41,634 nt of DNA from Hydrogenophaga sp. (lineage in GTDB: Bacteria; Pseudomonadota; Gammaproteobacteria; Burkholderiales; Burkholderiaceae_C). This document shows, in pieces, positions 1 to 41,634 of the stretch. Below the pieces are notes generated by a model. That model saw only the letters and a program-made list of their open reading frames with translations, did not search any database and was not told the origin of the DNA. Numbering within the stretch: the stretch's first letter is position 1; each line of letters opens with the position of its first letter. Made by a program: the position numbers and the translations under genes. The stretch lies in NCBI GenBank assembly GCA_018993155.1, contig JAGKSX010000019.1:1-41634 (forward strand), in the 5' to 3' direction.

Positions 1-59
1 GCGTTATACTGGCGTCATTGTATTTACGGTTGTCTCCTCTACCCTCCACGGGTGGATTC

Positions 60-95
60 AAGCCCGGTCTGGTTCTGCCAGCCCGGGCTTTTTTT
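60..95 (+). terminator. Rho-independent terminator of an upstream off-window gene
   Basis: An 8-bp perfect stem (AAGCCCGG at 60-67 pairing with CCGGGCTT at 83-90) is followed directly by a run of seven T (89-95). This is the classical intrinsic terminator form. It lies just before ilvA, so it most likely ends a transcript that begins left of the window. I could not identify the product of bases 1-59; no convincing coding frame or RNA gene is recognisable there. Confidence 0.8.
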
Positions 96-127
96 CGCCC
101 CCGATATGATGTGCGGCGAGGAACACC

Positions 128-1732
128 ATGCCGTCAGCCCGCCCCAAACAACACAACAACACCCCCAGAGCCTCGTCGACCACCACCATGGGGCCGGCGG
201 ACTACCTGAAAAAGATCCTGAATGCCCGGGTGTATGACGTCGCGGTGGAATCCGCGCTGGAGCCGGCAACCAACCTGAGCCGGCGGCTGCACAACACCGT
301 GCTGCTCAAGCGGGAAGACCAGCAGCCCGTGTTCAGCTTCAAGTTGCGGGGCGCCTACAACAAGATGGCGCACCTCTCGCCAGAGCAGTTGAAGAAGGGC
401 GTCATCTGTGCCTCGGCGGGCAACCATGCCCAGGGGGTGGCGCTGGGCGCGCGCAAACTCGGCGCGCGCGCGGTGATCGTGATGCCGACCACCACGCCCC
501 AGGTCAAGGTCGACGCGGTCCGTGGTTTTGGTGGTGAAGTGGTCCTGTATGGCGACAGCTACTCCGACGCCTATACCCACTCCCTTACCCTGCAGAAGAA
601 GCAGGGACTCACTTTCGTGCACCCTTTCGATGACCCGGACGTGATCGCGGGTCAGGGCACGATCGCCATGGAGATCCTGCGCCAGCTCCAGAGCCTAGGC
701 TCGGACCACCTCGATGCCGTGTTCGTGGCGATCGGCGGCGGCGGTCTCATTTCGGGCGTGGCCAACTACATCAAGGCCGTGCGCCCCGAAATCAAGGTGA
801 TCGGTGTGCAGACGACCGACTCGGACGCGATGCTGCGCTCGGTCGAAGGGGGCGAGCGCGTTACCTTGGCCGACGTGGGTCTGTTCGCCGACGGCACGGC
901 GGTCAAGCTGGTCGGCGAGGAAACCTTCCGCATCGCACGCGATCTGGTCGACGGATACATCACCGTGGACACAGACGCGGTGTGCGCCGCGATCAAGGAC
1001 GTGTTCGTGGACACGCGCAGCATCGTCGAGCCCTCGGGGGCGCTCGCGGTCGCAGCCATCAAGCAATACGTGGCCCAGCACAAGACCCGCGGCGAAACCT
1101 ATGCCGCCATCCTGTGCGGCGCCAACATGAACTTCGACCGGCTGCGCTTCGTGGCCGAGCGCGCCGAAGTGGGCGAGGAGCGCGAGGCGCTGTTTGCCGT
1201 CACCATCCCCGAGGAGCGGGGCAGCTTCCGCCGCTTCTGCGAAGCGATCGAAAAGCTGCCCGGCGGACCGCGCAACGTGACCGAGTTCAACTACCGCATC
1301 CACGACGGCAGCGCGGCCCATGTGTTCGTGGGCCTGACCACCCATGGCAAGGGCGAGTCCGGCAAGATCGCTGCCAACCTGATCAGGCACGGTTTCGAGA
1401 CCCTGGACCTCACGCACGACGAACTGGCCAAGGAGCACATCCGGCACATGGTGGGCGGGCATTCGCCCCTGGCGCACGACGAGCGCCTGCTGCGCTTCGT
1501 GTTCCCGGAGCGGCCAGGTGCGCTGCTCAAATTCCTGAGTCTGATGCGCCCGGGCTGGAACATCAGCCTGTTCCACTACCGCAACCAGGGCGCCGACTAC
1601 GGCCGCATCCTGGTCGGGCTTCAGGTGCCTGCAAAGGACCACAAGGCGTTCGACAAGTTTCTCGACACGCTGGGTTATCCGTACGTAGAGGAAACCAGCA
1701 ATCCGGTGTACCGTCTGTTCCTCAAAAGCTGA
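128..1732 (+). CDS. ilvA: threonine ammonia-lyase, biosynthetic (threonine dehydratase)
   Basis: A PLP enzyme of the cytoplasm that deaminates L-threonine to 2-oxobutanoate, the first committed step of isoleucine synthesis. The PLP-binding lysine is K72 in SFKLRGAYNKM. SAGNHAQGVA (96-105) and the glycine loop GGGGLISG (203-210) complete the fold-type II site. The C-terminal ~190 residues carry two ACT-like regulatory regions (around 345-420 and 435-530), as in the feedback-inhibited biosynthetic form rather than the short catabolic form. The start at 128 is chosen because GAGGA lies 6-8 bases upstream. An internal ATG at 188 would give 514 residues, the usual length, but has no Shine-Dalgarno. 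The extra 20 residues are Thr/Asn/Pro-rich and may be a non-conserved extension. The cobT-like gene follows after 9 bases. Confidence 0.95.
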   Translation: MPSARPKQHNNTPRASSTTTMGPADYLKKILNARVYDVAVESALEPATNLSRRLHNTVLLKREDQQPVFSFKLRGAYNKMAHLSPEQLKKGVICASAGNHAQGVALGARKLGARAVIVMPTTTPQVKVDAVRGFGGEVVLYGDSYSDAYTHSLTLQKKQGLTFVHPFDDPDVIAGQGTIAMEILRQLQSLGSDHLDAVFVAIGGGGLISGVANYIKAVRPEIKVIGVQTTDSDAMLRSVEGGERVTLADVGLFADGTAVKLVGEETFRIARDLVDGYITVDTDAVCAAIKDVFVDTRSIVEPSGALAVAAIKQYVAQHKTRGETYAAILCGANMNFDRLRFVAERAEVGEEREALFAVTIPEERGSFRRFCEAIEKLPGGPRNVTEFNYRIHDGSAAHVFVGLTTHGKGESGKIAANLIRHGFETLDLTHDELAKEHIRHMVGGHSPLAHDERLLRFVFPERPGALLKFLSLMRPGWNISLFHYRNQGADYGRILVGLQVPAKDHKAFDKFLDTLGYPYVEETSNPVYRLFLKS

Positions 1733-1741
1733 CCACCCGCC

Positions 1742-2839
1742 ATGGCCCTCGACCCCGTCTTCGAACCCATCACCCGACGGGCACCCGAGTTGCCCGCGAA
1801 CCTGAAGCTGCCCCACATCGCGGCCACGACGGACACGCTGCTGGATCACTCGGTGATGCTGCGCCTGGCGCCCGAAGGCATGCCGGAGCACTCGCTCGGC
1901 CGCATGGAAGCCCTGGTTCTGCAGCTGGCGCGGATCCAGCACGGCAGCCCCCTGCCCTTTGACCTGCTGGTCTTCGACTCACCGCAACTGGTGGTGTTCG
2001 CCGCCGACCACGGCATTGCCGACGAGGGCATGTCGGAAATGCCGCAGTCCATGACCTGCGAGCACGTGCTGCAACTGCTGCTCGGCGCCGCACCGGTCAA
2101 TGCCCTGGCCCAGATGCACGGCTTCGACCTCACGGTGGTCGACGCTGGCGTGGCCTCCCACATCACCCTGCCCGACGATGCCCGGCGCAAGGCACCGCTG
2201 CTGCTGCGCAAGATCGGCTATGGCACCCGCAACCTGATGATCGGCCCGGCCATGTCACAGGCGCAGGCCGTGTCGGCTTTGCACGCGGGCATGGACGTGG
2301 TGCGCCACCTCCCCGGCAACGTGATTGCCCTGGGCGACGTGGGTGTGGCCAACAACGTCGCCGCCTCCCTGCTGCTCTCCCGGCTGTGTGGCGTGCCGCT
2401 GTCCGACGCCTGCGGACGCGACGATTTTCACGGCGCAGGCCCTCACGACGACCCGCACCCTCAGCGGATCGAAAAGCTCTCCGCTGCCGCCAGCCGGCAC
2501 CGCAAGGCGCTGGGCCCGCTGGATTCGCTGGCCGCGCTCGGCGGGTTCGAGATCGCCATGATGGCCGGCGCCATGCTGCAAGCGGCCGCCGAGCGGCGCG
2601 TGGTGTTGGTAGACGGGTACGTGGCAAGCGCCGCCGCCCTGGTCGCGCGGGGCCTGGTGCCCGCCGTGGCCGATTACCTGGTGTTCGCGCACCGCTCGGC
2701 GGAAAGCGGCCACCGCCTCATGTTGATTCATCTGCAGGCCCAGCCCCTGCTGGACATGGGCATGCGCATGGGCCAGGGCACCGGCGCGCTGCTGGCGTGG
2801 CCCCTGCTGCTCGCGGCCCAGGGTCTGCTCGAACGCTGA
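1742..2839 (+). CDS. cobT: CobT-family phosphoribosyltransferase with altered catalytic residues
   Basis: The protein (365 aa) belongs to the CobT family, which transfers phosphoribose from nicotinate mononucleotide to dimethylbenzimidazole for the lower ligand of cobalamin. Family signatures seen: VFAADHGIADEG (85-96), VVDAGVA (132-138), GTRNLMIGPAM (161-171), GGFEIAMMAGA (267-277), HRSAESGHRL (317-326) and MGQGTGA (343-349). In classical CobT the glycine-rich motif GEMGIGNTT and the C-terminal LGEGSGA supply the two catalytic glutamates (E174 and E317 in Salmonella). Here the equivalents read GDVGVANNV (D199) and MGQGTGA (Q345). It could be a repurposed, weakened or alternative-base enzyme. 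No other cobalamin gene is nearby. It sits 9 bases after ilvA and converges on gspC. Family membership is firm; enzymatic function is uncertain. Confidence 0.75.
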   Translation: MALDPVFEPITRRAPELPANLKLPHIAATTDTLLDHSVMLRLAPEGMPEHSLGRMEALVLQLARIQHGSPLPFDLLVFDSPQLVVFAADHGIADEGMSEMPQSMTCEHVLQLLLGAAPVNALAQMHGFDLTVVDAGVASHITLPDDARRKAPLLLRKIGYGTRNLMIGPAMSQAQAVSALHAGMDVVRHLPGNVIALGDVGVANNVAASLLLSRLCGVPLSDACGRDDFHGAGPHDDPHPQRIEKLSAAASRHRKALGPLDSLAALGGFEIAMMAGAMLQAAAERRVVLVDGYVASAAALVARGLVPAVADYLVFAHRSAESGHRLMLIHLQAQPLLDMGMRMGQGTGALLAWPLLLAAQGLLER

Positions 2840-2847
2840 GCCCGGAG

Positions 2848-3354
2848 TCAGGGCGCCGTGGCGGCCTCGGGCAGGGTGAGTTCCACCGAAGCGGGCGCCT
2901 CCAGCGAAGGGCCCAGATGCACGGCCCGGCGCGAGACGGATTGCAGCACCAACCCACCCTCCAGCGAAGCCCCGAGGCGGTAAGGCCGTGGTGGTTGGCC
3001 ATCCACCGCGATCAGCGCGGCACCATCCCGGGTACCGACCGCGACCACCCCCAGCAAGTTGTAGCGGGGCGGCGCTGCGCTGGCCACCGCACCCGTGGAC
3101 GCGGCAGCGGGCAAGGCACCCAGCGAGCGGGCCACGGAAGCCGTATCGGCCGCCACCTGCGCCGGTGCCATGGCCGACACCGGCGTCACCGGCGACCGGC
3201 CCCAGGCCAGCAACACCCAGTAACCCGCGCTCAGGCCCGCCGCCAGCCACAGGAGGCCTGCGGCGATGGTCGGCCCTCGCCGTCCTGCGGTCTGCAGGGC
3301 GGCTGGGCTTTCCATGAGGAAGCCGGAATGGCCGAACGCGGGTGCCTTGTTCAT
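2848..3354 (-). CDS. gspC: type II secretion system protein GspC (short form, HR domain only)
   Basis: Inner-membrane T2SS component that links the inner-membrane platform to the secretin GspD. A single membrane segment lies at about residues 29-52 after a short cytoplasmic N-terminus. A linker follows, then the homology region (from about 95: YNLLGVVAVG, then GAALIAVDGQPPRPYRLG and GGLVLQSVSRRAVHLG). The 168-aa protein ends soon after, so it lacks the PDZ or coiled-coil domain that ends longer GspC proteins. It is transcribed divergently from gspG with about 83 bases between starts, and converges on the cobT-like gene with 8 bases between. The start is uncertain: neither this ATG nor the in-frame ATG at 3315 has a good Shine-Dalgarno. 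It may be annotated as T2SS protein N in related genomes. Confidence 0.8.
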   Translation of the reverse strand: MNKAPAFGHSGFLMESPAALQTAGRRGPTIAAGLLWLAAGLSAGYWVLLAWGRSPVTPVSAMAPAQVAADTASVARSLGALPAAASTGAVASAAPPRYNLLGVVAVGTRDGAALIAVDGQPPRPYRLGASLEGGLVLQSVSRRAVHLGPSLEAPASVELTLPEAATAP

Positions 3355-3437
3355 ATGGGCGCATTATGATCGACGACCACCGGTTTCCGGCCTGGCCATC
3401 GGGCCGTTCCACAGGCCCTTGTTCGCGGGAGATTGAT

Positions 3438-3908
3438 TTGCCACAACTGACCACCCCCACCCTGCGCACGCCAGCCTTCGCGGCCCGCCTGGCCCGCACC
3501 CTGCAACGCGGCTTCACTCTCATCGAGCTCATGGTGGTGCTGGTCATCATCGGTGTGCTCGCGGCGCTGATCGTGCCCAACGTGCTGGACCGTGCCGACG
3601 ATGCGCGCGTGACCGCCGCCAAGACCGACGTCAACAACCTGATGCAGGCGCTCAAGCTGTACCGGCTGGACAACCAGCGCTACCCGACGAACGAACAAGG
3701 CCTGAACGCCCTGGTGGCCAAACCAACCGCCGGCCCCGTGCCGCCGAACTGGCGCCCCTACCTCGACAAGCTGCCCGGCGACCCGTGGGGCCGCCCTTAT
3801 CAGTACATCAACCCGGGCCTGAGGGGCGAGGTGGACGTGCTGTCGCTCGGTGCCGACGGGCAAGCGGGTGGCGAGGGCAAGGACGCCGACATCGGCAGCT
3901 GGCAGTGA
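3438..3908 (+). CDS. gspG: type II secretion system major pseudopilin GspG
   Basis: Major subunit of the periplasmic pseudopilus. The start chosen is TTG at 3438, preceded by GGGAGA at 3427-3432. An upstream in-frame ATG at 3342 overlaps divergent gspC and would make an implausible leader. From 3438 the precursor is 156 aa with prepilin peptidase cleavage at RG^FTLIELMVV (after residue 25), Glu at +5, and a hydrophobic assembly helix. The globular domain has the GspG features PTNEQGLNAL, DPWGRPYQY and a calcium-loop-like C-terminus (GADGQAGGEGKDADIGSW). It is the first gene of the GHIJKLMNDEF run. A structured repeat begins directly after its stop and fills the gap to gspH. Confidence 0.95.
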   Translation: MPQLTTPTLRTPAFAARLARTLQRGFTLIELMVVLVIIGVLAALIVPNVLDRADDARVTAAKTDVNNLMQALKLYRLDNQRYPTNEQGLNALVAKPTAGPVPPNWRPYLDKLPGDPWGRPYQYINPGLRGEVDVLSLGADGQAGGEGKDADIGSWQ

Positions 3909-3990
3909 AAAACACGCCCCCCCGCTCCGCCGCTGCGCGGGTCGCTGCCCCCCAAGGGGGCTTGCCTTGCGTGGGGCGGCCCTGCGCGGC
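3909..3990 (+). repeat. stop-adjacent structured repeat, subfamily A, copy A1 (gspG/gspH)
   Basis: The element starts 2-3 bases after the gspG stop with AACACGCCCCCCC, then CCGCTGCGCGG (stem CCGC/GCGG), a GCCCCCC-AA-GGGGGC hairpin, and a tail reading CTTGCCTTGCGTGGGGCGGCC. The stretch from 3930 to 3990 is nearly identical to 5603-5668 (copy A2 in the gspJ/gspK junction). There is no T-run, so it is not a classical terminator. The remaining bases to gspH (3991-4029) show nothing recognisable. Confidence 0.8.
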
Positions 3991-4029
3991 GACCATCGTC
4001 GGCCTTCCGGCAACGCGGTTTCCCTGATC

Positions 4030-4482
4030 ATGGCCAGCAAGGCACACGGCTTCACCCTGCTCGAGCTCATGGTGGTGCTGGTGATCGTGGCCTTCGCCAC
4101 CGCCGGTGTGACCGTGGCCTTGCGCGACGACGGCGCCACCCGCCTGGAGCGCGAGGGCCTGCGGCTGACGGCCATGCTGGAGTCCGCGCGTGCCCAGTCG
4201 CGCACCAGCGGGCTGCCAGTGGTCTGGCGCAGCCTGCCGCAAGGCTTCGAATTCCTCGGCCTGCCCACCCAGGCGGGCACCGGCTCGCTCACCGGACCGC
4301 GTCCCTGGCTCAACCAGGACACCCAGGCCCAGGTGCTGCAACCGCCAGGCGCGCAAACCCTGGTGCTCGGGCCCGAACCGCTGATCGCCGCGCAGCGGGT
4401 GATGCTGGTCCAGGGGGACCGGCGCATCACCCTGGGCACCGACGGCCTTTCGCCCTTCACCGTGCTGGCCGCCACACCATGA
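4030..4482 (+). CDS. gspH: type II secretion system minor pseudopilin GspH
   Basis: Minor pseudopilin of the T2SS tip and shaft. The start ATG at 4030 gives a six-residue basic leader before the cleavage site (MASKAHG^FTLLELMVVLVIVAF), with Glu at +5, so this start fits the prepilin rule. Upstream in-frame starts would translate through repeat A1 and bury the leader. The mature part is about 143 aa with a GspH-like beta-rich region (LTAMLESARAQSRTSGLPVVWR, then ending RRITLGTDGLSPFTV). Its stop overlaps the gspI start by four bases (ATGA), indicating translational coupling. It is separated from gspG by the 121-base gap containing the repeat. Confidence 0.9.
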   Translation: MASKAHGFTLLELMVVLVIVAFATAGVTVALRDDGATRLEREGLRLTAMLESARAQSRTSGLPVVWRSLPQGFEFLGLPTQAGTGSLTGPRPWLNQDTQAQVLQPPGAQTLVLGPEPLIAAQRVMLVQGDRRITLGTDGLSPFTVLAATP

Positions 4483-4847
4483 CGCGCCCGCGCGGCTTCA
4501 CACTGATCGAGGTGCTCGTCGCTCTCGCGGTGGTTGCCATCACCCTGGCCGCCGGGCTGCAGGCCACTGGCGCCCTCACCCGGGCATCCGGCAGGCAGAG
4601 CGACCAATGGCTGGCCCAGCTGTGCGCCGAGAACGAACTCACCCGCCTGCGCCTGCAGCGCCAGTTGCCCGGCACCGGCGACACCGACTCCGTGTGCACG
4701 CAGGCGGGGCGCGAGATGCGCGTGCGCTTGTCCGTGCTGCCCACGCCCAACCCGAACTTCCGGCGCGTGGACACGGTCGTCGAAGCCGCCGTGGATGGGG
4801 TGAACGTGCGCCTGCTCAGCCTCTCCACCGTGATGGGCCGGTATTGA
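4479..4847 (+). CDS. gspI: type II secretion system minor pseudopilin GspI
   Basis: Minor pseudopilin that nucleates the GspI-J-K tip complex. The 122-aa precursor begins MTRPRG^FTLIEVLVALAVVAI, with a five-residue leader before the conserved Gly and Glu at +5. The GspI-type body follows: WLAQLCAENELTRLRL, and the end region has VEAAVDGVNVRLLSLSTVMGRY. Two cysteines (in LCAEN and SVCTQ) may form a disulfide in the periplasm; that is inference. It overlaps gspH by four bases and is two bases from gspJ. Confidence 0.9.
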   Translation: MTRPRGFTLIEVLVALAVVAITLAAGLQATGALTRASGRQSDQWLAQLCAENELTRLRLQRQLPGTGDTDSVCTQAGREMRVRLSVLPTPNPNFRRVDTVVEAAVDGVNVRLLSLSTVMGRY

Positions 4848-4849
4848 GC

Positions 4850-5584
4850 ATGATGAAACACGCACGCGGTTTCACCCTCGTCGAACTGCTGGTGGCCATC
4901 GTCGTGATGTCCATGCTCGCGCTGCTGAGCTGGCGTTCGCTCGACGGCATGACGCGCACCCAGAACATCACCCAGCAACGCGCCGACGACCTGCTTCGCA
5001 TGCAGGCGGCCATGGGCCAGTGGGCCGCCGACCTGGACGCCCTGATCGACACCGGCGAAGTCAACGCGCTCGACTTCAATGGTCAGGTGCTGCGCATGAC
5101 GCGGCGCGATAGCGGCGAAACCGGCCTGGACAGTCGAGGCATCCGCGTCGTGGCCTGGACGCGCCTGACCGGCGTGGCCTTGGCCGGCCTGCCGCAGATC
5201 TCATCGAGCATCCAGGCCAGCGGCCAATGGGTGCGCTGGCAATCCGGCCCCGTGCTGCGGCGCGACGAACTCGCGCGCGCCTGGCAGCGTGCCGGTGAAT
5301 GGGGACGCGGCGCCTTGTCCTCACAGGCGGGCAACGCCAGCTCCGACAGCGCCATCGCCCTGCTCGGCATCGACAACTGGCAACTCTTCTACCACCGGGG
5401 CGAAACCTGGGGCAACCCGCAGTCCTCCACCGGCAACGAAGAACCCGTGGGTGGTCCGGAAGGTTCGCGCACCGGCAGCGTGCCCAATGGCGTGCGCCTG
5501 GAGCTGGTGCTCGGCACCGGCGAAGGCCTCAGCGGCAGTCTGGTGCGCGACTGGGTCCGCCCAACGCTCGAGGCCGGCCGCTGA
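4850..5584 (+). CDS. gspJ: type II secretion system minor pseudopilin GspJ
   Basis: Minor pseudopilin of the tip complex. Starting at the first of two adjacent ATGs (4850, 4853), the 244-aa precursor has the leader MMKHARG^FTLVELLVAIVVMSM with Glu at +5. The mature GspJ body includes SWRSLDGMTRTQ, a QWAADLDALIDT segment and a long central beta region; the tail GVRLELVLGTGEGLSGSLVRDW is typical. An in-frame upstream ATG would extend back through gspI and is rejected. The stop TGA (5582-5584) shares its A with the gspK ATG, so gspJ and gspK are likely translationally coupled. Confidence 0.9.
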   Translation: MMKHARGFTLVELLVAIVVMSMLALLSWRSLDGMTRTQNITQQRADDLLRMQAAMGQWAADLDALIDTGEVNALDFNGQVLRMTRRDSGETGLDSRGIRVVAWTRLTGVALAGLPQISSSIQASGQWVRWQSGPVLRRDELARAWQRAGEWGRGALSSQAGNASSDSAIALLGIDNWQLFYHRGETWGNPQSSTGNEEPVGGPEGSRTGSVPNGVRLELVLGTGEGLSGSLVRDWVRPTLEAGR

Positions 5585-6645
5585 TGAAGCCCCCATGCTC
5601 CACCGCTGCGCGGGTCGCTGCCCCCCGAGGGGGCTGGCCTTGCTTGGGGCGGCCCGGCGCTGCGGCCGTTTCGACTTCGGGTCGAACCCAGAAGGGCGCC
5701 GCCCTGCTGCTCGCCATGCTCGTCGTCACGCTGGTGGCCACCCTGGCCTCGGCCGCGTTGTGGCAGCAGTGGCGCTCGGCCGAGGTCGAGCAGGCCGAGC
5801 GGCGCCGCGTGCAGGCTGGCTGGGTGTTGACCGGTGCGCTCGACTGGGCGCGCCTGATCCTGCGCGAGGACGCGCGCGACAACCAGAGCAGCGGCAACGC
5901 CGACCACCTGGGCGAGCCCTGGGCCATGCCGCTGGAGGAGGCACGCCTGTCCAGCTTTCTCGCCGCCGACAAGAACAACAACACCGACGGCATGCTGGAA
6001 GCCTTTCTCTCGGGCGAAGTGATCGACATGCAGTCGCGCATGAACTTCCTGAACGTGGTGCGCACCGTCGGCGCGGGCGCCCAGGCCAAGGTGGAACTCT
6101 CCGAAGCCGACATGCGCAGCTTCGCCAAGCTTTACGAACAACTTGGGCTGCCGGTCTCGGAACTCAATGCCGCCGCCAACGAGCTGCGCACCTCCATGAG
6201 CCTGGCGCTGAGCGACCCCCTGCCCTCGCGCACCGCCCTGCTGCCCCGGAAATACGCGCAGCTGGCCTGGCTCGGCATCAGCCGCAACAGCCTGGCCGTG
6301 CTCGAACCCCACGTCACCGTGCTGCCCTCCCGCTCCACGCTCAACCTCAACACCGCCAGCGCCCAGGCCATCTGCGCCAGCGTGCCAGGCCTGGACATGG
6401 CCCAGGCCCGGCAAATCACCAGCGCGCGCGAGCGCGAACCGTTCAAGAGCCTGGCGGATGCCAGCGCCGTGGTGCCGGCCATGACGGGCCAACTGTCGGA
6501 TCTGTACCACGGTGTGCGCAGCAGCCACTTCGAGGTGCGCGGGCGCCTGCGGCTTGACGACACCATCATCGAAGAGCGCTCTCTCGTCGTGCGCAACAAC
6601 CTCGATGTGCGCGTGAACTGGCGCGAACGCTTCGCCCGGCGCTGA
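5584..6645 (+). CDS. gspK: type II secretion system minor pseudopilin GspK with repeat-derived leader
   Basis: Largest minor pseudopilin, capping the pseudopilus tip. The recognisable start of the protein is KG^AALLLAMLVVTLVATLASA at residues 37-57, with the GspK-type site lacking Glu at +5. In the mature part, LNLNTASAQAICASVPGLDMAQARQI is the helix-hairpin-helix-like segment common in GspK, and the end region reads YHGVRSSHFEVRGRL. The only plausible start is ATG 5584, overlapping the gspJ stop. This leaves a 38-residue leader, much longer than the usual 6-15 residues. Residues about 7-29 are a translation of a copy of the structured repeat (5603-5668). No alternative ATG exists between the repeat and the cleavage site; a TTG at 5644 is possible. 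Confidence 0.88.
   Translation: MKPPCSTAARVAAPRGGWPCLGRPGAAAVSTSGRTQKGAALLLAMLVVTLVATLASAALWQQWRSAEVEQAERRRVQAGWVLTGALDWARLILREDARDNQSSGNADHLGEPWAMPLEEARLSSFLAADKNNNTDGMLEAFLSGEVIDMQSRMNFLNVVRTVGAGAQAKVELSEADMRSFAKLYEQLGLPVSELNAAANELRTSMSLALSDPLPSRTALLPRKYAQLAWLGISRNSLAVLEPHVTVLPSRSTLNLNTASAQAICASVPGLDMAQARQITSAREREPFKSLADASAVVPAMTGQLSDLYHGVRSSHFEVRGRLRLDDTIIEERSLVVRNNLDVRVNWRERFARR
5585..5668 (+). repeat. stop-adjacent structured repeat, subfamily A, copy A2 (inside the gspK leader)
   Basis: The copy begins right after the gspJ stop (TGAAGCCCCC) and continues with CCACCGCTGCGCGGG, a GCCCCCCGAGGGGGC hairpin and GGCCTTGCTTGGGGCGGCC. It aligns along its length with A1 (3930-3990). Unlike the other copies it lies wholly inside an open reading frame (gspK codons 2-28). 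A perfect hairpin TTCGAC-TTCGG-GTCGAA follows at 5670-5686. Confidence 0.8.
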
Positions 6646-6748
6646 GACGGCGTGTTTTCCCGGTGCACATCAGGCCCCTGAGAGTCACCCAGGGTCTCTA
6701 GAATGAGGGGCTCGCCGCCCTGTAACACCTTCGCATGACCGCATCACC

Positions 6749-8056
6749 GTGCTGATCGTCACTCCCTCGGACTTCTCCGCTGCGCCCCCTGCGGGACCCA
6801 CGGCCCTTTTCGACTGGGCCACGTCCAGCAATGGCCAGCAGATCACCGACCACGGTCAGTGCGCGGCCGCGTTGCTGCCGCGAGACGACGATGTGGTGCT
6901 CGTGCTGCCGCCGCGCGCCGTCTCCTGGCACCGGGTCGCCCTGCCCAAGGTCGCCACCGCGCGCCTGCGGGCCGCGCTCGAAGGCTTGCTGGAAGACCGC
7001 CTGCTGGCCGACACGGCCGACCTGCACTTCGCCCTGGAGCCCGGTGGCCGTTCGGGCCAGACGGTGTGGGTCGCGGCCTGCCACAAGGTCTGGCTGCGCG
7101 GCTGGCTGCAGATCCTGGAGGGAGCGGCCCGCCCGGCCGGGCGCATCGCGCCGGCCCTGTGGCCGCTGTTGCCCTCCGAAACCCCCGGCGCCACGCCGGG
7201 CTCCTCGCGCAGTTTTGCGCTGGACGTGCCCTCCAACGTCCACTGGGCCTACAACGAGAACGGCGAGATCTGGCTGGGCAGCGCCGGCCTGCTCGGCGTG
7301 AGCTGCACACCGCTGCGGGAAACGCCCCTGGGCCATGGCACCGCGGGCGACATGGTGGTCACCGCGCTCATGCCCCCCGCCAGCGACGCGCCAGGCGAGC
7401 CTGGTGAATACGACGTCTGGCTGGCCGACCCGACCGTGGCCGCGCAGGCCGAGCAGATGCTGCAGCAGCGTTTTGAGCTCGTCGCCCTCCCCGCGTGGTT
7501 GCTGCGCTGCGCCCAGTCCGACTGGAACCTCGCGCAGTTCGACCTCAGCCTCTCGGCTGGCGCGCGGCGCGGCCAACGGCTCAAGCGCAGCTTCCGGCAA
7601 TGGCGCAACGCCCCGGCCTGGCGACCCGCGCGCTGGGGCTTGGCGGCGCTGGTGGGCGTGCAGCTGGTGGGCCTGAACGCCGCCGCCTGGCACGAGCGCA
7701 GCGGCCTGGAAGCCAAGCAGAAGGCGGTGGTGCAGACCCTGCAGAAAAGCTTCCCGCAAGTCACGCTGGTGCTCGACGCACCGGTCCAGATGCAGCGCGA
7801 GGTCGCCCGCCTGCAACAGGCCACCGGCGCCCTGTCCGAAGGCGATCTGGAAACCCTGCTTGCGGCGATCGACCAGGCCTCGGCCGGCGAAGCCCTGCTG
7901 CCCTCCACCATCGCCTACAGCACGGGCGAAGGGCGCTTCTCGGGCTGGCGCGCCACCCAGGACCAATTGCGCGCCCTGCAACAGTCGCTGCAGAACAGCG
8001 GCTGGCGGGTGCGTTTCGATGGCAATGAGCTGGCCCTGCGCCCGCCGGAACCCTGA
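6749..8056 (+). CDS. gspL: type II secretion system protein GspL
   Basis: Inner-membrane platform protein that recruits ATPase GspE and partners GspM. The start is GTG at 6749; the ATG at 6735 is out of frame and stops at once. The cytoplasmic actin-like domain spans about 1-250 (VVLVLPPRAVSWHRVALPKVATARLRAALEGLLEDRLL is characteristic, at about 49-86). One membrane segment follows near 292-310 (LAALVGVQLVGLNAAAW), then a periplasmic ferredoxin-like domain to residue 435. It lies 103 bases after gspK, a gap with a TAGAAT box at 6699-6704 but no clear -35. It is two bases before gspM. Confidence 0.9.
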   Translation: MLIVTPSDFSAAPPAGPTALFDWATSSNGQQITDHGQCAAALLPRDDDVVLVLPPRAVSWHRVALPKVATARLRAALEGLLEDRLLADTADLHFALEPGGRSGQTVWVAACHKVWLRGWLQILEGAARPAGRIAPALWPLLPSETPGATPGSSRSFALDVPSNVHWAYNENGEIWLGSAGLLGVSCTPLRETPLGHGTAGDMVVTALMPPASDAPGEPGEYDVWLADPTVAAQAEQMLQQRFELVALPAWLLRCAQSDWNLAQFDLSLSAGARRGQRLKRSFRQWRNAPAWRPARWGLAALVGVQLVGLNAAAWHERSGLEAKQKAVVQTLQKSFPQVTLVLDAPVQMQREVARLQQATGALSEGDLETLLAAIDQASAGEALLPSTIAYSTGEGRFSGWRATQDQLRALQQSLQNSGWRVRFDGNELALRPPEP

Positions 8057-8058
8057 CC

Positions 8059-8595
8059 ATGGCCACCGCCTCTTCTTCCCCCTCCCCCATCGCCAGGCTC
8101 ACCCTGGCCCTCTCGGTGGCGCTGGCCCGCCTCTCGTCCCGCGAGCGCAACGCGGTGACCATCGCCGCCTGGGTGATCGGCCTGGGCCTGGTGTGGTGGG
8201 TGGCCATCGCGCCCGCCCTGGAGACGCTGCGCCAGGCCCCCGCGCGCCACGCCCGACTGGATGCCCAGCTCGGGCAGATGCAGCGCATGGCCGCCACCGC
8301 CGACACCCTGCGCAGCCAGAACACCGCCCAACCCCCCGGCCGCGACGAGGTGTTGCGCGCCGTCGAGACCGCCACCAACGGCCTGTCTGGCACCGGCCAG
8401 CTTTCGGTGCTGGGTGAGCGCGCCACGCTGACCCTGCGCAACACCCCGCCCGAGGCCCTGGCCCAGTGGCTGGCCCAGGTGCGCATCAACGCCCGTCTGC
8501 TGCCGGTGGACAGCCAGATCCACCGCGAACCCGGCAGTCCCGGCTGGAGCGGTACCGTGGTCCTGACCGGCCCCGGCCTGGGTGGCACGCCATGA
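8059..8595 (+). CDS. gspM: type II secretion system protein GspM
   Basis: Bitopic inner-membrane protein that pairs with GspL. The 178-aa protein has a short Ser/Pro-rich cytoplasmic head, one membrane helix at about 32-56 (AVTIAAWVIGLGLVWWVAIA), then a periplasmic domain beginning with a coiled stretch (LDAQLGQMQRMAATADTLRSQ) and ending in a ferredoxin-like fold segment (ALAQWLAQVRINARLLPVDSQI). The stop overlaps the gspN ATG by four bases. The sequence alone is divergent; the gene order between gspL and gspN makes the call firm. Confidence 0.85.
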   Translation: MATASSSPSPIARLTLALSVALARLSSRERNAVTIAAWVIGLGLVWWVAIAPALETLRQAPARHARLDAQLGQMQRMAATADTLRSQNTAQPPGRDEVLRAVETATNGLSGTGQLSVLGERATLTLRNTPPEALAQWLAQVRINARLLPVDSQIHREPGSPGWSGTVVLTGPGLGGTP

Positions 8596-9386
8596 ACGGC
8601 AACTGGCCCATCCGTCTGGCCTGGATCGGTGGCCTGCTCGGCCTGCTGTTCGCCGTCATCGTGTTCGCGCCCGCGCGCTGGCTCGCCAGCGGCGTGACTT
8701 CGGCCACCCAGGGCCAGTTGCAACTGGTCAATGCCCGCGGCACGGTCTGGAACGGCCAGGCCGATCTGGTGCTGACCGGCGGCGAAGGCAGCCGCACCCA
8801 GACCGCGCTGCCCCAGGGCCTGCAATGGCAGCTCGCGCCGCGCCTGGCCTCGGGATCGCCCGCGATGGCGCTGCGCCTGATGGCCCCCTGCTGCACCCCC
8901 GAGCCCCTGGCGATGACCTTCATTCCCCGCCTGGGCGGCGGCGAACTGCGCGTGGCCAGCTCCACCAGCCTGTGGCCGGCCGAACTGCTCAGCGGCCTGG
9001 GCACACCCTGGAACACCTTGCGCGTGGAAGGCCAGCTGGCCCTGCAGACCGCCGGCCTCACCCTGCGCTGGGACGAAGGCCGCGCCAGCATGCAGGGCGA
9101 GGCCGCCATCGACGCGCTCGACCTGGCCTCGCGCCTGTCCACCCTGCGCCCGCTGGGCAGCTACCGCATGACCGTGCGCGCCGACGCCGACGGCAACACC
9201 ACCACGCTGAACCTGGAAACCCTCAGCGGCGCGCTCAAGCTGCAAGGCGCGGGCCGCTGGGTCGGTGGCAGGCTGCGCTTCGAAGGCGTGGCCGAGGCCG
9301 CGCCCGAAGCGGAAGCCGCACTGGGCAACCTGCTCAACATCATGGGCCGCCGCCAAGGCCCACGCTCGCTGCTCAACATTGGCTGA
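8592..9386 (+). CDS. gspN: type II secretion system protein GspN
   Basis: Inner-membrane-anchored T2SS accessory protein. The start ATG 8592 overlaps the gspM stop (ATGA). Residues 8-28 form one hydrophobic segment, and the remainder is a beta-rich periplasmic domain. Characteristic GspN stretches are GQLQLVNARGTVWNGQADL (about 41-59), LQWQLAPR and LRWDEGRASMQGEA. The length of 264 aa is usual for the family. GspN is not essential in all T2SS and is often absent, so its presence is a lineage trait. It is followed by 45 non-coding bases before gspD, in which no promoter is evident. Confidence 0.85.
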   Translation: MNGNWPIRLAWIGGLLGLLFAVIVFAPARWLASGVTSATQGQLQLVNARGTVWNGQADLVLTGGEGSRTQTALPQGLQWQLAPRLASGSPAMALRLMAPCCTPEPLAMTFIPRLGGGELRVASSTSLWPAELLSGLGTPWNTLRVEGQLALQTAGLTLRWDEGRASMQGEAAIDALDLASRLSTLRPLGSYRMTVRADADGNTTTLNLETLSGALKLQGAGRWVGGRLRFEGVAEAAPEAEAALGNLLNIMGRRQGPRSLLNIG

Positions 9387-9431
9387 CAACTGAGCGCGCC
9401 CCTCCTCCACACTTCAAGATACGATCCGACC

Positions 9432-11636
9432 ATGAAACCGAACCCACTCCGTGTCGCCCCGGGCCGTGCAGCCCACGGCGGTGCGCTCACGGCGCTGGCA
9501 CTGGTCCTGTGCCTGCTGTCGGGCAACGGCATCTCGCAGACGGCGCGCGCGCCGGCCGCCTCGAACGAGCCCGTCACCCTCAACTTCGTCGCCGCCGAAA
9601 TCGAGGCGGTGGCGCGCACCATGGCCACCATCACGGGCCGCAACGTGGTGGTCGATCCGCGCGTGAAGGGCACCGTCAACCTCGTCACCGAACGCCCCGT
9701 CACCCCCACCGCCGCGCTCAACCAGTTCGCCGCCGTGCTGCGGCTGCAGGGCTTCTCGCTGGTGGACACCGGCGGCCTCTACAAGATCGTGCCCGAGGCC
9801 GACGCCAAGCTGCAGGGCAACGTGGTGAGCGCCGGCTCGGTGTCGGCCCTGCCCGCCTCCAACACCGTGGTCACGCAGATCTTCCGGCTCAACCACGAAT
9901 CGGCCAACAACCTCGTGCCGGTGCTGCGCCCGCTGATCGGCCCGAACAACACCATCAACGTCAACCCAGGCAACAACTCGCTGGTCATCACCGACTACGC
10001 GGACAACCTGCAGCGCATCGGCCGCATCATCGCCTCGCTCGACGTCGCCGGCGCGACCGACGTGGAAATCATCCCGCTGCAACACGCCGTGGCGGCCGAC
10101 ATGGCCGCGCTCGTGACCCGGCTGATCGACCCCGCCACCGCCGGCGGTGGTGCGCAGGCCGACCAGTCGTACAAGACCACACTCGTGGCCGAACCGCGCA
10201 GCAACAGCCTGGTGCTGCGCGCGGCCAACCCCGCCCGCCTGGCGCTGGTGCGCTCACTGGTGGCCCGGCTGGACCAGCCTTCGTCCGACAAGCTCAGCGG
10301 CAACATCCACGTCGTCTACCTGAAGAACGCCGACGCCACCTCGCTGGCCAGCACCCTGCGCGCCGCGCTGGCGGGTGAGTCCTCCGGTGGGCTGAGCGGC
10401 GGTTCCCTGGGCGGTGGTGCGACTTCCCCGCTCAACCGAGCGGCCCTCACGCCCACCGGCACCGCCAGCGCGAACAACAACAACGCGGCCACCGCCGCCG
10501 TCACGCCCAGCGGCTCGCCATCGACCGGCGGCCAGATCCAGGCCGACCCGGCCACCAACTCGCTCATCATCACCGCGCCCGAGCCGCAGTACCGCCAGTT
10601 GCGCGCCGTGATCGACCAGCTCGACTCGCGCCGCGCCCAGGTCTACGTGGAAAGCCTGATCGCCGAAGTGAACGCCGAGAAGGCGGCCGAGTTCGGCATC
10701 CAGTGGCAAGGCGCGCTCGGCAGCTCGGGCGACCGCGTGATCGGCCTGCTGGGCACCAACTTCGGCACCGGTGGCCGCAACATCCTGGAACTGGCCCAGG
10801 GCAACGCCACGCCATCCCCCGGCATGAACCTGGGCCTGGCGCGCCGCACCAACGGCGTGTACGTGCTGGGCTTCCTCGCGCGCTTCCTGCAGGAGAACGG
10901 CGAAGGCAACGTGCTCTCCACCCCCAACCTGCTCACGCTGGACAACGAAGAAGCCAAGATCGTGATCGGCCAGAACGTGCCCTTCGTCACCGGCCAGTTC
11001 ACCAACACCGGCAGCGGCGGCAACAACGGCTCGGTCAACCCTTTCCAGACCATCGAGCGCAAGGACGTGGGCCTGACGCTGCGCGTGAAGCCGCAGATCA
11101 GCGAGAACGGCACCATCAAGATGACCATCTACCAGGAGGTCAGCAACGTCGTGCCCTCCTCGGTCAACTCCACCACCGGCCTCATCACCAACAAGCGCAC
11201 CATCGAATCGACCGTGCTGGTCGAGGACGGTGCGGTCGTGGTGCTGGGCGGCCTGTTGCAGGACGAGTACGCCGGCAACCAGGAAAAAGTGCCCGGCCTG
11301 GGCGACGTGCCGCTCTTCGGCAACCTGTTCCGCAGCGAAACCCGCTCGCGCAAGAAAACCAACCTGATGGTGTTCCTGCGCCCCGTGGTGATGCGCGACG
11401 GGAATGAAACCAGCAACCTGGCGCTCGACCGCTACGAACTCATGCGCGCCGTGCAGAAAGACGCACAACCCCGGCAGAGCGGCGTGCTGGGCGTGAACGA
11501 GGCCCCGGTCATGCCACCGCAACTGCCGCCGCGCGCGCCCTCGCCGGACGGGGCCGCGCCGGTGCGCTCGCTGGCCGATCCTCAGACGACGCCCCCGGTG
11601 AACCCGGCACCGCAGAACCCGGCGCCCCGGCAGTGA
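9432..11636 (+). CDS. gspD: type II secretion system secretin GspD
   Basis: Outer-membrane secretin through which folded substrates leave the periplasm. The 734-aa precursor has a Sec signal peptide of roughly 37 residues. An N0 domain follows (VTLNFVAAEIEAVARTMATITGRNVVVDPRVKG), then three KH-like N1-N3 repeats (about 125-385). The N3 region contains a long Gly/Ser/Ala/Asn-rich loop (about 314-365). The C-terminal secretin domain (about 395-650) carries VYVESLIAEVNAEKAAEFGIQW, LSTPNLLTLDNEEAKIVIGQNVPF and VVVLGGLLQDE..KVPGLGDVPLFGNLFRS. The last 50 residues are Pro/Ala-rich and may be the site for outer-membrane targeting; that part is inference. gspE follows after 10 bases. Confidence 0.96.
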   Translation: MKPNPLRVAPGRAAHGGALTALALVLCLLSGNGISQTARAPAASNEPVTLNFVAAEIEAVARTMATITGRNVVVDPRVKGTVNLVTERPVTPTAALNQFAAVLRLQGFSLVDTGGLYKIVPEADAKLQGNVVSAGSVSALPASNTVVTQIFRLNHESANNLVPVLRPLIGPNNTINVNPGNNSLVITDYADNLQRIGRIIASLDVAGATDVEIIPLQHAVAADMAALVTRLIDPATAGGGAQADQSYKTTLVAEPRSNSLVLRAANPARLALVRSLVARLDQPSSDKLSGNIHVVYLKNADATSLASTLRAALAGESSGGLSGGSLGGGATSPLNRAALTPTGTASANNNNAATAAVTPSGSPSTGGQIQADPATNSLIITAPEPQYRQLRAVIDQLDSRRAQVYVESLIAEVNAEKAAEFGIQWQGALGSSGDRVIGLLGTNFGTGGRNILELAQGNATPSPGMNLGLARRTNGVYVLGFLARFLQENGEGNVLSTPNLLTLDNEEAKIVIGQNVPFVTGQFTNTGSGGNNGSVNPFQTIERKDVGLTLRVKPQISENGTIKMTIYQEVSNVVPSSVNSTTGLITNKRTIESTVLVEDGAVVVLGGLLQDEYAGNQEKVPGLGDVPLFGNLFRSETRSRKKTNLMVFLRPVVMRDGNETSNLALDRYELMRAVQKDAQPRQSGVLGVNEAPVMPPQLPPRAPSPDGAAPVRSLADPQTTPPVNPAPQNPAPRQ

Positions 11637-11646
11637 GGCGGCGGCC

Positions 11647-13089
11647 GTGAAGTACCCGCTGCCCTACGCCTTCGCCCGCGAGCACCACTGGCTCCTGGAA
11701 GACGACGGCACCGCGCTGACCCTGCTGGGCAGCAGCACGCCGGCCACCGACTCCGGCGCGCAGACGCGGCGCCTCTCGGCGCTCACCGAAATCCTGCGCG
11801 TGCACCCCGTCAACGACATCCTGTGGGAAGAAGGCGACGCCCTCAAGCAGCGCATCAGCGCGGCCTACGCCCAGGGCGAGTCCAGCGCCGCCGCCGTGGT
11901 GAGCGAGGTGCAGAGCGACGCCGACCTCAGCCGCATGATGCAGGAGCTGCCCGCGATCGAGGACTTGCTGGAGACCGCCGACGACGCGCCCATCATCCGC
12001 ATGCTCAACGCCCTGCTCACGCAGGCCGCGCGCGACGGCGCGAGCGACATCCACATCGAACCCTACGAACGGCATTCCAGCGTGCGCTTCCGCGTCGACG
12101 GCTCGCTGCGCGAAGTGGTGCAGCCCAACCGCGCGCTGCACGCCGCGCTGATCTCGCGCCTGAAGATCATGGCCGAGCTCGACATCTCCGAGAAGCGCCT
12201 GCCGCAGGACGGCCGCATCTCGCTGCGCATCGGCACCCGCGCGGTGGACGTGCGCGTCTCCACCCTGCCCAGCGCCCACGGCGAACGCGCCGTGCTGCGC
12301 CTGCTGGACAAGAGCGAGAGCAAGCTCAGCCTGGAAGCCGTGGGCATGCAGGGCGATGTGCTCAACGCCTTTCGCAAGCTCATCGGCCAGCCGCACGGCA
12401 TCATCCTCGTCACCGGCCCGACCGGCTCTGGCAAGACCACCACGCTGTACGCCGCGCTGCAGCGCCTGGACGCCAACGCCCAGAACATCATGACGGTGGA
12501 AGACCCGATCGAATACGAACTGCCCGGCGTGGGACAGACGCAGGTCAATGCCCGCATCGAACTGACCTTCGCCAAGGCCTTGCGCGCCATCCTGCGGCAG
12601 GACCCGGACGTGATCATGATCGGCGAGATCCGCGACTTCGAGACCGCGCAGATCGCCATCCAGGCCTCGCTCACCGGCCACCTCGTGCTCGCCACGCTGC
12701 ACACCAACGACGCGCCCAGCGCCGTCACCCGCCTGACCGACATGGGCGTGGAGCCCTTCCTGCTGAGCTCCTCGCTGCTGGGTGTGCTCGCGCAGCGCCT
12801 GGTGCGCAAGCTCTGCCCGCACTGCCGCCGCGCCGACGACAAGGGCCATTGGCACCCGGTGGGTTGCGAGCAGTGCAACCACACCGGCTACAAGGGCCGC
12901 ACCGGCATCTACGAGCTGATGGTGGCCGACGACACGATCCGCGCGCTGATCCACAACCGCGCCGCCGAGAGCAAGGTGTATGTGGCGGCCGAAGACGCCG
13001 GCCTGCGCTCGATGCGCGCCGACGGCCAGCGGCTGATCGATGCGGGCATCACCTCGCCGGAAGAAGTGATGTCCGTCACCAGAGACTGA
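11647..13089 (+). CDS. gspE: type II secretion system ATPase GspE
   Basis: Cytoplasmic hexameric ATPase that powers pseudopilus assembly. The start is GTG at 11647. Visible motifs: Walker A GPTGSGKT (257-264), Asp box around TVEDPIEYEL (283-292), Walker B region DVIMIGEIRD (321-330) and His box GHLVLATLHTNDA (344-356). The tetracysteine metal-binding domain is CPHC (390-393) with CEQC (407-410), as expected for true GspE. The 480-aa length is slightly short at the N-terminus compared with long GspE proteins, but the GspL-binding N1E region seems present (1-100). gspF follows nine bases after the stop. Confidence 0.96.
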   Translation: MKYPLPYAFAREHHWLLEDDGTALTLLGSSTPATDSGAQTRRLSALTEILRVHPVNDILWEEGDALKQRISAAYAQGESSAAAVVSEVQSDADLSRMMQELPAIEDLLETADDAPIIRMLNALLTQAARDGASDIHIEPYERHSSVRFRVDGSLREVVQPNRALHAALISRLKIMAELDISEKRLPQDGRISLRIGTRAVDVRVSTLPSAHGERAVLRLLDKSESKLSLEAVGMQGDVLNAFRKLIGQPHGIILVTGPTGSGKTTTLYAALQRLDANAQNIMTVEDPIEYELPGVGQTQVNARIELTFAKALRAILRQDPDVIMIGEIRDFETAQIAIQASLTGHLVLATLHTNDAPSAVTRLTDMGVEPFLLSSSLLGVLAQRLVRKLCPHCRRADDKGHWHPVGCEQCNHTGYKGRTGIYELMVADDTIRALIHNRAAESKVYVAAEDAGLRSMRADGQRLIDAGITSPEEVMSVTRD

Positions 13090-13098
13090 GGCCAGGCT

Positions 13099-14328
13099 GT
13101 GCCCGCCTACACCTTCGAAGCCCTGGACGCCCAGGGCGCCACGCAGAAAGGCCTGATCGACGCCGACACCGCGCGCGCCGCGCGCAGCATGTTGCGCGCG
13201 CGCGCCCTGGTGCCGCTGCTGGTCGAGCCCGCCGCGGGCTCGCAGGGCACTTCGGCCGCGAAGGGCCTCAACATCACGCTCTGGGGCGGCCGCGCCTTCA
13301 GCGCCACCGCCCTCGCGGTCTGGACGCGCCAGCTCGCCGGCCTGGTGGCCGCCGGCCTGCCGCTGGAACGCGCGCTCTCGGCCCTGACCGAAGAATCCGA
13401 AGACGAAAAACAGCGCAACCTCATGGCCTCGCTGCGTTCCGAGGTCAACGGCGGCTCCACCTTCGCCCGCGCGCTCTCGCAACACCCGCGCGAGTTCTCC
13501 CCCATCTACACCGGCGTGATCGCCGCGGGCGAACAGAGCGGCCTGCTCGGCACCGTGCTCGAACGCCTGGCCGACGACCTGGAGGCGCGCGAAGCCCTCA
13601 AGAACAAGATCGTCGCGGCTTCGCTCTACCCGGCCATCGTCACGCTGGTGGCGATCGTGATCGTGGTGTTCCTCGTCTCCTACGTGGTGCCGCAGGTGGC
13701 CAACGTGTTCGCCGGCAGCAAGCGGGCCCTGCCCTTCCTCACCGTGGTCATGCTCGGCCTGAGCGACTTCGTGCGCTCCTACGGCTGGTTCATGCTGGCC
13801 CTGCTGGCGCTGGGCATCGGTGGTGTCGTGTTCGCGCGCCGCAACGAAGCCATCCGCCTGCGCATGGACGCCGCCTGGCTGCGCCTGCCGCTGGTGGGCC
13901 GCCTGGCGCGCGGCTACAACGCGGCCCGCTTCTCGGCCACGCTGGCCATGCTCGCGGCGGCCGGCGTGCCCATCCTGCGCGCGCTACAGACCGCCGCCGA
14001 AACCCTCTCCAACCAGGCCATGCGCGCCGACGCGCTCGACACCGTGGTGCTGGTGCGCGAAGGCGCGCCCCTGGCCTCGGCCCTGGGCAGCAAGAAGCGC
14101 TTTCCGCCGCTGGTGTCCATGTTCGCCCGGCTGGGCGAGCAGACCGGCCAGCTGCCCGCCATGCTGGACCGCGCCGCGAAACAGCTCGGCGACGAGGTGC
14201 AGCGCCGCGCCATGCACATGGCCACCATCCTGGAACCCCTGCTGATCGTGGGCATGGGCCTGGTGGTGATGCTGATCGTGCTGGCGGTGCTGATGCCCAT
14301 CATCCAGCTCAACCAACTCGTTTCATGA
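13099..14328 (+). CDS. gspF: type II secretion system inner-membrane protein GspF
   Basis: Polytopic platform protein of the T2SS inner-membrane complex. The start GTG 13099 yields MPAYTFEALDAQGATQKGLIDADTA, the standard GspF opening. Two homologous cytoplasmic GspF domains are seen, each opening with WTRQLAGLVAAGLPLERALSAL (about 75) and FSATLAMLAAAGVPILRALQTA (about 275). Membrane segments lie near 175-198, 216-236 and 378-402. The protein ends IIQLNQLVS. It is the last gene of the gsp run; repeat B1 begins directly after its stop. Confidence 0.95.
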   Translation: MPAYTFEALDAQGATQKGLIDADTARAARSMLRARALVPLLVEPAAGSQGTSAAKGLNITLWGGRAFSATALAVWTRQLAGLVAAGLPLERALSALTEESEDEKQRNLMASLRSEVNGGSTFARALSQHPREFSPIYTGVIAAGEQSGLLGTVLERLADDLEAREALKNKIVAASLYPAIVTLVAIVIVVFLVSYVVPQVANVFAGSKRALPFLTVVMLGLSDFVRSYGWFMLALLALGIGGVVFARRNEAIRLRMDAAWLRLPLVGRLARGYNAARFSATLAMLAAAGVPILRALQTAAETLSNQAMRADALDTVVLVREGAPLASALGSKKRFPPLVSMFARLGEQTGQLPAMLDRAAKQLGDEVQRRAMHMATILEPLLIVGMGLVVMLIVLAVLMPIIQLNQLVS

Positions 14329-14412
14329 TCCCCCCTGCGCCGGCCCTTCGGACCGTCACCCCCCCAAGGGGGCAACGCCTGCGGCCTGGCAAAGCCAGTT
14401 CCGCGGCGTTTC
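14329..14412 (+). repeat. stop-adjacent structured repeat, subfamily B, copy B1 (gspF/nucleotidase)
   Basis: It starts after the gspF TGA with TCCCCCCTGCGCCGG. After a CCCCC-AA-GGGGG pair comes an almost continuous 15-bp hairpin: AACGCC (14374-79) with GGCGTT (14405-410), GCGG (81-84) with CCGC (14401-404), and CTGGC (86-90) with GCCAG (94-98) around an AAA loop. The same hairpin with paired base changes occurs at 29549-29585. A T-run at 14458-14462 lies far from the hairpin, so it is not an intrinsic terminator. Confidence 0.8.
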
Positions 14413-14463
14413 TTGCAAGGGGGTCTGAGCGCCCCGACCATCTATGACCCAGGGACTTTTTTC

Positions 14464-15360
14464 ATGGGTGTAACGCTCGAAGGCAAGCTCGTCGTTGCCA
14501 TCTCTTCCCGCGCCCTGTTCGACTTCGAGGAAGAAAACCGCCTCTTCGAAACCGGCGACGACCGCGCCTACATGAAGCTGCAGCTCGACCGGCTGGACCA
14601 GCCGGCCGCACCCGGCGTGGCCTTCTCGCTGGTGCACAAGCTGCTCGCCTTCAACGACGCGCAGGCGCAGCGGGTGGAGGTGGTGATCCTCTCGCGCAAC
14701 GACCCGGTCTCGGGCATGCGCGTGTTCCGCTCCGCCCAACACTACGGCCTGCCGATCCAGCGCGGCAGCTTCACGCGCGGCCAGCCGCCCTGGCGCTACC
14801 TGCGCCCGCTGCGCGCCAACCTGTTCCTCTCCACCCACCTGGCCGACGTGCGCGCCGCGCTCGAGGCCGGCGTGCCCGCCGCGCAGGTCTACCCCCAGTC
14901 GGTGCACGCCAGCAGCGAGCACCCCAACGAAGTGCGCATCGCCTTCGACGGCGACGCCGTGCTGTTCTCCGACGAGGCCGAGCGCGTCTACCAGGCGCAA
15001 GGGCTCTCGGCCTTCCAGGAACACGAGGCCAGCAAGGCCTCGCTGCCGCTGGCCGGCGGCCCCTTCAAGCCGCTGCTCGAAGCCCTGCACCGCCTGCAGA
15101 GCGAGGGCACGCCGATGATGCGCGTGCGCACCGCGCTGGTCACCGCGCGCAGCGCCCCGGCGCACGAGCGCGCGATCCGCACCCTGATGAACTGGAACAT
15201 CGAAGTCGACGAAGCCATGTTCCTCGGCGGCCTGCCCAAGGGCGAGTTCCTGCGCGAGTTCGAGCCCGATTTCTTCTTCGACGACCAGACCGGCCACATC
15301 GAGTCGGCCGCGCTGCACGTGCCCGCAGGGCATGTGGCCAGCGGGGTCAGCAACGGTTGA
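14464..15360 (+). CDS. 5'-nucleotidase, HAD-type (cytosolic NT5C1-like family)
   Basis: Predicted nucleoside 5'-monophosphate phosphatase of the family that includes animal cytosolic 5'-nucleotidase I (AMP-preferring). The start ATG 14464 has CAGGGA about 8 bases upstream, and the product is 298 aa. Seen: VVAISSRALFDFEEENR at the start, then the HAD nucleophile motif RIAFDGDAVLFSDEAE (D162 and D164). TARSAPAHERAIRTL follows, and an acidic motif in EVDEAMFLGGLPKGEFL..FFFDDQTGHIESA. No membrane segment or signal peptide is seen, so it is cytoplasmic. It stands alone between gspF and the ABC transporter, flanked by repeats B1 and C1. Substrate preference cannot be read from the sequence. Confidence 0.85.
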   Translation: MGVTLEGKLVVAISSRALFDFEEENRLFETGDDRAYMKLQLDRLDQPAAPGVAFSLVHKLLAFNDAQAQRVEVVILSRNDPVSGMRVFRSAQHYGLPIQRGSFTRGQPPWRYLRPLRANLFLSTHLADVRAALEAGVPAAQVYPQSVHASSEHPNEVRIAFDGDAVLFSDEAERVYQAQGLSAFQEHEASKASLPLAGGPFKPLLEALHRLQSEGTPMMRVRTALVTARSAPAHERAIRTLMNWNIEVDEAMFLGGLPKGEFLREFEPDFFFDDQTGHIESAALHVPAGHVASGVSNG

Positions 15361-15467
15361 CAGAAGCTCCCCCCTGCGCCGCTGCGCGGCTTCCCCCCTC
15401 CGTGGCGCGCCTTCGGCGCTTCGAGGGGGGACGGCGTCTTGGTCCGGCGGAGCCGTCCCTCGATGCC
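15361..15467 (+). repeat. stop-adjacent structured repeat, subfamily C, copy C1
   Basis: It begins directly after the nucleotidase stop (CAGAAGCTCCCCCCTGCGCC). Pairings: GCCGCTGCGCGGC; CCCCCCTC (15393-15400) with GAGGGGGG (15423-30) enclosing GCGCC-TTC-GGCGC; and GGCGTC (33-38) with GATGCC (15462-67), a G-U pair replacing the Watson-Crick pairs seen in C2 and C3. It is near-identical to 20697-20805 and 35127-35235 on the opposite strand. The rest of the gap (15468-15608) holds only weak promoter-like text before the ABC transporter gene. Confidence 0.85.
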
Positions 15468-15608
15468 TCTGGAGGGGCTGCTTCGTGCGGTGCGGGTTGG
15501 TTCAGGCTTGGCAGCACGGCATAAGTCCTGCCTCAGTGAAGCGGCCACAGGACCCGCTACGATGCGCGTCATGGGCGCCGTCTGCGCCTACCTGCACAGG
15601 GCCCTTTC

Positions 15609-17420
15609 ATGACGACGACCACGAATCCAGCCCCCGCCCACCGGCCGCCTTCCCTGTGGCCCACCCTCAAGAACATCTGGGGGTTCGCGCTGCCGTATTT
15701 CAAATCAAGCGAAAAATGGCGCGCGCGCGGCCTCCTGCTGGCCGTGGTGCTGCTCAACCTCGGCACGGTCTACATGCTGGTGCAGATCAACGAGTGGTAC
15801 CGCGTCTTCTACGACGCCCTGCAGGCCAAGGACCAGCCCGTGTTCTGGCAGCAGATCGGGCGCTTCGGCTGGCTGGCGCTGATCTACATCGTGCTCGCGG
15901 TCTACAAGTTCTACCTCACGCAGATCCTGCAGCTGCGCTGGCGCGTCTGGCTCACCGACCACTACATGGGCCGCTGGCTGGCCAACAAGGCCTTCTACCG
16001 CATGGAGCTGGCGCGCTTCACCGCCGACGAACACGGCAACCCCGACAACCCGGACCAGCGCATCCAGGAAGACCTCAACCTCTTCACCAGCTACACCGTG
16101 TCGCTGTCCATGGGCATGTTCAACGCGCTCATCACCCTGGTGAGTTTCGTCGGCATCCTCTGGACCTTGAGCGGCTCCATCAGCGTCCCGCTGCCCGGCT
16201 TCCTGGGCGGTGGCGAACTGGAAATCGTCGGCTACATGGTGTGGGCCGCCGTGCTGTATTGCGCGGTGGGCAGCGCCATCGCGCACTGGATCGGCCGGCC
16301 GCAGGTGCGACTGAACTTCCAGCAGCAGATGCTGGAAGCCAACTTCCGCCACCACATGGTGCGTGTGCGCGAATACAGCGAATCCATCGCACTTGACGGC
16401 GGCGAGCAGGTGGAGCGCCGCCACCTGGATGTGCGCTTCCGCGACGTGATGGGCAATTACTTCGCCCTCATCCGCAACCAGAAACAGCTCACCTGGTTCA
16501 GCAGTTTCTTCTCGCAAGCCGCCATCATCTTCCCCATGATCGTCGCCGCGCCGCGCTATTTCAGCGGCGCCATCCAGCTCGGCCAGCTGATGCAGATCAA
16601 CTCCGCCTTCGGCCGCGTGCAGGACTCGCTGTCCTGGCTGGTCGACAACTACATGGCCCTGGCGGTCTGGAAAGCCACCACCGACCGCCTGGTGGGCTTC
16701 GAGGCCAGCCTGTCGCACCAGTCGCAGACGCGCGACGGCCTGTCGCTCAACGAGTCGGCCGACGGCATCCACGCGCAAGACCTCACCGTGGCCCTGCCCG
16801 GCGGCAGCACGCTGCTGGCCGGTGTGGACCTGGACGTGAAAACGGGCGACACCGTGCTGCTGCACGGCCCCTCGGGCAGCGGCAAGTCCAGCCTGTTCCG
16901 CGCCCTCGCCGGCATCTGGCCCCACGCGCTGGGCCGCGTGGGCCTGCCCAAGGACACCATGTTCATCCCGCAGCGGCCCTACTTCCCCGACGGCCGCCTG
17001 CGCGACGCCCTGGCCTACCCCGACCCGGCGGAGAACTACACCGACGAAGCCCTGCGCGACGCCCTGAACGAGGCCCTGCTGCCGGCGCTGACCGACCAGC
17101 TCGACCGCGAAGACGCCTGGAGCCAGAAACTCTCGGGCGGCGAACGCCAGCGCCTGGCGATCGCGCGCGTGATGCTCAAGAAGCCGGCCTGGGTGCTGGC
17201 CGACGAAGCCACCAGCGCGCTCGACGAAGAAGCCGAAGCCACGATTTACCAGCGCCTGGTGGAACGGGTGAAGCAGGCGCACGGCGCCATCGTCTCCATC
17301 GCCCACCGCTCCACCCTGGCGGCGCACCACCGGCAGCGCTGGGCGCTGCGGGCCAACGAGCAGGCGGCGGCGGGCGGGGCGCGTTACCGGCTGGACATCA
17401 GCCGCGCCGACGGCGCCTGA
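15609..17420 (+). CDS. ABC transporter, fused permease and ATPase (YddA/SbmA-like, ABC_membrane_2 family)
   Basis: A half-transporter of 603 aa with an N-terminal transmembrane domain (about 1-350, six predicted helices) of the type shared by E. coli YddA, mycobacterial Rv1819c and peroxisomal ABCD proteins. The C-terminal ATPase domain has Walker A GPSGSGKS (about 420-427), signature LSGGERQRLAIARVML (about 508), Walker B VLADEATSALDEE and H-loop histidine in IAHRSTL. TM-domain markers: INEWYRVFYDALQ and ARFTADEHGNPDNPDQRIQEDL (the EAA-like region). It probably works as a homodimer in the inner membrane. Substrates of relatives include peptides and cobalamin, so the substrate here is unknown. 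It is convergent with queC, with no bases between the stop codons. Confidence 0.88.
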   Translation: MTTTTNPAPAHRPPSLWPTLKNIWGFALPYFKSSEKWRARGLLLAVVLLNLGTVYMLVQINEWYRVFYDALQAKDQPVFWQQIGRFGWLALIYIVLAVYKFYLTQILQLRWRVWLTDHYMGRWLANKAFYRMELARFTADEHGNPDNPDQRIQEDLNLFTSYTVSLSMGMFNALITLVSFVGILWTLSGSISVPLPGFLGGGELEIVGYMVWAAVLYCAVGSAIAHWIGRPQVRLNFQQQMLEANFRHHMVRVREYSESIALDGGEQVERRHLDVRFRDVMGNYFALIRNQKQLTWFSSFFSQAAIIFPMIVAAPRYFSGAIQLGQLMQINSAFGRVQDSLSWLVDNYMALAVWKATTDRLVGFEASLSHQSQTRDGLSLNESADGIHAQDLTVALPGGSTLLAGVDLDVKTGDTVLLHGPSGSGKSSLFRALAGIWPHALGRVGLPKDTMFIPQRPYFPDGRLRDALAYPDPAENYTDEALRDALNEALLPALTDQLDREDAWSQKLSGGERQRLAIARVMLKKPAWVLADEATSALDEEAEATIYQRLVERVKQAHGAIVSIAHRSTLAAHHRQRWALRANEQAAAGGARYRLDISRADGA

Positions 17421-18185
17421 TCAGGCCTGCGGCGCGGCGTAAGCCGCCCACCCCCTCGCCCGCAACTCACAGGCCGGGCACCCGCCACACCCGTACCCCC
17501 AGGGCTGGCGGTGTTCGCGGTCGCCGAGGTAGCAGGTGTGGGTGTGTTCGACGATCAGGTCCACCAGGGCGTTGCCGCCGCCCACCAGCAGCGCGTTTTC
17601 GCCCAGCTCGTGTGCCAGGCGCCAGGTGGCGGCCTTGTCGATCCACATCAGCGGGGTGTCGATCAGGAAGCGGTGGTCCATGCCGAGCGAGAGCGCGACC
17701 TGCAGCGCCTTCATGGTGTCGTCGCGGCAGTCGGGGTAACCCGAGAAGTCGGTTTCGCACACGCCGGTGACGATGACCTGGATGCCACGCCGGTAGGCCA
17801 GGGCGGCGGCCAGCGTGAGGAACAGCAGGTTGCGCCCGGGCACGAAGGTGTTGGGCAGGCCGTTCTCTTCCATGCGGAAGGCCATGTCGCGCGTGAGCGA
17901 GGTTTCGCTGACCTTGCCGAGCACCCCGAGGTCGAGCACGTGGTCTTCGCCCAGGCGCTGCGACCACGCCGGAAAGCGCTGGCGCAGTTCGCGCAGCACG
18001 TTCAGGCGGGCGGTCATCTCCACGTTGTGGCGCTGGCCGTAGTCGAAACCGATGGTTTCCACGCGCGGGTAGCGCGAGAGCGCGTGCGCCAGGCAGGTGG
18101 TGGAGTCTTGTCCACCGGAGAACAGCACGAGCGCGCTGCTGTGGTGGGGGGTGGAGGCGGGGGGCGCGGAGGTCATGGGCATCAT
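17421..18185 (-). CDS. queC: 7-cyano-7-deazaguanine synthase QueC
   Basis: Cytoplasmic ATP-dependent enzyme converting 7-carboxy-7-deazaguanine to preQ0, in queuosine synthesis for tRNA. The 254-aa protein has the PP-loop FSGGQDST (22-29) and the product-site [21 protein letters not shown] (114-134). The zinc site is four cysteines, C218 and C233/C236/C239 (CxxCxxC), all present. [15 protein letters not shown] is the conserved QueC motif. It lies 22 bases downstream of the HDOD gene on the same strand, so it may be read through from the flagellar operon. No separate promoter was found. Its stop abuts the ABC transporter stop. Confidence 0.96.
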
Positions 18186-18207
18186 CGTAGCGCGCCGCCC
18201 GGGCTCA

Positions 18208-19407
18208 CTAGGTCAAACGTTCGGACCTCGGGCTGGCGTGGTCGCGGCTGGTGGCCAGCATGCGGATGAGCGCGCGGTTGGCATGCTCCAGGCTGATGTC
18301 GTGGCGCTGGCACACCGCCGGCAGGCGGTGCAGCTGGGCGGGTTCGCCCAGGGCGCGCGCCACATCGAGCAGCGGGTGGTAGGGGCCGTCATGGCGCAGC
18401 ACGGCGTCGAACACGCGGCCCGAGAGGGGCAACCGGTTGAGCAGTTCGCCCAGCGGCTGGTGCAGCAAGCGGTCGAGCTGCGAGAGCAGCGCGGTGGTGT
18501 AGACCTCGCCGCGCAGGTTGTCTTCGGAGCCGGTGGCCAGCAGGTGCTGGGCCAGGCGCGAGCGCATCACCATGGCGTAGCGCACGGGGTGCAGGTCGCG
18601 GTCGGGTTCGCTGTTGGGCAGCTGTTCGGCGAGCCAGCGGCCGAGCTCGCGAAAGCCCAGCATCATCAAGGCGTGGCGCAGCGAGCCGATTTCGTGGCGC
18701 CCGCCGAAGGCGGCGGAGTTGACCATCAGCAGGATGCGGTAGACCAGCACCGGGTCTTGCCGCACCAGGCGTTCCAGGTGTTCGATGGAGCAGTCTTCGT
18801 CGCCGATGGCCATGAGGATCTGCTTGACCACGGCGCCGTCGTAGTTCAGCGGCTGGTGGCGGTGCGCGTGCAGCACGTCGCTGTCGGGCCAGCCGAGCAC
18901 GCCCCAGGCACCGGCGTCGTCCAGGCACTGGCGCGCCAGGGTTTGCGTGGCGACGCCTTCGACGAGCTGGCCGATCAGCCCGGCGGGCACGGATTCGGCG
19001 CCCAGCCGCAGCAGGTTGCGCGCATCGGCCGGGGCCACGGCCTGGCCGCGCACGGCGGCCAGGTCGGTGCGGCGCAGCAGCCGGTGCCCGCGCCGGGCGC
19101 CGGCCGTGAGGCGGGCCAGGGTGTCGGGTTGTTCGAACAGGGCGGCGGGCACTTCGAGCCAGGTGTTCTGCACGGGCGCGCAGGCCAGCGCCTGTTGCAG
19201 CAGCCGGGGGCTGTCCACGCTGAGGATGAGCACCGGCGCGCTGGCGGGCCAGTCGTCGCCCAGGGCCTGCATGAGGTGGGCCGCGTCGACGGATTCGGGG
19301 TGCACGGCGCGCACGCCCATGCGCACGGCGGCGAGTTCGCGCGCGCGGTTCCACACGGGCTCGTAGCCCAGTGCGATGCTGTCCAACACGGTGTGACTGA
19401 TGATCAT
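18208..19407 (-). CDS. HDOD-domain signalling protein with degenerate EAL-like N-terminus
   Basis: The 399-aa protein has a C-terminal HDOD domain (about 180-375: [59 protein letters not shown]). The N-terminal ~165 residues resemble an EAL domain in outline ([11 protein letters not shown], then [18 protein letters not shown]) but lack the EAL triad and metal ligands. It fits the YuxH-type EAL-HDOD family, whose members act in c-di-GMP or stress signalling, usually without catalysis. It lies 19 bases after flgL and 22 bases before queC on the same strand, so it probably belongs to the flagellar transcript and may couple motility to second-messenger signals (inference). The start at 19407 has no Shine-Dalgarno and is uncertain. 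Confidence 0.8.
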
Positions 19408-19426
19408 GAGAAAAGGGGAACGCAGG

Positions 19427-20644
19427 TCAATTGATCACCTGGAAGAGCGACAGGCGCTGCACCTGCGCGTAGGTCTTGATGGCGGCCTCCAGGCCGAGCT
19501 GCTGGGTCTGCAGGTCGGACAGGCCCTTGATCGGGTCGAGTTCGACCAGGCGGGCATTCTCGGTCTTGAGGGCAATCGAGCCGTCTTCCATCTGGGCGTT
19601 GAGCGAGTCGGCGCGGTTGAGCCACTCACCGGCGCGGCCGCGGGCGGCGAGCACGCGGTCGTGCCCGGCGTCCACCTCGGTCATGGCACGCGCCATGGCC
19701 TGGGCGTGGTACGCGCTCTCGTTGGGGCCGTTGTAGCGCAGCGCATCCACGGCGTTCTGCACGACCGAGAAGATGTCGGTGGTGGTGGTCACGGGCCGCA
19801 GTTCCACGCGGTCGCCGGCGGCGGGTTTGCCGCGCAGCTCCAGCGACATGCCGTCGAATTCGATGGTCTTGTTGGCCACATAGGGCTGGCCGACATGGCC
19901 GGGCACCGGCGTGCCGGTGGTGGCATTGGTCACGGTGTACTGCATCACGCCGCCGACTTCGGCGAAGGTGATGTCGTAGTCGTCGCCGGTGAGCGCGGCG
20001 GCGTTGGTGACGTTGCCCATGGTGGTGCTCACGTTGCCGGTGTTGCTGGTGGGCACGCCGAGCGTGAAGGTGCCGTTGCCCTGGGGCACGCGCATCCAGA
20101 TGGCGTCGCCGTCGAGCGCCTGCGGCAGCGAGCTGTTGCCGGCGGCGGCCTGGCCGCGCTGGCCGTCGAACTGCACGCCGCTGCCGCTGGGGCCGTAGAG
20201 GTCCACGAAGGGCGTGGAAGAACCGCCCAGGCCGCCATAGAGGGTGCGGCCGGCGTTGTCCTTGCGGTTGGCCACGGCGATGAGCTGCTCGCGCAGGCCT
20301 TCGAGCTGTTTGGCCACGTCTTCGCGTTCGGCGTCGGTGAAGGTGGCGTTGCCGGCGGTCACCAGCAGGTCGCGCACGCGCTGGATCAGGTCACCCGATT
20401 CCTTCAGGCCGCTCTCGGCCTGCTGCAGGCTGGCGCGCGAGGCTTCCAGCGCGCGCATGTCGGCGGTGGTGCGGGCCAGGCGGTTGGCAGCGGTTTCGGC
20501 CAGCGTGGCGGCCACTGGGTCGTCGCTGGCTTTCTGCACACGCAGGCCGGTGGACACGCGCTCCTGCTGCGCGGCCAGTTCGGCCTGGCGGCGGGTCAGG
20601 ATGGCGATGGTGTTGTCGTAGCTGTGGGCGGTGGAGATGCGCAT
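19427..20644 (-). CDS. flgL: flagellar hook-associated protein 3 FlgL
   Basis: Hook-filament junction protein secreted by the flagellar export apparatus. The 405-aa protein opens MRISTAHSYDNTIAILTRRQAELA and has the flagellin-type D0/D1 N-terminal helices (LQQAESGLKESGDLIQRVRDLLVTAGN). A central variable region (about 130-280) follows, then C-terminal helices ending LGLEAAIKTYAQVQRLSLFQVIN. GAGGAA lies 8 bases before the ATG. It is 161 bases from flgK, a gap mostly filled by repeat C2; the remaining 52 bases contain no sigma-28 box. Confidence 0.95.
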   Translation of the reverse strand: MRISTAHSYDNTIAILTRRQAELAAQQERVSTGLRVQKASDDPVAATLAETAANRLARTTADMRALEASRASLQQAESGLKESGDLIQRVRDLLVTAGNATFTDAEREDVAKQLEGLREQLIAVANRKDNAGRTLYGGLGGSSTPFVDLYGPSGSGVQFDGQRGQAAAGNSSLPQALDGDAIWMRVPQGNGTFTLGVPTSNTGNVSTTMGNVTNAAALTGDDYDITFAEVGGVMQYTVTNATTGTPVPGHVGQPYVANKTIEFDGMSLELRGKPAAGDRVELRPVTTTTDIFSVVQNAVDALRYNGPNESAYHAQAMARAMTEVDAGHDRVLAARGRAGEWLNRADSLNAQMEDGSIALKTENARLVELDPIKGLSDLQTQQLGLEAAIKTYAQVQRLSLFQVIN

Positions 20645-20696
20645 GTTGGTTCCTCAATCTTTCCGAATCTCGACACGCAGCCGGACGCCGGTCAGG

Positions 20697-20805
20697 GGCA
20701 TCGAGGGTCCGGCTCCGCCGGCCCAAGATGCCGTCCCCCCTCCAAGCGCCGAAGGCGCGCCAGAGAGGGGGGAAGCCGCAAAGCGGCGCAGGGGGGTGTT
20801 CATAT
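20697..20805 (-). repeat. stop-adjacent structured repeat, subfamily C, copy C2 (flgK/flgL)
   Basis: On the minus strand it begins two bases after the flgK TAG as ATGAACACCCCCCTGCGCC, then GCCGCTTTGCGGC, a CCCCCCTC/GAGGGGGG stem enclosing GCGCC-TTC-GGCGC, and a closing stem GGCATC/GATGCC (plus-strand 20697-702 with 20727-732). The corresponding stem in C3 is GGCGTC/GACGCC, a fully compensatory change. No T-run follows. Confidence 0.85.
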
Positions 20806-22719
20806 CTAGCGACCCACGGTCTGCAACAGGCTGTCGAAGGTGCTCTGGGCGATCTGGAGGAATTTCGCCGAGGCCTGGTAGGCCTGCTGGTACTGCAGCA
20901 GGCGCGCGGCTTCTTCGTCGAGGTTGACCCCGGCCACGTTGGCGCGCGCGGTCTCGGCGGTGTTGGCGACGTTGGCCGAGAAGTCCGCGGCGAACTTGGC
21001 GCCCTGCACGCGCGTGCCGATGTCAGAGAACAGGCTGACGTAGCCATCGGAGAGCGGCACGCCGCCGTAGGTGGGCAGGTCGCGCAGGCCCAGCATGCCG
21101 GCGCTGTTGCCCGCGTTCTGCGAGATCGCGCCAGCGGGCGCGGCGCCGATGCTGAAGGTGTCGCCCGCGCCCGGGCTGCCGCGCATGGTGAGGCTCCAGC
21201 CGTTGAGGGTGATGGACTGGCCCGGCTTGAAGTTGTAGCTCGGCGGCGGGCCGGCGTTGTCGGGCGGCGGGTTGCCCGGGCCCAGGCCGGTGGCGGTGAA
21301 GCTGCCGTCGGCCAGGAAGGTGATGGTGACCGGGTCGGTGAGGTTGGGCGAGGCCGACGAGGCGTACAGGCTCTCCACGCTCAGGCCGCCAGAGTTGCCG
21401 GTGCCGGGCGTGACCATGACGGGGCTGGCGGCGGCCAGCTTGTCGGGCGAGCCGATGGCCACCTGCAGGTCGCGCGCGGCGGCGGCGTAGGGGCGCACCA
21501 GGATGCGGTCGCCGGGCGCGCCGGCGCCGTTGTCGAGGTTGAAGTTGAGGCCGTCGACCACGGCGGGGAGCGAGGTCACGGGGGTGGCGGTGCCGTCGGA
21601 CAGGCGCACCACGCTCATGCCGCCGGCCTCGAAGCGCAGTTCGTAGTCGGAGGCGACGAGCGCGGTCGGGTCGGCCACGCTGGCGCTGATCTCGGCGCTG
21701 CCGGTATTGCCCGGCCGGGGCAGGCCCACGGCGGCGGCCGGCGGGTTGAAGAAGTTCTGGCCCGGGTTGCCCTGCAGGTCCACGCCCAGCTTGTGCTGGT
21801 TGTTCACCGTGGTGGCCGTGGCCAGGGCCATGCGGCCCAGCAGGTTCTGCACGTCGACCAGGTCTTCGTTCATGAAGCGCATCAGGCCGGCGAGTTCGCC
21901 GCCGCCCAGGCTGGCGTCGGGCACCGCGGTGCTCACGCCGCCCTGCACGAAAGAGAGCGCGACGCGCGAGCTGTCGGTGCTGTCCTGCCCCACGGCCAGC
22001 GCGTTGGCGCGCGTGCCCAGCACCAGCGGCTGGCTGCCGCCGATGAACACGCTCACGCTGCCGTCGGCGGCGGGCACGCTGGTGGTCTGCACGTACTTGT
22101 TGATGTCGCCCAGGATCTTGTCGCGCTGGTCGAGCAGGTCGTTGGGCGTGTGGCCGTTGCCCTGGCTCTCGGTGATGCGCGCGTTGACCTTGGCCAGGTC
22201 CTGCGCCAGGCCGTTGATGCGGTCGACCGCGCCCGCCACCTGCTGCTTGGTGGTGTGCTGCAGCGAGTCGATCTGGCTGGCGGTGTTGCGCAGGCGCGTG
22301 GCGAGTTCTTCGCCCTTGGCGATCACGACCACGCGCGCGGTCAGGTTGCCGGGGGAGGACGAGACATCGGTCCAGGCGTTGAGCATGTCGTTGAGCGCCG
22401 TGCCCAGGCCCGCCGAGCCGGTGGGGAAGGCGCTTTCCAGCTGCTGCAGGCGCGCATAGCGCAGCGCATCGGCGGAGGCCACGGAGCCGGCCTTCTGCGC
22501 TTCGCGCGTGAGGTACTGGTTGTGCGAACGTTCGACGGTGGCGATCTCCACGCCCATGCCGAAGTAGCCGTTGCCCATCTGCTGGTAGCCCGACGACTGC
22601 TGGATCACGTTCTGGCGCGAATAGCCGGGCGTGTTGACGTTGGCGATGTTGTTGCCGATGACCTGCAGGGCCGCGAGGTTGGCGTTGAGCGCGCGGGCGC
22701 CGATGTTGAGGGCGGACAT
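20806..22719 (-). CDS. flgK: flagellar hook-associated protein 1 FlgK
   Basis: First hook-filament junction protein, exported through the flagellum. The 637-aa protein starts MSALNIGARALNANLAALQVIGNNIANVNTPGYSRQNV, the conserved rod/hook N-terminal heptad region with the ANVNTPGYSRQ signature. It ends AGVNLDEEAARLLQYQQAYQASAKFLQIAQSTFDSLL, the conserved C-terminal coiled helix. The middle (about 200-550) is the variable surface domain. It lies 13 bases after flgJ. The repeat C2 starts two bases after its stop codon. Confidence 0.96.
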   Translation of the reverse strand: MSALNIGARALNANLAALQVIGNNIANVNTPGYSRQNVIQQSSGYQQMGNGYFGMGVEIATVERSHNQYLTREAQKAGSVASADALRYARLQQLESAFPTGSAGLGTALNDMLNAWTDVSSSPGNLTARVVVIAKGEELATRLRNTASQIDSLQHTTKQQVAGAVDRINGLAQDLAKVNARITESQGNGHTPNDLLDQRDKILGDINKYVQTTSVPAADGSVSVFIGGSQPLVLGTRANALAVGQDSTDSSRVALSFVQGGVSTAVPDASLGGGELAGLMRFMNEDLVDVQNLLGRMALATATTVNNQHKLGVDLQGNPGQNFFNPPAAAVGLPRPGNTGSAEISASVADPTALVASDYELRFEAGGMSVVRLSDGTATPVTSLPAVVDGLNFNLDNGAGAPGDRILVRPYAAAARDLQVAIGSPDKLAAASPVMVTPGTGNSGGLSVESLYASSASPNLTDPVTITFLADGSFTATGLGPGNPPPDNAGPPPSYNFKPGQSITLNGWSLTMRGSPGAGDTFSIGAAPAGAISQNAGNSAGMLGLRDLPTYGGVPLSDGYVSLFSDIGTRVQGAKFAADFSANVANTAETARANVAGVNLDEEAARLLQYQQAYQASAKFLQIAQSTFDSLLQTVGR

Positions 22720-22732
22720 GGCGTGCTCTCTT

Positions 22733-23593
22733 TCAGCCCTGCGCCCGCTGCAGGCTCAGGGTGGAGTTGATCGCGCGGCTGAGTTTGGCCGCGTACTGGG
22801 GGTCGGTGGCGTAGCCAGCTTTCTGCAGGCCGCTGGCAAAGCCTTGCACGGAATGCAGCTGGTCCATCACGCCTTCGTAGCGTGGGCTGTTGCCGATGAG
22901 GCGCGCGTAGTCGCGGAACGAATCGGCGTAGGAGTCGTAGGCGCGGAACTTGGCCGTCACCTTGCGCGGCTCGCCGTTGATGTATTCGGTGGTCGTGATC
23001 TCGGCGACCTTGCCCTTCCAGCTGTCCGTGGCCTTGATGCCGAACAGGTTGTGCGAGGGCGTGCCATCGGCGTGCCTGATCTCGCTGCGGCCCCAGCCGG
23101 TCTCGTGGCCGGCCTGGCCGATCATGAAGCTGGCGGGAATGCCAGACTCGCGCGCCACGGTGGCCGCGGCTTCGCTGTGCTGCTCCACGAAACCGGCCTG
23201 GCGCGGGCCCGCGTTCACGCGGCCCACGGTGCTGGTGTCGCCGGTGGCGGAGAGGGCGGCGCTGCCGCCACCCCGGGTGGCGTCGGTGGGGGTCATCTGG
23301 CGGCCGAGCTGGCGCTCGATCGCTTCGGACAGGCCGCCGGGCAGGCCGGAGAGCTGCACCGAGAACTGCTGGTCGAGCAGGTCCATGCCCAGGTTGCCGC
23401 CCTCGCCGTCCATCAGGCCCGACTTCTGCGTGGCTTCGCGCATGCTCTTGATGAGTTCGCGCATGAAGAGCGATTCGAACTGCTTGGCCGCTTCCTTGAG
23501 CGCGGCCTTGTCGTCGCCCTTGCCGTAGCGCAGCGCATTGAGCGCTGTCGGGTCGGCGGCCAGGCCGCTGGGCGTGAGGGCACGGGTGTTCAT
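22733..23593 (-). CDS. flgJ: flagellar rod assembly protein / peptidoglycan hydrolase FlgJ
   Basis: Periplasmic two-domain protein that helps the rod cross peptidoglycan. The N-terminal rod-cap domain (about 25-100) has AAKQFESLFMRELIKSMREA and MDLLDQQFSVQLS. A Gly/Thr-rich linker follows, then a glucosaminidase domain (about 135-286) with GIPASFMIGQAGHETGWGRSE, where E164 is the expected catalytic glutamate, and HNLFGIKA. This is the dual-domain form typical of beta- and gammaproteobacteria. No signal peptide is seen, consistent with export through the flagellar apparatus. It lies two bases from flgI. Confidence 0.95.
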   Translation of the reverse strand: MNTRALTPSGLAADPTALNALRYGKGDDKAALKEAAKQFESLFMRELIKSMREATQKSGLMDGEGGNLGMDLLDQQFSVQLSGLPGGLSEAIERQLGRQMTPTDATRGGGSAALSATGDTSTVGRVNAGPRQAGFVEQHSEAAATVARESGIPASFMIGQAGHETGWGRSEIRHADGTPSHNLFGIKATDSWKGKVAEITTTEYINGEPRKVTAKFRAYDSYADSFRDYARLIGNSPRYEGVMDQLHSVQGFASGLQKAGYATDPQYAAKLSRAINSTLSLQRAQG

Positions 23594-23595
23594 GC

Positions 23596-24714
23596 TCAGA
23601 TGACTTCGAGTTCCGCGTTCATCGCACCGGAGGCCTTGATCGCCTGGAGGATGGCGAGCAGGTCCTGCGGCGTGGCGCCGAGCGAGTTCAGGGCGCGCAC
23701 CACGTCGGAGAGCTGGGGCGCGGTGTCGATCTTGACGAGCGAGCCCTTGTCCTGGCGGATCTGGATGTCGGCCTTCTCGGTGACCACGGTCTGGCCACCG
23801 ACCGACAGCGGGTTGGGCTGGCTGATCACCGGGGTGGAGCTGATGCTCACCGAGAGGTTGCCGTGCGAGACGGCGCAGGCGCCGAGGGTGACGGCCTGGT
23901 TCATGACGATGGAGCCGGTGCGCGAGTTGATGATCACGCGCGCGGTGGGGATGGTGGCGTCCAGGCGGATGTCTTCCACCTTGGCCAGGAAGCTCACGCG
24001 CTGGCTGGGGTCGGCCGGCGCGCGCAGGCGCACCACGCGGCCGTCCACGGCGCTGGCCACGCCCGAGCCCATGGCGCGGTTGATGGCGTCGGTCACGCGG
24101 CTGGCGGTCTGGAAGTCGTTCGAGTTCAGGCCCAGGTCGATGGTCTCGCCCAGCGCGAAGGGCGTGGCCACCGCGCGCTCGACCTGCGCGCCGCCGGGCA
24201 CGCGCCCCGCGCTCAGGTGGTTGACCTGCACCTTGCTGCCGCCGGCGGAGGCGCCCGCACCGCCGACCAGCAGGTTGCCTTGCGCGAGCGCGTAGATCTC
24301 ACCGTCGGCGCCTTTGAGGGGCGTGGTGATGAGGGTGCCGCCGCGCAGCGATTTGGCGTTGCCGATCGAGGACACGGTCACGTCGATGGCCTGGCCGGGT
24401 TGGGCGAAGGCGGGCAGCTGCGCGGTGACCATCACGGCCGCCACGTTCTTCAGCTGCATGTTGGTGCCGGGCGGCAGCGAGAGGCCGAGCTGCTGCAGGT
24501 AGTTGTTCAGGCTCTGCGTGGTGTAGGGCATCTGCGTGGTCTGGTCGCCCGTACCGTCAAGGCCCACCACCAGGCCGTAGCCGGTCAGCTGGTTGCTGCG
24601 CACGCCCTGCACGGCCGCGATTTCCTTGATGCGGATGGACTGGGCAGCCGCCGGCAGGCAGATCAGCACACTGCAAATCACCATCAAGTATCGGAAGAGC
24701 CGGTCGATATTCAT
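23596..24714 (-). CDS. flgI: flagellar P-ring protein FlgI
   Basis: Periplasmic protein forming the P ring around the rod. The start ATG 24714 is chosen because it gives a Sec signal peptide (MNIDRLFRYLMVICSVLICLPAAAQ) and the canonical mature start SIRIKEIAAVQGVRSNQLTGYGLVVGLDGTGD. The open frame continues upstream to 25404, but that part lies under flgH and is not coding. The product is 372 aa with LQQLGLSLPPGTNMQLKNVAAVMVTAQLP and the C-terminal LNSLGATPQDLLAILQAIKASGAMNAELEVI. A weak TGGAA precedes the start by about 10 bases. It lies 41 bases after flgH. Confidence 0.96.
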   Translation of the reverse strand: MNIDRLFRYLMVICSVLICLPAAAQSIRIKEIAAVQGVRSNQLTGYGLVVGLDGTGDQTTQMPYTTQSLNNYLQQLGLSLPPGTNMQLKNVAAVMVTAQLPAFAQPGQAIDVTVSSIGNAKSLRGGTLITTPLKGADGEIYALAQGNLLVGGAGASAGGSKVQVNHLSAGRVPGGAQVERAVATPFALGETIDLGLNSNDFQTASRVTDAINRAMGSGVASAVDGRVVRLRAPADPSQRVSFLAKVEDIRLDATIPTARVIINSRTGSIVMNQAVTLGACAVSHGNLSVSISSTPVISQPNPLSVGGQTVVTEKADIQIRQDKGSLVKIDTAPQLSDVVRALNSLGATPQDLLAILQAIKASGAMNAELEVI

Positions 24715-24755
24715 TTCATTGGTTCCAGGGATCGGTGGCCCATGATGCAACGGCA

Positions 24756-25451
24756 TCAGAAGGGGAGAACCGTCAAAAAGAACCGTGCCAACCAGCCAAT
24801 TGAAAGCGCTTCGCCCTGCTGGCCGCGCCCGCGCGACTCGATGCGCACATTGGCCACCTGGGTGGAGGCGACCACGTTGCCGGGGCGGATCTGTTTCGGG
24901 TCCACCGTGCCGGAGAAACGCAGCACGTCCACGTTCTGGTTCACACCAATCTGTTTCTCGCCCACCACCAGCAGGTGGCCGTTGGGCAGCACCTCTTGCA
25001 CCGTGGTGGTGATGGAGCCGGTGAAGGTGTTGGCGTTCTCGGTCTCGCCGTTGCCGGCGAACTTGTTGGACGAATTCGCGCCCACGTCGAGCTTGCCCAG
25101 CAGCGAGCTGCTGGGGCTGATGAAGGGCAGCGCGGAGACGCCGGCCGATGCGTTGGCGGTGCGGTCCACCGACGACGAGGACTTCTGCGTTGCGTTGATG
25201 CGCTCGGTGATCTGCACCGTGAGGATGTCGCCTGGCAGGCGCGCGCGCGGGTCTTCGAACGCAGGCCGGTAGCTCACGGCCTGGAACAGGCTGCCGCCGG
25301 GCGCGGCCGTGACGGCGGGCGCCGCCATCGGTGCCTGCTGCGCATAGCGCACCGGCTGGGCCGGCGCCAGGTCCACCTGGGGCGTGCGCTGCAGGGTTTC
25401 GCAACCGGAAGCGAGCACGGCGAGCGACAGGATGAGGGCGATGCGCAACAT
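24756..25451 (-). CDS. flgH: flagellar L-ring lipoprotein FlgH
   Basis: Outer-membrane lipoprotein of the L ring. The signal peptide ends in lipobox LASGC with lipidated Cys17. The 231-aa protein has the family stretches PGDILTVQITERINATQKSSSSVDR, TTVQEVLPNGHLLVVGEKQIGVNQNVDVLRFSGTVDP and, at the end, ALSIGWLARFFLTVLPF. It sits nine bases after flgG in the flg operon. Length and motifs are usual for the family. Confidence 0.97.
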   Translation of the reverse strand: MLRIALILSLAVLASGCETLQRTPQVDLAPAQPVRYAQQAPMAAPAVTAAPGGSLFQAVSYRPAFEDPRARLPGDILTVQITERINATQKSSSSVDRTANASAGVSALPFISPSSSLLGKLDVGANSSNKFAGNGETENANTFTGSITTTVQEVLPNGHLLVVGEKQIGVNQNVDVLRFSGTVDPKQIRPGNVVASTQVANVRIESRGRGQQGEALSIGWLARFFLTVLPF

Positions 25452-25460
25452 GGCGGTTCC

Positions 25461-26243
25461 TTACAGCTGGCTCAGACGCTGCAGCATCTGGTCAGAGGTT
25501 TGAATGGCTTTGGAATTCATCTCGTACGCGCGCTGGGTCTGGATCATGGTCACCAGTTCCTGCACCACGTTGACGTTGGAGGTTTCGACGTAGCCCTGCA
25601 TCAGCGAGCCCATGCCGGTCGAGTTGGGCGCGCCGTTGATGGGGTTGCCCGAGGCCAGGCTTTCGGCGTACAGGTTCTGGCCCAGGGGCTCCAGGCCGGC
25701 CGGGTTGATGAAGCTGGCCAGCTCGATGTTGCCGATCTGCTGCGGCGCGGGGTTGCCCGGCAGCTTGACGGTGACCACACCGTCGGCGGACACCGTGACG
25801 CTCTGTGCCTGGGCCGGCACGGTGATGCCGGCGGTGAGGGGGTAGCCGCTGTTGGTGACGATGCGGCCCTGCGCATCGGCCTTGAAGCTGCCGTCGCGCG
25901 TGTAGGCGGTGGTACCGTCGGGCATCTCGACCTGGAAGAAGCCGTTGCCGTTGACGGCCAGGTCCAGCGGGTTGTCCGACTGCTGCAGGCTGCCCTGCGA
26001 GAAGTTGCGCGAGGTGGCGACGGTGCGCACCCCCAGGCCGACCTGCAGGCCGGTGGGCAGCTCGGCCTGCTCGGCCGTGTTGGCACCCACCTGGCGCAGG
26101 TTCTGGTACATCAGGTCCTCGAACACGGCGTTGGCGCGCTTGAAACCGTTGGTGGACACGTTGGCCAGGTTGTTCGAGATCACATCCAGCTGCATCTGCT
26201 GCGCCTGCATGCCGGTCTTGGAAATCATCAGCGAATTGATCAT
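25461..26243 (-). CDS. flgG: flagellar distal rod protein FlgG
   Basis: Distal rod subunit, exported by the flagellar apparatus. The 260-aa length is exactly that of classical FlgG. N-terminal MINSLMISKTGMQAQQMQLDVISNNLANVSTNGFKRANAVFEDLMYQ carries the rod/hook signature NNLANVSTNGFK. The C-terminus is YVETSNVNVVQELVTMIQTQRAYEMNSKAIQTSDQMLQRLSQL. It lies 26 bases after flgF and nine before flgH. Confidence 0.97.
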   Translation of the reverse strand: MINSLMISKTGMQAQQMQLDVISNNLANVSTNGFKRANAVFEDLMYQNLRQVGANTAEQAELPTGLQVGLGVRTVATSRNFSQGSLQQSDNPLDLAVNGNGFFQVEMPDGTTAYTRDGSFKADAQGRIVTNSGYPLTAGITVPAQAQSVTVSADGVVTVKLPGNPAPQQIGNIELASFINPAGLEPLGQNLYAESLASGNPINGAPNSTGMGSLMQGYVETSNVNVVQELVTMIQTQRAYEMNSKAIQTSDQMLQRLSQL

Positions 26244-26269
26244 CTTGTGCTCCGCGATTTAAAGGGGGT

Positions 26270-27007
26270 TCAACCGTTCATGCTCAGCAGCTGGCTGGCG
26301 GTCTTGTCGTTGGTTTCGCCGTTCTGCAGCATGCGCATCTGCACCTCGAACTGGCGGGCCACGGCGATCATCCCGACCATGGCCTCCATGGGATTGACGT
26401 TGGAGCCTTCGAGCGCGCCGTCCTGCAGGCGCGCCACGTCGCTGGCAGGCAGCGGGTCGCCCTGCGGGCCGCGGAACAGGCCGTCCTCGCTGCGGCGCAG
26501 CGGGTTGTCGGCGTCGGGCGTGACCATCTTGAGGCGGCCCACGGTCTGCGAGGGCTGGTTGCCGATGCGCGTGCTCACGGTGCCGTCGGAAGCGATGTCC
26601 ACGCGCGCACCCTCAGGAATCACGATCGGGCCGCCGTCGCCCAGCATGGGCAGGCCCTGGCCGCTGACCAGGGTGCCGTCCTGGTTGACTTCGAGCGCGC
26701 CCGCGCGGGTGTAGGCCTCGGTGCCGTCCAGCCCCTGCACCGCGAAATAGGCGTTGCCGCGCGCGGCCACGTCCAGGTTGCGGCCGGTGGCGGCGATCGA
26801 ACCGGGCAGGTCGGAATGGCCGGGGGTGGCTTCCAGGGCGAACACGCGGGTGCTCGCACCGTCGCCGCGCACCGGCACGGCGCGGAAGGTGGAGAGCTCG
26901 GCGCGAAAGCCCGGCGTGGACACGTTGGCCAGGTTGTTGGCCAGCACCTGCTGCCGGTACTGCGCGGCGTTGGCGCCGGTCATCGCGGTGTAGATCATGC
27001 GGTCCAT
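26270..27007 (-). CDS. flgF: flagellar proximal rod protein FlgF
   Basis: Proximal rod subunit. The 245-aa protein begins MDRMIYTAMTGANAAQYRQQVLANNLANVSTPGFRAEL and ends with NVNPMEAMVGMIAVARQFEVQMRMLQNGETNDKTASQLLSMNG, the standard FlgF termini. AAGGAG sits about 8 bases upstream of the ATG. It is 136 bases downstream of flgE, with repeat B2 in the gap, and 26 bases before flgG. Confidence 0.96.
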   Translation of the reverse strand: MDRMIYTAMTGANAAQYRQQVLANNLANVSTPGFRAELSTFRAVPVRGDGASTRVFALEATPGHSDLPGSIAATGRNLDVAARGNAYFAVQGLDGTEAYTRAGALEVNQDGTLVSGQGLPMLGDGGPIVIPEGARVDIASDGTVSTRIGNQPSQTVGRLKMVTPDADNPLRRSEDGLFRGPQGDPLPASDVARLQDGALEGSNVNPMEAMVGMIAVARQFEVQMRMLQNGETNDKTASQLLSMNG

Positions 27008-27060
27008 GCGGGGCTCCTTCGAATGCAGATGCCGATGCGCGCGCGAGGGCTTCGACCAGG

Positions 27061-27143
27061 GGCACCGCCGGGCCGGCTTTGCCGGACGGCCAGTGCCGCC
27101 CCCTTGAGGGGGTCGCGCGCAGCGCGGCAGGGGTGTTTCATGT
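27061..27143 (-). repeat. stop-adjacent structured repeat, subfamily B, copy B2 (flgE/flgF)
   Basis: On the minus strand it begins two bases after the flgE TGA as ATGAAACACCCCTGCCGCGC, followed by a CCCCC-TCAA-GGGGG hairpin and the subfamily B hairpin. On plus-strand coordinates GGCAC (27061-65) pairs with GTGCC (93-97), GCCG (67-70) with CGGC (87-90), and CCGGC (73-77) with GCCGG (81-85) around TTT. The stems are kept although the bases differ from B1 and B3. Confidence 0.75.
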
Positions 27144-28358
27144 TCAGCGCATGTTCAGGAGGGTGGTCAGCACCTGGTCCTGCGTCTTGATGGTCTGGGC
27201 GTTGGCCTGGTAGGTGCGCTGCGCGGTCATCATGTTGACCAGCTCGGCCGTGATGTCGACGTTGGAGTCTTCCAGCGCCCCCGAGCGCAGCGCGCCGAAG
27301 TTGCCCGTGCCCGGCTCGCCGTGCAGCGGGTCGCCCGAGGTGAAGGTGGCCGTCCAGTTGCCGCCGCCCATGGGCTGCAGGCCCTGGGTGTTGCGGAAGT
27401 TGACCAGCGCGATCTGGCCGGCGGCGCGGGTCTCGCCGTTGGAGTACTGGCCGCTGACCAGGCCGTCCTCGCCGATCTTCAGGCCCAGGAACTGGCCGGG
27501 GCGGTAGCCGTCCTGGTCCAGGTCGCTGACGGCGAAGTTGGTGCCGAACTGCGTCGCGGCGCCGAACTCGAGATCGACGTTGAAGGTCTGCGCGGGGTCG
27601 TTGGGCGAAGCCAGCGTGAGCTGCGGAATCACCGAGGCGGGGTCGAGCGAACCGTCGGGCAGGAAGTTCACGACGAAGGGCGTGGACAGCGCGGGGTCGG
27701 CGCCGTTGACGCCGGTGTAGACGTTCCACTGGTTGTTGCCGATCTTCTCGAAGCTCAGCGACACCGGGATCTCAAGCCCCTGCGAGTCGTAGGCGACCAG
27801 GGACGTGCCGTAGGTCGACAGCGGCGTGGGCGGCGTCTGCGTGGAGGCCACCGGCGCGCGGGCGTCGAGGTTGAATTCGGCCAGGATGCTGGTGGTCTGG
27901 CGCGCGGGAATCGGGCCGCCGGTGGGCAGGCGCAGCGGCTGCGAGTCGAAGCTCAGGCGCGTGCCATCGGGCGCGGTCGGGTAGCCCATGAGGTTGGCGC
28001 CGCCGTTGGTGATGATGCTGCCGCTGCTGTCGAGCTTGAACATGCCCGCGCGGCTGTAGGCGACCGTGCCGTTGGGCATGTTGAGTTCGAAGAAGCCCGA
28101 GCCGTTGATGGCCACGTCCAGGTCGTTGCCCGTCACCGTGATGTTGCCCTGCGTGAAATGCTGCGACACGGTGGTCAGCGCCACGCCGATGCCGGAGTTC
28201 ACGCCGCCGGCCGCGTTCACGGAGCTGGCGTAGAGCTCGCCGAACTCGCCGCGCGAGCTCTTCATGCCCACCGTGTTGGCGTTGGCGATGTTGTGCCCGA
28301 TCACGTCGAGGTTGCGGCTGGCGCTGTTCAGGCCGGAGAGTCCTTGCTGGAATGCCAT
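27144..28358 (-). CDS. flgE: flagellar hook protein FlgE
   Basis: Hook subunit, exported and polymerised under the FlgD cap. The 404-aa protein starts MAFQQGLSGLNSASRNLDVIGHNIANANTVGMKSSRGEFGELYA. Its variable mid-domain includes RQTTSILAEFNLDARAPV, and it ends NVDITAELVNMMTAQRTYQANAQTIKTQDQVLTTLLNMR. Length is usual. TAAGGA lies about 10 bases before the ATG. It is 50 bases after flgD. Repeat B2 begins two bases after its stop. Confidence 0.97.
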   Translation of the reverse strand: MAFQQGLSGLNSASRNLDVIGHNIANANTVGMKSSRGEFGELYASSVNAAGGVNSGIGVALTTVSQHFTQGNITVTGNDLDVAINGSGFFELNMPNGTVAYSRAGMFKLDSSGSIITNGGANLMGYPTAPDGTRLSFDSQPLRLPTGGPIPARQTTSILAEFNLDARAPVASTQTPPTPLSTYGTSLVAYDSQGLEIPVSLSFEKIGNNQWNVYTGVNGADPALSTPFVVNFLPDGSLDPASVIPQLTLASPNDPAQTFNVDLEFGAATQFGTNFAVSDLDQDGYRPGQFLGLKIGEDGLVSGQYSNGETRAAGQIALVNFRNTQGLQPMGGGNWTATFTSGDPLHGEPGTGNFGALRSGALEDSNVDITAELVNMMTAQRTYQANAQTIKTQDQVLTTLLNMR

Positions 28359-28408
28359 GGTGATGTCCTTAGAAGGGGAAAGCGGTGTGTAAGGAAAGGC
28401 TCAGGCGC

Positions 28409-29071
28409 TCACATGAACGCGAGCACGTCGTTGTAGGCGCGGGTGCTGCCGTCCTGCAGCAGCATGTAGATGGAGCCGCCGGAGAAACTCACCGAGTCCA
28501 CCGTCAGCCGCTGCAGGGACATGGCGTCCACGGCTTCGCTGCCGTCGACCGCGCGCACCTTGAAGCCCTTGACCGTGGCCGGGTCGACGCCCGCGGCTTC
28601 CCAGTTGAAGCGGTGCAGGCCGCCCCCGAGCGCACCCATCTCGATGGTCTTGATGACCTCGCCGTTGGTGCCCATGATGTCCACCTTCACATCGGTGGCC
28701 TTGGCGTCGAGCGAGAACGCGGCCTTGGCCGAGCCGTCCTTGAACGTGAGCTTGTCGCCGGGCAGCAGGGCCTCGCGGCCGATCAGCGAGGTGGCCTGCA
28801 GCGCCGTCTGCGACGAGAACTGCGCGGCCATGCTGGTGAGCGTCGCGTTGAGTTCCTGGATGCCGCTGACGGTGTTGATCTGCGCCATCTGGGTCGTCAT
28901 CTGCGCGTTGTCCATCGGATTCAACGGATCCTGGTTGTTGAGCTGCGCGACCAGCAGCTTGAGGAACCGGTCTTGCGAGGCCTTCGGGTCCATGCTGTTC
29001 TGGGCCGAGGTGCCGGTGGTGCTGCCGGGCGTGTTGCCCAGCTGGCTGATGTCGATGGGGGTGATGTACAT
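28409..29071 (-). CDS. flgD: flagellar hook capping/assembly protein FlgD
   Basis: Scaffold cap for hook polymerisation. The 220-aa protein has the conserved N-terminal QDRFLKLLVAQLNNQDPLNPMDNAQMTTQMAQINTVSGIQELN, then the FlgD Ig-like/tudor region: FKDGSAKAAFSLDAKATDVKVDIMGTNGEVIKTIEMGALGGGLHRFNWEA. It is 26 bases after flgC and 50 before flgE. Nothing unusual is seen. Confidence 0.96.
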   Translation of the reverse strand: MYITPIDISQLGNTPGSTTGTSAQNSMDPKASQDRFLKLLVAQLNNQDPLNPMDNAQMTTQMAQINTVSGIQELNATLTSMAAQFSSQTALQATSLIGREALLPGDKLTFKDGSAKAAFSLDAKATDVKVDIMGTNGEVIKTIEMGALGGGLHRFNWEAAGVDPATVKGFKVRAVDGSEAVDAMSLQRLTVDSVSFSGGSIYMLLQDGSTRAYNDVLAFM

Positions 29072-29097
29072 GGCTCAGGTCTTTCCAGGGATCGGGT

Positions 29098-29502
29098 TCA
29101 CTGCCCCATTTGCAGGGTCTTGAGCAGCAGCGACTTGGCCGTGTTCATGACCTCGACGTTGTTCTGGTACGAGCGCGAGGCCGAGATCATGTTGACCATC
29201 TCCTCGACCGGGTTCACATTGGCGTGCGTCACATAGCCTTCGGCGTCGGCGCTGGGGTGCGTGGGGTTGTGCACGCGGCGGCCCGGGGCATCGCTCTCCA
29301 CGATGTTCTGCACCTTCACGCCGGCGTTGCCCTCGCCGCCCATGGGCACGGTCTGGAACAGGATGTGGCGCGCCTTGTAGGTCTGGCCGTCCGGGCCGGC
29401 CACCGCGTCGGCATTGGCCAGGTTGGAGGCCACCACGTTGAGGCGCTGGGACTGCGCGCTGACCGCGCTGCCCGAGACACCGAAGATGGAGAACATCGAC
29501 AT
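29098..29502 (-). CDS. flgC: flagellar proximal rod protein FlgC
   Basis: Proximal rod subunit. The start at 29502 is set by GAAAGGAATT ending 7 bases upstream; a longer frame (to 29517) adds MKGIG, which is that ribosome binding site read as protein. The 134-aa product begins MSMFSIFGVSGSAVSAQSQRLNVVASNLANADAVAGPDGQTYKARHILFQ and ends VNPVEEMVNMISASRSYQNNVEVMNTAKSLLLKTLQMGQ. It is 134 bases after flgB, with repeat B3 filling most of that gap, and 26 bases before flgD. Confidence 0.97.
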   Translation of the reverse strand: MSMFSIFGVSGSAVSAQSQRLNVVASNLANADAVAGPDGQTYKARHILFQTVPMGGEGNAGVKVQNIVESDAPGRRVHNPTHPSADAEGYVTHANVNPVEEMVNMISASRSYQNNVEVMNTAKSLLLKTLQMGQ

Positions 29503-29544
29503 ACCAATTCCTTTCAATCACGCAACGCGTGAAAAGGTGCAAAC

Positions 29545-29636
29545 CAGAAACACCGCGGAACCGGCTTTGCCGGGCCGCTGGTGTTGCCCCCCTATCAGGG
29601 GGGTGGCGCCGAAGGCGACGCGGGGGGTGTTCATGT
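29545..29636 (-). repeat. stop-adjacent structured repeat, subfamily B, copy B3 (flgB/flgC)
   Basis: On the minus strand it begins two bases after the flgB TAA as ATGAACACCCCCCGCG, then GGCGCC-type pairing (GTCGCCTTCGGCGCC) and a CCCCCC-TGATA-GGGGGG hairpin. The closing hairpin is the exact equivalent of B1: AACACC (plus 29549-54) with GGTGTT (29580-85), GCGG (55-58) with CCGC (75-78), and CCGGC (61-65) with GCCGG (69-73). B1 has AACGCC/GGCGTT and CTGGC/GCCAG at the same places. Confidence 0.8.
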
Positions 29637-30050
29637 TTATTGGCCGGTGATGGCGCTCAACATGGTCTTCACGTGACCATTGATGAAACGCAACGTGGAC
29701 TCGTAGCGCACGCTGTTGTCCACGAAGTTGGCGCGCTCGCGGTCGAGGTCGACCGAGTTGCCGTCCTGGCTGGGCTGGGTCTGCACCGTGTAGGCCATGT
29801 CGGGTCGGGCCGGGCCCGCGCCGGTGGTGCCCAGGCGCATGTGCTGGGCATTGGTCTGGGTCACGCCTGCGGTCGCGCCAGCCTGCATGCCCGAGACGTT
29901 CTTGAGCGCGCTGGCGAAATCGAAGTCGCGCGCGACGTAGCCCGGCGTGTCGGCGTTGGCGATGTTGCTGGCGATCACCTGCTGGCGCTGCGAGCGCAGC
30001 AGCAGGGCGTTGGCATGGAAGTCCAGCCGGCCGGTCATCTGTTCAAGCAT
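29637..30050 (-). CDS. flgB: flagellar proximal rod protein FlgB
   Basis: Proximal rod subunit and first gene of the flgB-L run. The 137-aa protein has NALLLRSQRQQVIASNIANADTPGYVARDFDFASAL and a C-terminus with VDLDRERANFVDNSVRYESTLRFINGHVKTML, standard for FlgB. GGAG lies 8-10 bases before the ATG. It is divergent from flgA with 196 bases between the starts. I could not pick a convincing promoter for flgB in that gap. Repeat B3 starts two bases after its stop. Confidence 0.96.
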   Translation of the reverse strand: MLEQMTGRLDFHANALLLRSQRQQVIASNIANADTPGYVARDFDFASALKNVSGMQAGATAGVTQTNAQHMRLGTTGAGPARPDMAYTVQTQPSQDGNSVDLDRERANFVDNSVRYESTLRFINGHVKTMLSAITGQ

Positions 30051-30246
30051 CGTTCACTCCAGCGGGTTTCGGGTCCGGCCGGGCCTGGGGAGAAGGTCCT
30101 GACACCGGGTGGGGGTTGGAAGGAGTATGGAAATCTTGAGGATTGGCGATGGCCGGAACAAGCGCCGCTTTTCAAGCCTTTTCCTGCCTTTGTCCGGCCG
30201 GCCCTCCACCTACAGTGCAGCCCTGACCCCCCATCGGAGACCGCCC

Positions 30247-30978
30247 ATGCGCCCCACCCTGCACCGCCTGCTCGCCGCCTGCGGCTGGGCCCTGGCCCTG
30301 CTGCTGCCGGGCCTGGGCACGGCCCACGCGAACAACCAGACCGACGAACTGGAGAAGACCGCGCGCGCGTGGCTGCAGCCCGCGCTGGAAGCCGCGATCC
30401 CGAAAGACGAGGCCCTGCCTTTGCGCACCGAGGTCGTGATGGGCGCGCTCGACACCCGCCTGCGCCTGGCGCCCTGCGCCAGGGTCGAGCCCCACCTGCC
30501 GGCCGGCTCGCGCCTGTGGGGCCGCAGCCGCATCGGCCTGCGCTGCGTCGAGGGCCCTTCGCGCTGGAACGTCTTCGTGCCGGTCACGGTCAAGGCCTTC
30601 GGCCCGGCCTGGGTGATCAAGCGCCCGGTGGACGCCGGTGCCACCCTCACTCAAGAAGATGCCGAACTGGCCGAAGTGGATTGGGCGGCCAGCCCCGCCA
30701 CGGTGCTGGCCCGCCCCGAAATGTGGATCGGCCAGGAAACCGCCTTCGCCCTCACCCCGGGCCTGGCGATCCGCCAGAACATGGTGCGCCCGACCAAGGC
30801 CTTCGCCGCGGGCGACCAGGTGCGGGTCAACAGCAGCGGCACCGGTTTCAGCATTTCCGTGACCGGCCTGGCGCTCACCGCCGGCCTGGTCGGGCAGTCC
30901 GCCCGCATCCGCCTGCCCGGCGGGCGGGTGGTCACCGGTCTGGTGCAGGAAGACCAGACCGTTGAGATGGCGCTTTGA
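30247..30978 (+). CDS. flgA: flagella basal body P-ring formation chaperone FlgA
   Basis: Periplasmic chaperone for P-ring assembly. The start ATG 30247 has GGAGA 8 bases upstream and gives a Sec signal peptide ending GLGTAHA^NN (about residue 28). The frame runs further upstream, but that part lacks a leader. The 243-aa protein carries a SAF domain (about 120-185: AWVIKRPVDAGATLTQEDAELAEVDW) and ends LPGGRVVTGLVQEDQTVEMAL, as in FlgA. It is divergent from flgB. A TACAGT box at about 30211 lies upstream with a TTTGTC-like -35 at 16 bases, which is weak. flgM follows after 131 bases with its own promoter. Confidence 0.95.
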   Translation: MRPTLHRLLAACGWALALLLPGLGTAHANNQTDELEKTARAWLQPALEAAIPKDEALPLRTEVVMGALDTRLRLAPCARVEPHLPAGSRLWGRSRIGLRCVEGPSRWNVFVPVTVKAFGPAWVIKRPVDAGATLTQEDAELAEVDWAASPATVLARPEMWIGQETAFALTPGLAIRQNMVRPTKAFAAGDQVRVNSSGTGFSISVTGLALTAGLVGQSARIRLPGGRVVTGLVQEDQTVEMAL

Positions 30979-31042
30979 GCCGGGCGTCCGCAACGGCCCC
31001 GCCAACGTGACGGATTGCCTGAACCGGCGCCTCAAAAATGCC

Positions 31043-31069
31043 TAAAGTTCGTTCCACCCAGGTCGATAG
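31043..31069 (+). promoter_or_regulatory. FliA (sigma-28) promoter of flgM
   Basis: TAAAGTTC at 31043-31050, an 11-base spacer, and GTCGATAG at 31062-31069 match the flagellar sigma-28 consensus TAAAGTTT-N11-GCCGATAA at 13 of 16 positions with exact spacing. It lies 40 bases before the flgM ATG, inside the flgA-flgM gap. fliA itself is in this window, so the regulator and one of its targets are both present. Confidence 0.85.
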
Positions 31070-31109
31070 TTCTCACACATCACCCTGACTACGGGGTTTG
31101 GAGCGTGAA

Positions 31110-31427
31110 ATGAAAGTCGATTCGTCACCCGATTCCTATATAGGTTCCGTGGCCGGTGGTCCCCAGAAGGCCGCCGAAAAACCCGCAGCGGTCGCCGAAC
31201 TGGCCGCCGCAGGCGCTTCCACGGCCAAGCCTCAGGGCGTGACCGTGACGCTGTCCCCCTCCACCGTCTCGGCCCTGGGCTCGGGCGGCAACGAGGTGTT
31301 CAACACGGAAAAAGTCGAAGCCATGAAAGCGGCGATCGCCAACGGCACCTTCCAGGTGAACCCCGAGGCCATCGCCGACAAGATGCTGGCCAACGCCGCC
31401 GAAATGCTCAACGGCGCCAGGGCCTGA
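31110..31427 (+). CDS. flgM: anti-sigma-28 factor FlgM
   Basis: Small protein that binds and holds FliA until it is exported through the finished hook. The start ATG 31110 has GGAGCG 6-10 bases upstream; the in-frame TTG at 31098 is less likely. The 105-aa product has an Ala/Pro-rich disordered N-terminus, then VTLSPSTVSALG and the C-terminal sigma-binding helices VFNTEKVEAMKAAIANGTFQVNPEAIADKMLANAAEML, typical of FlgM. A sigma-28 promoter lies directly upstream, giving autoregulation with FliA. flgN follows after 26 bases. Confidence 0.95.
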   Translation: MKVDSSPDSYIGSVAGGPQKAAEKPAAVAELAAAGASTAKPQGVTVTLSPSTVSALGSGGNEVFNTEKVEAMKAAIANGTFQVNPEAIADKMLANAAEMLNGARA

Positions 31428-31453
31428 TTCCCCCACCACCCACCGACCGCACC

Positions 31454-31834
31454 ATGACCTCAGCCGCAACGACGACGCCCCACCAACCCTGGATCGACTC
31501 GTTGCAGGCCGAACTCGACGCGCTCGAAGCCGCCTTGCTGCGCGGCGACGCGCCCGGTGTGGAACAGGCCAGCGCGGCCATGCAGGCGGTGCTGCAGCAG
31601 GCCCCCCGCACGCCGGCTTTCACCGACCCCGACAGCCCACTGCGCCGCGACACCCAGAGCGCCGCGCAACGTTTTGCCCAGCTGCGCCAAGCCGTGCTGC
31701 GCTCCAACGCCCAGAACGAACGCGCGGTCGCCAGCCTGCTGCCCCAGCAGTCGCTGCAGCGCCAGCCCACCTACGGCCGCATGGTCAAACCCTCACCGCT
31801 CGGCGGCGCGGGGCGCGGTTTCCTGACCGCCTGA
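31454..31834 (+). CDS. flgN: flagellar export chaperone FlgN-like protein
   Basis: Probable cytoplasmic chaperone for FlgK and FlgL. The 126-aa protein is largely helical (WIDSLQAELDALEAALLRGDAPGVEQASAAMQAVLQQ, then SAAQRFAQLRQAVLRSNAQNERAVASLLPQQ) and ends in a basic, Gly-rich tail. Sequence similarity to FlgN is weak to the eye. The call rests mainly on position directly after flgM, the usual flgAMN order, and on size. An intrinsic terminator follows 18 bases after the stop. Confidence 0.75.
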   Translation: MTSAATTTPHQPWIDSLQAELDALEAALLRGDAPGVEQASAAMQAVLQQAPRTPAFTDPDSPLRRDTQSAAQRFAQLRQAVLRSNAQNERAVASLLPQQSLQRQPTYGRMVKPSPLGGAGRGFLTA

Positions 31835-31852
31835 TCCTCTCCTTCTCCCGTC

Positions 31853-31877
31853 AAAAACCGGCATCTGCCGGTTTTTT
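31853..31877 (+). terminator. Rho-independent terminator after flgN
   Basis: AAAAACCGGC pairs with GCCGGTTTTT around a four-base ATCT loop, followed by T residues (31872-31877). The A and T runs can extend the stem, and the terminator could work in both directions, although no gene enters from the right. It marks the end of the flgA-M-N unit. Confidence 0.9.
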
Positions 31878-31962
31878 TGCGTCTACAGACGTCACTGGCA
31901 CCCAAAAGTCGGTTTGAGAGATCGCCTCTGATATCTCATTAGCCAAACTGATGGATGTACCT

Positions 31963-31998
31963 TTTTAGCGGCAGCCCTTCTAAAATACGGGTTAACCC
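31963..31998 (+). promoter_or_regulatory. candidate promoter/operator before the small-protein pair
   Basis: A -10-like TAAAAT lies at 31981-31986. It is overlapped by an inverted repeat TTTTAG-N11-CTAAAA (31963-31985) and followed three bases later by the perfect 10-bp palindrome GGGTTAACCC (31989-31998). The region from 31880 to 32000 is clearly more AT-rich than its surroundings. No good -35 hexamer is visible, which would fit an activator-dependent or otherwise regulated promoter. The start codon of the small gene is at 32013. Confidence 0.45.
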
Positions 31999-32012
31999 TA
32001 AGATTGAATGCC

Positions 32013-32207
32013 ATGAACACCCTCATCACTTCCCTGTGGACCCGACTGGCTGGTGCCGTTGGCCACTTTTTCCGCCGCGCCGCCGCCGGCGCATCCGACG
32101 GGCTGGAGGAATACCTCAGCACCGCCAAGAGCCTTCACCAGCTGGAAGACATGCAACGCCGTTGGGACCAGGCCCACCGAGGCCACCACCACCATGGCGC
32201 CTTCTGA
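32013..32207 (+). CDS. small helical protein, DUF3563-like
   Basis: A 64-aa protein: an N-terminal amphipathic helix (MNTLITSLWTRLAGAVGHFFRRAAAG), then LEEYLSTAKSLHQLEDMQRRWDQ, and a His-rich tail (HHHH). The pattern of a short helix followed by E-YL--A-xL--LE--R resembles DUF3563 proteins common in Burkholderiales, whose function is unknown. The start ATG 32013 is preferred to the TTG at 32004, though neither has a strong Shine-Dalgarno. A second small gene follows after 28 bases. Confidence 0.65.
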   Translation: MNTLITSLWTRLAGAVGHFFRRAAAGASDGLEEYLSTAKSLHQLEDMQRRWDQAHRGHHHHGAF

Positions 32208-32235
32208 CCCCCACCCCGATCCCGAGACCCACACC

Positions 32236-32430
32236 ATGATCGAATTGCTCAAATCCTATTTCCAGACGCCCCAGTTCGCTGCCGGCGCCCGTGTCAACCG
32301 CCTTCACAAAGGCAGCCTGGACCGCGTGGATGGCCGCGTGGTGGCCCAGACCGAAGAAGGCGTGCTGGTCGAATGGCCCCGCAATGGCTCCGGCTGGGAA
32401 CACCCGGGCGCGCTCTGCCAGCAAGGTTGA
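32236..32430 (+). CDS. small conserved-looking hypothetical protein
   Basis: A 64-aa protein reading MIELLKSYFQTPQFAAGARVNRLHKGSLDRVDGRV and then VVAQTEEGVLVEWPRNGSGWEHPGALCQQG. It is compact, with a basic middle and a C-terminal stretch that looks like a small beta-barrel (GRVVAQTEEGVLVEWPR), reminiscent of SH3-like or KOW-like folds. No family is recognised. It follows the DUF3563-like gene by 28 bases on the same strand and is probably co-transcribed. The in-frame upstream ATG (32053) overlaps the previous gene and is rejected. Confidence 0.55.
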   Translation: MIELLKSYFQTPQFAAGARVNRLHKGSLDRVDGRVVAQTEEGVLVEWPRNGSGWEHPGALCQQG

Positions 32431-32453
32431 CGCGCCCTCGCGCGAGCGCCAAC

Positions 32454-32894
32454 ATGACAGGCCCCCGATCTCCTTTTTCCCCTGCCATGAACGAGATTCA
32501 CGCCCCGAACGGTTCGGACACCAGCGGCAACGGCGACACGGTGGAAGCCCGGGCCTGCATTGAGCGTTTCGCCACCGCCTTCAACGCCGAAGACCTGCCG
32601 GGCATGGATGCCGAACTGAACTTCCCGCACACCCTGCTTTCCGGCTCACACCGCCTGGAATGGTTCGCGCCGGGCCAGCTTCCGAGCGACTTTTTCGCCA
32701 GCCTGCGCGCCACCGGCTGGGCGCGCACACAAACCGAGTCGATCACCCCCGTGCTCACGAGCACCGACAAGGTGCACTTTCTCGTGGACTACACCCGGCG
32801 CACCGCGGCGGGCGAGGTGCTCAACCGGTACCACAACCTCTGGATCGTGACCCGTTCGGCGGGCCACTGGGGCATCGCGCTGCGCTCCTACTGA
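32454..32894 (+). CDS. NTF2-like (SnoaL-type) hypothetical protein
   Basis: A protein of about 146 aa with the cone-shaped NTF2-like pattern: ACIERFATAFNAEDLPGMDAELNFPHTLLSG at the start, VHFLVDYTRRTAAGEVLNRYHNLWIVTRSAGHWGIALRSY at the end. Such folds serve as small enzymes or ligand binders, and nothing in the sequence gives a substrate. Start: ATG 32454 has only a weak GAG upstream, and ATG 32487 (MNEIHAPNG) is an equally fair choice that gives 135 aa. It precedes the VOC gene by 33 bases on the same strand. Confidence 0.7.
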   Translation: MTGPRSPFSPAMNEIHAPNGSDTSGNGDTVEARACIERFATAFNAEDLPGMDAELNFPHTLLSGSHRLEWFAPGQLPSDFFASLRATGWARTQTESITPVLTSTDKVHFLVDYTRRTAAGEVLNRYHNLWIVTRSAGHWGIALRSY

Positions 32895-32927
32895 ACACGG
32901 ACGGCCCAGGCGCACGGCGGCATCGCG

Positions 32928-33317
32928 ATGAACATTCAACTCGATCACCTGCTCGTGCCGTCCCGCGACAAGATCGCCGCCGCGCGGCAACTCGCCGAGC
33001 TGCTCGGCGTGCCCTGGTCCACCAGCGGCATCGGGCCATTCGCACCGGTTTATGTCAACGACGGCCTGACCCTCGACTTCGATCAGTGGGATGGGCCCGT
33101 GCCACCCATCCACTTCGCGTTTCGCGTGAGCGAGGACGCGTTCGACGCCATCCTCGCGCGCCTTCAGGCCGCCGGCATCCCCTACCGCAGCCTGGTGCAC
33201 GGGCCGGTCGATTCGAAGGTGGACACGGCCCACGGCGGGCGCATCGTCTACTGGAACCAGCCCGACGGCCACCAGTGGGAAATGCTCACCGTGAGTTACG
33301 CGCGCGACGCGCGCTGA
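32928..33317 (+). CDS. VOC (glyoxalase/dioxygenase-like) family protein
   Basis: A 129-aa cytoplasmic protein with one VOC module: IQLDHLLVPSRDKIAAARQLAELLGVPW (H7 is a likely metal ligand), IHFAFRVSEDAFDAILARLQAAGIPYR (H62) and GGRIVYWNQPDGHQWEMLTVSY (E118). These positions fit the metal-binding pattern of the fold. Substrate and reaction are unknown; relatives include lyases, isomerases and resistance proteins. It converges on the LysE-type gene, with four bases between the stops. Confidence 0.8.
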   Translation: MNIQLDHLLVPSRDKIAAARQLAELLGVPWSTSGIGPFAPVYVNDGLTLDFDQWDGPVPPIHFAFRVSEDAFDAILARLQAAGIPYRSLVHGPVDSKVDTAHGGRIVYWNQPDGHQWEMLTVSYARDAR

Positions 33318-33321
33318 ATCT

Positions 33322-33960
33322 TCAGGCCACGCGGCGCTGCTCGGCGGCCAGCCGCACCGCCAGCGCGGCCAACACACCGCCCATCACGTAGCGCTGCACC
33401 GCCAGCCAGCGGCGGTTGTGCTGGAACCAGCGCGCCAGCTTCGCTGCCGACAGGGCGATGCTCAGGTTGACGCTGAAACTGAACACGATCTGGGTCAGCC
33501 CCAGCACCACGCTCTGCACGAACACCGAGCCATGCTCGGGCGAGACGAACTGCGGAAAGATCGCGAGGTAGAACACCGCGATCTTGGGGTTGAGCAGGTT
33601 GGTGAGAAAGCCCATGGCGAACAGCTTGCGCGGCGAGTCCTGCGGCAGGTCGCGCGCCTCGAAGGGCGAGCGCGCGCCCGGCTTGACCGCCTGCCAGGCC
33701 AGGTACAGCAGGTAGGCCGCGCCGGCCCACTTCAGGATCTCGTAGGCCAAAGGCACGGCCATGAACAGCGCTGTGAGGCCCACCGCGGCGGTGAACATGT
33801 GCACCAGAAAGCCGGCCACCACGCCGAACAGCGAGATCACGCCGGCCCGTCGCCCCTGGCAGATCGAGCGCGAGATCAGATAGACCATGTTGGGGCCGGG
33901 CGTCAGCGCCATCAGCAGGGCCGCGCCGGCAAAGAGCAGCCAGTCGTTCAGGGGAACCAT
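33322..33960 (-). CDS. LysE/RhtB-family amino acid exporter
   Basis: Inner-membrane efflux protein of 212 aa with about six hydrophobic segments. Family signs: ALTPGPNMVYLISRSICQGRRAGVISLFGVVAGFLVH near the N-terminus (the G-N-x-P/TPGPN region), LKWAGAAYLLYLAWQAVK, and FAMGFLTNLLNPKIAVFYLAIFPQFV. The start at 33960 has GAGG 8 bases upstream; the ORF extension to 33993 has no such site. The substrate could be a neutral or basic amino acid and cannot be decided. The ankyrin gene lies about 60 bases upstream on the same strand. Confidence 0.85.
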   Translation of the reverse strand: MVPLNDWLLFAGAALLMALTPGPNMVYLISRSICQGRRAGVISLFGVVAGFLVHMFTAAVGLTALFMAVPLAYEILKWAGAAYLLYLAWQAVKPGARSPFEARDLPQDSPRKLFAMGFLTNLLNPKIAVFYLAIFPQFVSPEHGSVFVQSVVLGLTQIVFSFSVNLSIALSAAKLARWFQHNRRWLAVQRYVMGGVLAALAVRLAAEQRRVA

Positions 33961-34020
33961 GAAAAAAGCCTCGGTGGGGTGGGGATCCCACATCCTAGGC
34001 CAGGCCGAACAACCCCATGC

Positions 34021-34392
34021 TCACCTCGCCCACCAGAACCAGCGCCCCAGTAAAAGCGCGAGCCAGCCGCCTCTTCGCGGCGTTCGCACGACGGGATCCG
34101 GCGCGCCCATCGCGCGCAGCCGTGCCTCCAGCGCCCCCAGACCCACCTGACGCGCGGCCTGCACCGGCGTGAGGTTGTCGAATTCGGAGTGCAGCAGCGG
34201 ATCGGCGCCGTGGTCCAGCAGCAAACCGGCCACCACCTCCTGCCGCTCCAGGATGCAGGCCACCAGCGGCGTGGAGAGGAACTCCGGGTGCGCGTAGTTC
34301 AGGTCCACGCCATTGCGCGCGTGGTAGCGCACCAGCTCGATATGGCCCTCGCAGGCCGCCTTGAACAGCTCTTTCCAGTCACCACCCGACAT
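34021..34392 (-). CDS. small ankyrin-repeat protein
   Basis: A 123-aa protein with two to three ankyrin repeats: DWKELFKAACEGHIELVRYHARNGVDLNYAHPEFLSTPLVACILERQEVVAGLLLDHGADPLLHSEFDNLTPVQAARQVG. The C-terminus (WLALLLGRWFWW) is very hydrophobic and could be a membrane anchor. The start at 34392 is supported by AAGGAG 6-10 bases upstream; longer readings to 34515 are not. Ankyrin repeats bind proteins, but no partner can be named. It is divergent from the glycolipid-binding-like gene. Confidence 0.75.
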   Translation of the reverse strand: MSGGDWKELFKAACEGHIELVRYHARNGVDLNYAHPEFLSTPLVACILERQEVVAGLLLDHGADPLLHSEFDNLTPVQAARQVGLGALEARLRAMGAPDPVVRTPRRGGWLALLLGRWFWWAR

Positions 34393-34425
34393 CCCGTCTC
34401 CTTCGTGCTTCAATCGTTGACCGCC

Positions 34426-34441
34426 TGCCGGCATGCCGGCA
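34426..34441. promoter_or_regulatory. 16-bp perfect palindrome between divergent genes
   Basis: TGCCGGCATGCCGGCA is a perfect 16-bp palindrome, extendable by GCC/GGC with one bulge. It lies about 34 bases upstream of the ankyrin gene start and about 47 upstream of the leader ORF. It could be an operator for a dimeric regulator or a cruciform/hairpin; no regulator is nearby. Confidence 0.4.
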
Positions 34442-34472
34442 AGGCCCTGCACCATAACCGGAGGTCTGCGCC

Positions 34473-34517
34473 ATGACCATGAAACAAACCCTTGCCGCCC
34501 TTTGGCTGGCGCCATAG
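34473..34517 (+). CDS. 14-residue leader ORF with strong ribosome binding site
   Basis: ATG at 34473 follows a strong GGAGG (34460-34464) at 8 bases. The ORF is MTMKQTLAALWLAP and ends with TAG nine bases before the ATG of the next gene, which itself has no Shine-Dalgarno. It may be a translational coupling leader or a truncated signal-peptide remnant. It is too short to judge by sequence, so its reality as a translated unit is inference. Confidence 0.35.
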   Translation: MTMKQTLAALWLAP

Positions 34518-34526
34518 ACCTTTCCC

Positions 34527-35099
34527 ATGGCCCGCACCGACACCCGCACCCTCTGCTGGCAACCCACCTGGAACCCGGCCCGCGAGGGCCTGGGCATGGA
34601 ACACCTGCTGCTGTCGGACAACGAAGCCAGCGCGGTGGTGCTGGCCTTCGATGAAGCCAGCGGCCCGTTCCGGCTCAGCTACCGGCTGGCCTGGGGGCGG
34701 TCGTGGCACCTGCGCCAGGCCGACCTGCTGGTAGACACCGACCAGGCCTCGCGCGCGCTGAGCCTGCGCACCGACGGCCAGGGCCATTGGCGCGATGGCC
34801 ACAACCGCGCGCTGCGGGAGCTGGAAGGCTGCCTGGACATCGACATCTGGCCCACGCCCTTCACCAACAGCTTTCCGATCCGGCGCGAGCCGATGGCCGT
34901 GGGTGAGCGCCGCGAATTCCGCATGGCCTGGGTGAACGCCCCCGAGCTCACCGTACAGGCCAAGCCCCAGGCCTACACCAGGTTGGCCGAGCGGCTCTAC
35001 CGCTTCGAGAGCCTGGACGGCAGCGGTTTCCAGGTGGATTTGCCGGTGGACGAAGACGGCATCGTGCTCGACTACCCAGGTCTGTTCACACGCATCTAA
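34527..35099 (+). CDS. putative glycolipid-binding domain protein (PF06475-like)
   Basis: A 190-aa protein matching the putative glycolipid-binding family: CWQPTWNPAREGLGMEHLLLSDN, FRLSYRLAWGRSWHLRQADLLVDTD, DGQGHWRDGHNRALRELEGCLDIDIWPTPFTNSFPIRR and FRFESL-like end regions (YRFESLDGSGFQVDLPVDEDGIVLDYPGLFTRI). No signal peptide or membrane segment is seen. The family name derives from weak structural evidence and its role is unknown. The start lacks its own Shine-Dalgarno and sits nine bases after a leader ORF that has one. It converges on fliA with repeat C3 between. Confidence 0.75.
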   Translation: MARTDTRTLCWQPTWNPAREGLGMEHLLLSDNEASAVVLAFDEASGPFRLSYRLAWGRSWHLRQADLLVDTDQASRALSLRTDGQGHWRDGHNRALRELEGCLDIDIWPTPFTNSFPIRREPMAVGERREFRMAWVNAPELTVQAKPQAYTRLAERLYRFESLDGSGFQVDLPVDEDGIVLDYPGLFTRI

Positions 35100-35126
35100 G
35101 GCATTGCCGGCGCGACACCAGCCAGA

Positions 35127-35235
35127 GGCGTCGAGGGTCCGGCTCCGCCGGCCCAAGACGCCGTCCCCCCTCGAAGCGCCGAAGGCGCGCCACGGAGGGG
35201 GGAAGCCGCGCCAGCGGCGCAGGGGGGTGTTCCTG
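35127..35235 (-). repeat. stop-adjacent structured repeat, subfamily C, copy C3 (3' of fliA)
   Basis: On the minus strand it begins two bases after the fliA TGA as GGAACACCCCCCTGCGCC, then a GCCGC-TG-GCGCGGC pairing, the CCCCCCTC/GAGGGGGG stem and a closing stem GGCGTC (plus 35127-132) with GACGCC (157-162). The equivalent stem in C2 is GGCATC/GATGCC. It lies between two convergent genes, and its orientation follows fliA. Confidence 0.85.
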
Positions 35236-35952
35236 TCAATGCGCGCGCAGCTTGGAGCGCAGGCGCGCGATCGACTGGCTGTGCAGCTGGCAGATGCGCG
35301 ATTCGGTCACGCCCAGCACGGCCGCGATTTCCTTCAGGTTCATGTCGTGCTCGTAGTACATCGACATGATCTGCTGCTCGCGCTCGGGCAGCACCTTGAT
35401 GGCGGCCACCAGGGCGGTGCGCATGCGGTGGTCCTGCAGCACGGCCGAGGGGTCGGCCTCGTGGTCGCCCATGTGGCGGTCCAGGAAGCCGTCTTCGTCG
35501 TCGCTGTTGCCGCTGATGTCCTCCAGGTACACGAGCTGGGTGCCGCGCACCTTGGCCAGCAGGTGCTGGTAGTCGGCCAGGCTCATGCCCATCTCGGCGG
35601 CGATCTCGCTTTCCTTGGGCACGCGGTGCAGCTTCTGCTGCAGGCGGTGCACGGCCTGCTCGATGTCTTTCTGGCTCTTGCGCGAGCCGCGCGACATCCA
35701 GTCGCCCTCGCGCAATTCGTCGATCATCGCGCCGCGGATGCGCTGGCTGGCGAAGGTCTCGAACTGCACGCCCTGGGTGGGCTCGAAGCGCGCGATGGCT
35801 TCGGTCAGGCCGATCATGCCGACCTGGATCAGGTCGTCGAGCTCCACGCTGGGCGGCAGCTTGGCGATCATGTGGTGAGCGAGGCGGCGCACCAGCGGGC
35901 TGTATTTGCGCAACTGGTCGTCCCGGTTGAGGGTGCCTTTGGCGGTGTACAT
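35236..35952 (-). CDS. fliA: RNA polymerase sigma-28 factor FliA
   Basis: Sigma factor for late flagellar and chemotaxis genes. The start ATG 35952 has GGAG about 8 bases upstream; the longer frame upstream lies under the flhG-like gene. The 238-aa protein has region 2 DLIQVGMIGLTEAIARFEPTQGVQFETFASQRIRGAMIDELR (about 39-80), region 3, and region 4 LPEREQQIMSMYYEHDMNLKEIAAVLGVTESRICQLHSQSIARLRSKL. It is the last gene of the flhB-flhA-flhF-flhG-fliA unit. Its likely target, the flgM promoter, and its antagonist FlgM are at 31043-31427. Confidence 0.96.
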   Translation of the reverse strand: MYTAKGTLNRDDQLRKYSPLVRRLAHHMIAKLPPSVELDDLIQVGMIGLTEAIARFEPTQGVQFETFASQRIRGAMIDELREGDWMSRGSRKSQKDIEQAVHRLQQKLHRVPKESEIAAEMGMSLADYQHLLAKVRGTQLVYLEDISGNSDDEDGFLDRHMGDHEADPSAVLQDHRMRTALVAAIKVLPEREQQIMSMYYEHDMNLKEIAAVLGVTESRICQLHSQSIARLRSKLRAH

Positions 35953-35954
35953 CT

Positions 35955-36752
35955 TCAGCTCCAGAGAGAAGGGGCGGCGGCCGTGGAGCGGCCGGTGCGC
36001 GAGGCGCCGGGCACCAGGCCGTGGTAGCCGTGCGCATGGGTCGGGCGGGGCCGCTCGATCGCGCTTTCCTGCGCGCGCAGGGCCCAGGTGGCCACGGGCC
36101 AGCTGTCCAGCGACAGGCCGAGGTGGCGCTGCGCGGTGTCGATCACCGTGTGCACCACGGTCTGCAGCGCGGCGGGCGCGCCAGAGGCCAGCGGGGCGAG
36201 CACCGGCGCCAGGCCGGCCGCGTCCAGCAGCTTGACCGCGCCGTAGGCGTCGATGCTGGACTGCGGTTGTTCGATCACGGGCACCAGCGCGCGGGCACCC
36301 AGGCCGTGCAGCAAACCGGCCAGCGAGAAGGCGGGCGCGAACAGCAGCACCACCGCGCCCGAGGCGAACGGCGTCAGCAGGCGCGAGAGCGCGACCTGGC
36401 TGCCCGCGGCCTGCGCGGTTTCCTGCAAGGCCTGCAGGCCGGCGGCGCCGGGCATCACAAGCCAGTCGGCGCCATCCAGGGGGTGTTCCAGGTGAGCGAT
36501 GGAGGGGTCTTGCAGCACGCGCATCAGGCCCAGGTGGGCGCCGTCGTGGCGGTCGCGGCTGCGGGCTTCGGTGGCCGTGCCATCGACGATCACCACCGCC
36601 CGGCCTTCGGCCGTGAGCGCGGTGGCCAGCGTGCAGAGCCATTCGTAGGCGCGCGCGGGCTGCGCCGGGCTGGACACCGGCACCAGCACCGGCCCGCCCA
36701 CGGGCGGTTCGCCCCGCAAACCGGCGGCCTGGTCGAAGCCGGGTTCAAACAT
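35955..36752 (-). CDS. flhG: FlhG/FleN-like flagellar number regulator, ATPase motifs lost
   Basis: Position between flhF and fliA is that of FlhG (FleN, YlxH), a MinD-type ATPase that limits flagellar number and activates FlhF. The 265-aa protein keeps the FlhF-activating N-terminal motif DQAAGLR (7-13). The P-loop site, where FlhG has a KGGxGKT sequence, reads PVLVPVSSPAQPARAYEWLC, with no lysine and no glycine loop. The MinD-type switch regions are also not recognisable (VVIVDGTATEAR; WLVMPGAAG). The alternating alpha/beta layout still suits a degenerate P-loop fold. The start ATG 36752 overlaps the flhF stop by eight bases, and the stop is two bases before fliA. The name is by synteny and motif; function is inferred. 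Confidence 0.7.
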   Translation of the reverse strand: MFEPGFDQAAGLRGEPPVGGPVLVPVSSPAQPARAYEWLCTLATALTAEGRAVVIVDGTATEARSRDRHDGAHLGLMRVLQDPSIAHLEHPLDGADWLVMPGAAGLQALQETAQAAGSQVALSRLLTPFASGAVVLLFAPAFSLAGLLHGLGARALVPVIEQPQSSIDAYGAVKLLDAAGLAPVLAPLASGAPAALQTVVHTVIDTAQRHLGLSLDSWPVATWALRAQESAIERPRPTHAHGYHGLVPGASRTGRSTAAAPSLWS

Positions 36753-38262
36753 GGGCCGCCCCCAGGTCGATGCCGCGGCCGGAGGCCTGGGCAAAGAAGA
36801 AACCCATGTCGGTGGGTTGCGGGTCGTAGGCCGACTTGCCCTGCGTGCCCATGGACAGGCGCACCAGCGCGGCGGCATCGGCGTTCTGCCAGTCTTCGGG
36901 CACGCGCTGGCCGTTGGCCACGCCGCGCAGCACCACCTGGTGGCGGATCAGCGCGTCCAGCGACGGGCCGAGCTTGACGGCTTCGTCCACCTTGGAGAGC
37001 ACCACACCGTGCAGCGAGCTCGCTTTGAACGAGGTCAGCACCTCGTCCAGCGTGTCACCTTGCGAGCCGGCGTTGAGCACCAGGGTCTTCTTGACCTTGG
37101 GGATGTCGAGCACGTCCAGCATGTCCTGGATGCGCTGGTCGCGCTGGCCCAGGCCGGCGGTGTCGATGATCACCAGGCGCTTGTTGCCCAGCAGGTTGAG
37201 CAGGTCCTTGAGCGCGGCGCGGTCGTGCGCCAGGTGGGCCACGACGCCCAGCATGCGGCCGAAGGCGCGCAGCTGCTCGAAGCCGGAGACGCGGTAGGTG
37301 TCCAGCGTGATCAGGCCCACGCTGCCGGCGCCGTATTGCTTGACACACTGCGCGGCCAGCTTGGCGGCGGTGGTGGTCTTGCCCACGCCGGTGGCACCCA
37401 CCAGCGAGACCACGCCGCCTTCGTCGCACAGGCCGGCGCCGGGCGTGGCGACCTTGAGGTTGCGGGTGATCACATCCATCAGCCAGCGCACCGCTTCGGC
37501 GGCATTGGCCTCGGCCGGCACGCGCTCGAGCACGGCGCGCGACATCGCGGGCGAGTAGCCGGCGCGGATCATCTTGAGCATCAGGTTGGACTGGATCGGG
37601 TTCTGCTTGGACGAGCCGAGCCAGGCCAGGGTGTTGAAGCGCTCTTCGATCATGTCCTTGAGCGCCGAGAGCTCGACCGCCATGCGGCTGTCGTCGTGGC
37701 TGGGGAAGCGCGTGGACGGCGGCTGCGAGTCTTCCCACGCCGGCTCGCTGGAACGGGTGCGGATCGGGGCGGGCTTGCGCGCCACCATGGATTCGGGCTG
37801 GTTGAAGCGCTGCACCGGCACCTCGATCGGCTCGGGCCGGGCGACGATCTGCGGCGCGGCGACCGGGGCCGGCGCGCGGCGCTCGATGGCGGGCGCTGCG
37901 GTTTCGGCGGCTGCGGCGGGCGTGCCGTGCAGCGACTCACGGCGCTTGCGCAGCATGCGTTCGCGCACATAGTCCTGGAACGACAGCGTGCTCATCGCCA
38001 GCGTTTCGGTGTCGCTCTGCACCGACTGCGGCGCGGCCAGCGAAGCGCTGGTGGAGGCCTTGGGACGGGCGGGCGCGGCAGCGGCCGGCGCGGCGTTCGC
38101 GTGATCGGCTAGCGAAGCCAGGCTTTCCTCGGCGGCGGCCATCACCTCGAAACCTTCAGCGGTGTTGCGGGTGGAGAGGATCACGGCGCTGTCGCCAAAG
38201 GTCTTGCGCGCCTTGTTCATGGCTTCGCGGGACGTGGGGGCAATGAAGCGTTGGATGTTCAT
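36745..38262 (-). CDS. flhF: flagellar biosynthesis GTPase FlhF
   Basis: SRP-type GTPase that places the flagellum at the pole. The 505-aa protein has a basic/Ala-Pro-rich B domain (about 1-180), then the NG domain: G1 loop GATGVGKT (289-296), DTYRVSGFEQL (321-331) and DTAGLGQRD (367-375), with KVDEAVKLG near 430. It overlaps the flhA stop by four bases and the flhG-like start by eight bases. FlhF suggests polar flagellation; number and side are not shown by the sequence. Confidence 0.96.
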   Translation of the reverse strand: MNIQRFIAPTSREAMNKARKTFGDSAVILSTRNTAEGFEVMAAAEESLASLADHANAAPAAAAPARPKASTSASLAAPQSVQSDTETLAMSTLSFQDYVRERMLRKRRESLHGTPAAAAETAAPAIERRAPAPVAAPQIVARPEPIEVPVQRFNQPESMVARKPAPIRTRSSEPAWEDSQPPSTRFPSHDDSRMAVELSALKDMIEERFNTLAWLGSSKQNPIQSNLMLKMIRAGYSPAMSRAVLERVPAEANAAEAVRWLMDVITRNLKVATPGAGLCDEGGVVSLVGATGVGKTTTAAKLAAQCVKQYGAGSVGLITLDTYRVSGFEQLRAFGRMLGVVAHLAHDRAALKDLLNLLGNKRLVIIDTAGLGQRDQRIQDMLDVLDIPKVKKTLVLNAGSQGDTLDEVLTSFKASSLHGVVLSKVDEAVKLGPSLDALIRHQVVLRGVANGQRVPEDWQNADAAALVRLSMGTQGKSAYDPQPTDMGFFFAQASGRGIDLGAAHV

Positions 38263-40334
38263 GCTGCAAGTTCTCCAAGGATCGGGCCGATGCGGATCAG
38301 GTGGGTTTCAGGTATTTCGCTGTGCGCCAGGACCTGCAGGCGCGGCGCGGCGCGGCGCAGCAGGCGGGACATGGCGTTGCGGATGGCGTCGGGCACCAGC
38401 AGGCAGGCGGGCACGCCCTTCTCTTCCTGGCGGTTGGCGATGTCGGTGGCGGATTTGCTCAGCATCTCGGCCACGCCCGGGTCCAGCGCGCCGTTGGCGC
38501 TGCCCGAGAGGGCCTGCATCAGCAGGCGCTCCAGGCCGGGCTCGATGGCAATCACTTCGAGCTCCTTCACCGGGCCGTAGATCTGCTGCACGATGGCCGG
38601 CGAGAGCGCCATGCGCACGCGGCGGGCCAGCTCGGCCGGGTCGGTGGTGTGGGGGGCGTGCTCGGCCAGCGATTCGATGATGGTGCGGATGTCGCGCACA
38701 TGCACAGACTCTTCCAGCAGCAGCTGGAGGACTTTCTGGAAGGTGGCAACCGGGACCATTTTGGGCACGACTTCTTCGATCAGTTTGGGGGCCAGGCGGG
38801 TGACGTGTTCAACCAGGTCCTGGGTCTCCGTCCGGCTCAGCAACTTGGCCGCCTGGACTTGCATCAAGTGTGAAAGATGCGTGGCCAGCACGGTCTCGGA
38901 ATCAACCACGGTAAAACCGGCCATTTGCGCGTTCTCGCGCTGCTTTTCGTCGATCCAGTGCGCGGGCAGGCCAAACGCCGGGTCGGTGGTGGGCGTGCCG
39001 ATCAACGGCGTGCCGATGCCACCCGGATCGATTGCCAGGAACATGCCGGGGAACACCTCGCCCTCACCCACCACCACGCCGCGCAGGGTGATGCGGTAGG
39101 CGCTGGGGCGCAGCTCCAGGTTGTCGCGCACGTGCACCGCGGGCGGCAGGAAACCGACTTCCTGCGCGAACTTCTTGCGCACGCCCTTGATGCGGGTGAG
39201 CAGGTCGCCCTGGCGGGTCTTGTCCACCATGGCGATCAGGCGGTAACCCAGCTCCAGGCCCAGCAGATCGACCGGCTGCAGGTCATCCCAGGTGGCTTCG
39301 CCGTCGCCCTGCACGGCCGGCGCTTGCGGTTCGGGCGCGGGCTTGGCCTGCTCGCGCGCCACCCAGTAGGCCAGGCCCCCGGCGATGGCCGCGAAGCTCA
39401 GGAACACCAGGTGCGGCATGCCCGGCACGACGCCCAGCATGAACAGCACGGCGGCGGTGATGCCCAGCACCTTGGGCGAGAGGAACATCTGCTCCATCAC
39501 CTGCACGCCCAGGTCTTCGTCCTTGCCCACGCGCGAGACCACCATGGCCGCGGCCACCGAGATCAGCAGCGAGGGAATCTGCGCCACCAGCGCGTCACCG
39601 ACGGCCAGCAGGATGTAGTTGTCCGCCGCCTGGCCGGCCGACAGGCCGTGCTGCAGCACACCGATGATGAAGCCACCGATGATGTTGATGAACAGGATCA
39701 GGATGCCGGCAATGGCGTCGCCGCGCACGAACTTGGAGGCACCGTCCATGGAGCCGAAGAACTCGGCTTCCTCGCCCACTTCGCGGCGGCGGCGCTTGGC
39801 CTCCTTGTCGTCGATCAGGCCGGCGTTGAGGTCGGCGTCGATCGCCATCTGCTTGCCCGGCATGGCGTCCAGAGTGAAGCGGGCCGAGACCTCGGCGATG
39901 CGCTCCGAGCCCTTGGTGATCACCACGAAGTTGATCACCACCAGGATCGCGAAGACGATGAAACCGACCGCGAAGTTGCCGCCGATCAGGAAGTGGCCGA
40001 AGGCCTCGATCACCGCGCCGGCCGCGCCCGGGCCGGTGTGGCCTTCGAGCAGCACCACGCGGGTGGAGGCCACGTTGAGCGAGAGGCGCAGCAGCGTGGT
40101 GAGCAGCAGCACGGTGGGGAACACCGAGAAGTCCAGCGGGCGCTTCATGTAGGCCGCCACCATCATCACCACCAGCGCCAGCGCGATGTTGAGCGTGAAG
40201 AAGGTGTCCAGCAGCCAGGGCGGCAGCGGCAGCACCATCATCGACAGGATGGTGATGACCAGCATGGGCGCGGCCAGGCCGCCGGCCCAGCTGGCGTTGC
40301 GGTTCAACCATTGCTGCAGCGCTTGCAGGTTCAT
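38259..40334 (-). CDS. flhA: flagellar export gate protein FlhA
   Basis: Core membrane protein of the flagellar type III export gate. The 691-aa protein has about eight membrane segments in the first 330 residues, the FHIPEP-region RFTLDAMPGKQMAIDADLNAGLID (about 152-175), and the large cytoplasmic domain with LGYRLIAMVDKTRQGDLLTRIKGVRKKFAQEVGFLPPAVHVRDNLEL. It ends in the conserved platform segments. The start overlaps flhB by four bases, and its stop overlaps flhF by four. All expected features are present. Confidence 0.97.
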   Translation of the reverse strand: MNLQALQQWLNRNASWAGGLAAPMLVITILSMMVLPLPPWLLDTFFTLNIALALVVMMVAAYMKRPLDFSVFPTVLLLTTLLRLSLNVASTRVVLLEGHTGPGAAGAVIEAFGHFLIGGNFAVGFIVFAILVVINFVVITKGSERIAEVSARFTLDAMPGKQMAIDADLNAGLIDDKEAKRRRREVGEEAEFFGSMDGASKFVRGDAIAGILILFINIIGGFIIGVLQHGLSAGQAADNYILLAVGDALVAQIPSLLISVAAAMVVSRVGKDEDLGVQVMEQMFLSPKVLGITAAVLFMLGVVPGMPHLVFLSFAAIAGGLAYWVAREQAKPAPEPQAPAVQGDGEATWDDLQPVDLLGLELGYRLIAMVDKTRQGDLLTRIKGVRKKFAQEVGFLPPAVHVRDNLELRPSAYRITLRGVVVGEGEVFPGMFLAIDPGGIGTPLIGTPTTDPAFGLPAHWIDEKQRENAQMAGFTVVDSETVLATHLSHLMQVQAAKLLSRTETQDLVEHVTRLAPKLIEEVVPKMVPVATFQKVLQLLLEESVHVRDIRTIIESLAEHAPHTTDPAELARRVRMALSPAIVQQIYGPVKELEVIAIEPGLERLLMQALSGSANGALDPGVAEMLSKSATDIANRQEEKGVPACLLVPDAIRNAMSRLLRRAAPRLQVLAHSEIPETHLIRIGPILGELAA

Positions 40335-41491
40335 TCAGAGGCCTCTTTGGCGGGGGTTTTCTTGAAGTGCGGATCGAGCTCGGGCGGCACCAGGGGTTCG
40401 GGCTGCGCGGCGGGCATGGCGCCCTGGCCCTTCATGGCGGCCTTGAGCTGGTACACGTAGGCCAGCACCTGGGCCACGGCGGTGTAGAGCGCCGAAGGAA
40501 TCTCGTCGTCGATCTCGGCGTGGGCATACAGCGCGCGCGCCAGCATGGGCGACTGCAGCACCGGCACCTTGTGGGCCTTGGCCACGTCGCGGATCTTCAA
40601 GGCCAGCAGGTCGGCGCCCTTGGCGATCACGCGCGGGGCGTTCATGCTGGCGTCGTCGTAGCGGATGGCCACGGCGTAGTGGGTCGGGTTCATGACCACC
40701 AGGTCGGCCTTGGGCACGGCGCCCACGCTGTTGCGCTGGGCCATCTCGCGCTGCATCGCGCGGCGCTTGGACTTGAAGTGCGGATCGCCTTCGGCTTCCT
40801 TGTGTTCCTGTTTCACTTCCTGGTGCGACATGCGCATGCGCTGCGCGTGCAGGAATTTCTGCGCGGGAAAGTCGATCACCGCGACCAGCGCCACCACCAT
40901 CAGCAGCAGGCCCACACCGAGCATGAGCCAGTGGCCGAGCTGGCCCAGGCCCGACTCGAGCGGCTGCATCACCAGCATGGCGAAGTCCTGCACGTGGGAC
41001 GAGAGGAACTGCCAGGCCACCAGCCCGACGATGGCGGAGATGGCGGCGAGCTTGGCGGTGTCGAAGAGCTGCTGCTTGGTGAAGAGGCGGCCGATGCCCT
41101 TGAGCGGGTTGAGACGGCTGAGGTCGGGCACCAGGGGTTTGGTGCTCAGGGCCCAGCTGCCGGAGGCGAAGGCCGTGAAAAGCACGAGGGCCAGCACGGC
41201 CACGCCCAGCGGCAGGTAGAGCAGGAGGCCTTGCGCGAAGCCGTCCACCAGGCGTTCGGTGGCGAGTTCGGGTTTGAGCAGGGTCTGGTGGTCGAAGCGC
41301 AGCTGGCCTTGCAGGGCGCTGCGCAGTTTTTCGAAACCGACGGGGGCGAGCGCAAGCAGGATGAGGGCGCCGCCGCCGAGCACGGCGAGGTTGGACAGGT
41401 CCTTGGAACGCGGCACCTGGCCGTCGTCGCGCGCCTTTTTCAGGCGCTGCGCGGTGGCTGGCAGGTTCTTGTCTTGGGCGGAAGAGTCCAT
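40331..41491 (-). CDS. flhB: flagellar export switch protein FlhB
   Basis: Export gate component that switches substrates from hook to filament proteins by self-cleavage. The 386-aa protein has EDKNLPATAQRLKKARDDGQVPRSKDL-type opening (MDSSAQDKNLPATAQRLKK) and four membrane segments (about 35-52, 90-110, 145-165, 185-210). The autocleavage motif NPTH is at 268-271 in VVMNPTHYAVAIRYD. The last 40 residues are Pro/Ala-rich and not conserved. Its start is at 41491; upstream are 143 bases to the window edge. It is the first gene of the flhB-A-F-G-fliA unit; no recognisable promoter was found. Confidence 0.96.
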   Translation of the reverse strand: MDSSAQDKNLPATAQRLKKARDDGQVPRSKDLSNLAVLGGGALILLALAPVGFEKLRSALQGQLRFDHQTLLKPELATERLVDGFAQGLLLYLPLGVAVLALVLFTAFASGSWALSTKPLVPDLSRLNPLKGIGRLFTKQQLFDTAKLAAISAIVGLVAWQFLSSHVQDFAMLVMQPLESGLGQLGHWLMLGVGLLLMVVALVAVIDFPAQKFLHAQRMRMSHQEVKQEHKEAEGDPHFKSKRRAMQREMAQRNSVGAVPKADLVVMNPTHYAVAIRYDDASMNAPRVIAKGADLLALKIRDVAKAHKVPVLQSPMLARALYAHAEIDDEIPSALYTAVAQVLAYVYQLKAAMKGQGAMPAAQPEPLVPPELDPHFKKTPAKEASE

Positions 41492-41543
41492 GGGGCGGGT
41501 TCACACGATCGGTGAATCCGATTCTGGAATCCGCCAGGAAAAA

Positions 41544-41634
41544 CTAAAGGGCGATAAGACGCGCTTCGGTGGCGCTTTTCTCTTTGGTCACCTTTCGCGG
41601 GCATCGGGGATGCCGGGCGCTCTGCTCCGCGGGT
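41544..41634 (-). other. open frame fragment upstream of flhB, cut by the window edge
   Basis: On the minus strand an open frame enters from the right edge and ends in TAG at 41544-41546, reading about 29 codons with the stretch RHPRCPRKVTKEKS. It holds a perfect hairpin, GGCATC-GGG-GATGCC (41600-41614). It may be the end of a gene, or a non-coding repeat that happens to be open. It is too short to decide. The 52 bases from 41492 to 41543 have no recognisable promoter. Confidence 0.25.

Follow-up and report, generated by a model that had tools for sequence, protein, structure and literature searches.

Dispersed hairpin repeats lie mostly in the sense direction just past stop codons in a Hydrogenophaga genome

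The Hydrogenophaga genome studied here carries a dispersed family of repeats that are conserved in structure, lie mostly in the sense direction just past stop codons and are patchy at the same junctions between relatives. The window, that is, the whole stretch of 41,634 nucleotides that was analysed, is contig 13 of this 4.9 Mb genome in 176 contigs; by comparison of FlgG, the nearest named relatives belong to Hydrogenophaga (top identity 92%). The initial annotation had placed eight elements in the window, each starting within bases of a stop codon and with its C-run strand in sense to the gene before it. Reading of the sense strand together with gene calls, made with a codon-usage script that was tried on the window, confirmed all of this: the eight elements are where they were said to be, the strand with the C-run runs in the sense direction in eight of eight and the C-run begins 1–10 nt past the stop in each.

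The elements fall into three sequence classes (A, B and C), scored with covariance models R3, R2 and R1, respectively. On the forward strand, class A copies follow gspG (3917..3995; stop ending at 3908; 75.4 bits; C-run 8 nt past the stop) and a gspJ-like gene (5590..5668; stop ending at 5584; 81.1 bits; 5 nt), a class C copy follows gspF (14331..14415; stop ending at 14328; 80.6 bits; 1 nt) and a class B copy follows a 5′-nucleotidase gene (15369..15472; stop ending at 15360; 101.6 bits; 8 nt). On the reverse strand, class B copies are found behind flgK (20692..20796; stop at 20806; 119.4 bits; 9 nt) and behind a gene for a fliA-like sigma factor (35122..35227; stop at 35236; 108.9 bits; 8 nt), which together with its element is convergent with the neighbouring gene, and class C copies behind flgE (27056..27136; stop at 27144; 73.4 bits; 10 nt) and flgB (29544..29627; stop at 29637; 101.7 bits; 9 nt). 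Pfam backs T2SSG, T2SSF, 5′-nucleotidase, FlgK, FlgE and sigma-70 factor genes as the upstream genes, while matches of the gspJ and flgB proteins are limited to the generic N_methyl and Flg_bb_rod motifs. A search of the window with R1, R2 and R3 up to E = 0.01 recovered all eight elements and no ninth. An Rfam search of the window gave three matches up to E = 1, none of them at an element; a match to RF02278 (Betaproteobacteria toxic sRNA) at positions 31–96 of the forward strand reaches 49.8 bits, the gathering score being 50. The proposed lack of T-tracts or intrinsic terminators held for the four elements between 20000 and 36000, where a scan found five terminator-like sites (9.0 expected) and none at an element; for the other four it was seen by eye only.

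A single layout for all eight elements had also been proposed. It stands for classes B and C, in both of which a C-run is followed by a small hairpin, a C-run/G-run hairpin and a closing hairpin with its end near CTGG, and between which hybrids exist (L118 and L119); it does not extend to class A, a separate sequence with a different predicted fold. Model spans of B/C copies have a median of 82 bp (5–95% range 72–106), and an ATG lies 3–14 nt 5′ of the C-run in 53 of 163 copies, most commonly at 7–8 nt. Compared with shuffled sequences, the two class A copies in the window (z of −0.90 and +0.50) and the flgE copy (−0.48) fold no better, and the remaining five range from −2.34 to −3.72, with the fliA copy at −3.07 and the flgK copy at −3.72; in the predicted fold of the latter, the 16 nt directly past the stop are unpaired. 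In an alignment of 118 copies (114 distinct), which was fitted to the model and therefore leans towards its pairing, 97.5% of helix cells are paired, and changes on both sides of a helix number 330, against 102 in shuffles and 10–71 in slid alignments. Judged from this alignment, the B/C helices covary and their structure is conserved. Helix mismatches carry no RNA-strand signature, with 34 G-U against 42 A-C cells (30 and 23 when the loop-closing pair is left out); since G-U is not above A-C, the counts do not identify the folding strand and lend no support to the sense RNA strand as the selected one. Among class A copies (alignment A3), the 3′ hairpin has a freely varying outer stem that is, by eye, often still complementary; other parts are nearly invariant and able to form a competing long hairpin.

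The genome-wide covariance-model search suggested by the initial annotation revealed a dispersed repeat family at no fewer than 205 places, 169 of the B/C type and 36 of type A. All copy counts are lower bounds. Model R1, built for class C from 22 sequences, has at least 147 matches in the genome, and BLAST with one query copy per class gave at least 42 matches for class B, 41 for A and 40 for C. The figure of 205 comes from merging the 147 R1 places with the BLAST places of class B (41 retained from 42) and class A (36 retained from 41); the six dropped places were short or weak, and the 40 BLAST places of class C were not merged separately. Overlap with an open reading frame was scored for 15 of the at least 205 places, in three of them because of a wrong gene call. 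Like REPs and REPINs, the family consists of mostly extragenic, many-copy hairpin repeats.

The position of the copies relative to genes is strongly biased. Among the 169 B/C copies, 141 lie behind the stop of a gene on the same strand and 12 behind the start of one on the opposite strand; no upstream gene was called for 6, and another 10 overlap a reading frame. Convergent gaps hold 47 copies and divergent gaps 2. Between genes of the same strand, the initial count was 92 forward and 10 backward. Three of the overlapped frames are wrong calls with a stop 3–7 nt upstream, and the corrected count is 95 with and 10 against the direction of the genes (p = 1.6e-18). Counted by the start of the C-run, beyond which the first stem lies, 131 of the 141 same-strand copies begin 0–15 nt past the stop, and 130 of them 0–13 nt past it. 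Two were scored as beginning 5′ of the stop and eight lie further off; of these eight, three are preceded by another C-run and, for one, an uncalled reading frame ends 9 nt upstream, as seen by eye. Class A is looser: of its 36 copies, 15 point forward and 5 backward, 7 lie in convergent gaps and 5 over reading frames, and the other 4 are at the end of a contig or have no called neighbour. As an observation apart, the C-run of the reversed B/C copies (e.g., L267 and L277) ends −1 to 33 nt from the start of the next gene in 9 of 10 cases, and their G-rich strand might act as a ribosome-binding site. Another element (L216; G000:C24:25649-25715) lies 9 nt past the stop of an uncalled reading frame, the end of which we take to resemble a Fis-type C-terminus; elements of this kind could help to annotate short genes that were missed.

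Out of 120 genomes sampled from the taxonomic family of this bacterium, 85 contain a match. A replication sample of 80 of the best listed matches, chosen by score from 14 genomes, comprised 57 forward, 2 backward, 18 convergent, 1 divergent and 2 overlapping copies, and 68 of its 75 same-strand copies lie −3 to 15 nt from the stop. Random orientation without a stop bias, the genome-wide outcome that would have made the eight copies a chance sample, was therefore not seen, either in the genome under study (95:10) or in the others (57:2). At the level of the order, matches occur in 6 of 150 genomes, including two that belong to another family. Gaps are wider at the 20 loci fetched from these two genomes; the upstream gene is on the same strand in 17 and reversed in 3, and 9 of the 20 matches start within 9 nt of a stop. 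Related elements form tandem arrays in one of the two (G212; e.g., L375 and L379).

Could compact genomes alone force this arrangement? In the fetched loci, element-free gaps have medians of 14 bp between convergent genes (23 gaps), 17 bp between genes of the same strand (219) and 110 bp between divergent genes (50). An insertion that spares genes must therefore usually lie near a stop, and closeness to stops partly follows from the compact gaps. One can expect the same from a neutral or selfish repeat that inserts anywhere, purifying selection sparing just those copies for which there is room between a stop and the ribosome-binding site that comes next; orientation would follow if the element carries a spacer at one end only, so that this site is kept free in a single orientation, and forward copies do leave 20–60 nt between their 3′ side and the next start in 63 of 92 cases and less than 20 nt in 3. 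We nevertheless consider filtering by gaps unlikely as the whole explanation, since the bias persists in wide gaps, defined as same-strand gaps that leave at least 40 nt after a 30-nt tail. There, 24 of 27 copies in this genome and 21 of 26 in the 14 other genomes start within 12 nt of the stop (4.8 and 4.4 expected), and in gaps with at least 75 nt free the orientations are 27:4 and 24:0, although downstream promoters may occupy part of the wide gaps. In convergent gaps, with the same tail, 44 of 47 copies are within 12 nt against 42.1 expected, a slight excess. Nor does conformity to the rule rise with divergence from the nearest copy: it is 50/54 in the third of copies most similar to another copy, 45/51 in the middle third and 38/53 in the bottom third.

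This trend favours placement at insertion or selective upkeep, without separating the two. With placement at insertion, the mobility process itself would put the element on the sense strand 3′ of stops, for example, by using DNA or RNA that is single-stranded and exposed at sites of ribosome release from the transcript, and no host function would be needed. The high conformity of the copies most like another copy is in line with such targeting, as is the complete bias of the 30 best class B loci (where one neighbouring copy was scored twice). So is the stop before queC (Pfam QueC in L010), behind which two classes are found, R1-type copies in L010 and L020 and an R3-type copy in L018. However, the lasting similarity of conforming copies could also stem from purifying selection, no linked transposase was found, the offset varies over 0–13 nt and no sequence target was seen. 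TGA was rejected as an insertion target: the stops behind which copies lie (n = 139) are TGA in 95, TAG in 23 and TAA in 21 cases, against a background of 340, 49 and 52, and the use of all three, together with an offset of 0 to about 13 nt, argues against sequence targeting. The ends of tRNA genes were rejected as sites too, neither of the two tRNAs in the loci of this genome being beside the 5′ end of a copy. Targeted insertion is, in our view, an improbable explanation, though one to be taken seriously. The initial annotation had offered an element that targets stop regions and an RNA element acting in 3′ ends as alternatives; the stop and orientation bias behind both is real, and neither is singled out by it.

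Comparison of orthologous junctions in named relatives gave model matches in 5 of 70 cases at flgB (among them L013, L014, L020 and L068), 7 of 77 at flgE (among them L014, L019, L020, L080, L081 and L088) and 2 of 68 at flgK, where L020 has a copy and L010–L016 and L018 have none. The close relatives L011 and L012 have short, empty flgB and flgE gaps (17 bp at flgB) with, by eye, an unchanged gene end, and no target-site duplication was seen by eye at the filled and empty junctions compared. Thus, species differ in whether a particular junction holds a copy, and this patchiness argues against a gene-specific or fixed RNA role. The flgK copy is closer to another copy in its own genome (0.952) than to its orthologue (0.876), the flgB copy is about equally close to both (0.895 and 0.893) and the flgE copy is nearer to its orthologue (0.878 against 0.852). 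Given these values, copies have probably been inherited in part and in part gained independently or converted.

A RAYT-type or other transposase gene linked to the family had been proposed as a thing to look for, and no link was found around the Y1_Tnp gene or in the association across 120 genomes. The genome has one Y1_Tnp gene, which could in principle drive a classical REP system, and E. coli REPs likewise gather near stops: 446 of 4,072 are given in PMC12306157 as within 15 nt of a stop, and an earlier study cited there proposed 260 of 496. By the same criterion, the present elements are stop-proximal in 131 of 141 cases, counted by C-run start, and share with REPs, as far as described there, the character of dispersed hairpin repeats close 3′ of stops; they differ in having three hairpins after a C-run, a near-strict sense orientation and no detected RAYT link. 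Models R1 and R3 match nothing in the 3.3 kb around the Y1_Tnp gene. By copy counts among the matches listed for each of the 120 genomes, at most 38 per genome, Y1_Tnp is present in 32 of 38 copy-rich genomes (at least 10 copies) and in 57 of 82 copy-poor ones (p = 0.12, not significant), so that 6 of the 38 copy-rich genomes have no Y1_Tnp match. A GT(A/G)G head at the 5′ end is not enriched (9/163 within 12 nt of the C-run start, 29/163 in control stretches). A REP system driven by the RAYT of this genome is accordingly very improbable. Clusters or inverted doublets of the BIME kind are limited to three neighbouring pairs within 300 nt among the at least 205 places, two of them inverted. An autonomous version with its ends split by a gene was also rejected: hairpin motifs without an upstream G-run number 4 of 151 in loci of this genome (three degenerate copies and one unrelated sequence, by eye) and 8 of 109 in other loci, and no split element is suggested in either set, both of which are biased to places already holding elements.

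Among repeats of beta-proteobacteria, the BRE of Bordetella (Hot et al. 2011, PMC3110155) is, by its published description, the closest candidate, being 75–91 bp long, GC-rich and usually intergenic. BRE also occurs in Comamonadaceae, is in tandem at some loci and, in Table 3 of that paper, has no locus between divergent genes; tandem arrays like those of Bordetella are seen in G212 and hardly in the genome studied here. The text seen of that paper has no mention of "stop codon" and no visible sense rule, and leaves function open. It describes a BRE transcript, bprJ, that runs opposite to both flanking genes, which, depending on the strand convention for BRE, speaks against a simple match. The Bor repeats of Bordetella are, according to PMC1590033, hairpin repeats close to coding regions like those described here, but consist of a 26–30 bp stem-loop; a preference of stem-loops for 3′ ends is noted in the same source. 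No statement of a sense and stop rule for these taxa was found in the open-access papers searched. The safest statement is that the elements are REP- or BRE-like repeats with an unusually strict sense and stop rule, stricter than usually described for such repeats.

As to what maintains this rule, we favour, with about an even chance of being right, a REP- or BRE-like, non-autonomous dispersed repeat of roughly 80–110 bp that is kept in sense as a 3′-UTR hairpin cluster and acts as a generic barrier compatible with translation termination. Copies would spread by a mobility or conversion process and survive where their hairpins become part of the 3′ UTR immediately past the terminating ribosome. 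The footprint of a terminating ribosome is expected to cover the stretch that holds the C-run. With the C-run in this covered stretch and the hairpins after it, the reading frame and the ribosome-binding site of the next gene would be left undisturbed. An RNA function of the elements is inferred; by analogy with E. coli REPs, which are reported in PMC12306157 to stall ribosomes when close to stops and to lengthen mRNA half-life when in 3′ UTRs, the hairpins would most likely be a block to 3′ to 5′ exonucleases or an intercistronic insulator. Against a barrier stand the 10 reversed copies, the 10 of 169 B/C copies scored over reading frames (three wrongly) and the three of eight window copies that fold no better than shuffles.

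A more specific role in termination has a slim probability. The elements might be a dispersed 3′-UTR switch, in which the stop-adjacent C-run (C1) and a second C-run (C2) compete for one G-run and a ribosome at the stop, by covering C1, sets which hairpin forms. The placement of C1, starting 0–13 nt past the stop in 130 of 141 copies, is consistent with such a switch, and so is the coupling of run lengths. The length of C1 tracks those of C2 and the G-run beyond kinship (nearest-neighbour rho of 0.31 and 0.21), and C1 equals C2 in 95 of 152 copies and the G-run in 90, compared with 65 and 66 in restricted shuffles; in the hybrid L118, all three runs are interrupted. If true, more than a hundred genes would share a single generic control element coupled to termination.

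It is difficult to establish why hairpin repeats gather 3′ of bacterial stops, as genome compactness is a confounder. The present repeats are unambiguous in direction, number well over a hundred in one genome, leave orthologous sites filled in some named relatives and empty in others, and have matches in 85 of the 120 genomes sampled from the taxonomic family, and with this, targeting, RNA function and mere tolerance become separable by experiment.
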